Source: an uncultured Bacteroidales bacterium (lineage in GTDB: Bacteria > Bacteroidota > Bacteroidia > Bacteroidales > P3). Taken from it: DNA of 64,000 bases. The position numbers and the translations under genes are program-made. The notes below the pieces were generated by a model, which was not told the DNA's origin, did no database searches, and saw only the letters and a list, made by a program, of their open reading frames with translations. Below are positions 1-64,000 of this stretch, piece after piece (positions within the stretch are counted from its first letter, which is position 1; the number at the start of each line of letters is the position of its first letter). Location: positions 62,001 to 126,000 of the forward strand of contig ONBB01000012.1 of NCBI GenBank assembly GCA_900315935.1, read 5' to 3'.

Positions 1-437
1 TGCTGGTATGCCTTGCCGTCGCGGTAGACGTTGACCACCATGCGGTCGGAGAGCGCGTTGACGCAGCTCACACCCACGCCGTGCAGACCGCCGGAGACCT
101 TGTAGGAACCCTTGTCGAACTTGCCGCCGGCGTGCAGCACCGTCATCACGACCTCGAGGGCCGAGCGGTGCTCCTTCTCGTGCATGTCCACGGGGATGCC
201 GCGGCCGTTGTCCTCGACGGTGATGCTGTTGTCGGGGTTGATTTGCACGTCGATTTTGCTGCAATAGCCCGCCAGGGCCTCGTCTATCGAGTTGTCCACC
301 ACCTCGTATACCAGGTGGTGCAGGCCGCGCTCGTTCACGTCGCCGATGTACATGGCCGGCCTAACGCGCACAGCCTCAAGTCCTTCCAGTACGGTAATAT
401 TACTGGCGCTGTAGTCAATGTTCTGATTTTCGCTCAT
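1..437 (-). CDS. gyrB: DNA gyrase subunit B, N-terminal part (runs off the window)
   Basis: Encodes the ATPase end of type II topoisomerase subunit B, which powers DNA supercoiling or strand passage. Read from 437 towards 1, the protein begins [20 protein letters not shown] and shows the GHKL ATPase landmarks in order: the [11 protein letters not shown] segment, the catalytic and magnesium stretch [10 protein letters not shown], the DNGRGIP loop and the GGLHGVG glycine loop. About 145 codons are visible and the rest lies beyond base 1. A clean promoter box lies 33 bp upstream. ParE is the main alternative. The GyrB call rests on similarity of the N-terminus and on dnaA and recF lying within 15 kb. 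Confidence 0.9.
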
Positions 438-469
438 ATAATAGTCTGTTCTTGTTTGCAAATTAAAAT

Positions 470-478
470 GCAAAATTA
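470..478 (-). promoter_or_regulatory. gyrB promoter, TAnnTTTG-type -7 box
   Basis: On the - strand this reads TAATTTTGC, an exact match to the Bacteroidota -7 consensus TAnnTTTG. It lies 33 bp upstream of the gyrB start codon, in an AT-rich spacer. Confidence 0.7.
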
Positions 479-565
479 CGAAATTTTTCCGATATGGAGG
501 CATGGTTTCCAATAAATGTTTTCAACAAGTAATTAACCGCTCTTTTTGAGCCCCGGAGCACCAAT

Positions 566-648
566 GGTACCATATCCTTCCATAAGCTTCCAGTGCCTTT
601 GTATTCCCCTACCGTTCCCCTACCATTCCCCTACCGCCTCCCTGCCGA
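566..648 (+). repeat. Dispersed intergenic element A, copy 1
   Basis: An ~80-bp element with a leader containing CTTCCAGTGCCTTTGTA followed by three 11-bp units of the form TTCCCCTACCR (604-636). Near-identical copies lie at 9717-9805 and 52003-52080, and a degenerate one at 57931-57990. Here it ends about 10 bp before the -33 box of the downstream promoter. Confidence 0.8.
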
Positions 649-655
649 AATTTAT

Positions 656-687
656 TTTGCCGTGTCGGTTTTATTATGTATATTTGC
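656..687 (+). promoter_or_regulatory. Promoter of the porD-like gene
   Basis: TTTG at 656-659 and TATATTTGC at 679-687 are 19 bp apart, the expected Bacteroidota sigma spacing. The start codon at 698 is only about 10 bases beyond the -7 box, so the mRNA leader must be very short. Confidence 0.7.
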
Positions 688-697
688 AGGGTTAAAT

Positions 698-1618
698 ATG
701 CGTAAACTCTGCTCCATAGTGCTGATACTCTGTGGATTCCTTTCCGTGCGCGGACAGGAATTCCGTTGCACCGTCAATATCAACTCCCAAAAACTGCTCA
801 CCACCACCCAGCAGTACGGTTCCGAGAACGACAAAAAAGTCTTCGAGAACATGAAGCAGGCCATCGAGGACTTTGTCAACGGCCGCCGCTGGACCACCAT
901 GGACTTCCAGCAGCAGGAGCAAATCGAGTGCTCCTTCTCGCTCATCCTCAACCAGCGCACCTCGGCCACCGACTTCGCCGGACAGCTCTCCGTCCAGCTC
1001 AAGCGCCCCGTCTACAACTCCACCTACACCACCGGCCTGCTCAACTACCTCGAGCAGGGCAACCTCACCTTCTCCTTCAACGAAAGCCAGCCCCTCGACT
1101 TCGACCTCAACAACTTCTCCTCCGTCCTCAGCTCGGTCCTCGGCTACTACTGCTACATCATGCTGGGCATGTACTTCGACAGCTTCTCGCCCGCCGGAGG
1201 CGACGCCTTCTTCCAGCTGGCACAGCAGGTGGTGCAGGCCGTCAACACCGCCACCTACTCCGGTTGGGACTCCAAGAGCTCGCGCAACCGCTACTGGTTC
1301 ATGGAGAACCACACCAACTCCGCCTATGCCGGCCTCCGCAACGCCAACTACCTCTACCACCGCCTCGGCCTCGACCTCATGACGCGCGACCAGGCCATCG
1401 CCCGCCAAAACATCATTCAGGCCCTCGAGAACCTGCAGCAATCCGCCAAGACCAACCCCGGCGCACTCTCCATCCAGCAGTTCGTCGACGTGAAAATCCA
1501 GGAGATTGTCTCCATTTTCACCCCCGCACCTGCCGACGAGCAGCAGCAGATCTACGACCTTGTGGCCGCCATCAGCCCCATCAACACGGTGAAGGTGCGC
1601 TCCTTCAAGAAGAAATAG
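698..1618 (+). CDS. porD: PorD-like type IX secretion protein (DUF4835)
   Basis: A 306-residue secreted protein of the DUF4835 family, named PorD in type IX secretion work and needed for export or gliding in Bacteroidota. I recognise it from the overall pattern: a signal peptide MRKLCSIVLILCGFLSVRG, then a tyrosine- and phenylalanine-rich body including the YYCYIMLGMYFDSFSP segment and a basic end (KVRSFKKK). The open frame extends upstream to 593, but that part translates element A and the promoter, so I start at the ATG at 698. It is followed by an aminotransferase gene 31 bp on. T9SS cargo proteins elsewhere in the window fit this role. Confidence 0.8.
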   Translation: MRKLCSIVLILCGFLSVRGQEFRCTVNINSQKLLTTTQQYGSENDKKVFENMKQAIEDFVNGRRWTTMDFQQQEQIECSFSLILNQRTSATDFAGQLSVQLKRPVYNSTYTTGLLNYLEQGNLTFSFNESQPLDFDLNNFSSVLSSVLGYYCYIMLGMYFDSFSPAGGDAFFQLAQQVVQAVNTATYSGWDSKSSRNRYWFMENHTNSAYAGLRNANYLYHRLGLDLMTRDQAIARQNIIQALENLQQSAKTNPGALSIQQFVDVKIQEIVSIFTPAPADEQQQIYDLVAAISPINTVKVRSFKKK

Positions 1619-1647
1619 TCAACGTATCAACAAAACACATATCAACA
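1619..1647 (+). repeat. TATCAAC short repeats in spacer
   Basis: The porD-aminotransferase spacer consists of imperfect 7-8 bp TATCAAC-type units. Similar strings lie before rnfC (37471-37494) and before rnfG (39900-39915). Confidence 0.5.
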
Positions 1648-1649
1648 TT

Positions 1650-2966
1650 ATGTCACAAATCCCCATACAGAAAGAGACCATAGACCGCATTGCGGCCGCC
1701 AACAAGATTGCCAACCCCGGCCGCGCCAGCATCCGCGAGATGCGCAAAATGATACAGGACGTCGAGGCCGAGACCGGCGTGCGCTTCGTCAAAATGGAGA
1801 TGGGCATCCCCGGCCTGCCCGCCCCGCAGGTGGGCGTCGAGGCCCAGATCGAGGCTCTCCGCAACGGCGTCGCCTCCATCTACCCCGAAATCTACGGCAC
1901 CGAGGACTTCAAAAAGGAGGCCGCACGCTTCGTGAAGAACTTCCTTGATGTCGACGTAACGCCCGAGTGCTGTGTCCCCACCGTGGGCTCCATGCAGGCC
2001 GGCTTCGCCAGTTTCCTCACCCTCACCCGCTACGATGCCAAGAAGACCAAGGTGCTCTTCATCGACCCGGGCTTCCCCGTGCAGAAGCAGCAGTGCCGCG
2101 TCCTCGGCATCCCCATGAAGACCTTCGACGTGTACGAGTACCGCGGCGACGCCCTCCGCACCAAGCTCGAAGAGGAACTGCGCGACGGCGACGTGGCCTG
2201 CCTCATCTACTCCAGCCCCAACAACCCCGCCTGGTTCTGCTTCACCGAGCATGAACTCCAGATCATCGGCGAGATGGCCAACAAGTACGGCGTGGTCGTC
2301 ATGGAGGACTCCGCCTACTTCCTCATGGACTTCCGCAAGGACTACTCCGTCCCCGGCCAGGCTCCCTTCCAGCCCACCGTGGCCAAGTACACCGACCGCT
2401 ACGTCATTATGATTTCCGGCTCCAAGAGCTTCTCCTATGCCGGCGAGCGTATTGCCATGATGGTGGTCAGCCCCACGCTGTTCAATATGGAGTGCCCCGA
2501 CCTGGGCCGCTACTACAGCCAGACCCAGCTCGGCCGTGCCCTCATCTTCGGCACCCTCTACTGCCTCTCCTCCGGCACCGCCCACAGCGTCCAGTACGCC
2601 ATGGCCGCCATGCTCAAGGGCGCCAACGACGGCACCTTCAACTTCGTCCAGGATATTAAGGAATACGGCGAGAAGGCCGGCATCATGAAGAAGATGTTCA
2701 CCGATAACGGCTTCTATATTGTCTACGACAAGGATATGGGCGAGGACATCGGCGACGGCTTCTACTTCACCTTCTGCTACCCCGGCTACGACGGTGTCGA
2801 GCTCCTCAACGAGCTTATCCGCTACGGCATCAGCGCCATCAGCCTCGACATCACGGGCTCCCACAAGCAAGGCATCCGCGCCTGCGTAGCCCTCGTGCTC
2901 CGCGACCAGTTCCCCGACCTCAAGGCACGTCTGGAGAAATTCCATGCCGACCACCCCACGAAGTAG
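1650..2966 (+). CDS. PLP-dependent aminotransferase (class I/II)
   Basis: A 438-residue fold-type I aminotransferase. Visible landmarks are the substrate-side segment EMGIPGLP, the SSPNNPAW turn (residues ~189-196), the EDSAYF aspartate that pairs with the PLP ring nitrogen, and the Schiff-base lysine in SGSKSFSYAGERIA near residue 259. The R-rich end (GIRACVALVLRDQ) supplies the usual carboxylate-binding arginine. The exact amino donor cannot be told from sequence. It follows porD by 31 bp and could be co-transcribed. Codon use is GC-rich like the core genes. No signal peptide is visible, so it is cytoplasmic. Confidence 0.88.
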   Translation: MSQIPIQKETIDRIAAANKIANPGRASIREMRKMIQDVEAETGVRFVKMEMGIPGLPAPQVGVEAQIEALRNGVASIYPEIYGTEDFKKEAARFVKNFLDVDVTPECCVPTVGSMQAGFASFLTLTRYDAKKTKVLFIDPGFPVQKQQCRVLGIPMKTFDVYEYRGDALRTKLEEELRDGDVACLIYSSPNNPAWFCFTEHELQIIGEMANKYGVVVMEDSAYFLMDFRKDYSVPGQAPFQPTVAKYTDRYVIMISGSKSFSYAGERIAMMVVSPTLFNMECPDLGRYYSQTQLGRALIFGTLYCLSSGTAHSVQYAMAAMLKGANDGTFNFVQDIKEYGEKAGIMKKMFTDNGFYIVYDKDMGEDIGDGFYFTFCYPGYDGVELLNELIRYGISAISLDITGSHKQGIRACVALVLRDQFPDLKARLEKFHADHPTK

Positions 2967-3002
2967 TAATAGTATAGTACATTTAATCAGTAATAAATCA
3001 AG

Positions 3003-5331
3003 ATGAAGAGAATGGTTCTTTTAACTCTCTCTGTATTAGGTATTTACGGGGGGGGGTACGCACGTGATTTCACGGTTGTAAACGCCGATGGCGTAACACT
3101 CAAGTACATTGTATCCTCGGTCGACAACCAGACCCTAAGACTGGCATCCAACGGCTACTCCGGCCGTGTGGAGGTGCCGGAGACGGTTGTCTACAACGAC
3201 ACCACCTGGACAGTTACCAGTGTGGGCACGGCATTCTCCAATTGCCGAGGGCTTACCTATGTCAGCCTTCCGGCCACGGTTACTAGTTTGGAGCGACAGG
3301 CGTTCCTTGATTGCGTGCGTCTCGACACGCTGGTCTTCGCCTCCGCCACGCCCATGGGCATTCCCAGGGTAACCACAGGAGTTGTCTATTCCATCTTCAG
3401 CAACTCGGTATCCTACAACAACCGCATGGCCATCATCGTCCCCTGCGGAAGTTTGGCCGCCTACCGACGCACGCAGTGGGCCAACTTCCGAGGCCTGCGT
3501 TCCGAGTGTGCCGTACCGCTGACGGTGCTTGTTACCGAGGAGGGGGTGGTTAGAGTGGATAGTATTTTGGTGGCTCGCAACACCCTGCACAACAGCAACG
3601 GTTGGTATGAGATTGGCGACACGGCATTCCTCAAGTACGAATGGATTGCGGACGATGGCTACCAGTGGGGCTGGAGTTGCGGGCAGGACTGGCTGGTTGT
3701 TACGGCTCCCGACACGGTCTATATGCAGACCTTCCGCATCCATTGGGCTACGCTCAACGCCAACAATATCTCAACGCCGATTTCGGTAGCAGGTACGATG
3801 AGCGGGAAAGATGGTGTGGCCAACTATGCGGTAACGCCCGACGGCAAGTCCACTATCTATGCCTCGGCTTTGTGGATGGGTGGAAAACTGGATAATGAGG
3901 TCTGTGTCGCTGCTCACAAGTTTTGGGGAGGAGGTACTGACTTTGGCCCAGGGCCGTTGCGCGTAGGCAACCCGTTTGGCGTTCCTTTCAGCACGGTGCA
4001 GAAATACAACCATGTGTGGCACCTCACGCGTGAACAGATAGACTATCACATCGCCCATTGTGGAGAGCAGGGGTATGTGGCGATAGAAGACATTCTCACC
4101 TGGCCGGGCAATGGCGACAGTGCCGACGGCTATGCCGCCCAACTGGCTCCCTATTACGATGCCGACGGCGACGGTCGCTACAACCCATACGCGGGCGACT
4201 ACCCCCTGATCCGTGGCGACGAGGCTACCTTCTCCATCTTCCACGACAATGTTTCACACAATGCCTCGCAGGGAAGTAGCCCATTTTTTGTTGAGGTGCA
4301 TGCCATGTTCTATGCCTTCAACGAGCCGCAGGATACCGTGCTCAGCAACACGGTCTTTGCCCACTACGAACTCTTCAATCGCTCGCCATTTTCCTATAAC
4401 AGCGTCTACCTCGGAGCGTGGATTGACTTTGACATTGGGTATTCTGGTGATGATTATGTTGGATGCCATGTAGGAGAAAGCTTGTTCTATGGGTATAATT
4501 CCCAGTTGCTTGACAATGGTGGTGGGCTAAATTCCGCCAGTGTGATAAGCGGCCGCGCTCCGGCGCAGGGCTGTATCTTCCTCGAGTCGCCCGTTGAGGC
4601 AAATCCCATGTCCTCGTTCATGACGTATGATAACGGTAGTAGTTCCCTTAATGGAGACCCCACCTCTGCAGATGATTTCTACAATTATCTTCACGCCTAT
4701 TGGAAGAACGGTCAGCATCTTCGTTTCGGAGGCAACGGCATAAACATAAATGTTACCGACCAAGAATGTAATTATATCTACCCGGGCCAGTCTTTCCCCG
4801 ATATGGGAGAGTGGGATGAATTTACGGCAGGAAACGCCGGAAGAGACGTCCGTGGCGTTGGGGCAGCAGGACCATTCTCTTTCGAGGCGGGTGCTTCGTG
4901 CCAGTTGACCGTGGCACATCTCACCGCGTGGAATCACCAATTGACCGACGATGTAAATACGTCCCGTAATAACCTAATAGGTCAGGCTCCCGATGTACGC
5001 CGCCAGTGGGAGCGAGACACTACGGACAGCGGTAAACCGTTCACCCACCGCCCCTACTCGGCACCGCACGAGGTGGGTGTCGCCGAGGCTGCGCAGGCCG
5101 AGGTGATGCTCTATCCCAACCCCACCACGGGCCAACCCCACCACGGGTGTTCTCAACGTGCGCCTCGATTCTCAGGGACCTCGGCAGGTGCATTTGATGG
5201 ACATAATGGGGCGCAAGGTGCTGTCCGCACATGTAATGGGTGGGCGAGCAGTACTCGACCTTTCCTCCCTGTCGCAAGGTGTGTATATCCTCAGCACAGG
5301 AGGCACCTCCAAGCGCATAGTGAAGAAATAG
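3003..5331 (+). CDS. T9SS type A cargo surface protein, sorting domain out of frame
   Basis: Secreted protein with a signal peptide (MKRMVLLTLSVLGIYGGGYA) and one or two BspA-like leucine-rich units (around FSNCRGLTYVSLPATVTSL, residues ~78-97). A long body follows with an aspartate-rich YYDADGDGRYNPYAGDYPL segment. The end should be a type A T9SS sorting domain. The frame reads MLYPNPTTG and then leaves the domain, because a 16-bp perfect tandem duplication (5116-5147) shifts it. Removing one copy gives 770 residues ending in the typical MDIMGRKVLS and GVYILSTGG strands, stop at 5329-5331. The unshifted frame runs on to 5681 through antisense toxin sequence and is not a real end. A G9 tract in the signal peptide adds a second slippage site. 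Either phase-variable or broken. Confidence 0.75.
3048..3056 (+). repeat. G9 homopolymer inside signal peptide
   Basis: Nine consecutive G bases encode exactly three glycines (IYGGGYA) 45 bases after the start codon. Poly-G tracts at this position are a classic contingency (slippage) site. Confidence 0.8.
5116..5147 (+). repeat. 16-bp perfect tandem duplication
   Basis: CCAACCCCACCACGGG occurs twice in direct succession (5116-5131 and 5132-5147). Since 16 is not a multiple of three, it shifts the frame exactly at the YPNPTTG start of the T9SS sorting domain. Confidence 0.9.
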
Positions 5332-5337
5332 AAATGA

Positions 5338-5370
5338 AAGAGGCCGCTCGAAAGAGCGGCCTCTTCTTTT
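5338..5370. terminator. Strong bidirectional hairpin terminator
   Basis: A 12-bp perfect stem (AAGAGGCCGCTC / GAGCGGCCTCTT) with a GAAA loop is followed on the + strand by CTTTT. It ends the T9SS cargo gene on the + strand. On the - strand it abuts the displaced dehydrogenase gene end at 5371. Confidence 0.8.
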
Positions 5371-5444
5371 CTATCTCAGGTACTCGTCGATATGGCCGAA
5401 GACGATGTCGGCGCGGGCGGCGAAGCTCTCTTCGGTGGCGAAGG
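5371..5444 (-). pseudogene. Displaced 3' end of a D-2-hydroxyacid dehydrogenase gene
   Basis: On the - strand this encodes the last ~24 codons of the neighbouring dehydrogenase, ending GHIDEYLR and a TAG stop at 5373-5371. Bases 5386-5444 (59 bp) are identical to 6071-6129 inside the intact gene, whose own ending differs (GHIDQWLQQ). The fragment sits directly against the terminator at 5338-5370, as an original gene end would. The YoeB module fills the space between the two copies. Confidence 0.8.
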
Positions 5445-5456
5445 TGTAGTAGCCTG

Positions 5457-5732
5457 TTATTTGTCGTTGTAATGGCCGTAGGCGGCGAGGACGTCGACGT
5501 ATACCTCTGTCTCGAAAATGCGGTACACCATGCGGTGCTTCTTCGTAATCTCGCGGCTCCAGCGGTTCTCGGGTTTGCCTTTCAGTGGCTCCGGATGGCC
5601 GGTGCCGCTTTTGGGGTGTTCTTCCAGTTCCGAAAGGAATCGCCCAGCTTTGGCGAAGGCTTTGGGTTCGCTTTTGGCTAGTCGTTGCAGGTCGGCAGCG
5701 GCTTCGGGAAGGATAAATACCTTATATTTCAT
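5457..5732 (-). CDS. yoeB: YoeB-family ribosome-dependent mRNase toxin
   Basis: A 91-residue RelE/YoeB-superfamily toxin that would cleave mRNA in the ribosomal A site until bound by its antitoxin. Features seen are the start MKYKVFILPEAAADL, the conserved core GHPEPLKGKPENRWSREITK, the RMVYRI strand and the C-terminal YGHYND, which matches the catalytic His-Tyr of YoeB. Size and order are typical of a type II module. The start overlaps the antitoxin end by 11 bp, so the two are translationally coupled. The pair lies between 59-bp direct repeats of a dehydrogenase gene end, suggesting acquisition. Confidence 0.9.
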   Translation of the reverse strand: MKYKVFILPEAAADLQRLAKSEPKAFAKAGRFLSELEEHPKSGTGHPEPLKGKPENRWSREITKKHRMVYRIFETEVYVDVLAAYGHYNDK

Positions 5733-5991
5733 AGCCGTTCCTGATAAGGAAGTGCGACAAGTCCTCGCCAGGAAGCATCAGCATACCTTCGCCTCGGTCA
5801 GCTTGCCGTTCAGCGCGTTCCAATTTGGCGAAATACTCCTCCTTGGACATCAGCGTGGGGTCGTTCTCCTGTTCCTTCACCAGTCGGCGGGTGTAGTGCG
5901 CCAGGCGGCGCATCAGGGGCTCGTTGTCGGCTATGGCTCCGATGTTGCGCCACACTTCAGCGTTCATTGCGTTCATCTGTACAGCGTTCAT
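5722..5991 (-). CDS. Type II antitoxin partner of YoeB
   Basis: An 89-residue acidic protein immediately upstream of the toxin on the - strand, overlapping it by 11 bp. It starts MNAVQMNAMNAEVWRNIG, continues with a helical region, and ends with a MSKEEYFAKLERAE helix and a LPGEDLSHFLIRNGYEI tail. Similar small proteins accompany YoeB/RelE toxins in Bacteroidota. The C-terminal part is expected to wrap the toxin and the N-terminal part to dimerise, perhaps binding the operon promoter. Start chosen at 5991. A second methionine at 5976 or a third at 5967 is possible. An AT-rich stretch at 6030-6055 could hold the promoter. Confidence 0.75.
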   Translation of the reverse strand: MNAVQMNAMNAEVWRNIGAIADNEPLMRRLAHYTRRLVKEQENDPTLMSKEEYFAKLERAERQADRGEGMLMLPGEDLSHFLIRNGYEI

Positions 5992-6052
5992 GTCTGTTTC
6001 CTCCGTAAATGGTTATATGCTGTTGTAACGCTGTTTTTTTTATAATATTGTG

Positions 6053-6985
6053 TTATTGTTGGAGCCACTGGTCGATATGGCCGAAGACGATGTCGGCGCG
6101 GGCGGCGAAGCTCTCTTCGGTGGCGAAGGCGATGTGTGGGGTTACCAGGCAGCGGTTGGTGGATAGTAGCAGGTGGTCGAGGGGTAGGGGAGGCTCGTGC
6201 TCGAAGACGTCGAAAGCGGCGCCGGCGATGCGGTTCTCGACCAGCGCCTTGCCTACGGCGGCGATGTCGCATACGGGGCCGCGGGCTGTGTTGACCAGCA
6301 GGGCGGTGGGTTTCATCAGTGCCAGCTCGCGTTCGCCGATGAGGCCGCGGGTCGCGTCGCAGAGCGGCACATGCAGGCTGACGATGTCGCTCTTTTTGAG
6401 GAGCTCTTCGAGCGAAGCGTATTCCACGCCCATGGCCTTGACCTCGGGGCGTTCGGTGCGGCTCCAGGCGATGACTTTGGCGCCGAAGGCCAGCAACAGG
6501 CGGATGGTGGCGATGCCGATGGCACCGGTGCCCACGATACCCACTGTCTTGCCGCGCAGTTCGCGGCCGAGGAAGGTGCCGCGGCTGCCGCCCTGGTGCA
6601 TCTGTTCGCTCAGGGTGAGGATGTTGCGCAGCAGGTCGAGCATCATGCCTACGGCCAGTTCGCTGACGGCGGTGGTGCTGTAGCCGGCGGCGTTCTGCAC
6701 CTGGATGCCGTGCTCATGGCAATAGGCCAAATCGATATGGTCGAGGCCGGTGAAGGCCACGCTGAGGTATTTCAGGTTGGGGCACTGGCTGAGTACCCCG
6801 GCTGTCAGCTTGATGTTGCTGACGGCCACGACGTCGGCCTCGCGCATGCGTTCTGCCAGGGTGCCTTCATCCTCGCGGCGGTCCATATAATAGATGAACT
6901 GGTGCCCCATGGCGGCATAGTGCGCCTTGAGGCTCTCAAAACGTTCGCGGCCGATGCCGAGGGATTCTACACAGACTATATTCAT
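6053..6985 (-). CDS. NAD-dependent D-2-hydroxyacid dehydrogenase
   Basis: A 310-residue cytoplasmic oxidoreductase of the glycerate/phosphoglycerate/lactate dehydrogenase family, interconverting 2-oxoacids and D-2-hydroxyacids. It shows the Rossmann glycine motif GIVGTGAIG (~residues 148-156), the substrate-binding NTARGP arginine, the EHEPPLP glutamate region and the catalytic histidine in TPHIAFATEES. Substrate cannot be fixed from sequence; hydroxypyruvate (glycerate dehydrogenase) is plausible. Its last residues, QWLQQ, differ from the EYLR ending of the fragment at 5371-5444, which suggests the present 3' end arrived with the YoeB insertion. The upstream spacer holds a 15-base A run on the coding strand. 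Confidence 0.88.
   Translation of the reverse strand: MNIVCVESLGIGRERFESLKAHYAAMGHQFIYYMDRREDEGTLAERMREADVVAVSNIKLTAGVLSQCPNLKYLSVAFTGLDHIDLAYCHEHGIQVQNAAGYSTTAVSELAVGMMLDLLRNILTLSEQMHQGGSRGTFLGRELRGKTVGIVGTGAIGIATIRLLLAFGAKVIAWSRTERPEVKAMGVEYASLEELLKKSDIVSLHVPLCDATRGLIGERELALMKPTALLVNTARGPVCDIAAVGKALVENRIAGAAFDVFEHEPPLPLDHLLLSTNRCLVTPHIAFATEESFAARADIVFGHIDQWLQQ
6071..6129 (-). repeat. 59-bp direct repeat, gene-internal copy
   Basis: Identical to 5386-5444 by direct reading. The two copies bracket the YoeB module, giving a 685-bp repeat-plus-insert unit. Confidence 0.88.
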
Positions 6986-6995
6986 CGGTTAATTG

Positions 6996-7048
6996 TTTTT
7001 TTTTTTTTTTCTGTCGCCCCTTCGGGGCTCCTCCGCTATGCGCTAGCG
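6996..7048. repeat. T15 run followed by two small hairpins
   Basis: A run of 15 T on the + strand (A15 upstream of the dehydrogenase) is followed by a GCCCC-TTCG-GGGC hairpin and a second hairpin with CCGCTA / TAGCGG arms. It lies between the flavin reductase end and the dehydrogenase start. On the - strand the hairpins precede A, not U, so it is not a normal intrinsic terminator for the upstream genes. Confidence 0.5.
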
Positions 7049-7054
7049 GTGTTC

Positions 7055-7702
7055 CTATTTGTTTCCTTTGCGTTTTTTTTTCACGCTGAAGCCGAAGCCG
7101 CCGAGTTTTTCGCCGAGGCCATAGTATTTGCCGTGGGAGTAGGCCAGGGGGGAGGCGTGGTTGAGCTGGAACTGGCCGGTGCTCTTGTCGATGAGGCTCT
7201 CTTCGGCGTTGACGGCCACCACTTCGGCCATGAACATGTCGTGGCTGCCGAGGTGCTTGATGTCGAACACCCGGCACTCGATGTTGAGGGGGCTTTCGGC
7301 GATGAGGGGCGCTTTGACGATTTGCGCCGGTTCGGGGTGGAGTCCCATTTCGCGGAACTTGTTGTAGTCGCGCCCGCTGCGGACGCCGCACCAGTCGGTC
7401 TGGCGCGCCAGGGCCTCGGTGGTGAGGTTGATGACGAATTCGCCGGTGCGCTGGATGAGTGCGTGGCTGTGGCGTTCGGGTCGGACGCTGATATAGCACA
7501 TGGGCGGGTCGCTGCAGAGCGTGCCCGTCCATGCGATGGTGATGATGTTGTAGTTTTCCGGAGCGTCGCCGCAGCTGACCATGACGGCCGGTAGCGGGTA
7601 GATCATCGTCCCGGGCTTGAAGGCTTGCTTGGTTCCACCCAGCCCGCTGTGTCCCGGCAAGGCAGGTGAACTTGCTTTGCGCTCGACGTTCGCGGTCTTC
7701 AT
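7055..7702 (-). CDS. Flavin reductase family protein (FMN-binding split barrel)
   Basis: A 215-residue protein of the flavin reductase-like/FMN-binding split-barrel family. The pattern FKPGTMIYPLPAVMVSCG near the start, the NIITIAWTGTLCSDPPMCYISV segment (flavin phosphate region), and VINLTTEALARQTDWCG are characteristic. Such proteins reduce flavins with NAD(P)H or act as flavin-dependent oxidoreductases of unknown substrate. The ATG at 7702 overlaps the dnaA stop by four bases (ATGA), so it is coupled to dnaA. Earlier in-frame starts lie inside dnaA and were not used. The C-terminal end is lysine-rich (KKKRKGNK). Confidence 0.85.
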   Translation of the reverse strand: MKTANVERKASSPALPGHSGLGGTKQAFKPGTMIYPLPAVMVSCGDAPENYNIITIAWTGTLCSDPPMCYISVRPERHSHALIQRTGEFVINLTTEALARQTDWCGVRSGRDYNKFREMGLHPEPAQIVKAPLIAESPLNIECRVFDIKHLGSHDMFMAEVVAVNAEESLIDKSTGQFQLNHASPLAYSHGKYYGLGEKLGGFGFSVKKKRKGNK

Positions 7703-9153
7703 GCCTCCTTGAATTTCTTCTCCAGATCGTCGACCAGGCCGCGGATGAAGCGGTCGGTCTGGCGCAGGTTCTCGATGGTCTTGCAGGCGTGGAGCACGGT
7801 GGCGTGGTCCTTGTTGCCGCACTGCATGCCGATGACGGCGAGGCTCGACTTGGTGATTTTCTTGGCGAAGTACATGCTGAGCTGGCGGGCCTGCACGATT
7901 TCGCGCTTGCGCGAGGTCTGCTGGATGACGTCGACCGGCAGGTCCAGCGTGTCGCACACCACCTTCTGGATGTAGTCGATGGTGATTTCGCGCGAGGAGC
8001 TCTGCACGTATTTGTCAATCATCTGCTTGGTGAGCTCGAGGGTGATCTGCTTGCGGTTGAGCGAGCTCTGCGCGATGAGCGAGATAAGGGCGCCTTCCAG
8101 TTCGCGCACGTTCGTATTTATATTATAGGCGATGTATTCTATCACGTCGTCGCTCATCTCGATGCCGTCGTTGTTGAGCTTTTGGCGCAGGATGGCCTTG
8201 CGGGTTTCGACGTCGGGTGCCTGCAGGTCGGCGCTGAGGCCCCATTTGAGGCGGCTGATGAGGCGCGGCTCGAGGCCCTGCAGCTCGCCGGGGGCTTTGT
8301 CGGATGTGATGATAATCTGGCAGTTGCGCTGGTGCAGGCGGTTGAAGATGTGGAAGAAGGCGTCCTGCGTCTTGGCACCGCGGTTGGACCAGAACTGGAT
8401 GTCGTCCACGATGAGCACGTCAATGGTCTCGTAGAAATGGATGAAGTCGTTGGTGGTGCCGTCGCGGCCGGCTTCGGCGTACTGCTGCATGAATTGCTCG
8501 CTGGTAAGGTAGAGTACGGTCTTGTCGGGGTGTAGTTCCTTGGTTTTAAGTCCGATGGCGTTGGCGAGGTGGGTTTTGCCAAGGCCCACGTTGCTGTGCA
8601 GGAGCAGGGGGTTGAACGAGGTGGTGCCGGGTTTTTCGGCCACGGCGTAGCCGGCCGAGCGGGCCAGGCGGTTGCAGTCGCCTTCGACGAAGTTTTCGAG
8701 TGTGTAGTTGGGGCTGAGCTGCGAGTTGACACGCACTTTTTTCATACCCGGGATGACGAAGGGGTTGGGTATCTCGCGCATGTTGCCGGCGCTGATGTCC
8801 ATCGGCATGCTGGTCAGCGGGTTGCGGGTGGAGCGCTGGTTGCTCTGCGAGGGCAGGGTGGTTTTGAGCGGGATGGAGGGGATGGCCTGGTCCATGACGA
8901 TGCTGTATTTCAGCATGCCGTTGGGGCCGAGTTGCATGCGTATCACGCGGCGCAGCAGGTCTATATAGTTCTCTTCAATCCATTCATAGAAATAGGGGCT
9001 CGGCACCTGCACGGTGAGGGTGCTCCCTTCGAGTTGGAGCGGCACGATAGGCACGAACCAAGTGTCGTATGCCTTGCGGTTTTCGGGTCCCAGGGTGTCC
9101 TTGATCACATTCAGGCATTCTGCCCATACTCTCTTGTATTCTTCCTCAATCAT
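7699..9153 (-). CDS. dnaA: Chromosomal replication initiator DnaA
   Basis: A 484-residue AAA+ initiator that binds DnaA boxes and opens the origin. Domain I spans ~1-85, a variable linker ~86-145, and the AAA+ core follows with Walker A in SNVGLGKTHLANAIG (~187-201), Walker B in VLIVDDIQFW, and sensor II around LISRLKWG. The C-terminal helix-turn-helix (from ~390) contains the DnaA-box recognition signature GNKDHATVLHACKTI. Length is normal. Its upstream spacer carries a perfect DnaA box at 9248-9256, close to a weak promoter-like GAACTTTGC (9229-9237), consistent with self-control. The stop overlaps the flavin reductase start. Confidence 0.97.
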   Translation of the reverse strand: MIEEEYKRVWAECLNVIKDTLGPENRKAYDTWFVPIVPLQLEGSTLTVQVPSPYFYEWIEENYIDLLRRVIRMQLGPNGMLKYSIVMDQAIPSIPLKTTLPSQSNQRSTRNPLTSMPMDISAGNMREIPNPFVIPGMKKVRVNSQLSPNYTLENFVEGDCNRLARSAGYAVAEKPGTTSFNPLLLHSNVGLGKTHLANAIGLKTKELHPDKTVLYLTSEQFMQQYAEAGRDGTTNDFIHFYETIDVLIVDDIQFWSNRGAKTQDAFFHIFNRLHQRNCQIIITSDKAPGELQGLEPRLISRLKWGLSADLQAPDVETRKAILRQKLNNDGIEMSDDVIEYIAYNINTNVRELEGALISLIAQSSLNRKQITLELTKQMIDKYVQSSSREITIDYIQKVVCDTLDLPVDVIQQTSRKREIVQARQLSMYFAKKITKSSLAVIGMQCGNKDHATVLHACKTIENLRQTDRFIRGLVDDLEKKFKEA

Positions 9154-9718
9154 AGTGGTTATCCAATTCGCTTATTTTCAATTTTCAAATTTATGTTCGG
9201 GGATGTCAGGTGTGTCTGATTTCCGCTTGCAAAGTTCAACCTTTTTTTGTGCATAAAAATCAAAAAAAAAATTTGCATCTTTCGTGGATATTATGTAAAG
9301 TTTCTGCCATGGGGAGCGCCCTGTTCCGGGCACCCTTGTCCATAATCTATTATTTTCCAAGCAAAAAACAGGAAAATGCCATTCTTTCCCCGCTTTGTAA
9401 TATACGCAAAAAAACGCGGTCTCCAAAATTTTTTTTCATTTTTATGCCTCAGGGAGCCCGATTTTGTTCATAAAACGGCACTCTGTTGTAAACCATCCAC
9501 TTGGCAATTCATAACTTCTGCAAATCGTTGCTGTACAATGGTTTGCCGTAATTTGTTGAGTTTCAGAAATACTCTTTTCAAGGGCTTTTTCTAACTGCTT
9601 GAAAGCGTGAAAAGATGCTGGGATATGCACCTAAAGTGGTTGAAAAATATTTCCGCCAGCGGTGTTAAAAATCTTTTGAAAAACTGCATCGCGGAATTAT
9701 CCCGGTTTGCATGTCATG
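9154..9718. other. Long AT-rich dnaA upstream spacer, candidate oriC
   Basis: More than 560 non-coding bases lie between dnaA and element A. By eye there is one exact DnaA box (9248-9256) and several near matches: TTATCCAAT at 9160-9168, TTATGGACA on the - strand at 9337-9345, ATATCCACG on the - strand near 9284, and ATATGCACC near 9623. Homopolymer A/T runs lie around 9262-9275 and 9427-9440. dnaA is adjacent, and recF and gyrB are within 10 kb on either side. This suits an origin or a dnaA control region, but GC-skew data are needed. Confidence 0.4.
9248..9256 (-). promoter_or_regulatory. DnaA box TTATGCACA
   Basis: An exact match to TTATNCACA on the - strand, 95 bp upstream of the dnaA start and just upstream of the promoter-like box at 9229-9237. 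Confidence 0.55.
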
Positions 9719-9805
9719 GTACCATAACCTTCCATATCCTTCCAGTGCCTTTGTATTCCCCTACCGTTCCCCTACCATTCCCCTACCGTCCCCCTGCCGC
9801 TTGCC
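9717..9805 (+). repeat. Dispersed intergenic element A, copy 2
   Basis: Same leader and 11-bp units as the copy at 566-648. It ends about 20 bp before the -33 box of the lpdA promoter. Confidence 0.85.
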
Positions 9806-9824
9806 GCCGGTGGTGATAACTTTT

Positions 9825-9857
9825 TTTGCCGGAATGCGAAAAAATATGTACCTTTGC
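9825..9857 (+). promoter_or_regulatory. lpdA promoter
   Basis: TTTG at 9825-9828 and TACCTTTGC at 9849-9857, spaced 20 bp. It lies 38 bp upstream of the lpdA start and probably drives the whole run to the ABC exporter. Confidence 0.75.
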
Positions 9858-9894
9858 ATTTTATTTTAGTACTTAATAATATACATAAATAGCA

Positions 9895-11274
9895 ATGAAC
9901 TACGACCTTATCGTCATCGGCAGCGGCCCCGGAGGCTATGTGGCTGCCGTCCGTGGAGCCCAGAAGGGTCTCAAGACCGCTGTTGTTGAACGTGAAAACC
10001 TCGGTGGCATCTGCCTCAACTGGGGCTGCATACCCACCAAGGCCCTCCTCAAGAGCGCCCAAGCCTACAACTATGCCCGCCATGCCGAAGCCTACGGCGT
10101 GAAGGTGGCCGACGTGCAGGCCGACCTCGGCGCCATGGTCGACCGCTCGCGCGGCGTCTCCGCCACCATGAACAAGGGAGTCGAATTCCTCCTCAAGAAG
10201 AACAATGTCGACGTCATCCACGGCACCGCCACCCTCCTGCCCGGCGGCCGCGTCAGCGTCGACGGCACCGAATACCAGGCCCAGCACATCATCGTCGCCA
10301 CCGGCGCCCGCTCGCGCGTCATGCCCTCCATGCCGCAGGACGGCCAGCGCATCATCGGCTACCGCGAGGCCATGACCCTCCGCACCCAGCCCAAGACCAT
10401 GCTCGTCTGCGGCAGCGGCGCCATCGGCTCCGAGTTCGCCTACTTCTACCAGAGCATCGGCACCCAGGTAACGCTGGTCGAATTCATGCCCCAGATCCTC
10501 CCCAACGAGGACGAGGAGGTGGCCGCACAGATGAGCCGCTCGTTCCGCAAGATGGGCATGAAGGTGATGCCCTCGGCCAGCGTCGAGAAGGTCGACATCG
10601 AGGGCGACGTCTGCCACGTAACCGTCAAGGACCTCAAGAAGAACACCGAGACCGTCATCGACGTCGACGTGGTGCTCAGCGCCGTCGGCGTGGTTACCAA
10701 CCTCGAGGGGCTGGGTCTCGACGAGTGCGGCATCAAGCACGAGCGTGGCAAGATAGAGGTCGACGACTACTACCGCACCTCTGTGCCTGGCTACTATGCC
10801 ATCGGCGACGTGGTCCACGGCCCGGCCCTGGCCCATGTGGCCAGCAAGGAGGCCATCTGCTGTGTCGACGCCATCGTCCACGGCTCCGCCCCCAAGGTCA
10901 ACTACCAGAATGTGCCCGGCTGCACCTACACCACCCCCGAGGTGGCCTCCGTCGGCCTCACCGAGAAGAAGGCCGTCGAGGCCGGCCACGAGGTCAAGGT
11001 GGGCAAGTTCTTCTTCAAGGCTTCGGGCAAGGCTACCGCGGCCGGCAACACCGACGGCTTCGTCAAGGTGGTGGTCGACGCCAAGACCGACCTCATCCTC
11101 GGCGCGCACCTCTGCGGCGACAACGTTACAGAGATGATTTCCGAGCTGGTGGCCGCCCGCGAGCAGGGCATCACCGCCCGCCAGCTGGCCGCCGCCATCC
11201 ATCCGCACCCCACCATGAGCGAGGGTGTCATGGAGGCCCTCGAGGCCGCCCATGGCGAAGCTATCCATGCATAA
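9895..11274 (+). CDS. lpdA: Dihydrolipoyl dehydrogenase (E3)
   Basis: A 459-residue FAD-containing disulfide oxidoreductase that reoxidises dihydrolipoyl groups of 2-oxoacid dehydrogenase or glycine cleavage complexes with NAD+. It starts with the FAD dinucleotide motif VIGSGPGGYVAA, followed by the redox-active disulfide in GGICLNWGCIPTKALL (residues ~38-53). A second nucleotide motif, CGSGAIGSEFAYF, binds NAD, and the FAD-binding YAIGDV segment follows. The dimer interface ends with the catalytic HPHPTMSE (His-Glu). Length is standard. First gene after a strong promoter. The next gene is 21 bp away on the same strand. Confidence 0.96.
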   Translation: MNYDLIVIGSGPGGYVAAVRGAQKGLKTAVVERENLGGICLNWGCIPTKALLKSAQAYNYARHAEAYGVKVADVQADLGAMVDRSRGVSATMNKGVEFLLKKNNVDVIHGTATLLPGGRVSVDGTEYQAQHIIVATGARSRVMPSMPQDGQRIIGYREAMTLRTQPKTMLVCGSGAIGSEFAYFYQSIGTQVTLVEFMPQILPNEDEEVAAQMSRSFRKMGMKVMPSASVEKVDIEGDVCHVTVKDLKKNTETVIDVDVVLSAVGVVTNLEGLGLDECGIKHERGKIEVDDYYRTSVPGYYAIGDVVHGPALAHVASKEAICCVDAIVHGSAPKVNYQNVPGCTYTTPEVASVGLTEKKAVEAGHEVKVGKFFFKASGKATAAGNTDGFVKVVVDAKTDLILGAHLCGDNVTEMISELVAAREQGITARQLAAAIHPHPTMSEGVMEALEAAHGEAIHA

Positions 11275-11295
11275 TTGTTTTAAAATCACAGACGA

Positions 11296-12267
11296 ATGAA
11301 GATTCTGCCATTCAAATATGTCAAGGTAACCGAGGGCCTCCATGTCTGGGTCTCCAACCATTTCTACTATTCCGACTTCGGCATTCGCGACTCGGGCGAA
11401 CGCCGCTACAACGGACGCCGCTACATCATGGAGTTCGGCCCGGGAAGTGGCTTCATAGAGCGCGAGAGCGAAAGCCACTCCTACCACCAGAACATACGCA
11501 AGCGCCTTGTCAAGCAGAAGCCCAAGTACTGGCGCATGCTGCTGGGAAAGGAGCCCGACTTCGACCGCACTATCGCCCAGGTGGAAGCCGCCGTAACCAC
11601 CTGTACCGACCCCGCCAAGCGGATCATCCTGGAGAGCTACCAGAATTCCCTCTCGGTGGCCCGCACCGAAGAGCGTATCCTGCGCATCATCCGTGGCATC
11701 AAAAACAAGATGGGGCGCAAGAGCAACAAGTTCATGGTCTCGGTCATGAGCCACTACAAGTCCAAGATTAACCAACTGGAGAAGGATATGCTGGCTGTCG
11801 AACTCCATGTGAGGGACCTTTGTTCGGCCGACACCTTCGCCGCTTACGAGGCTGCCGTCGAGGCTTTCGTCCGTGTTGTCGCCTGCCGCCGTATCTGGCA
11901 TTACAATGAGAAGGTGCGCGGACGCTTCGCCCAGGTCTACTTCGACCTCGGCACATTCGACTACATACAGTCGGAGACCTACCTCCCCATGATTCGCGAC
12001 TCCAAGGGCACCATCTACTTCCTCCTGCCCGATTCCCTCATCGCGGCCCATGGCTCTACCGATTTCGATGTCATCCCCCTCAAGGACCTCACCATCGTCT
12101 TCCAGGAGCTCTCCATCGAGGAGCCCGTCGAGGTGCTTTCCTCGCGCCTCGGCGATGCCGCCAGCATGATCAAGATTCCGACCCTCGACCTCACCTTCTA
12201 CTTCAACCACGTGCGCCCCATCGCGCAGTTCGTCGACTGCATCGACCGCTTGAAAGCAACCCTCTAG
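11296..12267 (+). CDS. Unrecognised conserved-looking protein
   Basis: A 323-residue protein I do not recognise. It has no signal peptide or membrane segment, so it is probably cytoplasmic. It is rich in aromatic residues at the N-terminus (HVWVSNHFYYSDFGIRD), has a basic stretch (RGIKNKMGRKSNKFMVSVM), and a central helical part with coiled-coil-like spacing. GC-rich codon use matches its neighbours, and tight packing (21 bp after lpdA, 10 bp before the M23 gene) says it is a real operon member. No cofactor or catalytic motif is evident. No function is proposed. Confidence 0.8.
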   Translation: MKILPFKYVKVTEGLHVWVSNHFYYSDFGIRDSGERRYNGRRYIMEFGPGSGFIERESESHSYHQNIRKRLVKQKPKYWRMLLGKEPDFDRTIAQVEAAVTTCTDPAKRIILESYQNSLSVARTEERILRIIRGIKNKMGRKSNKFMVSVMSHYKSKINQLEKDMLAVELHVRDLCSADTFAAYEAAVEAFVRVVACRRIWHYNEKVRGRFAQVYFDLGTFDYIQSETYLPMIRDSKGTIYFLLPDSLIAAHGSTDFDVIPLKDLTIVFQELSIEEPVEVLSSRLGDAASMIKIPTLDLTFYFNHVRPIAQFVDCIDRLKATL

Positions 12268-12277
12268 TGCCCGAACC

Positions 12278-13252
12278 GTGAAGAAGCAGCGCCACACATA
12301 CCATCTCAATCCCCATACCCTGCGGTATGAGAAGGTCTTCGTGTCGCTGCGCGAGCGCCTGCGGGGCATCAGTTTCAACGTCCTTTTGGGCGTCGTCATC
12401 GGTGTGGCGCTGGTCATCATCGGGCTGCAGTTCATGCAGTCGCCCAACGAGCGCCTGCTGCGCCGCGAGCTCGACCAGTACAAGCGCCAGACCGCCCTCC
12501 TGGGCGAGCGTGTCGACCGCGCCGAGAAGGTGCTCCTCAACCTCGAGGAGCGCGACGATGCCCTCTACCGCGCCATCTTCGAGAGCGACCCCGTGCCGCA
12601 CTCGGAACGCTACAGCGGCATCGGCGGTGTGGAGCGTTACGCCTCGTTCGACGGCGATGCGCTCCTCAAAAGCACCACCCGCCGTGTGGACAACCTCGAC
12701 AAGCGTCTCTACGTCCATTCCCGTTCGCTCGACGAGGTCTACGAGATGGCCCTCGACAAGAGCCAGCGCCTGGCCTCCATCCCGGCCATCATGCCCGTGG
12801 AGAAGAGCCTGTGCCAGGTGGTCAGCGGCTTCGGCAATCGCTTCCACCCCATACTGAAGAGCCACCGCCTGCATGCAGGCATCGACTTCGCCGCCCAGCC
12901 CGGCACGCCCGTCTACGCCACCGGCGACGGCATCGTCCGCGTGGCCAGCTACAACCCCCAGGGCTACACCGGCTACGGCATCGTTGCCATCATCGACCAC
13001 GGCTACGGCTACCAGACCCTCTACGCCCACATGCAGAAGGCCACCGTGCGCCCCGGCCAGCGGGTGAAGCGCGGCGAGCAGATTGGCACCGTCGGCAGCT
13101 CCGGCATGTCCTCCGGCTCCCATCTGCACTACGAAATCACCCATGGCGACCGCAAGGTGGACCCCGTCTACTACTTCTCCGGCGACCTCTCGCCCGAGGA
13201 GTACCAGGAAGTCCTCGAGCAGGCCCGAAAGGAAAACCAATGCATGAGTTAA
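12278..13252 (+). CDS. Membrane-anchored M23 family metallopeptidase
   Basis: A 324-residue cell-wall peptidase. It has one N-terminal membrane anchor (residues ~30-53, FNVLLGVVIGVALVIIGLQF), a coiled-coil linker, and then the LytM/M23 domain. Zinc ligands are visible in RLHAGIDFA (~His199, Asp203) and the HLHYE motif (~282-286). It would cut peptide cross-links in peptidoglycan in the periplasm, or act as a regulator if inactive. All the key residues are present. Start is GTG at 12278, which gives the conserved basic MKKQRHTYHLNPHTLRYEK tail that precedes the anchor in Bacteroidota homologues. It lies 10 bp after the unknown gene. Confidence 0.9.
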   Translation: MKKQRHTYHLNPHTLRYEKVFVSLRERLRGISFNVLLGVVIGVALVIIGLQFMQSPNERLLRRELDQYKRQTALLGERVDRAEKVLLNLEERDDALYRAIFESDPVPHSERYSGIGGVERYASFDGDALLKSTTRRVDNLDKRLYVHSRSLDEVYEMALDKSQRLASIPAIMPVEKSLCQVVSGFGNRFHPILKSHRLHAGIDFAAQPGTPVYATGDGIVRVASYNPQGYTGYGIVAIIDHGYGYQTLYAHMQKATVRPGQRVKRGEQIGTVGSSGMSSGSHLHYEITHGDRKVDPVYYFSGDLSPEEYQEVLEQARKENQCMS

Positions 13253-13253
13253 T

Positions 13254-13280
13254 GGTTATAGGTTAAAGGTTATAGGTTAT
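13254..13280 (+). repeat. GGTTAtA heptamer array abutting the ispH start
   Basis: Four consecutive 7-bp units (GGTTATA, GGTTAAA, GGTTATA, GGTTATG) make up the entire spacer. The last unit supplies the AT of the ispH start codon. The same array recurs at 14114-14140 before recF. Confidence 0.85.
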
Positions 13281-14139
13281 GGAGATACGTATCGACGAAC
13301 AGGCAGGCTACTGCTTCGGAGTGGTCAAGGCCATCGGTGCCGCCGAGGAGGTGCTCTCGCAGGAGGGTACCCTCTACTGTCTGGGCGACATCGTGCATAA
13401 CAGTGCCGAGGTGGAGCGCCTCAAGAGCAAGGGGCTACGCGTCATCGACCATTCGATGCTCCCCTCCCTCGCCGGCAGCAAGGTGCTCATCCGTGCCCAC
13501 GGCGAGCCGCCCGAGACCTACCGCACCGCAGAGCGGTTGGGTATCAACCTGATAGATGCCACCTGCCCCATCGTGCTGGCCCTGCAGCAGCGTATCCGCA
13601 AGGGGTACGACGAGATGCAGCCCGTCAATGGGCAGATTGTCATATTCGGCAAGCCCGGCCATGCCGAGGTGGTGGGCCTCACGGGCCAGACTGGCGGCAC
13701 CGCCCTCATCGTCAGCCATCCCGAGGATATAGCCGCCATCGATTTCAGCCGCCCCATCCGCCTTTACTCGCAGACCACCAAGAGCCGCGAGGAGTACCGC
13801 CAGCTTATCGGCAACATAGAGGCGCGCCTGCCCGAGGGGGCCGACTTTGTGGCCTACGATACCGTCTGCAACCGCGTGGCCAACCGCGCCCGCGAGCTGG
13901 AGACCTTTGCCCGCAGCGTCGATGTGCTCCTCTTTGTGGCCGGTTCCAACAGCAGCAACGGGCGCTACCTCTACGAGTACTGCCGCAAGGTGCAGCCCGC
14001 CACCCACCTCATCGCCTCGCCCGACGACCTCCAGGTCGAGTGGTTCCGTGGCGCCAATTCGGTGGGCATCAGCGGCGCCACCTCCACACCCCGCTGGCTC
14101 ATGGAGGAGATAGGGTTCAGGTTAAAGGTTATAGGTTAG
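13279..14139 (+). CDS. ispH: 4-hydroxy-3-methylbut-2-enyl diphosphate reductase
   Basis: A 286-residue iron-sulfur enzyme, the last step of the MEP isoprenoid pathway, producing IPP and DMAPP from HMBPP. The three cluster cysteines are visible in GYCFGV (~12), DATCPIV (~95) and DTVCNRV (~195). The substrate-binding histidines (IVHNSAEV, RAHGEPP, PGHAEV) and the VAGSNSSNG and SGATSTPRWL motifs are all present. The final residues FRLKVIG are encoded by the GGTTAAA/GGTTATA heptamer array, so the repeat has supplied the C-terminus. recF starts at the very next base. Confidence 0.96.
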   Translation: MEIRIDEQAGYCFGVVKAIGAAEEVLSQEGTLYCLGDIVHNSAEVERLKSKGLRVIDHSMLPSLAGSKVLIRAHGEPPETYRTAERLGINLIDATCPIVLALQQRIRKGYDEMQPVNGQIVIFGKPGHAEVVGLTGQTGGTALIVSHPEDIAAIDFSRPIRLYSQTTKSREEYRQLIGNIEARLPEGADFVAYDTVCNRVANRARELETFARSVDVLLFVAGSNSSNGRYLYEYCRKVQPATHLIASPDDLQVEWFRGANSVGISGATSTPRWLMEEIGFRLKVIG

Positions 14140-14140
14140 A
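14114..14140 (+). repeat. Heptamer array at the ispH end and recF start
   Basis: GGTTAAA, GGTTATA and GGTTAGA units span the last ispH codons, its stop codon and the first base of recF. Confidence 0.8.
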
Positions 14141-15234
14141 TGATATTGGATAGGCTCATACTCAGCAACTTCAAGAACTACGTCGAGGCCGACGTGGCCC
14201 TCTGCGGCAATGTCAATTGCTTCGTGGGCAACAACGGCACCGGCAAGACCAATCTGCTCGATGCCGTCCACTACCTCGCCTTCTGCAAGAGCTACTTCAA
14301 CCCCGTCGACAGCCAGAACATACGCCTCGGCGCCGACTTCTTCGCCATCCATGGCCACTTCGGCCCCGATGTGGCCAGCTGCACCCTCCGCCAGGGGCAG
14401 GCCAAGCAGATGCGCTGGAACAAGAAGCAGTACAAGACCCTAGCCGAGCACATCGGCAAGGTGCCGCTGGTCATGGTCTCGCCCAACGACCAGCAGCTCA
14501 TCACCGGTGGCAGCGAGCTGCGCCGCCGCTTTGCCGACAGCGTCATCTCGCAGGTCGACCGCGACTACCTCAACCACCTCATCGCCTACAACAAGGCCCT
14601 CGACCAGCGCAACCGCCTGCTCAAGCAGATGTGGGACGACCGCCAGTGGGACCCCGCCATGGTCTCCCTCTGGGATGCCCAGCTCGAGCTGCATGGCAAG
14701 GTCATCTATGCCGGTCGCGAGGCGTTCATCGCTGACTTCCAGCCCCTCTTCGAGGAATACTACCACTGGATTGCCGGCAGCGCCGAACCGGGAGCCATCG
14801 CCTACCAGCGCGACGACCGTCCGCTGATGCAGCAGCTGGAGGCCGCCCGCCAGGCCGACCGCTACGCCCAGCACACCACCGTCGGGCCGCACAAGGACGA
14901 CTTCCTCCTCACGCTGGCCGCGGATATGCCCGTCAAGCGCTTCGGCTCGCAGGGGCAGCAGAAGAGCTTCGCCCTGGCGTTGAAGCTCGCGCAGTTCCAG
15001 TACCTGCTCAACCATTCGGGCACCAAGCCCATCCTGCTGCTCGACGACATCTTCGACAAACTGGACATGGACCGCATACGGCAGCTCATCGCCCTGGTGG
15101 GCAGCGACCGCTTCGGCCAGGTACTCCTCACCGACACCCAGCCCGGCCGCGTGCAGGCCCTCTTCGACGACCTGCCCCACCTCGAGCACCGCCTCTTCCA
15201 AGTAGCCCACGGCCAAATAACTCATAACTCATAA
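14140..15234 (+). CDS. recF: DNA recombination and repair protein RecF
   Basis: A 364-residue SMC-like ATPase that loads RecA at single-strand gaps with RecO/RecR. It begins MILDRLILSNFKNY, followed by Walker A GNNGTGKTNLLDA (~30-42), the RRRFAD segment, the ABC-type signature FGSQGQQKSFALALKLAQ and Walker B ILLLDDIFDKLD. The TVGPHKDD motif is also present. It is slightly shorter at the C-terminus than some homologues. The last residues (ITHNS) and the stop come from the ATAACTC repeat. No gap separates it from ispH, and DUF721 follows by 15 bp, the usual recF neighbour in Bacteroidota. Confidence 0.96.
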   Translation: MILDRLILSNFKNYVEADVALCGNVNCFVGNNGTGKTNLLDAVHYLAFCKSYFNPVDSQNIRLGADFFAIHGHFGPDVASCTLRQGQAKQMRWNKKQYKTLAEHIGKVPLVMVSPNDQQLITGGSELRRRFADSVISQVDRDYLNHLIAYNKALDQRNRLLKQMWDDRQWDPAMVSLWDAQLELHGKVIYAGREAFIADFQPLFEEYYHWIAGSAEPGAIAYQRDDRPLMQQLEAARQADRYAQHTTVGPHKDDFLLTLAADMPVKRFGSQGQQKSFALALKLAQFQYLLNHSGTKPILLLDDIFDKLDMDRIRQLIALVGSDRFGQVLLTDTQPGRVQALFDDLPHLEHRLFQVAHGQITHNS

Positions 15235-15244
15235 CTCATAACTG
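15217..15244 (+). repeat. ATAACTC heptamer array at the recF end
   Basis: Four 7-bp units (ATAACTC x3, ATAACTG). The recF stop codon lies inside the third unit, so the array spans coding and spacer sequence. Confidence 0.85.
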
Positions 15245-15249
15245 AACAG

Positions 15250-15534
15250 ATGCAGCCCGACTACACCATAGACCACTTCCTGCAGCGTGCCCTGCGCCGT
15301 CTCGACCTCGGCGAGGTGGCCGACGAGGCCCGTGTGGAGCGCATCTACCGCCAGCTGGCGGGCGACCTCATCTCGCGCCTCACCCCTTCGGTCAACTACA
15401 CCAAGGGCACCCTTACGCTACGCCTCTCCTCGGCTGCCCTGCGCCACGAAATGTTCAACCGCCGCGAAAGCCTCCGCCAGCGCATCAACGACCAGCTTGG
15501 CGCCGAGGTGGTGCGAAGGATTATAATACGCTAA
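15250..15534 (+). CDS. DUF721 (DciA-like) protein
   Basis: A 94-residue DUF721 family protein. The family is related to DciA, a helicase-loading factor, and also occurs as a small nucleic-acid-binding protein beside recF. Seen here are a basic N-terminal helix (FLQRALRRLDLGEV), a central strand pair (GTLTLRLSSAALRHEM) and a basic end with a buried ELFNRRE-like stretch (MFNRRESLRQRIND), all usual for the family. It lies 15 bp after recF and 11 bp before the ABC exporter. Function in this organism is inferred only from family membership. Confidence 0.8.
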   Translation: MQPDYTIDHFLQRALRRLDLGEVADEARVERIYRQLAGDLISRLTPSVNYTKGTLTLRLSSAALRHEMFNRRESLRQRINDQLGAEVVRRIIIR

Positions 15535-15545
15535 ATATAACTGAA

Positions 15546-17186
15546 ATGAAAAACCTCTGGCGTGCCCTCATGATGGTCCGGCGTTGCAGCCCGCGCTCCT
15601 TCTGGCTGCGTGTCTTCTACGTAACGATCGAGAGCCTGCTGCCGCTGGTCAACCTATACATCCTCAAGCTGCTCATCGACAGTGTCCAGCAGCCCGGTTT
15701 CCAGTTTGCTGCCTTCGGTTTTCAGCTCTCCACGCTCCACCTCCTCCTTGCCATGTGCGGTGTCTTCCTGCTCAACCGTATAGTCCACGCGCTCAGCGGC
15801 ATCAACAACGACATCCTCGGGCAGCGCCTCATCGACCACGTCAGCGACCTGCTCCAGCACCAGTCGGCGCGGCTCGACATGCAGTACTACGACACCCCCG
15901 CCTACCACGACACCTTCCACCGTGCCCAGCAGGAGGCCACCTTCCGCCCGCTGCAGGTGCTTTCCAACTTCATGGCCCTCGGCGGCTCGCTGCTCTCCAT
16001 CGCCGGTGTGGTGGCCATGCTGGTCTCCGCCTCGTGGTGGGTCATCGTGGTGATGATTGCGGCCGTGTTGCCGGGATTCGGCGTGCGGCTCTACAAGGCG
16101 CGCAGCATCTACCGCTTCCGCCGCGACAACACCCAGCTCTACCGCCGCACCTCCTACTACGGCGCCCTGCTCACCGGCCGCGACTTCGCCAAGGAACTCC
16201 GCTCGCTGCGCCTGGCGCCGCTCTTCCGCATGCGTTTCGTGGATGCGCGCAAGCATCTGGTAGGCCGCCTGTTGGCCATCTCGCGCCGCCTGGGTGCGCT
16301 CGACATCGCCTGTGGCCTCATCGAGGCCGCCGCCATGTTCGCCGTCGTCTGGCTGTTGCTGCAGCAGACCCTCGCCGCCGCCATCACCGTCGGCACCTTC
16401 GTCATGCTCTTCGAGGCTTTCCGCCGCGGCCAGGGCTACCTATCGTCGCTCGTGGGCGGCGTGGCCGGCCTCTACGACAACCGCCTCTTCGTGGGCAACC
16501 TCTTCGAGTTCCTCGACCTCCAGCCCTCCATCCTTTCGCCCGCCCGCCCCGTACCCTTCCCCGGGAGCGTGCAGCAGGTGGAGTTCCGCGACATCACCTT
16601 CCGCTACCCCGACATGCAACGCAACGTGCTCGAGCATTTTACCCTCACCGCCCGACGGGGCGAAATCACCCGCATCGACGGCCGCAACGGCTTCGGCAAG
16701 AGCACTTTGGTAAAACTCCTCCTGCGCCTCTACGACCCCAACCAGGGGCAGGTGCTCGTCGACGGCACCGACCTCCGCCAGTTCGCCCTCGACGACCTCC
16801 GCTCCCACCTCGGCGTGCTCTTCCAGGACTTCGTCCGATACAACCTCACCGCCCGCGAAAACATCGTCCCCGCCGACACCCAAAATCCCGAATTTGAAAT
16901 TCAAAATTCAAAATTCAAAATTCAAAATTCAAATTTATTAGATTTCGTCGACCGCCTACCCCAAGGGCTCGACACCCAGCTCGGACGCCTCTTCGACGGC
17001 GGCAGCGAACTCAGCATGGGCCAGTGGCAGCGCCTGGCCATAGCCCGCGCCGTCGCCTCCGACGCCCCCATACTCCTCTTCGACGAACCCACCGCCTGGC
17101 TCGACCACACCGCCCGCCAGCACTTCCAGGCCATGCTCGACGCCCTCGCCCCCCACAAAATCATCATCCTCATCACCCATTCGTAA
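15546..17186 (+). CDS. ABC exporter (fused permease and ATPase), short C-terminus
   Basis: A 546-residue half-transporter with transmembrane segments over residues ~1-310 and a nucleotide-binding domain after it. Walker A reads GRNGFGKSTLVKLLLR. The Q-loop lies in GVLFQDFVRYNLT, the signature is LSMGQWQRLAIARA, Walker B is ILLFDEPTAWLD, and the H-loop is in ILITHS, where the protein stops. Homologues usually continue 20-40 residues past the H-loop, so the end looks clipped. The helical subdomain contains an in-frame CAAAATT repeat encoding EIQNSKFKIQNSN. Substrate unknown. Last gene of the lpdA-recF run; element B follows. Confidence 0.88.
   Translation: MKNLWRALMMVRRCSPRSFWLRVFYVTIESLLPLVNLYILKLLIDSVQQPGFQFAAFGFQLSTLHLLLAMCGVFLLNRIVHALSGINNDILGQRLIDHVSDLLQHQSARLDMQYYDTPAYHDTFHRAQQEATFRPLQVLSNFMALGGSLLSIAGVVAMLVSASWWVIVVMIAAVLPGFGVRLYKARSIYRFRRDNTQLYRRTSYYGALLTGRDFAKELRSLRLAPLFRMRFVDARKHLVGRLLAISRRLGALDIACGLIEAAAMFAVVWLLLQQTLAAAITVGTFVMLFEAFRRGQGYLSSLVGGVAGLYDNRLFVGNLFEFLDLQPSILSPARPVPFPGSVQQVEFRDITFRYPDMQRNVLEHFTLTARRGEITRIDGRNGFGKSTLVKLLLRLYDPNQGQVLVDGTDLRQFALDDLRSHLGVLFQDFVRYNLTARENIVPADTQNPEFEIQNSKFKIQNSNLLDFVDRLPQGLDTQLGRLFDGGSELSMGQWQRLAIARAVASDAPILLFDEPTAWLDHTARQHFQAMLDALAPHKIIILITHS
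16896..16937 (+). repeat. CAAAATT heptamers inside the ABC ATPase domain
   Basis: Four exact CAAAATT units (16902-16929) with partial units on both sides. They are read in frame as a seven-residue period (IQNSKFK) between the Q-loop and the signature motif. Confidence 0.9.
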
Positions 17187-17222
17187 CCTCGTCCGCCGGG
17201 GTGCTATCCAGGCACCCTTCCC

Positions 17223-17350
17223 CCATTCCCCTACCATTGCCGAAGAGAGGAAGAAGAGGGTCCCTCTTATGTGTTGGAAATCTGGTGGTTGTGTTTGGTC
17301 AAAAATGGGTCTTTTGGGCGTTTTTTTTCAAAAAAATGTGCACTTTTTTC
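17223..17350 (+). repeat. Dispersed intergenic element B, copy 1
   Basis: Begins with a piece of element A (CATTCCCCTACCATT), then GCCGAAGAGAGGAAGAAGAG. After a variable centre comes a GGGTCTTTTGGGCG-T8-CAAAAAAATGTGCAC tail. Relatives lie at 23721-23767, 32637-32741 and 44844-44957. The remaining bases to 17444 show nothing else clear. Confidence 0.7.
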
Positions 17351-17444
17351 GGGGTGATTCCGGGCGTTGCCGTCTATAAAAAATATTCGCGGGCGTACAA
17401 TATTATATATGGGGTCGCCGTTAAATGTGAAAAATACTTAAACG

Positions 17445-18917
17445 ATGACCTACGAACTCCTATCCATAGCCCCGCGCCAGTACGAAGGCGAACTGCTTTT
17501 CCTCTATGGCGACGAGGGTTCCGAGCGCAACCTGCCGCTCAGTAAGAAAGAGCTCGCTGCCGTGAATCAGCGCCGCGAGCGCGACAAGAACTTCATCCTC
17601 TCCTTCGACCGCCTGCCCTACAGGCTGCACCTGCTGTCGTTCGACAGCGAGCGCCCCGCCCCCGAAGTGCAGGAGGAGCTGCGCCGCATGGCCGCCAAGC
17701 TGCTGCCGTTGCTCGAGCAGGAGCGCGTCGGCACCCTGGCCGTCAGCGGCGAGGGCACCCTGCCCGAGGAGGTGATGGCGCTGGTGGAGGGTCTGACTTT
17801 GGCCGACTACCGCTTCGACCGCTACCTTTCGAAGGATGTGTATCACCTTCAGCATGTGGTGATTGACTCGGCATTTATGCGTCAGGAGGAGCTCGATGCC
17901 TCGGTGCGCCTCTGGAACCGTATGTACTGGTGCCGCGAGTGGGTCAACCTGCCGGTGCAGGACCTCAACGCCGAACGTTTCGCCGACGAGCTGCAGTCCA
18001 TTGCCGCCGACCTCGAGGGTGTCAAGTGCACCGTCATGGACAAGCGCCAGATCGAGAGCCTCCGTATGGGCGGCCTGCTGGCCGTCAACCGCGGAAGCGT
18101 GGACGAGCCCCGCTTTGTCGTACTGGAATACAATGGGATTTCCGGTAGAACTGGCAAAACTGGTAAGAATGGTAACTCTGGCAGACCCATCTGTCTGGTC
18201 GGCAAGGGCGTGATGTACGACACCGGCGGCCTTAACATCAAGCCCGACGACTACATGTGCGAGATGAAGAGCGACATGGCCGGTGCCGCCACCATGGCCT
18301 CGGTACTCTTTGCCGCCGCCGACAATAAGCTGCCGGTCCACCTCGTGGCCCTGCTGCCGCTGACCGACAACCGCCCGGGATTCAACGCCTATGCCGCCGA
18401 CGATATCCTGACGATGTACGACGGCACCACGGTCGAGGTGGTCAACACCGACGCCGAAGGCCGCCTCATACTGGCCGACGCCATCGCCTATGCCGCCAAG
18501 AACTACAACCCGAGCCTCATCGTCGACGCCGCCACCCTCACCGGCGCCGCCGTCCGCGCCATCTCCACATTCGGCATCGCCGCCATGCAAAAGGGTGCCG
18601 ACAACGAGCTGACCCTCATGAAACTCGTCGGGCAGCAGGTATACGAGCGCCTGGTGGAGTTCCCGATGTGGAAGGAGTACGACGAGTTAATCAAGAGCGA
18701 CTTCGCCGACCTCCGCAACTGTGGCACCACGCCCCAGGCCGGCACTATCACGGCTGGCAAGTTCCTGGCCCACTTCGCTGACGAGGTGCCCTATATCCAC
18801 CTCGACATTGCCGGCGTGGCCTACTTCTCCAAGCCCCAGCCGCCCTACCGCACCGGCGCCTCGGCCTACGGTGTGCGCCTCCTCTATGCCTTTCTCCAAA
18901 TGCAATACAAAGATTAA
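17445..18917 (+). CDS. Leucyl aminopeptidase family protein (M17)
   Basis: A 490-residue cytosolic zinc/manganese aminopeptidase removing N-terminal residues from peptides. The catalytic half carries LVGKGVMYDTGGLNIKP (metal-binding Lys and Asp), MKSDMAGAA and the family signature NTDAEGRLILADA, followed by GTITAGKFL. The N-terminal half is divergent, as is usual. Just before the first metal motif lies an in-frame 9-bp repeat that encodes GRTGKTGKNGNSGRP, absent from the usual family pattern. It should form a loop at the edge of the catalytic domain. It is followed by pdxA after 12 bp and probably starts the pdxA-polA operon. Confidence 0.93.
   Translation: MTYELLSIAPRQYEGELLFLYGDEGSERNLPLSKKELAAVNQRRERDKNFILSFDRLPYRLHLLSFDSERPAPEVQEELRRMAAKLLPLLEQERVGTLAVSGEGTLPEEVMALVEGLTLADYRFDRYLSKDVYHLQHVVIDSAFMRQEELDASVRLWNRMYWCREWVNLPVQDLNAERFADELQSIAADLEGVKCTVMDKRQIESLRMGGLLAVNRGSVDEPRFVVLEYNGISGRTGKTGKNGNSGRPICLVGKGVMYDTGGLNIKPDDYMCEMKSDMAGAATMASVLFAAADNKLPVHLVALLPLTDNRPGFNAYAADDILTMYDGTTVEVVNTDAEGRLILADAIAYAAKNYNPSLIVDAATLTGAAVRAISTFGIAAMQKGADNELTLMKLVGQQVYERLVEFPMWKEYDELIKSDFADLRNCGTTPQAGTITAGKFLAHFADEVPYIHLDIAGVAYFSKPQPPYRTGASAYGVRLLYAFLQMQYKD
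18144..18188 (+). repeat. 9-bp repeats inside the aminopeptidase gene
   Basis: Five 9-bp units starting GGT or GGC (GGTAGAACT, GGCAAAACT, GGTAAGAAT, GGTAACTCT, GGCAGACCC) encode a Gly-basic-Thr/Asn tripeptide period in frame. Confidence 0.85.
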
Positions 18918-18929
18918 CAACACGATAGA

Positions 18930-19967
18930 ATGAAAGAAGACAAAAAGATAAAGCTAGCCATCACGCACGGCGACATCAACGGCGTGGGCTACGAAGTAAT
19001 CCTCAAGACCTTCGGCGACAGCCGCATGTTCGACCTATGCACCCCGGTGCTCTACGGTTCCACCAAGGTGGCCTCCTACCACAAAAAGCTCCTCACCTCG
19101 ATGCCGCAGGAGATGACCTTCCACGGTATCCGCGAGGCCGGCGAGGCCGGTGGCGGCAAGTTCAACGTACTCAACCTGGTGCCCGACGAGGTGAAAATCG
19201 ACCTCGGCAAGAGCACTGAGGTGGCCGGCCAGCTGGCGCGCGAGAGCCTCAACCGCGCCTGTACCGACCTCAAGGCGGGCCTTGTCGACGCACTGGTTAC
19301 CGCGCCCATCAACAAACGCAACATACAGGCCGCCGACTTCGACTTCCCTGGCCACACCGAGTACCTCTCCCACCAGTTCGGTGGCGAGAGCCTTATGTTC
19401 ATGGTCTGCGACCGTATCCGTATCGGTATCGTTACCAACCATCTGGCACTCAAGGATGTCCCATCGGCACTTACCCCCGAGCTCCTCTCGAAAAAGATAC
19501 GCCTGATGAACGAAAGCCTCAAGCGCGACTTCGGCATCACCATCCCAAAGATTGCCGTCCTCGCCCTCGACCCCCACGCCGGCGACAACGGTGTCATAGG
19601 CGATTTCGACATGAAGGTAATCAAGCCCGTCATCGACGAGGCCCAGTCCAAGGGCATCCTCGCATACGGACCCTTCCCCTCCGATGGCTTCTTCGGCAGC
19701 TCCGAGTTCAATAAGTTCGACGGAGTGCTGGCTCTATACCACGACCAGGGGCTCATCCCCTTCAAGCTCATGTCCTTCACCGAGGGTGTCAACTACACCG
19801 CCGGCCTGCCATACGTGCGCACCAGCCCTGCCCATGGCACGGGTTACGACATCGCCGGCAAGGACAAGGCCAGCGAGCAGTCTTTCCGCTCGGCAGTGTA
19901 CCTGGCCTGTAACATCATCCGTAACCGACAGGAATACGACGAGTTGACTGCCAATCCCCTGAAATGA
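18930..19967 (+). CDS. pdxA: 4-hydroxythreonine-4-phosphate dehydrogenase
   Basis: A 345-residue NAD-dependent dehydrogenase of the DXP-dependent vitamin B6 pathway. It shows the N-terminal ITHGDINGVGYEV (GDPxGIG-like loop, with Asn in place of Pro), a VTAPINKRNIQ substrate loop, the metal-binding FPGHTEYL histidine, LALDPHAGDNGVIGDFD, and the second metal region LYHDQGLIPFK followed by GLPYVRTSPAHGTGYDIAGK. All expected motifs are present and the length is normal. It overlaps the start of polA by four bases, so the two are coupled. Confidence 0.95.
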   Translation: MKEDKKIKLAITHGDINGVGYEVILKTFGDSRMFDLCTPVLYGSTKVASYHKKLLTSMPQEMTFHGIREAGEAGGGKFNVLNLVPDEVKIDLGKSTEVAGQLARESLNRACTDLKAGLVDALVTAPINKRNIQAADFDFPGHTEYLSHQFGGESLMFMVCDRIRIGIVTNHLALKDVPSALTPELLSKKIRLMNESLKRDFGITIPKIAVLALDPHAGDNGVIGDFDMKVIKPVIDEAQSKGILAYGPFPSDGFFGSSEFNKFDGVLALYHDQGLIPFKLMSFTEGVNYTAGLPYVRTSPAHGTGYDIAGKDKASEQSFRSAVYLACNIIRNRQEYDELTANPLK

Positions 19968-20890
19968 AGAAGCTGATGCTCATCGACGGCATGGCTGCCG
20001 TCTATCGCGCCTACTACGCCCTCAACCGCAATCCCAGAGTGAATTCCAAGGGGCTCAACACCTCTTGCATCCTGGGTTTCACCACCACGCTCTACGACCT
20101 CCTTCGGTCGCTCAAGCCCACCCATGCGGGTGTGGCCTTCGATCTCCAGGCACCCACCTTCCGGCATGAGATGTACGAAGCCTACAAGGCTAACCGGGAC
20201 GCTATGCCGGAGGAGATACAGCTGGGGCTGCCCTGGGTGAAGAAGATGATTGAGGCGTTCCGTATCCCCATACTTACCTGCGAAGGCTATGAGGCCGACG
20301 ACGTCATCGGCACCTTGAGCCATGCCGCCGAGCAGGCGGGGTTCGACGAGGTGGTGATGGTAACGCCTGACAAGGACTTCGCACAGCTGGTAACCCCCCA
20401 TGTGAAGATGTACCGTTTCGGCCGCATGGGGAAGCCCGATACCTTGATGGGCATACCCGAGGTGCAGGAGAAATTCGACGTGCAGGACTGCCGGCAGGTA
20501 ATCGACCTGCTGGGCCTCTGGGGCGACTCTTCCGACAATATCCCCGGCATCCCTGGGGTAGGGGAGAAGACCGCCAAGAAGCTCATCCAGCAGTTCGGCT
20601 CGATAGAGGAAATGGTGCAACGCCCCGGGGAGATAAAGAACGAAAAACTCCGCGGCCTGGTGCAGCAGTATGCCGACCAGGCCCTCTTCTCAAAGCAGCT
20701 GGCCACCATCAGCCTCGACGCGCCCATCGCCTTCGACGAGGAGGCTTTGCGGCTGCAAGCACCACCGACCTCTCCATGGCGCAGCCCGAGCAGGCAGTGC
20801 AGTGGAGCAAGAAGGAGAGCGCCACGCCGACACTGTTCGACCTGGCACCCTCGGCGAGCGACGCGCCACAGGTGCAGCACGCCGCCTTGA
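19964..20890 (+). CDS. polA: DNA polymerase I, 5'-nuclease part (split polA, first ORF)
   Basis: Encodes the 5'-3' exonuclease (flap nuclease) domain of PolA. Motifs include MLIDGMAAVYRAYYA, the acidic CEGYEADDVIGTL (~107-118), VTPDKDFAQLV and GDSSDNIPGIPGVGEKTAKK (~187-206). Homology ends near FDEEALRL (about base 20755). The rest of this frame, to 20890, is out-of-frame polymerase sequence. The polymerase half continues in another frame from ~20752. The linker with the conserved LEFR-type motif that normally joins the two parts is missing, so a deletion with a frame change is likely. It overlaps pdxA by 4 bp. Either a true split enzyme or a sequence error. Confidence 0.85.
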   Translation: MKKLMLIDGMAAVYRAYYALNRNPRVNSKGLNTSCILGFTTTLYDLLRSLKPTHAGVAFDLQAPTFRHEMYEAYKANRDAMPEEIQLGLPWVKKMIEAFRIPILTCEGYEADDVIGTLSHAAEQAGFDEVVMVTPDKDFAQLVTPHVKMYRFGRMGKPDTLMGIPEVQEKFDVQDCRQVIDLLGLWGDSSDNIPGIPGVGEKTAKKLIQQFGSIEEMVQRPGEIKNEKLRGLVQQYADQALFSKQLATISLDAPIAFDEEALRLQAPPTSPWRSPSRQCSGARRRAPRRHCSTWHPRRATRHRCSTPP

Positions 20891-22521
20891 CGGCCGAGGT
20901 GCTGAAACAGTTGCAGGGCAAGGACGTGGCCATTGTTGTGATGGGACCGCAGGTGGTGCTGGCGAGCAATGCCGACAACGTATGGGGCGCCAAGGTGGCC
21001 GACCTGGACATCCCCCTTCTGAAAGCCGTGCTTGAGGATGCCGGCAGCACCAAGCTCTGCTTCGACCTCAAGGGATTGAAGTACATATTGGCCGAGCTCG
21101 GTATCGAGCTGCGCGGCGAGGTGTTCGACGCACAGCTGGCGCACTACCTGCTGGATGCCGAGATGCGGCACACGATGGAGTTCGTTTGCTCGTCGCTTTT
21201 GGGCTACGAACCCCAGGGAGCGGCGGCGCAATGTGCGGCGCTGTGGCAGCTCTATCCCCTGATGCTGGCGCGCCTCACGGCGGCACAGATGACCCACCTC
21301 TACACCGATGTGGAGCTGCCGCTGGTGGATGTGCTGATAGACATGGAGCGCGAGGGTGTGCGCATTGACGTGGATGCCCTGCAAGCCTACTCGCACCAAC
21401 TGACCGAGGAGCGCCTCCGTATCGAGCAGCAGATATACGACCTGGCCGGCATGCAGTTCAATATCGCCTCACCCAAGCAGCTGGGCGAGGTGCTGTACGA
21501 GCGGCTGAAGGTAACGGACAAGCCGCCCCGCACCGCTACCAGGCAGTACAGCACGGCCGAGGAGGTGCTGGCCAAGCTGGCCACGGCGCACCCGGTCATA
21601 CCTCTCATCCTGGAGTACCGCTCGCTGACCAAACTGGTGGGCACCTACTTGGATTCGTTTCCGAAGCTGATCAACCCCGCCACGGGCCGCCTGCACACGG
21701 TCTACAACCAGACAGTTACGGCCACGGGCCGCCTCTCCTCCTCCAACCCCAACCTCCAGAACATACCCATCCGCACCGAGCGCGGACGCGAAATCAGGCG
21801 GGCCTTCGTGGCACGCGACAACGACCACCTGCTGCTGGCGGCCGACTACTCGCAGATCGAGCTGCGCATCATCGCCGCACTGGCCAAGGACTGCCACATG
21901 CTCGAGGCGTTCAACAGCGGCCACGACATCCACGCCGCCACGGCCGCCAAGATATACCACCTGCCCATCGACGAGGTCTCCAAGGACCAGCGCCGCAACG
22001 CCAAGAGCGTCAACTTCGGCATCGTCTACGGCATCTCGGCCTTCGGCCTGAGCGAGCAGCTGGGCATCGCCCGCAAGGAGGCCGCGGCGCTCATCGAGGA
22101 GTATTTCACACAGTACCCCGACATACGACGCTTCATCGACCAAAGCATAGCCACGGCGCGCGAGTGCGGCTACGCACAGACCCTCCTCGGCCGCCGGCGC
22201 TACCTGCCCGACATCAACAGCCGCAACGCGGCGGCACGCGCTTTCGCCGAGCGCAACGCCGTCAATATGCCCATACAGGGCACCTCGGCCGACATGATCA
22301 AGTTGGCTATGGTGCGTATACACAAGGCGTTGCGCGAGCAAAGCCTGCGCACCCGCATGATATTGCAGGTGCACGACGAGCTGGTGTTCGACCTATACCG
22401 CCCCGAAGAGGCGGCGGTGCGCGAGCTGGTGGTGCGCGAGATGAAGCAGGCGCTGCCCCTCGACGGGCTCGACATCGAGGTGGGCGTCGACGTGGGCGAC
22501 AACTGGTTGCAGGCCCATTAA
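20776..22521 (+). CDS. polA: DNA polymerase I, Klenow part (split polA, second ORF)
   Basis: Encodes the proofreading-like and polymerase domains of PolA. Polymerase motif A (DYSQIELRI) lies near residue 357, motif B (RRNAKSVNFGIVYGISAFG) near 407-425 and motif C (QVHDELVFD) near 530, all intact. The 3'-5' exonuclease-like domain (residues ~40-200) has the fold pattern (KLCFDLKGLKYILAELG, FDAQLAHYLLDAE). The frame is open upstream of the ATG at 20776 to at least 20731, and sequence such as AAASTTDLS before it looks like former linker. If translated alone it would be a stand-alone Klenow-like enzyme. Confidence 0.88.
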   Translation: MAQPEQAVQWSKKESATPTLFDLAPSASDAPQVQHAALTAEVLKQLQGKDVAIVVMGPQVVLASNADNVWGAKVADLDIPLLKAVLEDAGSTKLCFDLKGLKYILAELGIELRGEVFDAQLAHYLLDAEMRHTMEFVCSSLLGYEPQGAAAQCAALWQLYPLMLARLTAAQMTHLYTDVELPLVDVLIDMEREGVRIDVDALQAYSHQLTEERLRIEQQIYDLAGMQFNIASPKQLGEVLYERLKVTDKPPRTATRQYSTAEEVLAKLATAHPVIPLILEYRSLTKLVGTYLDSFPKLINPATGRLHTVYNQTVTATGRLSSSNPNLQNIPIRTERGREIRRAFVARDNDHLLLAADYSQIELRIIAALAKDCHMLEAFNSGHDIHAATAAKIYHLPIDEVSKDQRRNAKSVNFGIVYGISAFGLSEQLGIARKEAAALIEEYFTQYPDIRRFIDQSIATARECGYAQTLLGRRRYLPDINSRNAAARAFAERNAVNMPIQGTSADMIKLAMVRIHKALREQSLRTRMILQVHDELVFDLYRPEEAAVRELVVREMKQALPLDGLDIEVGVDVGDNWLQAH

Positions 22522-22534
22522 AACCACAGGAACT

Positions 22535-23680
22535 ATGAAACGCTACTGTTTGACCATCGCTATCATATCGGTTTTCAGCGCTTTGTCGGCGCAGCAGCCC
22601 TGGAATTACGCCGCGGTGCAGGAGATGCATCTGGACGATGCCTACCTGATGCCGCTGCCCGACAGTCTGGCGCAGCTGACGGCCAAGTGGGCGAAGGCCG
22701 AGGTGCGCAGCGGCTGCCGCTACCGCCTCACGGTGGATTACCCCAGGAAGAACCGCCCCACGGTGCGCTTCCAGAACGACAGCTGCGACTTCACGCTGCG
22801 GTGGCAGCAGGCCGAGTCGCTGCTGCCCTACCTGGTGTCTGACCGCTACTGGCGCGAACGCCTCGCGCAACTGCAGCGGTGGACCTACGTCAGCATCTCC
22901 AACGGCGGCCGCCTGGCCGTCGACACCGCCGACCACCGCTACGGCACCTACAGCCCCATCCACTGGATAGCCTACCGCTACCAGCCCTCTGCCGACAGCC
23001 CCGTGGTGTTCAACGTGCGCACCAACCGCCGTGGCACACAGCAGCTTACGCTCGAGTCCGTGCAGCGGCTGGCCGAGGAGGGCGCCTTCACCACCGATGC
23101 CGGAATGGAAGCCTACGAGCGCAACCAGCGCGAAATGCAGGCCAACGAGCGCGCACGCCAACAGGCACTGCAGCAGGAACTTGACTCGCTCAACCGCGTG
23201 GCCCTGCGGCAGGCGCGCCTCACCGACAGCATCGCCACCGCCATCCGGCGCGACTCACTGGCCCTGGCCGAGGAAAACCTGCGCGCACAGGTGCAGTCCA
23301 CCAAGGACCGCATGAACCGCGACCAGATATTCCTCATGAGCGTCAAGGCCGCGCGGAGCGACTATATGTTCGGCCTCGAGTTCAACTTCTACAACTGTTT
23401 CCCCAAGGTAATCAGCAAGATAGAAATCAGTGTAACACCCGTCAACGAGCGCGGCCAGGTGCAGCAGGACGAGTTCCGCCGTAGTGTGCGCACCGTGCGT
23501 TGCATGGGGCCGGTGCAGCCCGGAGCCCCTGCGCAGTACACCTTCGACGAGCTCTTCTGGGACCAGAAGGGACGCATCCGCTACATGCGCGTCAGTTCCG
23601 TAACCTTCCACTTCCCCGACGGCACGCGCCGCACCTTCAACGGCTACGAAAAAATCCTCAAACACACCCTCAACCGCTAG
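22535..23680 (+). CDS. Secreted protein of unknown function with coiled coil
   Basis: A 381-residue protein with a signal peptide (MKRYCLTIAIISVFSALSAQ) and no motif I recognise. Residues ~1-180 form a tyrosine- and tryptophan-rich domain. Residues ~185-265 are a strongly charged helical segment (repeated Gln, Arg, Glu, Leu, with DSLNRVALRQARLTDSIATA) likely to form a coiled coil. The last ~110 residues form a second domain with strands ending in RRTFNGYEKILKHTLNR. It would be periplasmic or outer-membrane associated. It follows polA by 13 bp on the same strand. No function is proposed. Confidence 0.78.
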   Translation: MKRYCLTIAIISVFSALSAQQPWNYAAVQEMHLDDAYLMPLPDSLAQLTAKWAKAEVRSGCRYRLTVDYPRKNRPTVRFQNDSCDFTLRWQQAESLLPYLVSDRYWRERLAQLQRWTYVSISNGGRLAVDTADHRYGTYSPIHWIAYRYQPSADSPVVFNVRTNRRGTQQLTLESVQRLAEEGAFTTDAGMEAYERNQREMQANERARQQALQQELDSLNRVALRQARLTDSIATAIRRDSLALAEENLRAQVQSTKDRMNRDQIFLMSVKAARSDYMFGLEFNFYNCFPKVISKIEISVTPVNERGQVQQDEFRRSVRTVRCMGPVQPGAPAQYTFDELFWDQKGRIRYMRVSSVTFHFPDGTRRTFNGYEKILKHTLNR

Positions 23681-23720
23681 CTTTCTGCAGGTACACAACC
23701 GCCTGTCAGACTGCCCTTTA

Positions 23721-23767
23721 TAGGCACCCTCTTCTTCCTCCCTTCGGCAATGCTAGGGGAATGGTAG
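23721..23767 (-). repeat. Dispersed element B, copy 2, with element A fragment
   Basis: On the - strand it reads CTACCATTCCCCTAGCATTGCCGAAGG-type sequence and then GGAAGAAGAGGGTGCCT. Further on, 23832-23866 holds a direct repeat of CTATTTYTGACGACAA. Nothing else is clear before the DUF6266 gene. Confidence 0.65.
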
Positions 23768-23967
23768 AAGTGTTAAATTTTAGTTAAAAATCAAAGGTGC
23801 CATAATTTCTGCGTTATATTATATATAGCAACTATTTTTGACGACAATCTATTTCTGACGACAACAGCGACTACTGGCACTCGCCGGCAGGGTGGATGGC
23901 GCATGTTGCGCTTTTCCGATGTTGTCCCGGTTGTCAGGAGTGTCGTAAAACATTAAAACACATAGAT

Positions 23968-24891
23968 ATGGCAAAATTACATCAAGGCATCCTCGGGGCC
24001 TTCTCGGGGAAGGTGGGCACGGTGGTGGGCTACCTTTGGCGCGGACGACAGGTGGTGCGTGCCTACCGCAAGGAAATCAATTATCCGAACACTGAGAGCC
24101 AGCAGGCTGAACGAGAGTGGTTTGTGTCGATGGTGCGCTTCGCGGCCACGGCGCGGCAGGCTTTATTGTTGGGCCTGCGCGAGCGCGCCACCCGCGACCA
24201 GATGACCGAGGGCAACCTATTTGTGAAGATGAATAAAGGGTGTTTCGGCAGGGGCGTGGCGCGGCGTGTCCTCACCCAAGCACCCCTCCGGCCTGCGGCC
24301 ACCTCCCCTTGTGAAGGGGAGGAGCGGAAGCGCACAATTAGGGATCAAATATATAAGCCATCCGGCTGCTCCCCTTCACAAGGGGAGCTCCCCGAAGGGG
24401 TGAGGGGTGGGATTGATTATGAGCGGATCAAGATTGCGGAGGGTGCGGCGGCGCCGGTGTTGTTTTCAGCGGCCAGGGTTGATGGGGATGGCGTGCTGTC
24501 CGTTGATTTCGAGAAGAATAGCGGCATGAGCCGCGCCAAGGGCAGCGACCGCGTGTACATTTATATTTACAATACGGACACCCGCGAGGGTCTCCTCTCC
24601 GCCCCCGCCGAGCGGCGCAGCGGACGGCTGCAGATGCAGCTGCCCGACGGCTGGAATGAGTTGAATACCAGGATGTGGGGCTTCACGGTGGACAAGGAGG
24701 GCCGCGCCTCGAACTCGGCCTATATCGCCTACGGCACCGAGGCTGCCGAGCCCCGGATGGAGGGCGAAATGGAGAATTATTTCGTGGAAAACGGGGAAGG
24801 ATCGGGCAGTAAGTCAGTGGACGAGAAATTTTTTTTATACGACAACATATTGATTCCCAGTCCACCAAATATAAAAATTTTTGAAATGTAA
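23968..24891 (+). CDS. DUF6266-like protein carrying a repeat-element insertion
   Basis: A 307-residue protein whose start (MAKLHQGILGAFSGKVGTVVG, then YLWRGRQVVRAYRKE) is typical of the Bacteroidota DUF6266 family of unknown function. Family-like segments follow: a helical region with EGNLFVKMNKGCF, then IDYERIKIAEG, and a fibronectin-like end (SDRVYIYIYNTDTREGLLS, LPDGWNELNTRMWGFTVDKEGRASNSAYIAYG). Between FGRGVARR and IDYERIKI, about 45 extra residues come from a palindromic repeat element (24271-24412) that keeps the frame open. The C-terminal tail (FFLYDNILIPSPPNIKIFEM) runs through an AT-rich stretch and may be an added end. The in-frame start at 23896 has no support. A second family member lies at 63577. 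Confidence 0.78.
   Translation: MAKLHQGILGAFSGKVGTVVGYLWRGRQVVRAYRKEINYPNTESQQAEREWFVSMVRFAATARQALLLGLRERATRDQMTEGNLFVKMNKGCFGRGVARRVLTQAPLRPAATSPCEGEERKRTIRDQIYKPSGCSPSQGELPEGVRGGIDYERIKIAEGAAAPVLFSAARVDGDGVLSVDFEKNSGMSRAKGSDRVYIYIYNTDTREGLLSAPAERRSGRLQMQLPDGWNELNTRMWGFTVDKEGRASNSAYIAYGTEAAEPRMEGEMENYFVENGEGSGSKSVDEKFFLYDNILIPSPPNIKIFEM
24271..24412. repeat. Palindromic repeat element inserted in frame
   Basis: Outer arms CACCCCTC (24281-24288) and GAGGGGTG (24402-24409) and inner arms CTCCCCTTGTGAAGGGGAG-like (24303-24322) and CTCCCCTTCACAAGGGGAG (24369-24387) are inverted. It looks like a small non-autonomous mobile element of a type common in gut bacteria. It is about 140 bp and leaves the host frame open. 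Confidence 0.8.
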
Positions 24892-24899
24892 AAATTTTT

Positions 24900-24931
24900 T
24901 TTGTGGAATAATTTTTTTTCGTAATTTTGCA
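24900..24931 (+). promoter_or_regulatory. Promoter of the lipoprotein cluster
   Basis: TTTG at 24900-24903 and TAATTTTGC at 24923-24931, spaced 19 bp. It overlaps the 3' end and downstream edge of the DUF6266 gene. Confidence 0.65.
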
Positions 24932-25346
24932 ATCGGAAATCAGTTCCTGATATCCCTCGATAGTATGGCAGGAAAAAAAGGCGTCCGCCTGCCGCTGACC
25001 CGAGCAACAGAAACCCCAGGGAGCCTACACGACAGAACCCACAGAGAGCAATATCAAAGAGAGTCCCGCCGCGAAGGAGTGCGCTGTAGTAGCGGAAAGG
25101 GACAAGGAAAAAAGGGAGGGTGCCAACGCAGGGAGGGTGCAATAAATTAAAGAACCAAAAAGATACACCCAACCCTGCAAAACCGCACCCGGGGCATAGA
25201 GCGGTCTCTATGTAAGAGAGACAACGCAGCGAGACCGACTTTATTGTGCGGAGGTTGAAAAAAAACAGGAATGCCCGCCAACCGAGGCACAGCACAATGG
25301 AAATGGGACTTCCGAGAAAGTACAATACATTAAAGAACCATATGAA
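24932..25346 (+). other. ~415-base leader before the lipoprotein genes
   Basis: No well-supported gene. A 61-codon basic low-complexity frame (24965-25150) begins MAGKKGVRLPLTRATE and could be a tiny protein or leader. A nested hairpin CGGTCTC...GAGACCG with an inner TCTCT/AGAGA stem lies at about 25203-25239. ATTAAAGAACCA occurs at both 25147-25158 and 25330-25341. Confidence 0.4.
25097..25163 (+). repeat. Duplicated leader segment (second copy ~27445-27513)
   Basis: GGGACAAGGAAAAAAGGGAGGGTGC-type sequence followed by a second GGGAGGGTGC block and AAACCAAAAA resembles 27445-27513 upstream of another lipoprotein gene. The spacing of the blocks is kept. Confidence 0.6.
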
Positions 25347-26912
25347 ATGAAAAAAACAAACAACAAAATAAAGATTCTTCTCACGGCTGTTATGCTTTTC
25401 CTGGTCTGTGCCTGCTCCCCCGATACGGATTACCCTGTCCTAGAGCCGTATCCCAAAGACCCTGGTGGAACGTATTTGGGGGAAAAAATCGACAACCCTT
25501 ATTCTTTGGACAATATGAAAAAGGCTCTGTCAAGCTTGCAGCAGGCAGGGCAATTGAGTGGCAATGTGAGTATTGCCCCCACCCATCTATACATCAAACT
25601 CACCCCGCAAGACAGTACCGAATTGAACCGTATTCTGGAAGACACGACACTGAATCTCTTTCCATATCCGCTGGATTACAAGTTGGAGGGAGAAGGTCCG
25701 TATGTCGCTCCTGTCGGCACCGAGGCGGACCTCTACACAGTCATTCCCATAGATCACGATATGAATGGCATTCCGTATGTTCTGATTGAGGAATGTTTCA
25801 TTCCGGAGGATGAGGATCATGAACTGGCCAAGCTCGAGTTGGAGTCAATGAAACTTACCGGCAATATAACGGAATCGGAGATACTCCAGTTGGAGATGGA
25901 GGAGACAAAGGGGCTTTGGAAGAAGCCACGGGGAAGAGTAGCAGTATATAATACTAAAAGTGAAGAATTGCAAGGTGTGTCAGGAGTAAAAGTACTTGTC
26001 TCATGGTGTGTCAAAATAGCATCAACCTATACTGATGAATATGGAAATTATCGAATCAACAGAGGATATCTTTTCGATGTCCACTATTTTGCGATATTCC
26101 GCAACCAAGAGGGTTTTTCGCTCTACAGCAATTGGGGGTTTCTTCTTCCAGCAATCCATCATGTGGGTCGGCACAACCGCAGGGGATATGACATCCACAT
26201 AGGCACAGGCTCACAGGCCTGGCCGTGGGCTACTATAAACAATGCTGCACACGTATTTTACAACGATATGTGCAGCTCTTTTCAGATTAACAAGCCTCAT
26301 TCCGATTTGCGGATATGGTATTGGGATGCAAGAAATGACGAATCTACCGGGGCGGCACCCATGTTGCAACATGTTGTGTACGACACCACAAGTCTGTCGG
26401 GGCTCCTGCTTGCGCTAGGCATCTCTCAACCCTTTCTCATCACAGGGCTTCCCGACCTATTCTTATTTCAACAACGGGAACGTGCTACAGAAAATTATTA
26501 CAGGACTGTTTTTCACGAGTTGAGTCATGCCGCGCATTTCAAACAGGTGGGGTCGCTTTATTGGGCCACCTATATCTATCAAATATGCCAAAACAGTCTG
26601 GGAGGGAGTCTGTACGGGACAGAGCCGAACGGTAATAACGAAATCGTCGGCGTCGGTGAGATGTGGGGGTACTATTTTGATTATAAATGCCACAAATCAC
26701 ATTTTAACATTGATGAATTGAGGAAACAGACAGAATGGTTCAAGCCTCAAATACTGAAAGAGATAGAGGAAGAAACGGGGCTTACGCCAGCCGAGATATT
26801 TATGGCATTCACATCAGATGTATGCAAACATGAAGAGTTGAGAGAAAAATTGAAAGAATTGTACGGGCACGACGATATTATTGACGCTTGTTTTGCCCGA
26901 CACGGATTTTAA
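25347..26912 (+). CDS. Lipoprotein with zincin-like HExxH motif
   Basis: A 521-residue lipoprotein (MKKTNNKIKILLTAVMLFLV then the CACSPD lipobox). Residues ~185-250 look like a carboxypeptidase-regulatory-type beta-sandwich (GRVAVYNTKSEELQGVSGVKV, STYTDEYGNYRINRG). The C-terminal half contains VFHELSHAAHF (residues ~389-399), an HExxH zinc-binding motif, and about 44 residues later a VGVGEMWGYYFDY glutamate that could be the third ligand, a gluzincin-like arrangement. I infer a surface metallopeptidase. The family is not one I can name. Base composition is more AT-rich than the core genes, suggesting a later arrival. Two more lipoproteins follow. Confidence 0.8.
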   Translation: MKKTNNKIKILLTAVMLFLVCACSPDTDYPVLEPYPKDPGGTYLGEKIDNPYSLDNMKKALSSLQQAGQLSGNVSIAPTHLYIKLTPQDSTELNRILEDTTLNLFPYPLDYKLEGEGPYVAPVGTEADLYTVIPIDHDMNGIPYVLIEECFIPEDEDHELAKLELESMKLTGNITESEILQLEMEETKGLWKKPRGRVAVYNTKSEELQGVSGVKVLVSWCVKIASTYTDEYGNYRINRGYLFDVHYFAIFRNQEGFSLYSNWGFLLPAIHHVGRHNRRGYDIHIGTGSQAWPWATINNAAHVFYNDMCSSFQINKPHSDLRIWYWDARNDESTGAAPMLQHVVYDTTSLSGLLLALGISQPFLITGLPDLFLFQQRERATENYYRTVFHELSHAAHFKQVGSLYWATYIYQICQNSLGGSLYGTEPNGNNEIVGVGEMWGYYFDYKCHKSHFNIDELRKQTEWFKPQILKEIEEETGLTPAEIFMAFTSDVCKHEELREKLKELYGHDDIIDACFARHGF

Positions 26913-26927
26913 TATAAGAATACCTTA

Positions 26928-27419
26928 ATGAGAAACCTTATGAGAAAATACCTGACAGCAGGCATCGTCGCTGCGCTTTGTACCGTGATGTCTTCCTGCA
27001 TATTTGCGTGGGATTGCTTTGAGTCGGACGGGGAGGGTGAATGTTGGTTGCGCTTTTCCGGGGCGGAGAGCGTCGGAATCAAGTACATGGCCTATAAGCC
27101 ATTCTATACCGGCGGAGAGAGAACATCCGATTCAGAGGTAAAGAATGTCGCTGTATACCTTTTTGGGCATCTTACCGGGCCTGATGTCGTGAAATCGCTG
27201 GCCAGCCAGGGTGTCGACAGTATTCTCTGGCTGCGGAAAGACCTGAGTGTTGCCGCCGTTTGGAATCCTTTGGCCGACACGGTCGATGCCGCCAACCGCT
27301 GGCTGGATCCTGCGGCATGGGTTACCGACACCGTGAGAAGACCAGCATGCGGCGAAGGGGTTTTCACTGAGTACCACCACACGTTCACTTTCCGCCCGGA
27401 AGACATTCAAGCAAGATGA
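26928..27419 (+). CDS. Small lipoprotein of unknown function
   Basis: A 163-residue protein with a lipoprotein signal (RKYLTAGIVAALCTVMSSC). The mature part is short and has strands typical of secreted Bacteroidota proteins (GIKYMAYKPFYTGGERTSD, VAVYLFGHLTGPDVV), then LWLRKDLSVAAVWNPLADTV and a YHHTFTFRPEDI end. No catalytic motif is visible. It starts 15 bp after the metallopeptidase-like lipoprotein and is probably co-transcribed. A start at 26940 (MRKYLTAG) would serve equally well. Confidence 0.72.
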   Translation: MRNLMRKYLTAGIVAALCTVMSSCIFAWDCFESDGEGECWLRFSGAESVGIKYMAYKPFYTGGERTSDSEVKNVAVYLFGHLTGPDVVKSLASQGVDSILWLRKDLSVAAVWNPLADTVDAANRWLDPAAWVTDTVRRPACGEGVFTEYHHTFTFRPEDIQAR

Positions 27420-27444
27420 CAAAAGAATGAGGAGTACCAGAGAG

Positions 27445-27513
27445 GGACGAGAAAAAAAGAGAGGGTGCATGAGGCAGGGAGAGCGCATGTTAGGTATTAA
27501 AAACCAAAAACGA
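27445..27513 (+). repeat. Duplicated leader segment, second copy
   Basis: Similar to 25097-25163 (GGGACGAGAAAAAAAGAGAGGGTGC, then GGGAGAGCGC, then AAACCAAAAA). It directly precedes the third lipoprotein gene. Confidence 0.6.
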
Positions 27514-27519
27514 ACAACG

Positions 27520-27948
27520 ATGAAAACAAGCAAAAAAATCCTAGGACTGCTGGCATTGGCAGCCTTTGCCACGGCATGCGATGATCAACCCCAGATAGAC
27601 CCACCTTCCAACCCTCTGATGGGGTACAAATGGGTGAATGTGAGGGAGCGCGTTATTGACGGAGAGAACACCACCTCTACAAACACGTTCTATTTCGAGA
27701 CGGATTCAACAGGTAAGCTTGTGATAGAATTTAAGGCTCCCGGGTATAGAAACCGAAATGAGGATTATGTTGTATATACTTTCGAAGGGGACAGCGGAAG
27801 CATCAACTGCTTTGACAGGGATGGCTTTAATTATTCGAGAAATAAGATTACGTATGATCGGACAAAGCATGAGCTCTATTGGTGGATATGGAGAACGTAT
27901 GATGGCAGACGGGATTCAGCGATGGTGCTGACCCGGTACAGCCTGTAG
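27520..27948 (+). CDS. Small lipoprotein of unknown function
   Basis: A 142-residue lipoprotein (MKTSKKILGLLALAAFATACDD). The mature region has a beta-rich pattern resembling lipocalin-like or DUF-type ligand-binding folds: MGYKWVNVRERVIDGENT, NTFYFETDSTGKLVIEFK, DYVVYTFEGDSGSINCFD, and a YWWIWRTYDGRRDS end. Fold inference is weak. The frame is open back to 27427, but that stretch is the repeated leader, so the ATG at 27520 is preferred because it gives the lipobox signal. Third member of an AT-rich lipoprotein set. A strong terminator follows. Confidence 0.75.
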   Translation: MKTSKKILGLLALAAFATACDDQPQIDPPSNPLMGYKWVNVRERVIDGENTTSTNTFYFETDSTGKLVIEFKAPGYRNRNEDYVVYTFEGDSGSINCFDRDGFNYSRNKITYDRTKHELYWWIWRTYDGRRDSAMVLTRYSL

Positions 27949-28004
27949 GCGATCCGCGAAAAACGCAATCCAGCCGGCAAGAAGCAATGATGAAATAATC
28001 TGAA

Positions 28005-28049
28005 AATCATCGGCAGCCCGACACTTTCCGTCGGGCTGCCGGTGATTTA
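28005..28049. terminator. Bidirectional hairpin terminator
   Basis: A 12-bp stem CGGCAGCCCGAC / GTCGGGCTGCCG (28011-28022 and 28030-28041), extended by AAATCA/TGATTT. It separates the + strand lipoprotein from the - strand hutH. Confidence 0.8.
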
Positions 28050-28067
28050 GGGGATGTTTCTTCTCGT

Positions 28068-29564
28068 TTACAGCGCCATCTGTTGCAGGAAGCGGACGGA
28101 GGCGTGGATGTGGCGGAACATGATTTCGTCGATGTCGACGAAGTTGACCTCCTTGCGGTAGTCGGCCACCATCTGCTCGATGGCGGGGCTGGACGTGAGG
28201 CCCTGCTGGTGGCGGAAGTCGAGCGCCTGGGCGGCGTTGAAGAGCTCGATGGCCAGCACGCGCTCGGTGTTCTCGCACACGCGGTAGCACTTGGTGGCTG
28301 CGTTGCCGCCCATGGAGACGAGGTCTTCCTGGTTCTGGCTGCTGGTGATGCTGTCGACGCTGCAGGGGGTGCAGAGCTGCTTGCTCTGGCTGACGATGCT
28401 GGCGGCGGTGTACTGCGGAATCATGAAGCCGCTGTTGAGGCCGGGCTTGGCGACGAGGAAAGAGGGGAGGCCGCGCTTGGCGTCGATGAGCTGGTAGGTG
28501 CGGCGTTCGCTGATGGCACCCAGCTCGGCCACGGCGATGGCCAGGAAGTCGAGCACCATAGCCAGCGGCTCGCCGTGGAAGTGGCCGCCGGAGATGACCA
28601 TGTCGTCGTCGGGCAGCACGATGGGGTTGTCGGTGGTGGAGTTGATTTCGGTCTCGACGACGCTCTCGACGTAGCGCAGCGTGTCCTTGGCGGCGCCGTG
28701 CACCTGCGGGGCGCAGCGGAAGGAGTAGGGATCCTGCACGTGCTCCTTGTGGCGCTTGATGAGCTGGCTGCCTTCGAGCAGGTCGCGCACGGCCTGTGCG
28801 GTCTCGAGCTGGCCGCGGTGGGGGCGCACCATGTGGAGGCTCTCGTAGAAGGGCTCGATGCGGCCGTCGAAGGCGTCGAGGCTGAGGGCGAGCACCATGT
28901 CGGCCTGGCGGCTGAGGCGGCGGGCCTTGAGCAGGCTCCACACGGCGTAGCTGCTCATGAACTGGGTGCCGTTGAGGAGGGCCAGGCCCTCTTTGCTCTG
29001 CAGCTCGATGGGCTGCCAGCCTTTGGCGGCGTAGACTTCGCTGACGTCGCAACGGCGGCCTTTCCAGTACACCTCGCCCATGCCGAGGATGGCGGGCAGC
29101 ATCAGGTTGGCCAGGGGGCAGAGGTCGCCGCTGGCACCGAGCGAGCCCTGCTGGTAGACCACGGGCAGGATGTCGTCGTTGTAGCAGTCGATGAGGCGCT
29201 GCACGGTCTGCAGCTGGGCGCCGCTGTAGCCGAAGGTGAAGTTCTGCGCCTTGAGCAGGAGCATGAGGCGCACCACCTCGGCGGGCACCTCGTCGCCCAC
29301 GCCGCAGGCGTGGCTCATCACCAGGTTCTTCTGCAGCTGCGAGAGCTGCTCCTTGGAGATGCTGATGTTGCAGAGCGAGCCGAAGCCGGTGGTTACGCCG
29401 TAGATGGGCTCTTTCTGGCTTTCCATCTTGTGGTTGAGGTAGGCGCGGCATTTCTCGATGCGGCGCTTGGCCTCCTCGCCGAGGGCGAGGGTGGCCTTGT
29501 TGTCTATGATAGCCTGGATCTGGTCCAGGGTGAGTCTCTCTTCGGGGTTGAAAGTGTGTGTCAT
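28068..29564 (-). CDS. hutH: Histidine ammonia-lyase
   Basis: A 498-residue lyase that converts L-histidine to urocanate, the first step of histidine degradation. The Ala-Ser-Gly triad that forms the MIO cofactor is in GSLGASGDLCPLA (~141-143). YGVTTGFGS near the start, GEPLAM, PQYTAAS and the QEDLVSMGGNAA segment complete the family pattern. Length is normal. No other hut genes are in the window, so it stands alone here. The 5' side carries a long GGTTTAG repeat array before the next gene upstream on the - strand. Confidence 0.95.
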   Translation of the reverse strand: MTHTFNPEERLTLDQIQAIIDNKATLALGEEAKRRIEKCRAYLNHKMESQKEPIYGVTTGFGSLCNISISKEQLSQLQKNLVMSHACGVGDEVPAEVVRLMLLLKAQNFTFGYSGAQLQTVQRLIDCYNDDILPVVYQQGSLGASGDLCPLANLMLPAILGMGEVYWKGRRCDVSEVYAAKGWQPIELQSKEGLALLNGTQFMSSYAVWSLLKARRLSRQADMVLALSLDAFDGRIEPFYESLHMVRPHRGQLETAQAVRDLLEGSQLIKRHKEHVQDPYSFRCAPQVHGAAKDTLRYVESVVETEINSTTDNPIVLPDDDMVISGGHFHGEPLAMVLDFLAIAVAELGAISERRTYQLIDAKRGLPSFLVAKPGLNSGFMIPQYTAASIVSQSKQLCTPCSVDSITSSQNQEDLVSMGGNAATKCYRVCENTERVLAIELFNAAQALDFRHQQGLTSSPAIEQMVADYRKEVNFVDIDEIMFRHIHASVRFLQQMAL

Positions 29565-29570
29565 ATTTTG

Positions 29571-29687
29571 GGGTGTAAGGTTTAGGGTTTAGGGTGTAAG
29601 GTTTAGGGTTTAAGGTTTAAGGTTTAATGTTTAGGGTTTAAGGGGAGGGGGCACGCCTGTAAACCTTAAACCCTAAACTTTAAACTT
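29571..29687. repeat. GGTTTAG heptamer array with a 15-bp inverted arm
   Basis: About nine GGTTTAR-type 7-bp units run from 29576 to 29643, followed after a GC-rich 20-base loop by an inverted set. GTTTAGGGTTTAAGG (29629-29643) pairs perfectly with CCTTAAACCCTAAAC (29664-29678). It fills the whole spacer between the zinc-ribbon gene and hutH. Confidence 0.85.
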
Positions 29688-30509
29688 TTATTTCTCCAAC
29701 TGCGCTTTGGCTTTGGCGGCGATGTCGTCGTCGACGAGGATGCGGCCGCAGTTCTCGCATACGATGACTTTCTTGTGCATCTTGATTTCCATCTGGCGCT
29801 GGGGGGGGATGGCGCTGAAGCAGCCACCGCAGGCGTCGCGGTCGATGGTAACGACGGCCAGGCCGTTGCGGGCGGCGTTGCGGATGCGCTTGTAGCCGGT
29901 GAGGTAGCGCTCGTCGATGTACTGCTCCTGCTCCTTCGACTTGGCCAGCAGGCGGGCTTCGTCCTTCTCGGTCTCGGCGATGATGGAGGTCAGCTCCTCG
30001 CGCTTGGCGTCGAGGTCCTTGGTGCGGTTCTCCACAAGGGTCTTGGCGGCCTCGATGTTGGACTTGAGCTCCTTGACCTTGGCGGCGCCCTCTTTGTTCT
30101 TGCGCTCGCAGAGCTGTATCTCGAGGTTCTGGAATTCAATCTCCTTGGCCAGCGACTCGAACTCGCGGTTGTTGCGCACGTTTTCCTGCTGCTTCTGGTA
30201 CTTCTTGATCATCTCCTCGTGGTCGGCCACCTCGGTCAGGCGGGTCTTGTTGGCGGCTTCGGTCTCTTTGATTTCGGTGGTGATGTTCTCGATGCGGGTG
30301 TTGAGGCCGGCGATTTCGTCCTCAAGGTCCTGCACGGCCTGGGGCAGTTCGCCACGGATAATCTGAATCTTGTCGATTTCGCTGTCGACGCTCTGCAGGG
30401 TGTAGAGTGCCACGAGGCGTTTTTCGATGGCGAGGTCGACATCGGGACGTAGGATGACGGGGGCTTCGGCCTGGGTTTCGGCTTTTTTGGTGCTGACTTT
30501 CTTTGCCAT
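29688..30509 (-). CDS. Coiled-coil protein with C-terminal C4 zinc ribbon
   Basis: A 273-residue cytoplasmic protein: a variable N-terminus, a long coiled-coil hairpin (residues ~45-195; heptad-rich EDEIAGLNTRIENITTEIKE and KSNIEAAKTLVENRTKDLD), then a C4 zinc ribbon with DACGGCFSAIPP and ENCGRILVDD. This is the DUF164/CdsZ-like family found across bacteria, with a proposed nucleic-acid or chaperone role that is not settled. It lies 28 bp downstream of the NIF3 gene on the - strand, a common pairing in Bacteroidota. Confidence 0.88.
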   Translation of the reverse strand: MAKKVSTKKAETQAEAPVILRPDVDLAIEKRLVALYTLQSVDSEIDKIQIIRGELPQAVQDLEDEIAGLNTRIENITTEIKETEAANKTRLTEVADHEEMIKKYQKQQENVRNNREFESLAKEIEFQNLEIQLCERKNKEGAAKVKELKSNIEAAKTLVENRTKDLDAKREELTSIIAETEKDEARLLAKSKEQEQYIDERYLTGYKRIRNAARNGLAVVTIDRDACGGCFSAIPPQRQMEIKMHKKVIVCENCGRILVDDDIAAKAKAQLEK

Positions 30510-30537
30510 ATTTATATTATATATTATTAGATTTCAA

Positions 30538-31341
30538 CTATATATAACGCACGATGCTTTCCTGGCATGAGGAAATTCGGCATGCAAAGTTACTAAATTT
30601 TTCTGATATGCGGCGAGAAATTATTTCTTTGGCAAACTGTTCGGTCTCGTAGTGGCCCGCGTCGACGAGGATGATGCGTCCCTCGGCGCGCTGGAAGTCG
30701 TGGTATTTGAGGTCGGCGGTGAGGTAGAGGTCGGCGCCGGCGGCGATGGCATCGGGGATGAAGTGCGAGCCGCTGCCACCGCAGAGGGCGACTTTCTGTA
30801 TGAGGAGTGAGGTGTGGGGAGTGGTGAGCGGGGAGGTGCGGAGGGTGGGGATGCCCAGTATCTCTTTGACTTTCTGCAGGAATGCCTCGGCGGGCATGGG
30901 CTCGGGCAGCAAGCCTACCATGCCGGCGCCGGTGTCGGCACCGAGGGGGCTGAGGATGCGGCAGTCGTGCAGATTGAGCCGTTCGGCTAGGGCGCCGTTG
31001 ACGCCCCAGGGCAGGTTGTCGAGGTTGGTGTGGGCGGCGTAGACGGCGATGCGGTGCTGCGCGAGGGCAAGCACCATGCGGCCGGTCTCGTTGCCGTCGG
31101 TGATGCGGCGCAGGCCGGAGAAAATAAAGGGGTGGTGGGTAACGATTAGGTTGAGGCCCAGCGCGATGGCTTCATCGACTACGGAAGGGGTGAGGTCGAG
31201 GGCGACGAGGGCACCGCGGTAGGGCTGTTGGCTGTCGCCGAGAAGGAAGCCTGCGTTGTCGTAGTCCTCCTGTAGCTCGGGGCGGAAGGTGTCGTCGAGC
31301 CAGGCGACGAGGTCGTGAATGGTGGGGGTGTTGGTTGTCAT
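30538..31341 (-). CDS. NIF3-like dinuclear metal protein
   Basis: A 267-residue NIF3/YbgI family protein, which forms hexamers with two metal ions per subunit; its biochemical role is uncertain. Metal ligands are visible: HH in VTHHPFIFSG (~66-67), Asp in AAHTNLDNL (~104) and His/Glu in VDAGHYETEQFAKE near residue 230. The C-terminal EKFSNFACRIS strand is usual. Between IPTLRT and QKVALCGGSG there is a loop (SPLTTPHTSLLI) encoded by an imperfect 7-bp array, the kind of in-frame addition seen in several other genes here. Confidence 0.92.
   Translation of the reverse strand: MTTNTPTIHDLVAWLDDTFRPELQEDYDNAGFLLGDSQQPYRGALVALDLTPSVVDEAIALGLNLIVTHHPFIFSGLRRITDGNETGRMVLALAQHRIAVYAAHTNLDNLPWGVNGALAERLNLHDCRILSPLGADTGAGMVGLLPEPMPAEAFLQKVKEILGIPTLRTSPLTTPHTSLLIQKVALCGGSGSHFIPDAIAAGADLYLTADLKYHDFQRAEGRIILVDAGHYETEQFAKEIISRRISEKFSNFACRISSCQESIVRYI
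30801..30835 (-). repeat. Imperfect heptamers inside the NIF3 gene
   Basis: Five related 7-bp blocks on the + strand (TGAGGAG, TGAGGTG, TGGGGAG, TGGTGAG, CGGGGAG) are read in frame on the - strand as SPLTTPHTSLLI. The sequence resembles the CTCACTC array at 54237-54264. Confidence 0.65.
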
Positions 31342-31383
31342 GCCTTTGTAACGGCATGGCGACCGATTTATTGCGCGTCGGGG

Positions 31384-31794
31384 CTAGAGATTTTTGTTTT
31401 GCGTGTGGGTCATCTGGTAGTCGAGCAGGGCGTCGTACTGCTGTTCGGAGGTGAGGATGTAGAGTGCCACGGTGCGGCGTGCGTGCGAGGCGATGGCCTT
31501 GCATACGGGTCGGCCGTTCCATGAGGTGCGGCGCGAGGGGTCTTGGACCGAGGCGACCCACGAGGTTACACCCTCGGAGGTGCGGATGTCGAGCTCCTGC
31601 TTGAGGCGCTGCCAGGCTTGGTCGTCGTTGGCGACGAGCATGACCACGTCGACCTTGACCGAGTCGTTGAGGCGCAGGCCGCTGACCTCGGCCACGGCCA
31701 GGTCGGTGCGCTGGGCGTAGCGCTGGTAGAGCGGGCTCTGTGCCGCTGCCGCCAGGGGCAGGAGTAGGGTGAGTATGAGCAAGATGCGTTTCAT
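31384..31794 (-). CDS. Small secreted protein in the sigma-factor operon
   Basis: A 136-residue secreted protein (signal MKRILLILTLLLPLAAAAQ). The mature part has alternating strands and helices (DLAVAEVSGLRLNDSVKVDV, AWQRLKQELDIRTSE, TVALYILTSEQQYDALLDYQ). I do not recognise a family. The start at 31794 gives the signal peptide; the open frame upstream lies in the preceding gene. It follows the anti-sigma-like membrane protein by 5 bp and is probably a periplasmic member of the same regulatory operon. Confidence 0.72.
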   Translation of the reverse strand: MKRILLILTLLLPLAAAAQSPLYQRYAQRTDLAVAEVSGLRLNDSVKVDVVMLVANDDQAWQRLKQELDIRTSEGVTSWVASVQDPSRRTSWNGRPVCKAIASHARRTVALYILTSEQQYDALLDYQMTHTQNKNL

Positions 31795-31799
31795 AGTCG

Positions 31800-32081
31800 T
31801 CAGGCGTTTTCGGTGAGCATGGCGGTGGCCAGGTCGGCCCACTGGGCGTCGCTGAAGGTGTTGCCGTTGGCGTAGACGCGGTCGTAGCCGATAGGGGAGG
31901 AGGGTCGCAGCAGGGGCACTGCCGCGGCGACGACAAGCCCCATGGCGAAGACGGCCACGGCCACGCGGCGGCGCTGCTGCTGACGGCGGCGCCAGGCGGG
32001 GTACTCGCGTGTGAGGCGCTGGGCGAAGGCGTGGGCCTCGGCCTGCTGCCAGAGGGTGTCGAAATTGTCGTTCGGTATCAT
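31800..32081 (-). CDS. Small membrane protein, likely anti-sigma partner
   Basis: A 93-residue protein with an acidic-aromatic N-terminus (MIPNDNFDTLWQQAEAHAFA), a strongly basic stretch (WRRRQQQRRRVAV), one membrane segment (~residues 41-58, VAVAVFAMGLVVAAAVPLL) and a short periplasmic end. The ATG at 32081 overlaps the sigma-factor stop (ATGA), a typical arrangement for ECF sigma/anti-sigma pairs. The anti-sigma role is inferred from this context and topology, not from a recognised domain. The longer frame to 32093 would start inside the sigma gene. Confidence 0.7.
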   Translation of the reverse strand: MIPNDNFDTLWQQAEAHAFAQRLTREYPAWRRRQQQRRRVAVAVFAMGLVVAAAVPLLRPSSPIGYDRVYANGNTFSDAQWADLATAMLTENA

Positions 32082-32551
32082 AGTGCGTTCCATTGTTTTC
32101 TTAATTTTTCTTTGATGCGTACCAGTTTGACGCTGATGTTGTTGGCGGTGAGGCCCACTTGCTGGCCTATCTCTTCATAGTTGTAGCCCTGGAGGTGGAG
32201 GTTGGCGATGGTGCGGTCGGGTTCGGTGAGTAGGGCTATCTGTTCGTGCAGTGCGTCGAGTTCGGGGTTGCGGTCGTCGACAGCGTCGTAGTTTTCGTCG
32301 AGCGAGGCGTATTCGGGCGAGCGTCGCAGGATGTCGATGCAGGTGCTCCGTGCCACCCGCCACACCCAGGCCGCCTGTTGCGGGGCGAGGGTGATGCTCT
32401 CCAACTTCTCGCGCCGTTGCCAGAGGGCGATGGAGACCTCCTGCAGCAGGTCTTCTACCGGTGTGCCGCGGCTGCTGTAGCGTCGGCAGACGGTGAAGAG
32501 CAGGCCGCGGTAACGCGTGAGCGTCGCTTCGAATGGTTCCTGAACTTTCAC
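32078..32551 (-). CDS. ECF-type RNA polymerase sigma factor
   Basis: A 157-residue sigma-70 family protein of ECF size. Region 2 contains VEDLLQEVSIALWQRREKLES (core binding and -10 recognition) and the nearby WVWRVARSTCIDILRR. Region 4 is the helix-turn-helix GYNYEEIGQQVGLTANNISVKLVRIKEKLRKQW. There is no region 1.1. It heads a - strand operon with a coupled membrane protein and a secreted protein, suggesting a cell-envelope sensing circuit. Element B copy 3 lies in its 5' spacer. Confidence 0.93.
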   Translation of the reverse strand: MKVQEPFEATLTRYRGLLFTVCRRYSSRGTPVEDLLQEVSIALWQRREKLESITLAPQQAAWVWRVARSTCIDILRRSPEYASLDENYDAVDDRNPELDALHEQIALLTEPDRTIANLHLQGYNYEEIGQQVGLTANNISVKLVRIKEKLRKQWNAL

Positions 32552-32636
32552 ACACTAATAACGCAAAATGTTGCAAGAAAACTACATGCCATGTGAATTT
32601 TTTTGCATAACGCTGAGAACCAGTGTGTAACAAAAC

Positions 32637-32741
32637 TGCACAATTTTTTGGAAAAAAGTGCCGGAAAGTGTCCGGATGGCAGGTTTGCAACTGGCTGGTT
32701 CCTAGCCTGTAAGAGGCACCCTCTTCTTCCTCTCTTCGGCC
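32637..32741 (-). repeat. Dispersed element B, copy 3
   Basis: On the - strand: GGCCGAAGAGAGGAAGAAGA, then GGGTGCCTCTTA, a variable centre, and a TTTCCGGCAC-TTTTTT-CCAAAAAA tail. It lies in the leader of the ECF sigma gene. The rest of the 32552-32778 spacer shows nothing else clear. Confidence 0.7.
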
Positions 32742-32778
32742 TCTCCAGGGGGATGGCTGCGGGGTGGGGATGCATTTA

Positions 32779-32817
32779 AAAAAAAGGGGGCCGCGCCATC
32801 GGCGCGGCCCCTTTTTT
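32779..32817. terminator. Bidirectional hairpin terminator
   Basis: An 11-bp GGGGCCGCGCC / GGCGCGGCCCC stem with an ATC loop, an A run before and T6 after. It ends the M13 peptidase gene on the - strand. Confidence 0.82.
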
Positions 32818-32849
32818 AATTTTAGGTAATCAGGAATTTCTGAAAAGGG

Positions 32850-34910
32850 CTACCAGAGTATGGCGCGCTTTTCGGGGGCGAGCCACATGGCGTCGCCTTC
32901 CTTGATGCCGAAGGCGTCGATGAACTCGGTGATGTGGGGGAGTGTGATGTTGACGCGGTTGCGGCCGAGGGAGTGGACGTCGTTCTGGGTGAGGTTGCGG
33001 ATGCCGTCCTCGTTGATGTTGCCGGCCCAGACGAAGGCGTAGGCGAGGAAGAAGCGCTGCTCGGGGGTGAAGCCGTCCATCTTGTCTTTGTTGACCTGGT
33101 TCTTGGCGATGGCGTTCTGCATGGCGAGGTAGCTGACGTGGAGGCCGCCGTTGTCGGCGATGTTCTCGCCGAGGGTGAGCTGGCCGTTGGCGTAGAGGGG
33201 CTGGCCGTTGCCGCCGTCTTCGAGCACCTGGACGGCGTTGAAGGCGTCGATGAGGACCTGCTTGTTGTTGTCGAAGTTGCGGGCGTCCTCTTCGGTCCAC
33301 CAGTCGTTCATGTTGCCTTCGTGGTCGTATTTGCGGCCCTGGTCGTCGAAGCCGTGGGTCAGCTCGTGGCCAATGACCACGCCGATGGCGCCGTAGTTGG
33401 CGGCCTCGTCGGCATGCATGTTGAAGAAGGGGGGCTGGAGGATGGCGGCGGGGAAGCAGATTTCGTTGGTGGTGGGGTTGTAGTAGGCGTTGACGGTCTG
33501 GGGGGTCATGAGCCACTCGTCCTTGTCGACGGGTTTGTTGACTTTGGAGAAGTTGTAGGCCATGTCGAACTCGTTGCTGCGCACGATGTTGGCGTAGTAG
33601 CTGTCGTCCTTGATGTCGAGGCTGCTATAGTCGCGCCACTTGTTGGGGTAGCCGATTTTGACGTAGATGGTGCCGAGTTTCTTGTGGGCGTTGGCCTTGG
33701 TGCTGTCGGTCATCCAGGTGGCGGCGTCGATGCGCTGGCCGAGGGCGGTGATGAGGTTCTGCACGAGGGTCTCCATGCGGGTTTTGGCCTCGGCGGGGAA
33801 GTGTTTCTCGACGTAGAGTTTGCCGAGGGCCTCGCCCATGGCGCCTTCGACGGTGGAGGTTACGCGTTTCCAGCGGGGGCGGTTGACCTGACGGCCACCC
33901 ATCTCGCGGCCGTAGAAGGCGAAGCTGGCCTCGACGAAGTCGTCGCTCAGGTAGGGGGCGGCGCTGACAATCTCGTGCCAGGCGAAGTAGGCTTTGAACA
34001 TTTCGATGTCGGTGTCTTTGAGCACGCGGTCAACCTCGGCGAAGTATTTGGGCTGGCCGATGTTGAAGCTCTTCATGCCGTCGAGGATGTTCATGGCCTT
34101 GAAGTAGCCCTGCCAGTCGATGTTGGCGGTGAACTGGGCGGCTTCGTCGACGGTGTAGCGGTTGAAGGTGGCGTGGGGGTCGCGGTTCTCGAGCTTGGTG
34201 TTCATGGCGCGGGCGAGGCGGGTCTCGAGGGCCATCACGAGGTGGGCCAGCTTGTCGGCTTTGGTGCCGCTCATCTGGTCGTAGCCCGACATGGAGAACA
34301 TTTTGGTCATCAGCTCGACGTAGCTCTGGCGGAACTGGGCGTTCTTGCCTTCGTCGGTAACGTAGCGGTCGCGGTCGCCGAGGCCGAGGCCGCCCTGCCA
34401 TGCCCAGGCGATGTTCATCTTGGCGTCATCCTTGTCGGCCTCGCCGAAGACGCCGAAGAGCACGTGGTTGCCGCGGCGGTGCATGCGGAGCATCTGGGCC
34501 CACACGTCGTCGCGTGTTTTCATGGCGATGATTTCCTCGAGGAAGGGCTTCAGGGGCTCGGCGCCTTGCTCCTGCAGGCGTGCGCTGTCCATGCCGATGT
34601 TGTAGAGGGTGGCGATCTTGTCGGCCAGGCTGCCGCTTTCGTTCTGGGCTGTCTTGACGGAGTCGATGAGGTCGTTGACGTCTTTCAGCGCCTTCTCGCT
34701 CAGCACGTCGAACGAGCCGAAGCGCGAGTGCTCGGCATCGAGGGGGTTCTTGGCCATCCAGCCGCCGCAGGCGTACTGGTAGAAGTCGTCTTCAAGACGC
34801 ACCGTGGTGTCGAAATTCTCGAGGTCGACACCCGAGGTGAGCTTGGTCTTGTTCTGACAACCGGTAGCGATAACTGCCATAGTTGCAATGCTTAATAAGG
34901 TTTTTTTCAT
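32850..34910 (-). CDS. M13 family metalloendopeptidase (PepO-like) lipoprotein
   Basis: A 686-residue zinc endopeptidase of the neprilysin/PepO family with a lipoprotein signal (KTLLSIATMAVIATGC). The catalytic motif is VIGHELTHGFDDQG (~513-526), and the third ligand and supporting Asp are in LTLGENIADNGGL. NAYYNPTTNEICFPAAILQPP is the substrate-binding NAY-like segment. It should digest peptides at the cell envelope. Length is as usual for the family. It stands alone between a terminator and the SPOR gene. Three other envelope peptidase candidates occur in this window. Confidence 0.94.
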   Translation of the reverse strand: MKKTLLSIATMAVIATGCQNKTKLTSGVDLENFDTTVRLEDDFYQYACGGWMAKNPLDAEHSRFGSFDVLSEKALKDVNDLIDSVKTAQNESGSLADKIATLYNIGMDSARLQEQGAEPLKPFLEEIIAMKTRDDVWAQMLRMHRRGNHVLFGVFGEADKDDAKMNIAWAWQGGLGLGDRDRYVTDEGKNAQFRQSYVELMTKMFSMSGYDQMSGTKADKLAHLVMALETRLARAMNTKLENRDPHATFNRYTVDEAAQFTANIDWQGYFKAMNILDGMKSFNIGQPKYFAEVDRVLKDTDIEMFKAYFAWHEIVSAAPYLSDDFVEASFAFYGREMGGRQVNRPRWKRVTSTVEGAMGEALGKLYVEKHFPAEAKTRMETLVQNLITALGQRIDAATWMTDSTKANAHKKLGTIYVKIGYPNKWRDYSSLDIKDDSYYANIVRSNEFDMAYNFSKVNKPVDKDEWLMTPQTVNAYYNPTTNEICFPAAILQPPFFNMHADEAANYGAIGVVIGHELTHGFDDQGRKYDHEGNMNDWWTEEDARNFDNNKQVLIDAFNAVQVLEDGGNGQPLYANGQLTLGENIADNGGLHVSYLAMQNAIAKNQVNKDKMDGFTPEQRFFLAYAFVWAGNINEDGIRNLTQNDVHSLGRNRVNITLPHITEFIDAFGIKEGDAMWLAPEKRAILW

Positions 34911-34981
34911 TTTCCGTTCTAATTATTATATGTTTTCTAAAATTAAATACAGTGGATTGAACCTCGCATGGGTGAGAGGCC

Positions 34982-35443
34982 CTATTCGACGGCAGACTCC
35001 TCGTCGTCCGGGGCGAACTCGATTTGCTGCGGCGGCTCGGGGAAGATGTTGTCCTTGATGATGTAGCCTTTGTAGGTCTCCTTGATTTCCTGGAGGAAGG
35101 CGTAGGCTTCGAGGCGCGAGCGGAAGTCGCCCACCTTGACCTTGAAGTTGGGCTCGTCGTAGATGATGTATGCCTGGACAGACGGGTGGTCGGCCATGAA
35201 GCGTTCGCGCAGGTTGAAGGCGTTGGCTTTCGAGCTGGTGCCGGAGAAGGAGGCTATCTGCACGCGGTAGCCAGGGATGGTTTTGGCGCGCGAGTTGAGC
35301 TCGATGTGCTTCTCCACCATCTGGTTCACCGCCACGTCGCCCACAACGCGCACGCGGCCGGTCTGTGCCTGGGCTTCGAGGCCGCTGGCAATCAGCGCCG
35401 CGGCCAGTCCGAGGGCCAGTCTGATTTTCTGTATGTGTTTCAA
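34982..35443 (-). CDS. SPOR domain periplasmic protein
   Basis: A 153-residue secreted protein (signal MKHIQKIRLALGLAAALIASGLEAQAQ) ending in a SPOR domain (GYRVQIASFSGTSSKANAFNL to FRSRLEAYAFLQEIKETYKGYII), which binds glycan strands lacking stem peptides at septal peptidoglycan. A short helical region lies between. The acidic C-terminal tail (APDDEESAVE) is unusual but small. It lies 23 bp from the universal stress protein gene upstream on the - strand and may share its transcript. Confidence 0.9.
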   Translation of the reverse strand: MKHIQKIRLALGLAAALIASGLEAQAQTGRVRVVGDVAVNQMVEKHIELNSRAKTIPGYRVQIASFSGTSSKANAFNLRERFMADHPSVQAYIIYDEPNFKVKVGDFRSRLEAYAFLQEIKETYKGYIIKDNIFPEPPQQIEFAPDDEESAVE

Positions 35444-35466
35444 TTGTCGGTTTCGGGTTTGGGGGT

Positions 35467-36288
35467 TCAGTAGGTTACCGTGTCGGCCAGCACGCGGCGC
35501 GGGCGCACGGTGAGGACGGGGATTTTGGAGTTGGTGAGCATCTGCTGCGCGTAGTTGCCCATGATGAGGTTCGAGAGGGAGCTCTCCTGCTCGGTCATGA
35601 TGGCGATGAGGTCGGCGTTGACGGAGTTGGCGTAGTCGATGGTGTCAAGGCTGACGTTCTTGCCCACCTCGATGAACTTGGTCTGGTATTGCACGCCGGT
35701 CTTGTCGAAGTGGCGCTGCACCATGTTGATGTACTTGTTGACGATGGCGCGCACGTCCTTGGCGGTCGATGTGTAGAGGCCGAGGAGGTGGATGGTGGCG
35801 CCGAAGGTCTTGGCGAAGGTGGCCGCCTGGCCGGCCTTCTGGCGGGTGTTGTCGCTGCTGTCGATGGGTACGACGATGGTTTCCAGCTGTTTGTTGAAGT
35901 TGAAGTCTTCGCGCAGGAGCAGCACCGGGGCGGGCGAGAGCTCGACGGTCTTGTAGGTGTTGCGTCCCAGGATGCCTTTCTTCATGCCGCTCATGCCGTG
36001 GGTGCCGACTACGACGAGGCTGGCCTCATCCTCTTCGGCCTGCTTGGCCAGCTGCTCGGCCGGGTTGCCCTGGCGCAGCACGTATTCCAGCTTGATGCCC
36101 TTCAGGAGGTGCGCCACGCCGGCGTTGCGGCGCTCTATCTCCTCGCGGATGGGCTTCTCGTCCTCGTTCTTCTCTTTCACGTATACCAGACGGATGTCGC
36201 TTTGCCAGCGGTTGGCAATGTCAATGGCCAGGTCGACGGCATAGGCCGATCCGGATGAAAAATCGAATCCAACAACTACTTTGTTCAT
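35467..36288 (-). CDS. Universal stress protein with two Usp domains
   Basis: A 273-residue cytoplasmic protein with two tandem Usp folds (~1-145 and ~150-273). The first starts VVVGFDFSSGSAYAVDLAI and carries the ATP-binding GTHGMSGMKKGILGRNTYKTV loop. The second starts IVVPIDSSDNTRQKAG and has only a partial nucleotide loop (QESSLSNLIMGNYAQQML). Tandem Usp proteins are thought to sense nucleotides or stress. A TAATTTTGT promoter box lies 28 bp upstream. Confidence 0.92.
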   Translation of the reverse strand: MNKVVVGFDFSSGSAYAVDLAIDIANRWQSDIRLVYVKEKNEDEKPIREEIERRNAGVAHLLKGIKLEYVLRQGNPAEQLAKQAEEDEASLVVVGTHGMSGMKKGILGRNTYKTVELSPAPVLLLREDFNFNKQLETIVVPIDSSDNTRQKAGQAATFAKTFGATIHLLGLYTSTAKDVRAIVNKYINMVQRHFDKTGVQYQTKFIEVGKNVSLDTIDYANSVNADLIAIMTEQESSLSNLIMGNYAQQMLTNSKIPVLTVRPRRVLADTVTY

Positions 36289-36315
36289 GATGGTTTTGTG
36301 TTAAAATTTCACGGC

Positions 36316-36324
36316 ACAAAATTA
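36316..36324 (-). promoter_or_regulatory. Promoter box of the universal stress gene
   Basis: TAATTTTGT on the - strand, a match to TAnnTTTG, 28 bp before the start at 36288. Confidence 0.6.
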
Positions 36325-36438
36325 CAACTATTTTCCCAATTGACAAAAAAATAATTCGGTTTTTCTGATTTTGGATTTCGGGAGAACGGTTGTAAGTATT
36401 TGTAAAACAGTTGTGTGGGTGGATTGTTCAAAAAAAAG

Positions 36439-36471
36439 TTTGTGTATATTATATATTGTATGTATCTTTGC
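36439..36471 (+). promoter_or_regulatory. rnf operon promoter
   Basis: TTTG at 36439-36442 and TATCTTTGC at 36463-36471, spaced 20 bp. It lies 59 bp upstream of rnfB. Confidence 0.78.
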
Positions 36472-36529
36472 ATCCGCTTATTAATGTTAAAAAAACCGAG
36501 TTTGAAATCTTAAAACATACAAAAATAAC

Positions 36530-37459
36530 ATGACTCAACAAATCTTGATTGCGGTATTGGTATTGGGTGCCATCGGTGCCTTCTTTGCCGTGGTGCTCTA
36601 TTTTGTGGCCCAGAAATTCAAGGTGGTGGAAGACCCCCTGATTGACGAGGTGGCCGACGCGCTGCCCGGCGCCAACTGCGGCGGCTGTGGCAAGGCCGGC
36701 TGCCGTGCTTTTGCCGAGGCTTGCGTTGCCCAGGGCAATATGGACGGCCTGCGCTGCGCCCCTGGTGGCGAGCCGGTGGCTACCCGCATTGCCGAACTCC
36801 TCGGCTGTGCCGTCGAGCAGGGTGAACCCCAGGTGGCTGTGGTGCGTTGCAACCCGGCCAACTGCGGCGAGAAGCGCCGCGCCAACTATGACGGCCTCAC
36901 CTCCTGCGCCTTCGCTGCCACCGTCTTTGTCGGCGAGAGCGGCTGCGCCTTCGGTTGCCTCGGCTGTGGCGACTGTGTGGCCGCCTGCCAGTTCGACGCC
37001 ATCCACATGAACCCCCAGACCTCCACCCCCGAGGTGGACGAGGCCAAGTGCACCGCCTGCGGTGCCTGTGTCAAGGCTTGCCCTCGTCGCATCATCGAGC
37101 TCCGCAACAAGGGCCGCAACAACCGCCGCGTCTACGTCAGCTGCGTCAACAAGGAGAAAGGCGCCGCCGCCCGCAAGACCTGCGACAACGCCTGCATCGG
37201 CTGCTCCAAGTGCGAGAAGGTGTGCCCCGTCAGCGCCATCACCGTGGCCGACAGCCTCTCCTATATCGACCACACCAAGTGCATCGCCTGCCGCAAGTGC
37301 GTCCCCGAGTGCCCCACCAAGGCCATCCGCGACGTCAACTTCCCCACGCCGGCCAAGAAGGCCGAGCCCAAGCCGGCACCCGAGGCTGCGGCTCCGAAGG
37401 TGGAAGTGCCGAAGGCCGAGCCGGTGGCTGTCCCCCAGGCCGAGCCCGCCAAGGCATAA
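36530..37459 (+). CDS. rnfB: Rnf complex iron-sulfur subunit B
   Basis: A 309-residue electron-transfer subunit of the Rnf ferredoxin:NAD+ oxidoreductase, an ion-pumping membrane complex. It has one N-terminal membrane anchor (residues ~4-30). A four-Fe cluster domain follows (NCGGCGKAGCRAFAEAC ... LRCAPGG), then ferredoxin-type CxxC clusters (CLGCGDCVAAC, CTACGACVKACP, CIGCSKCEKVCP, CIACRKCVPECP). The last ~40 residues form a lysine-, proline- and alanine-rich tail (KKAEPKPAPEAAAPKVEVPK), longer than in many homologues. First gene of rnfBCDGE behind a strong promoter. Confidence 0.96.
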   Translation: MTQQILIAVLVLGAIGAFFAVVLYFVAQKFKVVEDPLIDEVADALPGANCGGCGKAGCRAFAEACVAQGNMDGLRCAPGGEPVATRIAELLGCAVEQGEPQVAVVRCNPANCGEKRRANYDGLTSCAFAATVFVGESGCAFGCLGCGDCVAACQFDAIHMNPQTSTPEVDEAKCTACGACVKACPRRIIELRNKGRNNRRVYVSCVNKEKGAAARKTCDNACIGCSKCEKVCPVSAITVADSLSYIDHTKCIACRKCVPECPTKAIRDVNFPTPAKKAEPKPAPEAAAPKVEVPKAEPVAVPQAEPAKA

Positions 37460-37470
37460 CCGTAGCAACA

Positions 37471-37494
37471 GATCAACGTATCAACCTATCAACA
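37471..37494 (+). repeat. TATCAAC-type units before rnfC
   Basis: GATCAAC, GTATCAAC and CTATCAAC in a row fill most of the rnfB-rnfC spacer. Confidence 0.6.
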
Positions 37495-37502
37495 TTGCTA
37501 GA

Positions 37503-38831
37503 ATGAAGACTTTCAAAATGGGTGGTGTCCACCCCGAAGAAAACAAGATATCGAACGATGCCGCCATACAGGTGATACCGGTAGGTGCCCAGATGGTGGT
37601 CCTGATGAACCAGCACCTCGGTGCCCCCGCCACCCCCATCGTCCAGAAGGGCGACAAGGTGAAGGTGGGCCAGCTTATAGGCGAGGCCCAGGCCTTCATG
37701 TGCGCCAATGTCCACTCGCCCGTCAGCGGCACGGTGGCCAAGGTGGAACCCGTCAAGGACGCCTTCGGCCTCCTCAAGCCCGCCGTCCACATCACCGTCG
37801 AGGGCGACGAGTGGATGGATACCATCGACCGCACGCCCGACATCAAGCGCGAGTGCACGCTTGAGCCCGCCGCCGTGGTGGCCAAGCTCAAGGAGATGGG
37901 CATCGTGGGCCTCGGCGGCGCCACCTTCCCCGCCCACATCAAGTACAGCGTGCCCGAAGGCAAGAAAGCCGAGTACCTCATCATCAACGCCGCCGAATGC
38001 GAGCCCTACCTCACCTCCGACTACCGCGTCATGATGGAGCATGCCGAGGAGATCTGCATCGGCATCAGCATCCTGCGCAAGGCTCTGGGAGTCCCCAACG
38101 CCTACGTCGGCATCGAGAGCAACAAGCCCCAGGCCATTGCCCGCATGCAGGAGGTGGCGCGCCAGTTCGAGGGCATCGTTATCGAGCCCCTCAAGGTGAA
38201 GTACCCGCAGGGCGCCGAGAAGCAGCTCATCAACGCCGTTACCGGCCGCAAGGTACCCAGCGGCAAGCTGCCCATCGACGTGGGCTGCGTGGTCTCCAAC
38301 GTCGGCACCACCTTTGCCGTCTACGAGGCCATCCAGAAGAACAAACCCCTCATCGAGAACATACTGACCGTTACCGGCAAGAAGCTGCCCACGCAGCACA
38401 ACTGCCTGGTGCGCATCGGCACCACCTTTGCCGACATCGTCAAGCACACCATCGGCGAGCTGCCCGCCACCACCGGCAAGGTCATCTCCGGCGGCACCAT
38501 GATGGGCAAGGCCATCGTCAACCTCGACGCCCCCACGGTGAAGGGCAACGCCAGCGTGCTGGTGATGGACGAGGGCGAGGCGCGCCGCGCTCCCGAGACC
38601 GCCTGCATCCGTTGCGGCAAGTGCATGAATGCCTGCCCGATGGGGCTGGAGCCCTACCTCTTCTCGTCGCTGGTCAAGGCCGGCCGCACCGAGGAGGCGC
38701 AGCAGAGCAACATCCTCGACTGCATCGAGTGCGGCTGCTGCTTCTTCAGCTGCCCCGCCAACAAGCCGCTGACCGACGAGATACGCCTCGGCAAGAACCG
38801 CGTCCGCGCCATGATGGCGGCCAAAAAGTAG
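37503..38831 (+). CDS. rnfC: Rnf complex NADH-binding subunit C
   Basis: A 442-residue peripheral subunit that transfers electrons between the Fe-S chain and NAD(H) using FMN. The N-terminal KTFKMGGVHPEENK barrel-sandwich domain is followed by the flavin/NADH-binding core (EMGIVGLGGATFPAHIKY, IINAAECEPYLTSDYR). A SLBB-like region comes next, and then two 4Fe-4S clusters (ACIRCGKCMNACPMG, CIECGCCFFSCPANK). Length is typical of Bacteroidota RnfC without a long C-terminal tail. The start at 37503 follows from the conserved N-terminus; the longer open frame lies inside rnfB. Confidence 0.96.
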   Translation: MKTFKMGGVHPEENKISNDAAIQVIPVGAQMVVLMNQHLGAPATPIVQKGDKVKVGQLIGEAQAFMCANVHSPVSGTVAKVEPVKDAFGLLKPAVHITVEGDEWMDTIDRTPDIKRECTLEPAAVVAKLKEMGIVGLGGATFPAHIKYSVPEGKKAEYLIINAAECEPYLTSDYRVMMEHAEEICIGISILRKALGVPNAYVGIESNKPQAIARMQEVARQFEGIVIEPLKVKYPQGAEKQLINAVTGRKVPSGKLPIDVGCVVSNVGTTFAVYEAIQKNKPLIENILTVTGKKLPTQHNCLVRIGTTFADIVKHTIGELPATTGKVISGGTMMGKAIVNLDAPTVKGNASVLVMDEGEARRAPETACIRCGKCMNACPMGLEPYLFSSLVKAGRTEEAQQSNILDCIECGCCFFSCPANKPLTDEIRLGKNRVRAMMAAKK

Positions 38832-38871
38832 TTAAGAGTTAAGAGTTAAAAGTTAAGAATTAAGAGTTATA
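38830..38871 (+). repeat. AGTTAAG heptamer array between rnfC and rnfD
   Basis: Six 7-bp units of AGTTAAG type. The first overlaps the last two bases of the rnfC stop codon. Confidence 0.85.
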
Positions 38872-38880
38872 TAATATATT

Positions 38881-39840
38881 ATGAATCTATTAAATATATC
38901 GGGCTCGCCCCACGTGCATAGCGACGAGTCGACCAAGAAAATCATGTGGCGTGTCAACCTGGCCCTCGTGCCGGCGCTGTTGGTCGCCATCGCCTACTTC
39001 GGACTGAACGCCCTGCTGGTCAGCCTTATCGCTGTGGCCTCCTGCGTGCTGTTCCAGTGGCTGATAGAGAAATACATCCTCAAGGTACCCACCACCATCG
39101 GCGACGGCTCGGCCGTCATCACCGGCCTCTTGCTGGCCTTCAACGTGCCCTCGACGGTCGACATGATGTGGATTGTCGTCATCGGCGCCCTTGTGGCCAT
39201 GGGCATCGGCAAGATGGCCTTCGGCGGCCTGGGCAAGAACCCCTTCAACCCCGCCCTGGTGGGCCGTGTCTTCCTGCTCATCTCGTTCCCCGTGCAGATG
39301 ACCACCTGGCCCGTGGTGGACGGCATCTTCCCGATGAATTTTGATGTCGCCACCGGCGCCACGCCCCTCGGAGCCTTCAAAGAGGGTGCCCTGCCGGCCG
39401 ACGTTACCCTGTGGGATGCCTTCCTCGGCCATGTGGGCGGCTCGCTCGGCGAGGTGTCGGCCCTGGCCATCCTCCTCGGCGCCTGCTACCTGCTGTGGAA
39501 ACGCGTCATCACCTGGCATATCCCCGTGGCCTTCATCGGCACCGCCCTGGTCTTCAGCGCCATCCTCTGGCTGGTGAACCCCGAGCAGTACATGGATCCC
39601 CTGATGACCATCTTCACCGGCGGCATCATGCTCGGCGCCTGCTTCATGGCCACCGACATGGTTACCTCGCCCATGGCCAAGAGCGGCCAGCTGCTCTTCG
39701 GCTTCGGCTGCGGCCTGCTGACCATCATCATCCGCAACTGGGGCGCCTACCCCGAGGGTGTCAGCTTCGCCATCCTGCTGATGAACAGCGTTACGCCCCT
39801 CATCAACCGCTGGTGCAAACCTGCGCGCTTCGCGAATTAA
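38881..39840 (+). CDS. rnfD: Rnf complex membrane subunit D
   Basis: A 319-residue integral membrane subunit with about nine or ten hydrophobic helices. FMN is covalently bound through the threonine in DVATGATPLGA (~residues 156-166), which is intact. The LNISGSPHVHSDEST start and the FGGLGKNPFNPALVGRVF loop are family marks. It takes part in ion translocation across the inner membrane. It is separated from rnfC only by a heptamer array. Confidence 0.95.
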   Translation: MNLLNISGSPHVHSDESTKKIMWRVNLALVPALLVAIAYFGLNALLVSLIAVASCVLFQWLIEKYILKVPTTIGDGSAVITGLLLAFNVPSTVDMMWIVVIGALVAMGIGKMAFGGLGKNPFNPALVGRVFLLISFPVQMTTWPVVDGIFPMNFDVATGATPLGAFKEGALPADVTLWDAFLGHVGGSLGEVSALAILLGACYLLWKRVITWHIPVAFIGTALVFSAILWLVNPEQYMDPLMTIFTGGIMLGACFMATDMVTSPMAKSGQLLFGFGCGLLTIIIRNWGAYPEGVSFAILLMNSVTPLINRWCKPARFAN

Positions 39841-39915
39841 GTAGTTAAGGAGACAGTAGTTAAGTAGTTAAGTAGTTAAGGTTTTATCATCATATAAACT
39901 TATCAACCTATCAAC
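39841..39915 (+). repeat. GTAGTTAA octamers and TATCAAC units before rnfG
   Basis: Four GTAGTTAA units (39841-39848 and 39856-39879) and two TATCAAC-type units (39900-39915). The first octamer starts directly after the rnfD stop. The same octamer is repeated nine times at 54805-54876. Confidence 0.85.
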
Positions 39916-39921
39916 AACGTT

Positions 39922-40485
39922 ATGGCAAAGAAAGCACAATCCACACTCGTCAATATGCTGCTCGCGCTGACGGCCATCGCCCTGGTGGCGGCCGCGGCCC
40001 TGGCAGCCCTCAACGCCGTTACCGAAGAACCCATCGCCCAGGCCCAGCAGGCCAAGGTCGAGGAGGCCATCAGCGCCGTGCTCCCGTCGTTCGACAAGCT
40101 GGAGGCCACCGAGGTGGACGGCAGCAAATGCAACAAGGCATACGATGCCGACGGCAACTTTGTCGGCGCCGCCATCGAGGCCGGCAACGACAAAGCCTTC
40201 GGCGGCCGCCTGCAGATTATGGTGGGCTTCGACAAGGACGGCAACGTATACGGCTACCGCATCCTCGAGACCCACGAGACCCCCGGCCTCGGCGCCAAGG
40301 CCGACACCTGGTTCCAGGCCGACGGCAAGGCCCCCGTGGTGGGCAAGCACCCGGCCGAGGCCAAGCTCACCGTCAAGAAGGACGGCGGCGAGGTCGATGC
40401 CATCAGCGGCTCCACCATCACCTCCCGCTCCTTCCTCCAGGCCGTCAACGACGCCTACGAAGTATTCCAGAAGATTAACGCCTAA
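39922..40485 (+). CDS. rnfG: Rnf complex subunit G
   Basis: A 187-residue subunit with one N-terminal membrane helix (LALTAIALVAAAALAALNAV) and a periplasmic FMN-binding domain. Covalent FMN attachment is expected at the last threonine of the DAISGSTITSRSFLQAV motif. GLGAKADTWFQ is another family mark. Length is on the short side of normal. It is followed by rnfE after 18 bp. Confidence 0.94.
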   Translation: MAKKAQSTLVNMLLALTAIALVAAAALAALNAVTEEPIAQAQQAKVEEAISAVLPSFDKLEATEVDGSKCNKAYDADGNFVGAAIEAGNDKAFGGRLQIMVGFDKDGNVYGYRILETHETPGLGAKADTWFQADGKAPVVGKHPAEAKLTVKKDGGEVDAISGSTITSRSFLQAVNDAYEVFQKINA

Positions 40486-40503
40486 CCCACAGTACAGTAG
40501 CTT

Positions 40504-41097
40504 ATGAACGCAAAAGATATAATCCGCAACGGCCTCGTCAAAGAGAACCCCATCTGGGTGCTCATCCTCGGCATGTGCCCCACACTGGCCACCACCACCT
40601 CGGCCATCAACGGCCTCTCCATGGGCCTGGCCACCACCTTCGTGCTGATGATGTCCAACATCGTCATCTCGCTCCTCAAGAGCGTCATCCCCGACAAGGT
40701 GCGCATCCCCGCCTTCATCGTCGTCATCGCCACCTTTGTTACCATGGTCGAGATGGTGATGAAAGCCTACCTGCCGGCCCTCTACGACAGCCTCGGCCTC
40801 TTCATCTCCCTCATCGTGGTGAACTGCATCGTGCTGGGCCGCGCCGAGGCGTTTGCCTCGAAGAACAGCGTGGGCCACTCCTTCCTCGACGGCCTCTTCA
40901 TGGGCCTGGGCTTCACCTGGGGCCTCACCCTGCTGGGCATGGTGCGCGAGCTGCTGGGCACCGGCTGCATGTTCGGCCACAGCCTCATCGGCGGTGCCGA
41001 CGGCATGCTGATGATGATTCTGCCTCCGGGCGGCTTCATCGCCCTCGGCCTGCTCATGGCGCTCATCAACCACCTGCGCGCCAAGGGTGCGAAATAA
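40504..41097 (+). CDS. rnfE: Rnf complex membrane subunit E
   Basis: A 197-residue polytopic subunit with about six helices. Marks: LVKENPIWVLILGMCPTLATT near the start, RIPAFIVVIATFVTMVEM, and the loop VVNCIVLGRAEAFASKN with its conserved Cys. It pairs with the homologous RnfA in known complexes. Here the operon ends after rnfE and no rnfA follows. The RnfA start pattern (NNFVLxQFLG) is not present, so this copy is E, not A. Confidence 0.93.
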   Translation: MNAKDIIRNGLVKENPIWVLILGMCPTLATTTSAINGLSMGLATTFVLMMSNIVISLLKSVIPDKVRIPAFIVVIATFVTMVEMVMKAYLPALYDSLGLFISLIVVNCIVLGRAEAFASKNSVGHSFLDGLFMGLGFTWGLTLLGMVRELLGTGCMFGHSLIGGADGMLMMILPPGGFIALGLLMALINHLRAKGAK

Positions 41098-41187
41098 AAA
41101 AATCTTAAAAATAGTTAAAGTTTGAGCCGATTTTGCCTTTTCTCCGTCTTATAGGTAAAGAGAAGTGAAATCAAAAAATAGAACAGT

Positions 41188-41637
41188 ATGAAACGTATAG
41201 CTATTGTTGCCGCCCTGCTCCTGGCCTACAGCGGCTTGAAAGCCCAGGATTGCGACGCCATCATGTTGCCCTATTTCAACAACAATGTTGAGCGGATGGA
41301 GAACTACAAATCCCAGGCTCCGGAGAAATTCGATTATCGCTGCGCCTATGCGCGTGCGGCCTTCTACGAGTCGGACACGGTTCCCGCCGGCGTTGAGGTG
41401 TTCAGCATCACCGAGGTTGTAGACCCGCAGACTGGCAATGCCCTGCCTAGGAGCTTCAAGGTGGATCTCAACACGCTGGGCTATTATTCCTATACTTTCA
41501 GCCATTTCCACGGCCGTTACAAGGACGGGCTGCATGCTGTCTGTTTCTCCACCCCCTCATCCAGGCATCCCTATCTTGTGATGCGCTCACTCTACGAGAT
41601 GCGTCTCATCGCCGATAATTATATTAACGCAAAATAA
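41188..41637 (+). CDS. Small secreted protein of unknown function
   Basis: A 149-residue secreted protein with signal MKRIAIVAALLLAYSGLKAQ. The mature part starts with DCDAIMLPYFNNNVERMENY and contains a helix-strand pattern (FDYRCAYARAAFYESDTVP) and a YYSYTFSHFHGRYKDGLHAV strand. Two cysteines may form a disulfide. No family recognised. It is 8 bp before the large T9SS type B protein and may be a partner in the same operon. Confidence 0.75.
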   Translation: MKRIAIVAALLLAYSGLKAQDCDAIMLPYFNNNVERMENYKSQAPEKFDYRCAYARAAFYESDTVPAGVEVFSITEVVDPQTGNALPRSFKVDLNTLGYYSYTFSHFHGRYKDGLHAVCFSTPSSRHPYLVMRSLYEMRLIADNYINAK

Positions 41638-41645
41638 CGATCGCC

Positions 41646-44600
41646 ATGAAAAAGCTGTTACTGTTTCCGCTTATGGTCTTCATGGGATTTACATCCCTGT
41701 GGGCTCAGTCTGGCTTAGACTCCTACAGTGTCGATGCCGCCAATCACGGTACCCGCATCACGCATGACATTGCGGGCAACCAGGTTGCCATCTTCGACAA
41801 CGGTGGCGCCAATGGTCGCTATTCGCCGGGCGACTACTATCTTACCATAGAGAGCAACTGCCAGGCTCCTAACCGATTCTGCCTCATTATCGAAGAGTTA
41901 GATATAGCCTGCAGCGATACCCTTTATATCTACGATGGCGCCGATACCAATGGTGCTGTCCGTGCCAAAATCAACAATTGCTCTGGCCACCGTGTATCGC
42001 AGAAGATATTTTTGTCGGCCACCAATGCCACCAGAACCCTCACGGTGCGTTTTCGTGTCTCCGACACCACCCATGGTGGAACCGGATTCGCCCTCAGCGC
42101 CGCCTGCGGCATCCCCTGCGAGGACATCTATGCCGTAATCGACTCCATGTTCTACCGCACCCGCAACGGTGTCATCTATGATTCGGCCTACCAGCGCCAA
42201 GTACCTGTCTACGACACCACCTACAACATCAACTCCAATGGCGATACGATTGGCATTAGCGCCATCGACACCTCCTACTTCACCGGTGTCCACCTCTGTG
42301 TCGGCGACGGTGTGATTTTCCGTGGCCACGGAGTGTATACGTTCAACCATGGCTACTACACCCCTTCGGATGCTACCACCTATTTCATCTGGGACATGGC
42401 CAACGAACCCGATACCCTCCAAGGAGTGGGTCTTACTGAAATAACCTACGACCAGTATCAGGCGACAGGATGCCATGACGTTACCCTATCCATTGTCGAT
42501 GCCTTCGGATGCACCTCCAACGTGCTGACCTCGGTCCGTGTCCGCACCTCGATCAATCCTCTCAAGACCATCTTCACCATCGCCGATGTCTGCAACAATA
42601 CCGAGCGCGCCGTTACCATGGGTTACGACGGCGACAACGCCACCCTCACTCTCCGTACCGTTGAGAGCAAATTGACTGTCTCGAAGGTCAACGAGGTCCG
42701 CACCTTTATCCCTGACGGCCCTAACTGCGAGCAAGCGTTGGGAAGCCGCTGCTATTCGGCTCCCGTTCTGTTCACAGAATTTCCGCCCAGCAAGCGCGTT
42801 ACCTCGGGCGAGGACGTTTGCTCCATCTGCATCAACATGGAGCATACCTACATGGGTGACATCGAGGTTCACCTCGTATGCCCCACCGGCCAGAAGGCAA
42901 CCCTCTTCTACGGCAACTACAGCACCAACGGCTCGGGCTTGACCGGCAACAACGCCAATGACCACGGCTCAGGTACCGACATGGGCTGCCCCGACCGTTC
43001 CCGCGACAGAGGCTGCGACACGCTGCAGAATCCTTTCGGTGTGGGCTTCGACTACTGCTGGAGCCGCAGCATGGACTATACGCTTGTTACCGGTGTCCCC
43101 GCTGGTTCTGTTGCCGGACGCCCGGCTGGCAGCCACTATATCACGGCACCTGGCAACACCATCACCGTCAATCCTGCGGTTACTTACACTATCCCGGCTT
43201 ATTTCACCAATGGCGGAGGCCAGACCGTTACCTTCAGCGGCTCGACCCAAAAGCCCAGCGACCACGAAGGCAAGTCCGACTACTATCTGCCCTACACCGA
43301 TTTCTCCGAACTCATAGGCTGTCCCTTGAACGGCACCTGGGAGGTAGAAGTCTGCGACCTCTGGGGCCAAGACAACGGCTGGATTTTCAACTGGAGCCTC
43401 GACATCTGCGGCGTGTCGCAGAATCAGGACTGCCGCTACGAGGTAGGCATCGACAGCCTCGTGTGGCGTCCCGCCCCGGGGCATGAGGACTACGACCTCG
43501 GCCACTACCGTGGCCTCGTGGTGCGTCGCGAAACGCCCACCCTTTCTTACCTCTCCTCGCCCGACACAGCAGGCTTCTTCCCCATCGACGTGCTCCTCTA
43601 CGACGAATTCGGATGCGTCTGGGACACCACCACCTCCATCACCACCTACTGGAGCCCCGAGCCCGACCTCGGTCCCGACACCACCCTCTGCGGCGTGGCC
43701 ACCATGACCCTCGACGCCCGCGACCGCCACTCCGAGCTCCCCACCGAGAACTACACCTACCTCTGGAACCCCTTCGGCGAAACCACTTCCACCATCGAGA
43801 CCAGCTCCGACGGCGAGAATGTGGGCGATGTAACCTATGTCGTGCAGGTCAAGAACACCCGCCGCAACACCGTCTGCACCACCCGCGACACCATCTTCAT
43901 CCGCCAGCGCAAGCAGCCCTATCCCGTCTTCGAGCCCGAACCCTTCACCTTCGAGGGCTGCGCTCCCCTGACCCTCACCTTCAACAACACCAGCGTCAAC
44001 ACCGACCGCCACTTCTGGGACTTCGGCGACGGCATCACCTCCGAGTTCCAGAGCCCCACCCATACCTTCGCCGAGGGTGTCTACACGCTGAAGTACTACG
44101 CCCTGTCCGACGAGGGCTGCATCGACTCCGTCGTCTCGCCCAACGGCATCGTCGTCTTCCCCACGCCCAAGGCCGGCTTCATCTGGGAACCCGTCTACCC
44201 CTCGGTGCTCAACCCCGTGGTGCAGTTCACCAACACCACCGCCCCGCACACCGGCAACACGGAGTACCGCTGGGAGCTGCAGTATAACCGCGACAACACC
44301 CTCTCGGTCCACACCCTCACCTCGCGCAACCCCTCGTTCGACTATTCCACCTACGCCGGCGACGAACTCTCCGGCAGCTACGCCGTCCGCCTCGTCGCCT
44401 TCACCGACAACCTCTCGCCCCGAGGCAACGTCATCTACTGCCGCGACACCGCCGAGAACATGATCCTCATCGTCAACGACTTCCTCCAGTTCCCCAACGT
44501 CGTAACCCCCAACGGCGACGGCATCAACGACCGCTTCGTCATCGTCAACCTCCTCGACGGCATCGGCTACCCCATCAACCAGCTCGACATCTACAACCGC

Positions 44601-44756
44601 TGGGGCACCCGCGTCTACCACATGGAGAACATCTCCAGTGACGAGGACTTCTGGGACCCCTCCGACCTGCCCGCCGGCACCTACTTCTACCGCTTCTCCG
44701 CCAGGGGCTACAGCGGCAACATAGAGCACAACGGCGCCATCGAGGTCATCAAGTAA
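41646..44756 (+). CDS. Large T9SS type B cargo protein with CUB, PKD and P domains
   Basis: A 1036-residue cell-surface protein. Signal KKLLLFPLMVFMGFTSLWAQ. Residues ~25-160 look like a CUB domain (EELDIACSDTLYIYDGA, LTVRFRVSDTTHGGTGFAL). A PKD-like module lies at ~235-300, and a proprotein-convertase P domain at ~390-595 (CINMEHTYMGDIEVHLVCPT ... GTWEVEVCDLWGQDNGWIFN). A second PKD at ~780-850 contains HFWDFGDGITSEFQ. The end is a CHU_C (gliding-associated, type B) sorting domain: NVVTPNGDGINDRFVI, DIYNRWGTRVY and LPAGTYFYRFSARGY. It is exported by T9SS. No catalytic domain is apparent. Confidence 0.88.
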   Translation: MKKLLLFPLMVFMGFTSLWAQSGLDSYSVDAANHGTRITHDIAGNQVAIFDNGGANGRYSPGDYYLTIESNCQAPNRFCLIIEELDIACSDTLYIYDGADTNGAVRAKINNCSGHRVSQKIFLSATNATRTLTVRFRVSDTTHGGTGFALSAACGIPCEDIYAVIDSMFYRTRNGVIYDSAYQRQVPVYDTTYNINSNGDTIGISAIDTSYFTGVHLCVGDGVIFRGHGVYTFNHGYYTPSDATTYFIWDMANEPDTLQGVGLTEITYDQYQATGCHDVTLSIVDAFGCTSNVLTSVRVRTSINPLKTIFTIADVCNNTERAVTMGYDGDNATLTLRTVESKLTVSKVNEVRTFIPDGPNCEQALGSRCYSAPVLFTEFPPSKRVTSGEDVCSICINMEHTYMGDIEVHLVCPTGQKATLFYGNYSTNGSGLTGNNANDHGSGTDMGCPDRSRDRGCDTLQNPFGVGFDYCWSRSMDYTLVTGVPAGSVAGRPAGSHYITAPGNTITVNPAVTYTIPAYFTNGGGQTVTFSGSTQKPSDHEGKSDYYLPYTDFSELIGCPLNGTWEVEVCDLWGQDNGWIFNWSLDICGVSQNQDCRYEVGIDSLVWRPAPGHEDYDLGHYRGLVVRRETPTLSYLSSPDTAGFFPIDVLLYDEFGCVWDTTTSITTYWSPEPDLGPDTTLCGVATMTLDARDRHSELPTENYTYLWNPFGETTSTIETSSDGENVGDVTYVVQVKNTRRNTVCTTRDTIFIRQRKQPYPVFEPEPFTFEGCAPLTLTFNNTSVNTDRHFWDFGDGITSEFQSPTHTFAEGVYTLKYYALSDEGCIDSVVSPNGIVVFPTPKAGFIWEPVYPSVLNPVVQFTNTTAPHTGNTEYRWELQYNRDNTLSVHTLTSRNPSFDYSTYAGDELSGSYAVRLVAFTDNLSPRGNVIYCRDTAENMILIVNDFLQFPNVVTPNGDGINDRFVIVNLLDGIGYPINQLDIYNRWGTRVYHMENISSDEDFWDPSDLPAGTYFYRFSARGYSGNIEHNGAIEVIK

Positions 44757-44783
44757 TCCCACCCCCGCAAGGGTACAACCGCA

Positions 44784-44818
44784 AGCCTCCCCCGGCCACG
44801 GGGGAGGCTCTTTTTTTG
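44784..44818 (+). terminator. Intrinsic terminator
   Basis: A 10-bp stem AGCCTCCCCC / GGGGGAGGCT followed by CT7. It ends the type B cargo operon. Confidence 0.82.
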
Positions 44819-44843
44819 TACCCCGCAGGCGTGGTTCAGGCGA

Positions 44844-44957
44844 GGCCGAAGAGAGGAAGAAGAGAGGAAGAAGAGGGTGCCTCCAACCCGCTGTGAAACA
44901 GCGGGTTGTATTTTGACGAAAATGGGCCTTTCCGGCACTTTTTTTCAATTTTTCCGC
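44844..44957 (+). repeat. Dispersed element B, copy 4
   Basis: GGCCGAAGAGAGGAAGAAGA with the GAGGAAGAAGA block doubled, then GGGTGCCTCC. A variable stem (AACCCGCTG/CAGCGGGTT) follows, then GGGCCTTTCCGGCAC-T7-CAA. It lies between the terminator and the dnaG promoter. Confidence 0.72.
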
Positions 44958-45045
44958 CTCTTTTCCGCCACCCTCCGGCCAAGGGTGTAATAGATTGACA
45001 GCCAGCGTAAAGCAGTTTTTGTGCCGCGATGTCGGAAAAAAGTCG

Positions 45046-45054
45046 TATCTTTGC
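45046..45054 (+). promoter_or_regulatory. dnaG promoter, -7 box
   Basis: TATCTTTGC, 9 bp before the dnaG ATG, giving an almost leaderless transcript. The preceding sequence GTCGGAAAAAAGTCG closely resembles that before the promoter at 55852. Confidence 0.65.
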
Positions 45055-45063
45055 ACCCCCGAA

Positions 45064-47046
45064 ATGATAGACCAGGAGACCATACAACGCATCATGGACG
45101 CCGCCCGCATCGAGGAGGTCATCGGCGATTTCGTCTCGCTCAAGAAGCGCGGCGCCAACCACATCGGCTGCTGCCCCTTCCACAACGAGAAGACCCCCTC
45201 GTTCTATGTCTCCCCCTCCAAGGGCATATACAAGTGCTTCGGCTGCGGCGAGGCGGGCGATGTCGTCGCCTTCCTCAAGAAGCACGAGCACTTCACCTAC
45301 CCCGAGGCGCTGCTCTACCTGGCCAAAAAGTACAACATCGAGGTGCGCGAGGAGGAGCAGACCGAAGAGCAGCGCGAACGGCAGAACGAGCGCGACGCCC
45401 TGTTCCACGTCTCCGAGTTCGCCCAAAAGTACTTCGACCACCTGCTGTGGGAGGACGAAATGGGGCGCGCCATCGGCCTCTCCTACTTCCACTCCCGCGG
45501 CCTGAGCGACGAAATCATCAAGCGCTTCGGCCTCGGCTACTGCCTCGACGAGTGGACCAACTTCACCGACCACGCCCGCCGCAGCGGCTATAGCGACGCC
45601 GTGCTCGAGAAGACCGGCCTCACCATCTTCAAGGAGGATACCGGCAAGAGCTACGACCGCTTCCGCGGCCGCGTGATGTTCCCCATCTACAGCATCTCGG
45701 GCCGCGTGCTGGGTTTCTCGGGCCGCATCCTCTCGTCCGAGAAGCAGGCGGCGAAATACGTCAACTCGCCCGACAGCGACATCTACAACAAGAGCCGCAT
45801 CCTCTACGGCCTCTATCAGGCGCGCCAGGCCATCGCCAAGGCCAACAAGTGCTACCTCGTGGAGGGCAACCTCGACGTTATCTCGATGCACCAGTCGGGT
45901 GTGGAGAACACCGTGGCCAGCTGCGGCACCAGCCTCACCGTGGAGCAGATACGCCTCATCAAGCGCTACACGCCCAACGTTACCGTCCTCTACGACGGCG
46001 ACTCGGCCGGCATCAAGGCCGCCCTCCGTGCCGTCGACCTGCTCTTCACCGAAGGCATGCACGTCCGTGTCGTACTCTTCCCCGATGGCGACGACCCCGA
46101 CTCCTACGCCCAGCGGCATGGGTCGGCCGCGCTGCAGGACTACCTGGCCCAGCACGAGGACAACTTCGTCATGTTCAAGACCCGCGTGCTGCTCGACTCC
46201 GTCAAGAGCGACCCCATACGCAAGGCCGAGCTGGTCAAGGAGACCGTCCAAACCATCGCCCTGGTGCCCGACCTGCTGGAGCGTACCGAGTACATCTCCC
46301 AGTGCGCCCACCTCCTTGACGTGCCCGAAGAGGCCCTGGCCTCCGAGCTCTCCAAGGCCATCAACCGCAACCGCCAGAAAGCCTACGAGGGCCAACCCCA
46401 GGCCCCAGCCCCCCAATCGCCCCAGGATACTCAGAACATTCAGAATACTCCGATTATTCAGAATGTTCAGAATACTCAGAATATTCAGACTCCCCCTCCC
46501 GACCCGCGCGAGAAGCAGCTCATCTCCCTCCTGCTCAATTTCGGCGAGACCTCCATCGAACTGGCCGTTCCCGACGAGCGCGGCGTCAACCAGTACTACA
46601 CCTATCCCATCTACGAACTCATCGTGAACGACCTGCAGGCCGAGGAACTCACCTTCTCGCACCCCCTCTGCCAGCGCATCTACGAGCACTATGCCGCGGC
46701 CGTCGATGCCGGCCAGCCGGCCGATGCCACCCACTTTATCACCGTCGACGACGAGGAGCTGCGCCAGTTCGCCATCTCGCTTATGGTCGACACCTACCGC
46801 ATCAGCGACTCGTGGAAGAAGAAGCAGATAGTGGTCCCCAAGCTCGACGACAACCTGCAGCTGGCCACCACCGAGGCACTGTTCAATTTCAAGCTCAAGT
46901 GCCTCGACGACCGCATTGCCGACAACGCGCAGCGTATGCGCCGCGCCACCTCCGACGACGAGCTCTTCGTCCTCCTCGAAGAGAAGAAGCAACTCATAGC
47001 CCTGCGGCGCGACATAGGGCTCGCCCTGCACCGCGTCATCAGTTAA
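45064..47046 (+). CDS. dnaG: DNA primase with a repeat-expanded linker
   Basis: A 660-residue primase. The N-terminal CHC2 zinc finger (HIGCCPFHNEKTPSF ... YKCFGCGEAGD) is followed by the catalytic TOPRIM core (YLVEGNLDVISMHQSG, LYDGDSAGIKAALRA, PDGDDPDSYAQ). The C-terminal helicase-interaction domain lies after residue ~500. The linker between them (residues ~453-477) is made of 9-bp repeats encoding QNI/QNT tripeptides. Start is taken at 45064 because upstream codons lie within the promoter. It leads a cluster with a sigma-54 activator, aroA and miaA. Confidence 0.96.
   Translation: MIDQETIQRIMDAARIEEVIGDFVSLKKRGANHIGCCPFHNEKTPSFYVSPSKGIYKCFGCGEAGDVVAFLKKHEHFTYPEALLYLAKKYNIEVREEEQTEEQRERQNERDALFHVSEFAQKYFDHLLWEDEMGRAIGLSYFHSRGLSDEIIKRFGLGYCLDEWTNFTDHARRSGYSDAVLEKTGLTIFKEDTGKSYDRFRGRVMFPIYSISGRVLGFSGRILSSEKQAAKYVNSPDSDIYNKSRILYGLYQARQAIAKANKCYLVEGNLDVISMHQSGVENTVASCGTSLTVEQIRLIKRYTPNVTVLYDGDSAGIKAALRAVDLLFTEGMHVRVVLFPDGDDPDSYAQRHGSAALQDYLAQHEDNFVMFKTRVLLDSVKSDPIRKAELVKETVQTIALVPDLLERTEYISQCAHLLDVPEEALASELSKAINRNRQKAYEGQPQAPAPQSPQDTQNIQNTPIIQNVQNTQNIQTPPPDPREKQLISLLLNFGETSIELAVPDERGVNQYYTYPIYELIVNDLQAEELTFSHPLCQRIYEHYAAAVDAGQPADATHFITVDDEELRQFAISLMVDTYRISDSWKKKQIVVPKLDDNLQLATTEALFNFKLKCLDDRIADNAQRMRRATSDDELFVLLEEKKQLIALRRDIGLALHRVIS
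46423..46494 (+). repeat. 9-bp repeats in the dnaG linker
   Basis: Eight 9-bp units related to CAGAATACT/CAGAATATT, in frame, giving QDTQNIQNTPIIQNVQNTQN. They are clearly more AT-rich than the flanking coding sequence. Confidence 0.9.
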
Positions 47047-47059
47047 TACCCACAGCACT

Positions 47060-48271
47060 ATGGACATACAATCGCTCAAACTGCGCTACGACATCATAGG
47101 CAACGACCCCAAGCTCCTCCTGGCCCTCAACAAGGCCATCCAGGTGGCCCCCACCGACCTCTCCATCCTCATCACCGGCGAGAGCGGCGTGGGCAAGGAT
47201 GTCTTCTCGCGCATCATACATGAGAACTCCACCCGCAAGCACGCCCGCGGCGGCCGCGGCCTTATCTCGGTCAACTGTGGCGCCATACCCGAGGGCACCA
47301 TCGAGAGCGAGCTCTTCGGCCACGTCAAGGGTGCTTTCACCGGTGCCGACCGCTCGCGCAAGGGCTACTTCGAGGAGGCCGACGGCGGCACCATATTCCT
47401 CGACGAGATAGGCGAGCTGCCCCTGGCCATGCAGGTCAAGCTGCTGCGCGTGCTGGAGAACGGCGAGATTATCCCCGTGGGCAGCAGCACGGCGCAGAAG
47501 ATAAACGTCCGCGTGGTGGCCGCCACCAATGTCGACATTGTCGAGGCGGTGCGCACGGGACGCTTCCGCGAGGACCTCTACTACCGCCTCAACCAGATCA
47601 GCATCTACCTGCCGCCGTTGCGCGAGCGCAAGGACGATGTGCCGCTGCTGTTCAGGAAGTTCTCCTCCGATGTGGCCGAGAAGTACCACATGCCCCCCAT
47701 CGTGCTCACCGAGGCAGCCAAGCGCATGATGATGGACTACCCCTGGTACGGCAACGTGCGCGAGCTGAAGAACATCACCGAGCAGATTGCCGTGGTGGAG
47801 ACCGAGCGCAGCATCACGCCCGAAATACTTCAGAATTATCTTTCCTATATCCCCACCGAGAAGATGCCGGCCCTGGTGGATGGCGGGCGGCAGGCCGCGG
47901 GCGGCAGCCAGATTACCGACCGCGAGCTGCTGCTCAAGGCACTCACCATGGGGCAGATGATCAACGAGATGCGCTCCGAAATCAACGACCTGCGCCAGAT
48001 GGTCAGCCAGCTGGCCCACGGCACAAGCCTGCCGCTCGAGCACACCTCCTTCCTGCCGGCCACGCAGCCCCATGCCGATGCCTACGAGGAGGAGTTCGTT
48101 ACGCCCGAGGTGATTGAGGACGAGTCGCTCGGCCTCGAGGACCGTGAGCGCCGCGCCATCATTCGCGCCCTCGAGCAGAACCGCGGCAACCGCAAGCAGG
48201 CCGCCGCCGACCTGCATATCTCCGAGCGCACCCTCTACCGCAAACTGAAAGAATACAACCTCAGCGAATAG
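47060..48271 (+). CDS. Sigma-54 interacting transcriptional activator
   Basis: A 403-residue AAA+ activator of RpoN-dependent promoters. It has no receiver domain at the N-terminus and starts almost directly with the AAA+ core: Walker A ITGESGVGKDVFS (~36-48), the sigma-54 contact loop GAFTGADRSRKG, and Walker B GGTIFLDEIGELP. The arginine finger region FREDLYYRLNQ follows, then a variable linker. The C-terminal Fis-type helix-turn-helix is NRGNRKQAAADLHISERTLYRKLKEY. Lack of a sensor domain implies control by expression or by a partner. It lies 13 bp after dnaG and 0 bp before aroA. Confidence 0.94.
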   Translation: MDIQSLKLRYDIIGNDPKLLLALNKAIQVAPTDLSILITGESGVGKDVFSRIIHENSTRKHARGGRGLISVNCGAIPEGTIESELFGHVKGAFTGADRSRKGYFEEADGGTIFLDEIGELPLAMQVKLLRVLENGEIIPVGSSTAQKINVRVVAATNVDIVEAVRTGRFREDLYYRLNQISIYLPPLRERKDDVPLLFRKFSSDVAEKYHMPPIVLTEAAKRMMMDYPWYGNVRELKNITEQIAVVETERSITPEILQNYLSYIPTEKMPALVDGGRQAAGGSQITDRELLLKALTMGQMINEMRSEINDLRQMVSQLAHGTSLPLEHTSFLPATQPHADAYEEEFVTPEVIEDESLGLEDRERRAIIRALEQNRGNRKQAAADLHISERTLYRKLKEYNLSE

Positions 48272-49504
48272 ATGAATACCAACGACATACGCATCACCCT
48301 GCCGGCGTCGAAGAGCATGAGCAACCGCTGGCTGATGATTAACCACCTCACCGGCGGCCACTTCCGTATCAACAAGCTCTCCACCTCGGGCGACACGCGC
48401 CTGCTGCGGCGCCTGCTGACCCAGCTGGAGGAGGGTACCTCGGACGTGTACTACTGCAACAATGCCGGTTCGGTGGCGCGCTTCCTGATGCCGCTGCTGG
48501 CCATCACGCCGGGGCACCATGTGCTGACGGGCGACGAGCGTCTCTGCCAGCGTCCGATGGCGCCGCTCATCGAGTCCCTGCGCCAGATGGGGTTGCGTGT
48601 GGAGTGCACGGGCCAGGAGGGTTTCCTGCCGCTCAGCATACAGGGCGGTGTGCCCACCAAGCGCACCGTTACTGTCGACCCGCTGCTGAGCAGCCAGTTC
48701 GTCAGCTCGTTGCTGCTCATCGCGCCCCGCATGCCGGAAGGCATCTCGCTCACCATGACCCAGCGGCCCACTTCGCGACCCTATATCGAGATGACGTGCG
48801 ATGCCCTGCGGCAGGCCGGCATCGAGGTGCGCCGCTCGTCCAACGGGCGCACCTACTACGTCAGCCACTATGCCGGGCGCCCCAAGTCGGCCACCGTCAA
48901 CATCGAGCGCGACTGGTCGTCGGCTTCCTACTTCTACACCATGGCCCTGCTGCGGCCCGACCTGCGCATTCGCCTGCTGGGGCTCCAGCTCGAATCGTGC
49001 CAGGGCGACGCCGCCACCGACCGCTTCTTCCGCCTGCTGGGCGTTACCTCGACCGAGGTGCGCTCGCCCTTTCGCGCCGCCGGCCGCAGCATCACCATCC
49101 AGGGTGGGGCAGAGGCGTCGCGCGTGATGCAGTTCAACTGTCTGGACTGCCCCGACCTGGTGCCCACCTTCGCCGTCGCGGCGGCCGTGGCCGGCGTCAA
49201 GGCTACCCTGAAGGGAGTGAGCAACATAGCCCTCAAAGAGAGCGACCGCATGGAGGCCATCTGCACCGAGCTGGAGCGCATGGGCGGCAAGGTGAGCAGC
49301 AGCGCCGACGAGCTGACCATCCTTCCCGCCAAACTCAACCCCGTCGAACCCGTTTGCACCTACGGCGACCACCGCATCGCCATGGCGTTCGCTCCGCTGC
49401 GGCTGCGCTATCCCGACCTTCAAATCGAGGCTCCCGAGGTGGTCGACAAGTCATTCCCCGAATTCTGGGAGCAGTTCGAACTGGTTGTGGAGAATAAGCA
49501 TTGA
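48272..49504 (+). CDS. aroA: 3-phosphoshikimate 1-carboxyvinyltransferase
   Basis: A 410-residue EPSP synthase of the shikimate pathway, joining phosphoenolpyruvate and shikimate 3-phosphate. Marks: LPASKSMSNRWLMINHL at the start (Lys and Ser for S3P), the PEP-binding NAGSVARFLMPLL, LSSQFVSSLLLIAP, CPDLVPTFAVAAA, LKESDRMEAICTELERMGG and the YGDHRIAMAFA end. It is slightly short compared with 427-residue forms but complete, and has the compact pattern of Bacteroidota enzymes. It directly follows the activator gene, and its stop overlaps the TTG start of miaA. Confidence 0.95.
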   Translation: MNTNDIRITLPASKSMSNRWLMINHLTGGHFRINKLSTSGDTRLLRRLLTQLEEGTSDVYYCNNAGSVARFLMPLLAITPGHHVLTGDERLCQRPMAPLIESLRQMGLRVECTGQEGFLPLSIQGGVPTKRTVTVDPLLSSQFVSSLLLIAPRMPEGISLTMTQRPTSRPYIEMTCDALRQAGIEVRRSSNGRTYYVSHYAGRPKSATVNIERDWSSASYFYTMALLRPDLRIRLLGLQLESCQGDAATDRFFRLLGVTSTEVRSPFRAAGRSITIQGGAEASRVMQFNCLDCPDLVPTFAVAAAVAGVKATLKGVSNIALKESDRMEAICTELERMGGKVSSSADELTILPAKLNPVEPVCTYGDHRIAMAFAPLRLRYPDLQIEAPEVVDKSFPEFWEQFELVVENKH

Positions 49505-50325
49505 AACAGTTGATTGTCATCACCGGCCCCACCGCCGTCGGCAAGACGGCCGAGGCAGTGCGCCTGGCGCGCGAGCTGGGTGCCGAGGTGGTGTCGTGCG
49601 ACTCGCGCCAGTTCTATCGCGAGATGCGCATCGGTGTGGCGCGCCCGTCGGACGAGGAGCTCGCCGCCGTGCCGCACCATTTCATCGCCTGCCGCTCGGT
49701 TGCCGACCCCTTCAACATCTCCACCTATGAGCAGGAAGCTTTGCAGGTGATAGCCCGCCTGCACGAGCGTTGCGACACGGTGGTGGCGGTGGGGGGCAGC
49801 GGCCTCTATATCGATGCCCTCCTGCACGGCGTGAGCGCCATGCCCGACCCCACGCCCGAGTTGCGCGCCAGCCTGCAGCAGATGCCCCTGGAGGCGAAGC
49901 GCCAATTGCTGCAACGTGTGGATCCCGACTACTACGCTCGCGTCGACCTGCGCAACCCCGTCCGCCTGCAACGCGCGCTGGAGGTCTACCACATGACCGG
50001 CCGCCCGTACAGCCAGGTTGTTGCCGACCGCAAGCCTGCCGAGCGTCCTTTCAGTGCCGAGGTACGTGTTATGGCGATGGAGCCCAGCCAGTTGCGCGAG
50101 CGCATCGACCGCCGTGTGGACAAGATGCTGGAGGAGGGGCTGCTGGAGGAGGTGCGTTCATTGATGCCTAGCCGCCATCTGCCCACGCTCCGCACCGTGG
50201 GGTACAGCGAACTCTTTCCCGTGCTGGATGGCACAGCAAACCTCGACGACGCTGTCCGCGCCATCAAACTCAACACCTGGCACTACGCGCGCAAGCAGAT
50301 TACCTGGATGCGGCGCTACCGATAG
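49501..50325 (+). CDS. miaA: tRNA dimethylallyltransferase
   Basis: A 274-residue enzyme that prenylates A37 of tRNAs reading UNN codons. Walker-like loop ITGPTAVGKT (residues ~7-16), catalytic region SCDSRQFYREMRIGVARPS, GGSGLYIDALL, RNPVRLQRALEVYHMTGRP, and the tail KLNTWHYARKQITWMRR are all standard. It is a little shorter than E. coli MiaA, as usual for this phylum. The start codon is TTG at 49501, overlapping the aroA TGA (TTGA), so it is translationally coupled. Confidence 0.95.
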   Translation: MKQLIVITGPTAVGKTAEAVRLARELGAEVVSCDSRQFYREMRIGVARPSDEELAAVPHHFIACRSVADPFNISTYEQEALQVIARLHERCDTVVAVGGSGLYIDALLHGVSAMPDPTPELRASLQQMPLEAKRQLLQRVDPDYYARVDLRNPVRLQRALEVYHMTGRPYSQVVADRKPAERPFSAEVRVMAMEPSQLRERIDRRVDKMLEEGLLEEVRSLMPSRHLPTLRTVGYSELFPVLDGTANLDDAVRAIKLNTWHYARKQITWMRRYR

Positions 50326-50326
50326 C

Positions 50327-50728
50327 TTACATGTTGTCCCAGAATGTTTTGGGCAGGTATACGTTCTCCAATTCGACGGCGTCCTTGAAGAGCGGTGCCA
50401 CCTCCCGGGGGCTGTAGCCGGCGATGCCGGTGCCCACAGCCGTTACTAGGAAGGTCAGTTCCTTGTGCACGCGTGCGCATTCAATAAAGTTCTTCACGGC
50501 GTGGCAGAGCGATGCCTCGCCCTCCATGGTGGGCAGGGCGTAGCAGCGACCCGTAAGTCCCTCGCCCACACCCCATTCGGCTCCGAAGTGCTGGTTGGCA
50601 TACCATGCGGCGCCACCGCCGTGCATGCCTTGGATGTTGCTGCCGAAAACAAAGATTTCATTCTCGCCCAGTTCCTTGATGGGCTCCGGCGCCACGCGGC
50701 GGCCGTCAACGGTCTGTTTGTTGTCCAT
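50327..50728 (-). CDS. A1S_2505-like (phage non-structural protein-like) macro-fold protein
   Basis: A 133-residue protein with the pattern ENEIFVFGSNIQGMHGGGAAWYANQ followed by GRCYALPTMEG, AVKNFIECARVH, and TFLVTAVGTGIAGYSPREVAPLF. This is the small family labelled A1S_2505 phage non-structural protein, which appears related to macrodomains and may bind ADP-ribose. It occurs in phages and chromosomes. Convergent with miaA (stops one base apart) and divergent from the XRE regulator across a 650-base spacer. Phage origin is possible but no other phage gene is near. Confidence 0.75.
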   Translation of the reverse strand: MDNKQTVDGRRVAPEPIKELGENEIFVFGSNIQGMHGGGAAWYANQHFGAEWGVGEGLTGRCYALPTMEGEASLCHAVKNFIECARVHKELTFLVTAVGTGIAGYSPREVAPLFKDAVELENVYLPKTFWDNM

Positions 50729-50749
50729 ATTGAGTAAGATGTTTTAGGT

Positions 50750-51341
50750 TTTTCGCGCTGCAAATTTACACATTTTTTTTCATTCTGCACCAATTTTTTT
50801 TTTCTCCCACACCCCCGAAGGCGGTTCCGATGCGACCCTTGTTCTGTGTGTGGCGAGGGTAGGGGAGTGGTGAGGGGTGAAGATGCCAAAGTGCGAATTT
50901 CCCTCCTGCGCAACTTTCTCGCCATTCTGTACGTCCAGGCTGTCGGAGGGCGAGATAGGCGATTAGGAGCGAAATTTTTGTATTTACATCTGTAGTGTCC
51001 TATTGTTTGTCGGTGGTGGTGATAGGTGTAAAATTCTCTGTTTTTTGTAAGTTTACAATTCTACATACAGTTGTATTTGTATTTTTTGTTAAATAAATTA
51101 ACATTGTGTGGTTTATATAGTATAATGAATTGTAGTTCAGTTTATAATATGTTTTATATTAAAGTGTTAGATGTAATGTTTGTTTGATGTGCAGTGATGG
51201 ATTATGTTTGATTATGGTTTAAGTGTAATATATTTAAAATAAATGTATTATATTGTGTTATTTAAAGTGTTAGTGTTATATATGTTGGATTTTACTTTTG
51301 TAAGTTGCAGAATTATGTTTGGTGGTGTCGGAAATTATGTG
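50750..51341 (+). other. Long AT-rich spacer with extreme C depletion on the + strand
   Basis: No gene. Bases 50750-50950 are ordinary mixed sequence with T runs. In 51121-51300 I count 35 G and only 3 C, about 21% GC, against ~60% in the flanking genes. The sequence is T/G/A with many GTGT, TTAG and ATTATG words. It precedes the promoter of the XRE gene, so it is not part of that transcript. Confidence 0.6.
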
Positions 51342-51350
51342 TAATTTTGT
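51318..51350 (+). promoter_or_regulatory. Promoter of the XRE regulator
   Basis: TTTG at 51318-51321 and TAATTTTGT at 51342-51350, spaced 20 bp, 36 bp before the start. Confidence 0.65.
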
Positions 51351-51385
51351 AATTCGATTGCAGTGTGAATTACAAATGTAAGATT

Positions 51386-51838
51386 ATGATAAACAGGATA
51401 AATTTGATTTTGCGGGCCAAAAATATCACCGCAAGACAGTTTGCGGAGGAGATAGGCATCCAGCCCTCCGGCATGTCGCACATCATGGGCGGTCGCAACA
51501 ACCCCAGCCTTGACTTCGTGGCCAAGGTGCTGCGCCGCTATCCCGAGATTGATGCCAACTGGCTCATCCTTGGCCGCGGCGAGATGTATTCGTCAGGCAC
51601 GGCACTACTGCCGCCGGCTCCGATGGATCTGCCTCCGGCATCCCCTGTTGCTTGGGCAGAGGAGGAGGCCGGCGAGCCTGTTCAGGAGGAGGTGTATTTC
51701 GCAGAGAATGAGCAGGTAGAAGAGATACCCGAGGTGCCTTTGGCAGGGGTGGCCGCTCCCGCCGGCAGGCGAGTCGCCAAGCTGCTCTTCATCTACATGG
51801 ACGGCACCTTCGAGGAGTGTCGGCCTGCAGTGAGTTAG
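51386..51838 (+). CDS. XRE-family regulator with acidic/proline-rich tail
   Basis: A 150-residue protein. Residues ~1-65 form a helix-turn-helix (INLILRAKNITARQFAEEIG, then QPSGMSHIMGGRNNPSLDFVAKVL and NWLILGRGEMY), as in phage-type repressor-like proteins of Bacteroidota. A proline- and glutamate-rich flexible part follows (~70-125), and a final RVAKLLFIYMDGTFEE strand. Start at 51386 chosen because the upstream frame (51365) reads through untranslated sequence. It diverges from the A1S_2505-like gene, so it may control both that gene and itself. Confidence 0.85.
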   Translation: MINRINLILRAKNITARQFAEEIGIQPSGMSHIMGGRNNPSLDFVAKVLRRYPEIDANWLILGRGEMYSSGTALLPPAPMDLPPASPVAWAEEEAGEPVQEEVYFAENEQVEEIPEVPLAGVAAPAGRRVAKLLFIYMDGTFEECRPAVS

Positions 51839-52002
51839 GTCAGCTGCCAGCAGCCGTCTCGGCTGCGTACCCGGGGGCACCTTATTATTACGTTAATTGA
51901 CGGTGCAGAGGCACAGAATGTTGTTCATATGCGTGGAAAGCAATATATATGCTGAAAATGAGTTCTTTATCATTGCGCTGTGTTCTTTCCGCCGTCTGCA
52001 AT

Positions 52003-52080
52003 GTACCATAAGCTTCCATATCCTTCCAGTGCCTTTGTATTCCCCTACCGTTCCCCTACCATTCCCCTACCGTTCCCCTA
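52003..52080 (+). repeat. Dispersed element A, copy 3
   Basis: The same leader and four 11-bp units (TTCCCCTACCR). It ends 36 bp before the -33 box of the DUF5686 gene promoter. The upstream bases 51839-52002 show nothing else clear. Confidence 0.85.
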
Positions 52081-52115
52081 GACGGTCTCACCCCCCGATG
52101 GGGGAATGAGTTTTT

Positions 52116-52147
52116 TTCGCCGTGTCGGGTAGTTTTTGTATCTTTGT
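52116..52147 (+). promoter_or_regulatory. Promoter of the DUF5686 gene
   Basis: TTCG at 52116-52119 (weak -33) and TATCTTTGT at 52139-52147, spaced 19 bp. Confidence 0.6.
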
Positions 52148-52164
52148 GGATGAATAAAGATAAT

Positions 52165-54798
52165 ATGAATATTGACAATATGTTGAAATATAGATATATA
52201 GTCCGTATACTGCTGCTTGTCTCGATTTTCAATTTCCATTTTTCAAATTCCCACGCCCAGCAGGGTGCCACCGGCCTGCAGGGCAAGGTGGTGGATGCCG
52301 TAACGGGCGAGGCGGTGCCCTTCGTGCAGATAGTCTTCGCCGGCACCCTCACCGGCACTTCCAGCGATATGGACGGCAAGTTCAGCCTGACCAACACCGA
52401 GGGCCACACCTCGGTTTCGTTCCGCATGATGGGCTACGAGCCCCTGACGATGAAGGTGGAGCGCGGCAAGGTGCAGAAGCGTGCCACGGTGAAGCTCACG
52501 CCCCACGCCAAGACGCTGGGCGAGGTAACCGTTACCGCCAAGCGCGGCAAGGACCGCTACCGCCGCAAGAACAACCCTGCCGTAGAGCTGGTCAAGAAGG
52601 TCATCGACCGCAAGGAGCAGAATAGGGTAGAGGCCCTGCCGCGCTGGCGGAGGGATGTGTACGAGCGCATGTCGATGAGCCTCGACGACTTCCGGCCCGA
52701 CTTCGAGAAGAAGCGCATCTGGCGCAAGCTGAACTTCCTGGAGAAATACATCGACCGCACCGAGTTCGACGACACGCCGATACTGGTCATCTCGATGCGC
52801 GAGTCGTTCAAGGAGCAGTCCTACCGCCAGAAGCCGCGCCAGCTGCGCACCCTCACCACGGGGCACCGCATGGAGGGCGTGGACGAGGTGCTGACCGACG
52901 AGGGCATCGACGAGAACCTGGCGGCCATGTTCATGCCGGTGGACATCTACGATGCCGACATCGAGCTGATGCTCAACCACTTCGTTAGCCCTCTCAACGG
53001 CCTCATCGGCACCACCTTCTACAAGTACTACATCACCGACACCCTCGAGGTGGAGGGGCAGCGGTGCGTGGAGCTCTCCTTCGTGCCGGCCAACAAGCAG
53101 AGCTACGGCTTCACCGGCCAGATGTACATCTCGCTCGACGCCGACAGTACCTTCGCCCTGACGCGCTATGTGATGACGGTGTCGAAGTATGTGAATCTCA
53201 ACTTCGTGCGCGACCTTTCGATAGTGCAGTCCTTCCAGCGCGACTCGTCGGGCCGCTGGCTTCCCTACCGCTGCGACACCTACGGCCGCCTCTCCATCCA
53301 CAAGAAGATACAGGAAATCTATGTCCACCAGATGCGCGTCTACACCGGCTACCAGGTGGGCGACACCGTGCGCCTGCTGCCGGACAGCCTCTACAGCGCC
53401 TTCACCAGCGAGGCCACCCTGCCCAAAGGGCAGCTCAAGCGCTTCAAACGTCAGTTCAACGAGGGTCGCCCCGTGCAGCTCACCGCCAAGCAGACGGTAT
53501 TGGACAGCATGTGGGTCGAGCTGCGCCGCCTGCCCACTTTCCGCGCCATCAAGGCCGTGGGCGAGACCATGGTCAGCGGCTACATTCCCACCCACCGCCA
53601 GCGCAAGGAGAGCCGTTTCGACATCGGTCCGGTATTCAACATCCTCAGCCACAACCACCTCGAAGGCTGGCGTCTGCGCCTGGGCGGCATGACCACCGCG
53701 CGCCTGCATCCGCAGCACTTCCTCGAGGGCTATGTGGCCTACGGCTTCCGCGACAGGCAGCCCAAGTTCAACGCCACCTACACCTACACCTTCGACGAGA
53801 AGGAGCGCCACAGCCACGAGGGACCCTACAGCAGTGTGAGCCTCATGGCGGGCTACGACCTACAGACCCCCGGCCAAGCCTACGACAACTTCGACCGCGA
53901 CAACATCATGATGTCGTCCGACAAGGAGTTCAAGGCGCAGTACGTGGCCCAGGCCCAGTTGCGGCTGCGCAAGGAATGGAAGAGTCATGTGCGGTTCGAC
54001 TCGTGGCTCGCCGGCCGCCGCTACGAGCCGGCCGGCCTGCTGCGGTATGAGCGCTACCTCGAGGATGGCTCGCTGCAGCCCGTCGACTTCTTCTCCGAGG
54101 CCGAGTTGCGTGTGGGGTTGAGCTTTTCGCCCAATGTGGCCAGCGGCACCCGCCGCCGCGAGAAGCAGAGCAACCTGCGGCGCGACGCACCCACCATTTC
54201 CCTCAGCCACACCGTCGCCCTCCTCGCCAACAACGCCTCACTCCTCACTCCTCACTCCTCGCTCTACCACGCCACCGACTTCGCCGCCGACAAGCGCTTC
54301 TGGCTCGGCGCCTTCGGCCATATCGACGCCAAGCTGGCCGCCGGCGTGGTGTGGAACCGCGTGCCCTATCCCCGCCTCTACATCCCCAGCGGCAATGCCG
54401 GTCTCTTCCTCTCGTCCAACGCCTTCAACACCATGCAGCCCATGGAGTTCATCATGGACCAGTATGTGGCTTTTTTCGCCACCTACCACCTCAAAGGCTG
54501 GATTCTCAACCGCGTGCCCCTCGTCAACCGTCTGCGCCTGCGCGAGGTGGTGGGTTTCAACATCCTCTATGGCGGCCTCTCCACCAAGAACGACCCCGCC
54601 CACGACCCCGCCGGCCTCTACCGCTTCCCGGAGAACACCATCCCCTTCGGCACCAAACCCTACATGGAGTACTCGGTCGGCGTGGAGAACATACTGTCGT
54701 TCCTGCGGGTCGACTTCGTGCGCCGCCTCACCTACACCGAGGGCATGGAGGGCTGGGACCGCTGGTTCATACGCCTCGACCTCAAGTTTGCTCTTTAG
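52165..54798 (+). CDS. DUF5686 outer-membrane protein with CarboxypepD-like domain
   Basis: An ~877-residue outer-membrane protein. Signal YIVRILLLVSIFNFHFSNSHAQQ, then a carboxypeptidase-regulatory-like fold (LQGKVVDAVTGEAVPFVQIV ... MMGYEPLTMKVE, residues ~30-110). The large DUF5686 region follows, with a conserved YERMSMSLDDF segment and a C-terminal barrel ending in LDLKFAL. The frame is open to a TTG at 52144, but that lies in the promoter. ATGs at 52165 and 52180 are both plausible. Residues near NNASLLTPHSSLY come from an in-frame CTCACTC repeat. The signal peptide includes CAATTT-like repeats shared with the next gene. Confidence 0.88.
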   Translation: MNIDNMLKYRYIVRILLLVSIFNFHFSNSHAQQGATGLQGKVVDAVTGEAVPFVQIVFAGTLTGTSSDMDGKFSLTNTEGHTSVSFRMMGYEPLTMKVERGKVQKRATVKLTPHAKTLGEVTVTAKRGKDRYRRKNNPAVELVKKVIDRKEQNRVEALPRWRRDVYERMSMSLDDFRPDFEKKRIWRKLNFLEKYIDRTEFDDTPILVISMRESFKEQSYRQKPRQLRTLTTGHRMEGVDEVLTDEGIDENLAAMFMPVDIYDADIELMLNHFVSPLNGLIGTTFYKYYITDTLEVEGQRCVELSFVPANKQSYGFTGQMYISLDADSTFALTRYVMTVSKYVNLNFVRDLSIVQSFQRDSSGRWLPYRCDTYGRLSIHKKIQEIYVHQMRVYTGYQVGDTVRLLPDSLYSAFTSEATLPKGQLKRFKRQFNEGRPVQLTAKQTVLDSMWVELRRLPTFRAIKAVGETMVSGYIPTHRQRKESRFDIGPVFNILSHNHLEGWRLRLGGMTTARLHPQHFLEGYVAYGFRDRQPKFNATYTYTFDEKERHSHEGPYSSVSLMAGYDLQTPGQAYDNFDRDNIMMSSDKEFKAQYVAQAQLRLRKEWKSHVRFDSWLAGRRYEPAGLLRYERYLEDGSLQPVDFFSEAELRVGLSFSPNVASGTRRREKQSNLRRDAPTISLSHTVALLANNASLLTPHSSLYHATDFAADKRFWLGAFGHIDAKLAAGVVWNRVPYPRLYIPSGNAGLFLSSNAFNTMQPMEFIMDQYVAFFATYHLKGWILNRVPLVNRLRLREVVGFNILYGGLSTKNDPAHDPAGLYRFPENTIPFGTKPYMEYSVGVENILSFLRVDFVRRLTYTEGMEGWDRWFIRLDLKFAL
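54237..54264 (+). repeat. CTCACTC heptamers inside the DUF5686 gene
   Basis: Four 7-bp units (CTCACTC x3, CTCGCTC after an offset), in frame, encoding SLLTPHSSL. Similar in wording to the array in the NIF3 gene. Confidence 0.85.
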
Positions 54799-54804
54799 TA
54801 GATA

Positions 54805-54876
54805 GTAGTTAAGTAGTTAAGTAGTTAAGTAGTTAAGTAGTCAAGTAGTTAAGTAGTTAAGTAGTTAAGTAGTTAA
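54805..54876 (+). repeat. Nine GTAGTTAA octamers
   Basis: Nine consecutive 8-bp units (one with a T-to-C change) occupy almost the whole spacer between the DUF5686 and barrel genes. The same octamer lies after rnfD. Confidence 0.95.
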
Positions 54877-54893
54877 GACAAATGTTACCATAT

Positions 54894-55586
54894 ATGAAAA
54901 AGACATTTTTTATAGCCGCCCTGTTTTCAATTTTCAATTTTCAATTTTCAATTTGCACTCTCCATGCCCAGTATGACGAGCAGGGCCACCAGCAATATGC
55001 CTCGTGGGGCTTCGCCGTGGGTCCCAACACCTCGTCGTACATCATGCGGGTGGACCCCCTGCTGCGCGACACGCTGATTGCCGACACCGTGCTCAACTCG
55101 CTCCCCGCCACCGGCCTCAGCCTCGGCCTCTTCCTCGACTACCACATCACCGCCGAGTGGGCCCTGCAGTTCAACGGCCAGTTCGCCATGGAGCAGTCCC
55201 TGCTGCGCTACGCCGACCACCACAGCCACATCCTCACCCTCGGCAGCGACGTGGGCGTCGCCGTGCGCTACCGCACCCCCTGGCGCCAGGGCCACTTCTA
55301 CTGCGCCTTCGGCCCATACGTCCATTTCGTGCTCTACTCCGGCGCCACCGAGGGCATCAACCTCTACCGCCGCCAGATCTACACCGACCCCGCCACCGGC
55401 ACCTCGCGCTTCGCCATGAGCGACATCCACGCCGGCCTCAACCTCACCCTCGGCTACGAGTTCCGTAACCGCTGGCTTGTGCAGCTGGAAAACAAGTTCG
55501 GCGTAACCGACATCCTCCACCTCAAGACCCCGGGCACCTACGTCTACCCCTACAAAATCACCATCGGCGTCGGCTGCCGCTTCTAG
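54894..55586 (+). CDS. Outer-membrane beta-barrel protein
   Basis: A 230-residue small barrel. Signal KKTFFIAALFSIFNFQFSICTLHAQ. The mature part has alternating amphipathic strands (WGFAVGPNTSSYIMRVD, GLSLGLFLDYHITAEWALQ, FYCAFGPYVHFVLYSG, LNLTLGYEFRNRWLVQLENK) and ends with the usual aromatic residue (IGVGCRF). It resembles PorT-like or OmpA-barrel families of Bacteroidota without a specific match. The hydrophobic core of the signal (SIFNFQFSI) is encoded by a CAATTTT heptamer array. Downstream of the DUF5686 gene across an octamer array, possibly one transcript. Confidence 0.82.
   Translation: MKKTFFIAALFSIFNFQFSICTLHAQYDEQGHQQYASWGFAVGPNTSSYIMRVDPLLRDTLIADTVLNSLPATGLSLGLFLDYHITAEWALQFNGQFAMEQSLLRYADHHSHILTLGSDVGVAVRYRTPWRQGHFYCAFGPYVHFVLYSGATEGINLYRRQIYTDPATGTSRFAMSDIHAGLNLTLGYEFRNRWLVQLENKFGVTDILHLKTPGTYVYPYKITIGVGCRF
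54924..54951 (+). repeat. TTTTCAA heptamers encoding a signal-peptide core
   Basis: Four exact TTTTCAA units in frame give FSIFNFQFSI, the hydrophobic core of the signal peptide. The upstream DUF5686 gene has a degraded version at about 52215-52247. Confidence 0.88.
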
Positions 55587-55634
55587 CCTCCTCCTCAAAA
55601 GACCGCCAGACTGCCCATCCGCCGCCACCCGCAT

Positions 55635-55766
55635 CCGCAATACAACAAATACCTCGACCCCAAGAAATTCGCCACTTTCACCATCGATGGGGGCAATGTG
55701 GTATGGGGACGTAACTGGGATATGATATTTCCCATCGAGCAACTCCGCACCGGATATATCGACTGA
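55635..55766 (+). pseudogene. C-terminal remnant of a DUF2442-like protein
   Basis: The frame before the TGA at 55764-55766 encodes PQYNKYLDPKKFATFTIDGG followed by NVVWGRNWDMIFPIEQLRTG and YID, which matches the C-terminal part of small DUF2442 proteins (often paired with DUF4160 in toxin-antitoxin-like modules). There is no start codon in frame, so it is a fragment. It lies directly after the barrel gene. Confidence 0.7.
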
Positions 55767-55789
55767 CTATCATCACCCTATATAACTCA

Positions 55790-55830
55790 TTCCCCGGCAG
55801 CACTTCCGCCCGTCGGGGAAAATTATTTTT
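55790..55830 (+). terminator. Probable terminator
   Basis: TTCCCCG (55790-55796) pairs with CGGGGAA (55814-55820), followed by AATTATTTTTTG. The loop is long (17 bases). Confidence 0.5.
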
Positions 55831-55860
55831 TGCCAGTTCGGAAAAAGTTCGTATCTTTGC
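55829..55860 (+). promoter_or_regulatory. Promoter of the BspA-like locus
   Basis: TTTG at 55829-55832 and TATCTTTGC at 55852-55860, spaced 19 bp. Confidence 0.75.
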
Positions 55861-56162
55861 ACCCGCAAACTGCAAGAGAAATGGTTTGCCAATGTTTATT
55901 GAAAGCATTTGTTTGGTGTCCCTTCTGAAAATATCGCCAATATTAATCACAGGACATGAAACCGATGCCTTTTTCTGCTTTTTGTATTCGTTTACAATAG
56001 CATAGGATAAAGGTAAAACTGTTTCTGCTGTGATAAGGTGTTTGGCGATGCCTCAGAAGGAGGAAACAGGCAACAAGAGTTCTATGCTTTCTTTATTTAA
56101 TAAAGATAATTACCGCCGCCATCTGTGGACTCTGGGCAGCAAAAAAACAAACACCCAACAAC
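55861..56162 (+). other. ~300-base leader of the BspA-like gene
   Basis: A long untranslated leader between a good promoter and the start at 56163. It holds a 15-codon frame with three cysteines (55881-55928, MVCQCLLKAFVWCPF), which could be a leader peptide. The rest has no coding signal. Its AT content is higher than the neighbouring genes. Confidence 0.45.
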
Positions 56163-57841
56163 ATGAAAAGAAGACTACTCTTTTTCGCCCTCCTGCTGGC
56201 CGCCCTGCCGTGAGGGGGCACTTGCCATCCCTGCTAGCGTAACTTTTAGCGGCACCACTTATGCTGTAACCAGCATCATGGATGCAGCCTTTTGGGAATG
56301 CCGTGGTCTGACATCAGTAACCATCCCCAGCTCGATAACCACCATCGGGAATGAGATATTCTTTGGTTGCGATAGCCTGACGTCAATACATGTGGAGTCA
56401 GGGAATACGGTGTATGACAGCCGCAATGGTTGCAACGCCATCATTGAAACATCCACCAACACGCTTATTGCAGGTTGCAAAAATACGATGATTCCCAACA
56501 CTATTGCCATTATTGGAAGACGAGCGTTCTGTGGTTGCATCAGCCTGACATTAATAGCTATCCCCAATTCGGTTATCTCCATTGAGTATGAGGCGTTCGC
56601 TTATTGCGACGGCCTGACGTCAATAACCATCCCCAGCTCGGTAACTTCTATCGACAACTCATTCAGAGGTTGCAGAGACTTGGCTTCAATTGTGGTGGAG
56701 GCAGGGAATACGGTGTATGACAGTCGCAACGGTTGCAACGCCATCATCGAGACTGCCACAAACAGGCTTATTGCTGGCTATCGAGACTGCCACAAACAGG
56801 CTTATTGCTGGCTGCAAGAATACTGTTATTCCCAACACGGTAACTACCATCGGGGAAATAGCATTCTCTGGTTGCAGCGGCTTGATGTCAATAACCATTC
56901 CCAATTCAGTTATCGCCATTGAGTATGAAGCGTTCTGTGGTTGTAGCGGCTTGACATCGGTAACCATTCCTAACTCGGTAGCCGTGATAGGGCATTATGC
57001 GTTTGCTTTTTGCAGAGGTCTGACGTCGGTTACCATTGGGAACTCGGTGCACAACATTGGAGACCGTGCGTTCGCTTATTGCGACGGCCTGACGTCATTA
57101 ACTATTCCCAGTTCTACAACCTTTATCGGTCAACTCGCATTCGGTAATTGCAGCGGTCTGGCATCAATACAGGTAGAGGCTGGGAATGCGGTGTATGACA
57201 GCCGTAATAGTTGCAACGCCATCATCGAGACTGCCACAAACAGGCTTATTGCTGGCTGCAAGAATACTGTTATTCCCAACACGGTAACTACCATCGGAGA
57301 AGCTGCATTCTATGATTGCAGCGGTTTGTCGTCTGTAACGATTCCAAACTCGGTAACTACCATCGGGGAAGAAGCATTCGAAAATTGCCGCAGCCTGACA
57401 TCGGTAACCATCGGCGGTGCCGTGGATTCCATAGGGAGTATGGCGTTTGCTTGGTGTGATAATTTGGCAGAATTGCATTGCAAGGCCGCTGTGCCGCCGG
57501 CATTGGGAGTAGGGGTTTTTTATCTCATTGGCCAAGAAATCCCCGTCTATGTGCCCTGCGATGCGGCGGACACCTACCGCGCCGCAGCAGGGTGGAATGA
57601 GTTCACCAACATCCAGGAGGACTGCATGGAAGGCATCGGCGATGTGGACGGAAGGGACGGCCTGCAGGTATGGAGTGTTGACGGAAGCATTCACGTATCG
57701 GGTTTTGCCGAGGGCATGGAGGTTCGCGTGTATGACATCACTGGGCGCCGCGTCGGCACGAGCGGCCTGCGCAGTGGGGTCTATTTGGTCAATGTGGGCA
57801 CGCTGCCAGCCAGGAAGGTGGTGGTGATTGTTAAGGGTTAG
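56163..57841 (+). pseudogene. BspA-like leucine-rich surface protein, frame-broken
   Basis: Pieces of one T9SS cargo gene in three frames. A signal peptide (MKRRLLFFALLLAALP) reaches a stop at 56211. A second frame from ~56212 has EGALAIPASVTFSGTTYAVT and LRR_5 repeats (GLTSVTIPSSITTIGNEIFF). A 34-bp tandem duplication at 56746-56813 then shifts to the third frame, which carries more repeats and ends with a type A sorting domain (MEVRVYDITGRRVGT, SGVYLVNVGT). Usual homologues have ~60 residues between signal and first repeat, missing here, so the 5' break is a deletion. Possibly still switchable at the duplication, but two lesions argue for decay. Confidence 0.85.
56746..56813 (+). repeat. 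34-bp perfect tandem duplication
   Basis: ATCGAGACTGCCACAAACAG, continuing GCTTATTGCTGGCT, occurs at 56746-56779 and 56780-56813. 34 is not a multiple of three. The same words recur at 57222-57255 within an ~80-bp near-identical repeat of the gene. Confidence 0.9.
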
Positions 57842-57850
57842 GTTTGGGAC

Positions 57851-57886
57851 CCGCGGGTTCCCCGCGGCCTTGTACTTGTTTTTGGG
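57851..57886 (+). terminator. Possible terminator after the BspA-like gene
   Basis: CCGCGGG / CCCGCGG stem with a three-base loop, followed after 18 bases by a T5 run. Confidence 0.5.
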
Positions 57887-57930
57887 AGGAGCGGTTTTGG
57901 ACGGATTTGGATGGGTAAGGGGCTATAGGC

Positions 57931-57990
57931 TGCCATAAGCGACCAGAGCCGAAGTATTCCCCTACCATTCCCCTAGAGACCCCCTGCCGC
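57931..57990 (+). repeat. Element A, degenerate copy 4
   Basis: CCATAAGC, GTATTCCCCTACCATTCCCC and CCCCCTGCCGC words of element A are kept, but the 11-bp units are reduced. It touches the msrC stop codon. Confidence 0.6.
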
Positions 57991-57991
57991 T

Positions 57992-58474
57992 TCAAAGCAT
58001 CGCCACGAGGCGCTCCAGGTACTGGCGGTCGGTGTCGTCGAAGGTGGCCAGCTCGCGGCTGTCGATGTCAAGCACGGCCACCACTTCGTCGCCCTCGAAC
58101 ACCGGCACCACTATCTCGCTGCGGCTCTCGCTGCTGCAGGCTATGTGGCCGGGGAACAGCTCCACGTCGGGCACCACCACCGTGCGCCGCTCCTTCCACG
58201 CCGTGCCGCACACGCCGCGGCCGTAGCCGATGTGCATGCAGGCCAGCGGGCCTTGGAAGGGGCCCAGGACTAGTTCTGAGTTGCCGGTTGCGGCAGCCGA
58301 CCTCATAACTCCTAACTCATAATTCATAACTCTGTAAAACCCTGTCCACCAGAAGCCGAACTCGCTGTGCAGCAGTGCGCAGACGTTGGCCATCTTGGCT
58401 ATCATGTCCGCCTCGCCTTCGCAGAGGGCCTTCACCTGCGGCAGCAGGGCTATATATCTGTCTTCCTTTGTCAT
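57992..58474 (-). CDS. msrC: Free methionine-(R)-sulfoxide reductase (GAF domain)
   Basis: A 160-residue GAF-fold enzyme that reduces free methionine-R-sulfoxide with thioredoxin. The three active-site cysteines are kept in LACMHIGYGRGVCGTAW and HIACSSESRSEIVVP, followed by VLDIDSRELATFDDTD. Between FWWTGFYRV and ELVLGPFQGPL there is an insertion of ~17 residues (MNYELGVMRSAAATGNS) encoded partly by an ATAACTC heptamer array; homologues join these strands directly. The enzyme may tolerate it as a loop. Single gene between a degraded element A copy and a repeat-rich spacer. Confidence 0.9.
   Translation of the reverse strand: MTKEDRYIALLPQVKALCEGEADMIAKMANVCALLHSEFGFWWTGFYRVMNYELGVMRSAAATGNSELVLGPFQGPLACMHIGYGRGVCGTAWKERRTVVVPDVELFPGHIACSSESRSEIVVPVFEGDEVVAVLDIDSRELATFDDTDRQYLERLVAML
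58305..58332 (-). repeat. ATAACTC heptamers inside msrC
   Basis: Four 7-bp units (ATAACTC, CTAACTC, ATAATTC, ATAACTC) on the + strand. The same unit forms the recF end at 15217-15244. Confidence 0.88.
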
Positions 58475-58486
58475 TTGCAGTCTGTT

Positions 58487-58775
58487 TTGTCTCCCGCTTC
58501 GCGAGATCTTGTAAATCTTATGGATTGTCTTGGATATTTTGTCTGTATCAGAAAATCTTTTTAAATCTAAGGGAATCTTTTCTGGATTTCCAGGATCTCC
58601 GCCGAGGCGGGGCGGTGGATTTGTCTCCTGCTTCGCGAGATCTTGTAGATCTTGTAGAAAATGGATTGTCTTGGATTTCCAAGATTTGCAATGTCTGGTA
58701 TGAGAAATCTTTTAAATCTAATGTAATCATTTCCATGATTTTCAGGATTTCCGCCGATAGGCGGGGAGATTATGT
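58487..58775. repeat. Two ~130-bp degenerate direct repeats
   Basis: GTCTCCYGCTTCGCGAGATC, then TTGTARATCTT, ATGGATTGTCTTGGAT, AAATCTTTTTAAATCT-like and CCGCCGA.GGCGGGG words occur in the same order at about 58487-58615 and 58620-58770. This fills the msrC-GH29 spacer. No gene is supported there. Confidence 0.7.
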
Positions 58776-60023
58776 CTATCTGTTCTTTTTCATCTTCCTG
58801 ACGGTGGCATAAGGGTACTCGTCGGTGAGGGTTATCTCGTAGCGGTGCTTGCCGTCCTTGCTCTGCGTGTAGCGGCGGTTGCCGTCGCAGTAGGGTGAGA
58901 GGGGGCGGGTGCCGTAGATGGCGTATCCGTACACATCGAGCCACTTGCCAATCTCCTCCATGCGCCGCAGTGCCTCGGGGGGCAGGTTGCCGTCGGCATC
59001 GGGACCCACGTTGAGTAATAGGTTGCCGCCCTTGGCCACCACGTCGCACAGGAGGTGTATCAGCTCGCGGGTGCTCTTGTACTGGTCGCGAGGCGAATAG
59101 CTCCAGCTGTCGCCCATCGTCATGCAGGTCTCCCAGGGGTAGGGCAGGAGGGTGTCGGGCACCTGCTTCTCGGGGGTGCGGTAGTTTTCATACCGGCCGC
59201 CCACGCTGCGGTCCACGATGATGGTGCGGGGATTGCGCTCGCGCGCGATGGAGGCCAGGCGGTGCATGTCGAGTTCCTGCACCTGTCCGCTGCAGCCCAG
59301 CCAGGGGCGTGTCTCCTCGTTGACGCTCCATGCCGGGCGCACCCAGCCGCCGTCGAGCCATAGGATGTCGATGGGGCCGTAGTTGTGGGTCAGTTCGTGT
59401 ATCTGGTTGTAGGTGAACTCTTGATACTTCTTCCAGCGGTCGGGGTGGTCGGCGATGGTGTAGTTCACGTTGCGGTCGGGCGTGGCCCACTCGTGCGCCC
59501 AGTAGTCGTCGCAGTGCCAGTCGGGCTTGCTGAAGTAGAGGCCGGTCCAGAAGCCCGCGGCGCGGAAGGCATCCACCACGCCGCGCGTGAAGTCGGTCCG
59601 CGCCGGGCTGTGCATGCTGGTGTAGTCGGTATGCCGGCTGTCGAACATGCAGTAGCCGTCGTGGTGCTTGGTGGTGAAGACCACGTATTTCATGCCGGCC
59701 TTCTTGGCCGCCTCGGCCCACCCCTGCGGGTCGAAGTGCTTGGGGGCGAAGGTCTTGCTCAGCGCCCAGTAGGCGCGCTTGTAGTCCTCGTAGGGGGCTC
59801 CGTCGCGGTTGAGCCACGGCTCGTTGCATAGGTTCCAGCTCTCCACGCAGCCCCACTGCGCGTAGATGCCCCAGTGCATCATAAAGCCAAATTTGAGGTC
59901 CTGCCACTCCGCGATGCGCTGCACTATCAGCGGGTCGCTCTCGGGGATGCTGTCGTGCTGGGCCTTCACACTACCCATTAAACCCATCAGGCCCAATAAA
60001 CCTATTAGTATTGTCTTTTTCAT
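58776..60023 (-). CDS. Alpha-L-fucosidase (GH29)
   Basis: A 415-residue secreted glycoside hydrolase of family 29. Signal KKTILIGLLGLMGLMGSVKA. Motifs: KFGFMMHWGIYAQ, KYVVFTTKHHDGYCMFDS (substrate-binding histidines), the catalytic nucleophile region GPIDILWLDGGW (Asp ~222), and GGNLLLNVGPDADGNLPPEA. The enzyme removes fucose from host or plant glycans in the periplasm. The signal is built from a GLM tripeptide repeat coded by 9-bp units. Its start overlaps the stop of the GH3 gene (ATGA), so the two glycosidases form one operon. Confidence 0.93.
   Translation of the reverse strand: MKKTILIGLLGLMGLMGSVKAQHDSIPESDPLIVQRIAEWQDLKFGFMMHWGIYAQWGCVESWNLCNEPWLNRDGAPYEDYKRAYWALSKTFAPKHFDPQGWAEAAKKAGMKYVVFTTKHHDGYCMFDSRHTDYTSMHSPARTDFTRGVVDAFRAAGFWTGLYFSKPDWHCDDYWAHEWATPDRNVNYTIADHPDRWKKYQEFTYNQIHELTHNYGPIDILWLDGGWVRPAWSVNEETRPWLGCSGQVQELDMHRLASIARERNPRTIIVDRSVGGRYENYRTPEKQVPDTLLPYPWETCMTMGDSWSYSPRDQYKSTRELIHLLCDVVAKGGNLLLNVGPDADGNLPPEALRRMEEIGKWLDVYGYAIYGTRPLSPYCDGNRRYTQSKDGKHRYEITLTDEYPYATVRKMKKNR
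59974..60009 (-). repeat. 9-bp repeats in the fucosidase signal peptide
   Basis: Four related 9-bp units (CCCATTAAA, CCCATCAGG, CCCAATAAA, CCTATTAGT on the + strand), in frame, coding the GLL/GLM tripeptides of the signal core. Confidence 0.75.
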
Positions 60024-62062
60024 TTTCTGTTGTGATAGATGAATGTGAAATCTTGTAAATCGCGGTCGTCGCTGGAGAAGCCTATTTGGAGGGTGAACGG
60101 GGTGCCGTCGCGTGGCTCTTCTAGGAGGCCGGTGGCGGGATTGTACTGGCGGAACCAGAAGGGGTCGAGTTGGATGGTGAAGGGCTGCAGGTGGTTCTCC
60201 TCGGTGAGCGACAGCGAGGAGGTGCCTATCAGCTGCTTGAGCGGTGCCTCGGGGTCGTTGTCGTTCTTCAGGTAGACCTGTATGACGGTGCGGTGGGAGG
60301 CCGCTTGGTGGGCGTCGGTATTGCAGAGGCTGGCTGTGCCGCCGACGGTGAAGTTGGCCTCGTCGACCCAGGGCTCCTTGAGGCTGAAGAAACTGTAGCT
60401 GTAGCCGAAGCCGAAGGGGAACGCCACGCGCTCGGGGTCGACGTAGCGGTAGGTTCGCCCCTGCATGGCGTAGTCCTCGAAGGGCGGCAGGTCGCCGGTG
60501 CTGCGGTAGAAAGTGATGGGCAGGCGGCCGAAGTCGTCGCGCTCGCCGAAGAGCAGTTCTTTGACAGCGGTGCCCATGTCCTGACCGCCATACCAGCCCA
60601 CAAGGACGGCGTCGCAGTCGTCGATGACGTTGTCCAGCGCGATGGCGCTGCCGGTGCAGAGCAGCAGGACGATGCGGTAGCCCTGTGCCTTGAAGGCTTT
60701 GATTTCGGCGACCTGCTCTTTGGGAAGTTCAATAAGGGTGCGGTCGCCCTTATAGAATCCCTCTTTCTCCACGGGCAGTTCCTCGCCCTCGAGTTGGGGA
60801 TTGAGGCCGCCGCAGTAGACAATGGTCTTGCCGGTCTGGCTAATCAGACCAGTCAAGCCTTCTCCGATGGTTACGGTGTGTCTCGGAGTGCCATTGTAGT
60901 TGCCGAGGGGCATCAGGCTGTCGTAGGCGTTGGGACCTTCGAGGCGCAGGCCGTCCTCTGCCTTGAAGGGCAGCACGCCATCGTTTTTCAGCAACACCAT
61001 GCCTTGTGTGTAGAAAACAGTCAAGTCGATGTATTCTTCGGCAGGTTCTTCGACCGGTTCGGGGTCGTCGGTGACGCGCAGACGCACTCGCAATATTCGC
61101 CGCACATGCTCGTCCACTTTGCTTTCGGGCACCAGCCCTTTCTGTACGGCTTCGCGCAAGGCGGGCAGGCCGCTGCCGCATTCGAGGTCCACCTCGCGAC
61201 CGAAGGCATCGCCATAGGCGGCAGCTGCAGTGGCGTGGGTGCGGTGGCGCGGGATGACGGTGTCGGTCTCATAGGCATCGTTCAAAGCCCAGCAGTCGGT
61301 AACAAGGATGCCATCGTACAGCCATTCGTTGCGCAGGATGTCAAAGAGTCTTCGGTTTGTGCAGCAGGGCTCTCCGTTAAGACGATTGTAGCCGCACATC
61401 ACCTGTGCCACGTCGCTGTTCTTGATTATATATTCGAAGGCCGGCAGGTAGGTGGTACGCAGGTCGCGGTCGGAGACGCGGCTGTCGAACTCGTGGCGCA
61501 CGCCTTCGGGGCCGCTATGCACGGCATAGTGCTTGAGGCAGGCAGCGGTGTTACCCCCTTGTAACCCTTTGACGCAGGCCAGTCCCATCATGGCGGCGAG
61601 GTAGGGGTCTTCGCCGTAGGTCTCCATGCCGCGTCCCCAGCGTGGGTCGCGGAATATGTTGATATTCGGGGTGAAGAAGGTTAGACCCGTATAGTCGCCG
61701 TATCCTCCAGTGTCTTGTGCATCATAGTATTTTTGGCGTGCCTCAAAGGCAACATGGTCGAAAATACTGTGTACCAAAGGCGGGTCGAAGGTGGCGGCCA
61801 GCGCGATGGGCATGGGGTAGACGGTGGCCAGGCCGGCTCGTCCCACGCCGTGCAGCGCCTCGTTCCACCAGCTGTACTCCTCCAGCCCCAGGCGCGGGAT
61901 GGCAGGGTTGTGGTGCATCATCAGCGAGAGCTTCTCATCGAGCGTCAGCTGCCCAAGCAGCCACTCCACACGTTTCTCCACGTCCGTCGCCTCCTGGGCC
62001 CAACAGGCTGGACTGCAACCCAATATAACGGCTGCCAACAGCAGCATTCCTCTTTTTTTCAT
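60020..62062 (-). CDS. GH3 glycoside hydrolase, beta-xylosidase/glucosidase type
   Basis: A 680-residue secreted exo-glycosidase of family 3. Signal MLLLAAVILGCSPACWA. The N-terminal TIM barrel has YSWWNEALHGVGRAG, INIFRDPRWGRGMETYGEDPY, KHYAVHSGP, VMCGYNRLNGEPCCTN and the nucleophile loop ILVTDCWALND. The alpha/beta sandwich follows (LLKNDGVLPF), and the fibronectin-like end includes VAFPFGFGYSYSFF. The CxxN and TDCW wording is closest to GH3 beta-xylosidases. The start at 62062 lies only four bases beyond a TATATTTGC promoter box, so the transcript is probably leaderless or starts at 62047. Confidence 0.93.
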   Translation of the reverse strand: MKKRGMLLLAAVILGCSPACWAQEATDVEKRVEWLLGQLTLDEKLSLMMHHNPAIPRLGLEEYSWWNEALHGVGRAGLATVYPMPIALAATFDPPLVHSIFDHVAFEARQKYYDAQDTGGYGDYTGLTFFTPNINIFRDPRWGRGMETYGEDPYLAAMMGLACVKGLQGGNTAACLKHYAVHSGPEGVRHEFDSRVSDRDLRTTYLPAFEYIIKNSDVAQVMCGYNRLNGEPCCTNRRLFDILRNEWLYDGILVTDCWALNDAYETDTVIPRHRTHATAAAAYGDAFGREVDLECGSGLPALREAVQKGLVPESKVDEHVRRILRVRLRVTDDPEPVEEPAEEYIDLTVFYTQGMVLLKNDGVLPFKAEDGLRLEGPNAYDSLMPLGNYNGTPRHTVTIGEGLTGLISQTGKTIVYCGGLNPQLEGEELPVEKEGFYKGDRTLIELPKEQVAEIKAFKAQGYRIVLLLCTGSAIALDNVIDDCDAVLVGWYGGQDMGTAVKELLFGERDDFGRLPITFYRSTGDLPPFEDYAMQGRTYRYVDPERVAFPFGFGYSYSFFSLKEPWVDEANFTVGGTASLCNTDAHQAASHRTVIQVYLKNDNDPEAPLKQLIGTSSLSLTEENHLQPFTIQLDPFWFRQYNPATGLLEEPRDGTPFTLQIGFSSDDRDLQDFTFIYHNRK

Positions 62063-62065
62063 GTT

Positions 62066-62074
62066 GCAAATATA
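62066..62074 (-). promoter_or_regulatory. Promoter box of the GH3-GH29 operon
   Basis: TATATTTGC on the - strand, four bases before the first likely start codon. Confidence 0.65.
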
Positions 62075-62105
62075 CAATTTATTTTCCGGTTTCCAAAAAT
62101 ATTTG

Positions 62106-62114
62106 TACTTTTGC
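62106..62114 (+). promoter_or_regulatory. Promoter box of the lipoprotein gene at 62168
   Basis: TACTTTTGC, divergent from the GH3 promoter and 54 bp before the ATG. Confidence 0.6.
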
Positions 62115-62167
62115 CTCTATGATTCATAGACTTGTGTGTCTGTGATAATGTTTATAATCAGTTTTTT

Positions 62168-62860
62168 ATGAAGAAGAAGTCCCTGTTTATGACCCTATTG
62201 GCGGCCATCGTTTTCATTGCCTGCGACCGCGATGTGGTGCCGCTGCCCACCTCCATCGAGCACTTCACCGTCAGCTCCTCCAAGCGGGTCAAGTTTTCCA
62301 AGGGCAACCTGCAATACCACCCCGCCAGCGGGCAGTGGCGCATGGCCGAGGCGCAGCACGTCTACCTGGGCGACCCTCTGTACGATGTTGACGGCTGGGA
62401 AGACTATTTCCCTTGGAACCCAGAGGGTTGGAGCATCGGCGAGTGGCGCACCCTCTCGTCGGGGGAGTGGCACTACCTGCTCACCTTCCGCACCAATGCG
62501 CCCAAGAAACGCGGCCTGGTTTCGATAGAAGGCATCAATGGCCTGGCCCTCCTGCCCGACGGCTGGAAGCGTCCCTCTGGCATCCTCTTCTACGCTGATG
62601 CTGAAGACTATAGCACCAACGCCTACACCTTCGAGGAATGGGAAGTGATGGAAAAGGCGGGTGCCATCTTCCTCCCTGCCGCCGGCCATGACCTCGGAGA
62701 ACGGATAGAGGGCTTGGGTACCGAAGGATACTATTGGTCCACAACCGCTTACGACGACCTCGGCGCCTGGAACGTGGCCTTCCACTCGGCCGGCATCGGT
62801 GCCGTCTACGGCCACAACAAGTCGCACGGCTACTCCGTCCGCCTCGTCCGCGAGGACTGA
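62168..62860 (+). CDS. Lipoprotein with FISUMP-like repeat-family domain
   Basis: A 230-residue lipoprotein (KKKSLFMTLLAAIVFIAC lipobox). The mature part follows the pattern of the Fibrobacter-type major paralogous domain seen in many Bacteroidales surface proteins: KRVKFSKGNLQYHPASGQWR, EWHYLLTFR, GVNGL-like INGLALLPDGWK, FEEWEVMEKAGAIFLPAAG, YYWSTTAYDDLGAWNVAF and SHGYSVRLVR. The function of these domains is unknown. Start at 62168 gives the lipoprotein signal; upstream codons reach 62132. It diverges from the glycosidase operon. Confidence 0.82.
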   Translation: MKKKSLFMTLLAAIVFIACDRDVVPLPTSIEHFTVSSSKRVKFSKGNLQYHPASGQWRMAEAQHVYLGDPLYDVDGWEDYFPWNPEGWSIGEWRTLSSGEWHYLLTFRTNAPKKRGLVSIEGINGLALLPDGWKRPSGILFYADAEDYSTNAYTFEEWEVMEKAGAIFLPAAGHDLGERIEGLGTEGYYWSTTAYDDLGAWNVAFHSAGIGAVYGHNKSHGYSVRLVRED

Positions 62861-62951
62861 GCAGGATTGAACAAGTTTCCATCCACCTTCAATCCTTCCC
62901 CATACCCCAAATCTAGAGATATTTCTCTTCTGCATATATAAGCGTTGTGCT

Positions 62952-63632
62952 ATGATACTTAATACGATGACATACAAGGAGGTCTACGATAATTATATGC
63001 GAGACCAATCCAAGGTGCTTTATTGGCGGAATAAATATGCTGACAAGTATCAAAAATCCATAAAGCCCAATTGCCCTATTCAGGTAAAACACCAAATTGA
63101 GAAGAACGATTATATTATTTCTCTCTTTACAGAGAATCGTGTTCAATTATTTGAATATTATTTCCTTCCGTTCTTCAATAATAACCAGAGACTGCTTTTG
63201 GTTTGCCAAGAGACTCCTTGGATTGCACCTTGGGGAGAAGAAGTAGTGATTCCTGGTGTGCATTTATACACAATGCATTTTCTTGAAAGGTATAATGAGA
63301 GGTTTTTGAATTCGTTGCGGTCTTCTTTGAATGAGGTGGCTGGTGTGTTTTTTGGTCGAAATATAATGCGGTACCCGGTTAAGGTTACGGATGCAATAAA
63401 TCGCAATATAGGGAAATATAGTGAGAATTCGCAGCTTGGATTTAAGATTAGAGATGGATTCTGTTTTACGGTGAGTGCATCTCAAAACAGTCAGGATTCG
63501 CCTATTCCCATGGCAGTATGCCATGTTTATACAACATTTGTTGGCAATAAGGATTTGTCCGAAGAGCAGTCGCAGGCTATTGCGGATGAATGTGCCAAAA
63601 CATTGTCGATGCACAAGAATCTCCTAGGCTAG
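62952..63632 (+). CDS. AT-rich gene of unknown function
   Basis: A 226-residue protein without signal peptide or membrane segment, coded by clearly AT-richer sequence than the core genes. It is rich in Tyr, Asn, Lys and Phe (YDNYMRDQSKVLYWRNKYAD), has a central TPWIAPWGEEVVIPGVHLYT and an HFLERYNERFLNSLRSSL helix, and ends in a charged helix (DLSEEQSQAIADECAKTLSM). I recognise no family. The first of two methionines (62952) is used; the second, at 62967, is equally likely. Its end overlaps the convergent DUF6266 gene by 56 bases. Probably acquired. Confidence 0.7.
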   Translation: MILNTMTYKEVYDNYMRDQSKVLYWRNKYADKYQKSIKPNCPIQVKHQIEKNDYIISLFTENRVQLFEYYFLPFFNNNQRLLLVCQETPWIAPWGEEVVIPGVHLYTMHFLERYNERFLNSLRSSLNEVAGVFFGRNIMRYPVKVTDAINRNIGKYSENSQLGFKIRDGFCFTVSASQNSQDSPIPMAVCHVYTTFVGNKDLSEEQSQAIADECAKTLSMHKNLLG

Positions 63633-64000
63633 TTTTTTCTGGAGAAGGAGAGGTGGCGATGGTTATGGCGTTCCCTATTGATTTGTTTTCTTGCTGAATT
63701 ACAGCGGATTCCCGCAGGGGTGAGCTTTGCAGGGTGTCAATTGTTGTGGCCTCCTGCGGAGTGGTGGTGGCGTAGGCCGTGGAGGATGCGTGGCCTTGAG
63801 TGTCGGTGGCGAAGAGATAGCAGTGGAGGTCTCTTCGGTTCCAATGATCTGGGAGCAAGATGGTTATGGTGCTGTCGGAGCGGCGGGCAGATGCAGCGAG
63901 GAGACTCTCGCGCGTGTGGGCGTTATAAATGTAGAGATGTACGCTGTCGCTTGATTTGCATCGGGGCAGAGGAGTGCGTCGTTCCCAGGAGGCGGTCAGC
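63577..64000 (-). CDS. DUF6266-like protein, C-terminal part (runs off the window)
   Basis: Reading from 63999 towards 63577, one open frame encodes LTASWERRTPLPRCKSSDSV, then HLYIYNAHTRESLLAASARR, SDSTITILLPDHW and ATDTQGHASSTAYATTT. This follows the C-terminal half of the DUF6266 protein at 23968 (VYIYIYNTDTREGLLSAPAERRS, LPDGW, DKEGRASNSAYIAYG). The start lies beyond base 64000. A ~60-residue tail after the match (TPQEATTIDTLQSSPLRESA and on) is Thr/Ser-rich. The role is unknown. Confidence 0.78.
   Translation of the reverse strand, partial: LTASWERRTPLPRCKSSDSVHLYIYNAHTRESLLAASARRSDSTITILLPDHWNRRDLHCYLFATDTQGHASSTAYATTTPQEATTIDTLQSSPLRESAVIQQENKSIGNAITIATSPSPEKTSLGDSCASTMFWHIHPQ

Follow-up and report, generated by a model that had tools for sequence, protein, structure and literature searches.

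Tandem arrays of short units, chiefly 7 or 8 bp, often differ at matching sites between related Bacteroidales species

Bacteria were recognised long ago to contain heptamer repeats, and to our knowledge there is no consensus on the origin of these. Insertions of Rickettsia palindromic elements (RPE) preserve the reading frame. In Nostoc, Elhai (2008) is said to have described small dispersed repeats, minute mobile elements that frequently sit within tandem heptamers. Mrazek and co-workers (2007, as quoted in PMC4679880 and PMC4692102) described heptanucleotide long simple sequence repeats (LSSR). In the parts of Rehm 2015 cited here (PMC4692102), which treat the heptamers of Xanthomonas and Nostoc, two Xanthomonas species carry repeats of variable length and sequence between the same genes, one example of an inverted repeat is given, and a single unit type was studied per genome. 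The TAACTGA arrays of Cyanobacteria and Bacteroidetes, found near starts and largely intergenic, were read as regulatory (MacGregor 2015, PMC4679880). The archaeal Borg tandem repeats lie on extrachromosomal elements, with units of 18-36 nt in the examples cited (PMC9879509).

The DNA studied here, which we call the window, is a stretch of 64,000 nt (ONBB01000012.1, positions 62,001-126,000) from an uncultured Bacteroidales bacterium (P3; assembly GCA_900315935.1). A mismatch-tolerant scan (period 6-11, score of at least 13) found 17 arrays, namely nine of 7 bp, two of 8 bp, one of 9 bp, one of 6 bp and four of 11 bp, as compared with a mean of 0.04 in 100 dinucleotide shuffles. A preliminary description of this DNA had claimed that short tandem arrays are pervasive; TRF recovers most of them in place, and the claim is upheld. 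The bacterium's own genome, of which 844,798 bases were scanned (37% of 2.29 Mb), has 78 seven-bp and 24 eight-bp arrays, with none in one shuffle. In both samples the density is far above that of shuffled sequence, the comparison that the preliminary description had proposed, and the shuffle controls rule out chance as the source of the arrays. Samples of the genus, 2.13 Mb in all, contained 252 heptamer arrays, and 163 kb of stretches from five other families of the order contained none. As in the LSSR, units of 5-11 nt occur beyond chance and period 7 is prominent.

Table 1. Short tandem arrays of the window, with positions in the window and the basis of each call.
Array and context	Positions	Strand	Basis
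7-bp GGTTATA, spacer before ispH/LytB gene	13248..13280		mismatch-tolerant scan
Short 7-bp AGGTTAA, between LytB gene and recF	14119..14138		TRF score 33; absent from mismatch-tolerant scan
7-bp ATAACTC, recF 3' end	15217..15243		TRF and mismatch-tolerant scan
7-bp AATTCAA, in frame in ATPase domain of MsbA-like ABC exporter (match to MsbA model below its cut-off)	16891..16936	+	mismatch-tolerant scan
7-bp GGTTTAA, left arm of hairpin	29572..29643		z -3.8
7-bp TAAACCT, inverted, right arm of 29572 hairpin	29660..29688		inverted-neighbour scan
7-bp GGAGTGG-type, in NIF3/DUF34 gene	30801..30835		mismatch-tolerant scan, score 12.4
8-bp TATCAACA-type, spacer	37466..37493		mismatch-tolerant scan, score 12.2
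7-bp AGTTAAG, spacer before NqrB/RnfD gene	38830..38869		mismatch-tolerant scan
8-bp GTAGTTAA, after NqrB/RnfD gene	39837..39880		TRF and mismatch-tolerant scan
Weak 8-bp TATCAACA, spacer shared with GTAGTTAA array 39837..39880	39885..39916		TRF score 36
Strong 9-bp CAGAATATT, in frame in dnaG	46423..46489	+	TRF and mismatch-tolerant scan
7-bp CCTCACT, 24-nt in-frame insertion in DUF5686 gene	54233..54264	+	mismatch-tolerant scan
8-bp GTAGTTAA, after stop codon	54804..54877		mismatch-tolerant scan
7-bp TTTTCAA, signal-peptide core of outer-membrane beta-barrel protein	54924..54957	+	sequence
7-bp ATAACTC-type, inside GAF-domain (msrC-like) gene	58302..58332	-	mismatch-tolerant scan

The arrays of the window are listed in Table 1. 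As had been described, ATAACTC recurs at the recF end (15217) and in the msrC-like gene (58302), and GTAGTTAA occurs in two distant spacers (39855 and 54804). The msrC-like copy is the weaker one, GTAGTTAA is present at further places in the genome, and 7-bp arrays lie within open genes at 16891, 30801, 54233, 54924 and 58302. Among the 9-bp arrays reported in genes, that of dnaG is strong and that of the fucosidase (59973-60007) is borderline, being detected by TRF (score 35, 65% matches) and missed by the mismatch-tolerant scan. The one assigned to an aminopeptidase was not recovered: neither program found such an array in the M17 aminopeptidase (17445-18914), the sole aminopeptidase among the scanned proteins. 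By TRF, coding sequence holds 39 of the 50 arrays of period 9 and 55 of the 61 of period 12, two periods divisible by three, which is the kind of length favoured inside genes among the LSSR; yet of the 78 own arrays of period 7, as many as 43 are coding. The 9-bp arrays in genes probably represent, for the most part, a different phenomenon, such as protein-level repeats would give.

At matching spots, in gene spacers and inside genes, the repeat frequently changes from one related species to another. At the site of the GGTTATA array, the relatives G083 and G094 have just 11-12 nt, and at the recF end they have GACCACT or GAACACT arrays instead. G083 and G038 carry other units in the msrC-like gene, and the NIF3/DUF34 gene of G083 contains a GAATTTT-type array of the same length. 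The exporter array is identical in G083 and a different sequence in G094; the DUF5686 insertion is present in G083, degenerate in G094 and absent from eight other aligned relatives. None of the six other anchored species has the GTAGTTAA array at 54804; in L037, which is among them, that spacer contains an array of period 7. Of 102 own arrays, 22 could be anchored in G083, with the same unit at 5 sites, another unit at 7, another period at 2 and no array at 8, and in the reverse direction 36 of 74 were anchored (4, 6, 3 and 23, respectively); in this tally the other-period entry at 54804 is due to the neighbouring TTTTCAA array inside the segment, L285 10971 is a poor match, and L291 12621/12708 and L062 12596/12617 each represent one place counted twice.

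The spacer after the NqrB gene contains arrays in 8 of 16 anchored species, with a common unit in 2 of 28 pairs, and the spacer next to it contains arrays in none of the 16. A single spacer holds units of period 7, 8 or 9, depending on the species. Persistence of array sites is modestly above the operon-spacer baseline: three chosen sites had arrays in 19 of 42 cases, against 39 of 162 operon-type spacers (24%), with a P of 0.002 that ignores shared ancestry and the choice of array-bearing sites. Orthologous arrays have a common unit more often than random pairs do (5/12 versus 0.146, P 0.02), which indicates that inheritance is also at work. The different repeats at matching spots indicate that some process keeps making and replacing arrays. 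An active process that makes or spreads arrays had been suggested in the preliminary description, and it is supported by presence and absence at aligned congener sites, the genome-specific repertoires and the three periods at one spacer.

The units form families that are particular to a genome. Families of at least three members include 71 of the 78 own 7-bp units (letter-shuffled null maximum, 60) and, in three families, 18 of the 24 own 8-bp units (null maximum, 7). GGTTTAA accounts for 15 of 78 own arrays and 0 of 70 in a close relative, GGTCAGT for 0 of 78 and 14 of 70, and none of 1000 permutations reached the difference between the two repertoires. One could envision, in line with the polymerase footprint proposed by Mrazek and colleagues (as quoted in PMC4679880 and PMC4692102), that local sequence simply slips in replication, that AT-rich units of 7 nt without C or without G on one strand are physically preferred, and that recurrence of units is convergence. 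Period 7 is dominant in samples from other phyla too, conserved flanks are few or absent, the exact GAGTTAT unit is found in both cyanobacteria and Bacteroidota, and in L130 the unit repeats the end of the upstream gene (one local birth, judged by eye). Furthermore, one strand is free of C or of G in 206 of the 252 heptamer arrays (136 expected), a bias that is not significant for the own 8-bp arrays (13/24, with 9.3 expected and a null maximum of 16). We nevertheless think plain slippage unlikely, given that two congeners with 78-93% identity in the main aligned blocks have sharply different repertoires, that three families account for 18 of the 24 own 8-bp arrays, and that arrays pair in inverted orientation.

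The suggestion that existing arrays are copied to new places, as opposed to arising afresh there, was put to a weak test. Loci share more strings of variant units than a permuted null gives in just two sets, GGTTTAA and GAGTTAA, which overlap; three other families show no excess, and the longest shared strings are no longer than those of the null. Copying between loci is therefore weakly supported. Among 13 seven- and eight-bp families with at least four arrays (8 own, 5 of G083), 10 have no shared flank, two G083 families gave weak, uncorrected hits (GGTGGTG, 3/10; GCCCAGC, 3/28), and the G083 CCAGTGG family has a partial motif, GCTGACG, in 4 of 11. Conserved flanks are strong in both 10-bp families and in two of four 11-bp families. 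The scarcity of shared flanks argues that the 7- and 8-bp families are not an ordinary transposon.

Neighbouring arrays are inverted in 45 cases and otherwise oriented in 13, where L312 8843, L312 11027 and one L297 array each enter two pairs; the counts are 43 and 10 for next neighbours alone, and 66 and 19 at 117 loci of other bacteria. Such inverted arrays form hairpins, some of them in frame in uvrC, a CCA-nucleotidyltransferase-like gene and mutS2. Both arms of the 29572..29688 hairpin are absent in G083, G094 and G038. In all four hairpins that were aligned to relatives both arms are absent from the relative, which at the uvrC and cca-like sites has other sequence, 48 and 26 nt between the anchors. 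A fifth anchored hairpin, outside that alignment (L273 8276-8339), is a replacement and not a clean gap, since its own-genome counterpart holds 76 nt without an array. The loop core CTGACGC is limited to 7 of 38 loops (0.12 expected); the loop cores may be comparable with the Nostoc small dispersed repeats.

As dispersed, many-copy hairpins with inverted arms, inverted dimers and copies within repair genes, these structures resemble REP, REPIN and Rickettsia palindromic elements, and the CGTC tag of REP/REPIN recurs inside the loop motif (PMC3733652, PMC3116915). In the REP source as cited, the stem is short and defined, 5-13 bp (PMC3733652), whereas here it is a tandem array of varying sequence. 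A conserved stem with a terminal GTAG or CGTC tag was not found, stems varying by family and CGTC lying in the loop of a minority of hairpins. The arrays might thus be arms of a mobile hairpin that is known by its structure and loop and moved by a Y1 transposase or similar enzyme, as the missing arms, the loop core, the in-frame copies in repair and cca-like genes and the presence of Y1_Tnp genes in 17 of 21 genomes would allow. We consider this improbable, because most 7- to 9-bp arrays are unpaired (45 pairs among 368 strong arrays), the flanks are as described above, no target duplication was seen at the four aligned hairpins, and the incomplete genomes G077 and G118 have arrays and no Y1_Tnp match.

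None of the enzymes checked (MutS, SbcD and the Y1 transposase) is tied to the arrays, MutS being present in all 21 genomes and the other two failing to track them. Loss of mismatch repair was rejected because MutS1 is above cut-off in 21 of 21 genomes. SbcD is above cut-off in 8 of 21 and missing in the own genome and 9 of 12 congeners; however, arrays are numerous in G118, where SbcD is present, and the stretches read of G121, G126 and G127, where it is absent, contain no 7-bp arrays. Judged by SbcD, then, losing the hairpin nuclease SbcCD is neither necessary nor sufficient. On present data, G077 and G118 indicate that the Y1 transposase is not required as a motor. G085, a 95% complete genome with no Y1_Tnp match, has fewer arrays (three with a period of 7 or 8 within 55 kb), and this makes a weak case for it. 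One own Y1_Tnp copy (L021, about 5065-5403) has no 7- or 8-bp array within 1 kb.

Among the 43 own 7-bp arrays called coding, the sense unit lacks a stop codon in 32 and contains one in 11; the antisense unit lacks one in 8. The TTTTCAA unit encodes signal-peptide cores. Spacers between co-directional genes carry arrays in 35 of 307 cases, those between divergent genes in 3 of 53 and those between convergent genes in 2 of 33, a distribution that might reflect functional cis elements, either binding sites or unstructured translation leaders under selection; a cis function kept by selection has been proposed for the TAACTGA repeats of Beggiatoaceae (PMC4679880). That explanation appears quite improbable here, as units, periods and presence vary by species at one site and more than half of the own 7-bp arrays are genic. 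The sense strand of own co-directional spacers is C-free in 17 cases, G-free in 20 and mixed in 7; this lack of preference likewise speaks against cis elements, and transcript-level selection for a C-free strand was not seen.

Like the heptamers of Mrazek and of Rehm (PMC4692102), the arrays have period 7 and occupy many loci, largely between genes. In contrast to what the cited parts of Rehm describe, there are several unit families and periods per site across species, the repertoires of two genomes are their own, and the own 7-bp arrays are more often genic than not. With the TAACTGA repeats (PMC4679880) they have in common indels in steps of 7, other heptamers alongside and arrays missing from the matching spacer of close relatives; one unit is treated there, unit swapping is not described in the parts cited, and TAACTGA itself is exact in 0 of 252 arrays here and within one letter in 16, GAGTTAT being one letter away. 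The arrays resemble the Borg repeats as cited (PMC9879509) in evolving fast, lying between and inside genes, keeping frame in genes, being rarely common to close relatives and having a biased composition. They differ in their shorter units, in the inverted arms and genome-wide unit families, which the cited parts do not describe for Borgs, and in their location in or beside chromosomal core genes (recF, dnaG, uvrC).

The preliminary description had held that the units differ from cyanobacterial ones. This is right only in part, as shown by GAGTTAT, the reverse complement of the recF-end unit and the one on which our comparison rests in place of published STRR units: the exact 28-mer (GAGTTAT)x4 is found in Nostoc, Calothrix, Rivularia, other cyanobacteria and many Bacteroidota. 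Exact cross-phylum sharing of other units (14/64, against a letter-shuffled mean of 4.8 and maximum of 12) is biased because the loci were chosen for GAGTTAT, and at one mismatch there is no excess (43 versus 38.5). Our searches covered draft assemblies with between 20 and 600 contigs, in which arrays might be assembly artefacts. An artefact is scarcely credible: GAGTTAT is also found in isolate genomes, e.g. Flavobacterium, Chryseobacterium and Nostoc, 250 of the 252 heptamer arrays are below 100 bp, so ordinary reads can span them, and the frames stay open.

We favour, at roughly even odds (about 0.5), a fast turnover in which slippage and fold-back template switching create and remove arrays, existing arrays of that genome provide part of the seed, and selection prunes the outcome. 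Short arrays, mostly of 7 or 8 bp, would be continually born, lengthened, copied elsewhere and lost across the genus. During replication the nascent strand would slip or fold back, taking as template a short unit from its own sequence or from another array in the genome, which would then be repeated; folding back would leave inverted arms with a loop. The data themselves show the excess of arrays, their presence in some species and absence in others, the swapped units, the repertoires particular to a genome, the strand bias of the heptamers, the inverted pairing and the in-frame copies; the polymerase-level events, and the same-genome arrays as copy source, are what we infer. The local birth in L130 and the strand bias fit this reading as well as plain slippage. 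Arrays would survive selection where they lie between genes of an operon or in variable loops of proteins, with a length and orientation that leave the frame open, and a few, such as TTTTCAA as a signal-peptide core, may be useful.

A bolder alternative, which we regard as doubtful, is that the arrays are self-spreading DNA defined by architecture (short period, a C- or G-free strand, inverted arms round a loop) and not by sequence, with genome-own unit sets replacing each other at shared sites, and that the same process operates in Bacteroidota and Cyanobacteria, adding in-frame peptides to genes of repair and translation and providing signal peptides. As a class, heptamer repeats are known, and their behaviour here, i.e. 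swapping, repertoires, inversion and signal-peptide use, looks new; a search of the literature, mostly of papers outside subscription, found neither swapped units at orthologous sites nor signal peptides made of a heptamer array. Because matching sites carry different units across species, this genus of 120 genomes makes the origin of heptamer repeats open to test by strains and reads, and the in-frame hairpins and signal-peptide use present repeats that are turning into protein.

Short tandem arrays are as pervasive as the preliminary description had held. A tandem-repeat finder (TRF) run on the window returned most of the arrays named there, and arrays far exceeded those of dinucleotide-shuffled sequence, both in the window and in a larger sample of its genome. 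Exact runs of at least 12 at period 7 numbered 6 in the window versus 0.01 in the shuffles, and a mismatch-tolerant scan gave 17 arrays of period 6-11 versus 0.04. The window's genome has 2.29 Mb in 31 contigs, and its gene content points to Bacteroidales. The 844,798 bases read from it contained 78 seven-bp, 24 eight-bp, 20 nine-bp, 12 ten-bp, 46 eleven-bp and 7 six-bp arrays, with none of period 6-11 in one shuffle. The corresponding counts in 453,463 bases of a close congener, G083, were 70, 4, 8, 16, 24 and 4, with 2 in a shuffle. Genus samples of 2,126,122 bases yielded 252 seven-bp arrays at a score of at least 13; in 163 kb from other families of the order (five genomes) there were no 7-bp and two 8-bp arrays.

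A simple purpose-built gene caller assigned 43 of the 78 heptamer arrays of the window's genome to genes and 35 to spacers. Arrays of 7 or 8 bp occupied 35/307 co-directional, 3/53 divergent and 2/33 convergent spacers; at a laxer threshold, a 7- to 9-bp array was present in 39/162 co-directional spacers of 30-150 bp, and in 20/85 in G083. Among the 43 in-gene arrays, the sense unit was stop-free in every frame in 32 cases and the antisense unit in 8, and therefore translation-stopping arrays are depleted from genes, though some remain. G083 gave 36 and 11 among 44. Some arrays lie at the starts of proteins: of 71 TTTTCAA-type arrays sampled, 21 begin no more than 90 nt from an in-frame ATG that has a basic residue close by and codons that stay open further on. 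Judged by eye, 16 of the 21 are typical signal peptides (for example, MKKTLLIAALFSIFNFQFSILRAQ); a single orthologous gene accounts for four of these 16. The window also carries two 69-bp repeats, presumably, as judged by eye, of the leucine-rich BspA-like kind.

Comparison of aligned sites showed that units are frequently replaced. The window's genome and G083 are 78-93% identical across the main aligned blocks. In a comparison that includes some weak rows, 22 of 102 arrays of period 7 or 8 were anchored on both sides in G083, where the site held the same unit in 5 cases, another unit of the same period in 7, another period in 2 and nothing in 8, and in the reverse direction 36 of 74 arrays were anchored, with counts of 4, 6, 3 and 23, respectively. 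The unit at the recF end is CATAACT in the window's genome, GACCACT in G083 and GAACACT in another relative, G094. A genus survey covered 30 loci per site, including that of the window's genome; two-sided anchors kept 13 at the recF end and 16 each before and after the NqrB/RnfD gene (its identity was tested, and neighbouring nqr genes were named from the operon), with arrays in 7, 7 and 8 of them. The units after NqrB were GTAGTTAA, AACACTG, GGTTTAA, TATCAACA (twice), ATAAAGG, ACTAGTAGG and ACTAAAC, so that a unit was common to 2/28 pairs and a period to 9/28. Units were shared by 10/21 pairs at the recF end and 6/21 before NqrB. The spacer after the next gene beyond the NqrB site held arrays in 0/16 loci. 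With the window's genome excluded, 19/42 loci at the three chosen sites had an array (P = 0.002, a value that ignores shared ancestry and the choice of sites); since 24% of such spacers are occupied in general, this excess is only modest.

Units fall into families, and the families differ between genomes. Families of at least three included 71/78 heptamer arrays of the window's genome (letter-shuffled null mean 48, maximum 60) and 18/24 octamer arrays (mean 1.8, maximum 7). GGTTTAA-type arrays made up 15/78 in this genome and 0/70 in G083, and GGTCAGT-type arrays 0/78 and 14/70; GAGGAGT (13 and 10) and GAAAATT (22 and 28) were common to both. The association of unit set with genome was reached by 0/1000 permutations. 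Such genome-specific sets match the prediction of copying inside each genome. A direct test of copying, based on strings of variant units common to loci, was positive in just two overlapping sets and not in three others. One strand was C-free or G-free in 206/252 heptamer arrays of the genus (136 expected, maximum 160 in 500 draws); for octamers of the window's genome the bias was not significant (13/24 versus 9.3 expected). Because the biased strand was about equally often sense and antisense in co-directional spacers of the window's genome, the bias works at the level of DNA rather than of transcripts.

Neighbouring arrays of like unit are predominantly inverted. Within 110 bp, 45 neighbours were inverted and 13 direct in genus samples of 1,928,122 bases (43 and 10 for next neighbours only). 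Most of the 38 inverted pairs with 3-60 nt loops fold to long stems, with z down to -10.7 and, in four, between -0.8 and -1.9. CTGACGC ranks first among 648 seven-mers in the loops, being present in 7/38 against 0.12 expected (P = 7e-11); these seven loops come from several species, and the units of their arms differ. At four pairs aligned to relatives, both arms were missing there in 4/4, and no target duplication was seen. Ten of the 38 lie inside a frame open for 240 nt on each side; eight were protein-scanned (L070 4603 and L261 14627 left out), and the hosts were UvrC and MutS2, over the NCBIfam cut-offs; CCA nucleotidyltransferase, MntP-like and ABC-F proteins, which scored below theirs; and three Pfam matches, to a periplasmic binding protein, a sigma-54 activator and an HD domain. 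SbcD fell below its family cut-off in the window's genome and 9/12 congeners searched, and is retained in G023, G118 and G057. An exact search of genome contigs for (GAGTTAT)x4 returned at least 117 stretches; the 80 matches listed were, by title, mostly Bacteroidota and Cyanobacteria, the few others being Colwellia, a gammaproteobacterial MAG, a Syntrophaceae MAG, Marinimicrobia, Elusimicrobia, Ignavibacteria and one archaeal MAG. Inverted neighbours outnumbered direct ones, 66 versus 19, at the 117 loci, which were picked for that unit, and some flank a palindromic core.

Locations of aligned inverted pairs and other repeats
Feature	Stretch	Position	Context
Inverted pair aligned to relatives	window	29572-29688	
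Inverted pair aligned to relatives	L273	3549-3653	
Inverted pair aligned to relatives	L273	18686-18790	uvrC
Inverted pair aligned to relatives	L274	12839-12924	CCA-nucleotidyltransferase-like gene
~60 bp element	window	580-640, 9700-9800, 52000-52085	
CCCTTTCACT family	L262	5808-5920	G083
CCCTTTCACT family	L266	5652-5740	G083
CCCTTTCACT family	L274	17584-17690	G083
11-bp CTCTTCTTCCT array	window	44842-44875	
Nine-bp CTAG array	L015	5670	window's genome
Nine-bp CTAG array	L016	3506	window's genome
Nine-bp CTAG array	L028	5792	window's genome
Nine-bp CTAG array	L130		spacer
27-bp-unit repeat	L071	9940-10010	G009
69-bp repeats (two)	window	57272-57408	

A shared flank was lacking in ten of the 13 families of 7 or 8 bp (two gave weak, uncorrected matches and one a partial motif), so that most are not end-bounded elements. 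Fixed ends mark, by contrast, the 10-bp families and the main 11-bp family. A dispersed ~60 bp element has 25 copies in the 844,798 bases, most of them nearly identical, and is present in G083 too. It consists of three 10-bp direct repeats (CCATAAGCTT, CCATATCCTT, CCAGTGCCTT), TGTA and three 11-bp repeats (TTCCCCTACCG); CTTTGTA precedes the 11-bp array in 23/24, and many copies are followed, by eye, by TAnnTTTG, which we take to be promoter-like. The 10-bp CCCTTTCACT arrays of G083, at the tabulated and other sites, form an element family whose end is defined, a shared head (GTCCTTTCAC or GTCCTCTCAC) standing on one side in 14/14 arrays; several are inverted pairs flanking unrelated loops, and beyond G083 the genus samples searched gave a single further occurrence (L313). 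The 11-bp CTCTTCTTCCT family has eight further arrays in the window's genome, GGCTGAT preceding 4/9. Nine-bp arrays whose unit centres on CTAG, a palindrome (CTAGAAATT and ACTAGTAGG types), lie mostly in spacers, and a 27-bp-unit repeat starting GGCTGACGC abuts the end of heptamer arrays in genome G009.

Several points are already described (PMC4679880, PMC4692102): that heptamer arrays exist and are spread through Cyanobacteria and Bacteroidetes, that slippage may produce them, that they can be missing from the matching spacer of a relative, and that in Xanthomonas sites are shared while the arrays vary. The literature searched gave no account of orthologous sites at which the unit or period is replaced, of repertoires specific to a genome, of predominantly inverted arms or of heptamer-built signal peptides. 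One local birth is visible, at L130, where the unit copies the last codons of the gene itself. This birth, together with presence and absence, unit replacement and inverted arms, is consistent with slippage plus fold-back template switching: the fold-back would yield the inverted arms, and seeds may often be drawn from other arrays of the same genome, a source that we infer, as we do the enzymes.
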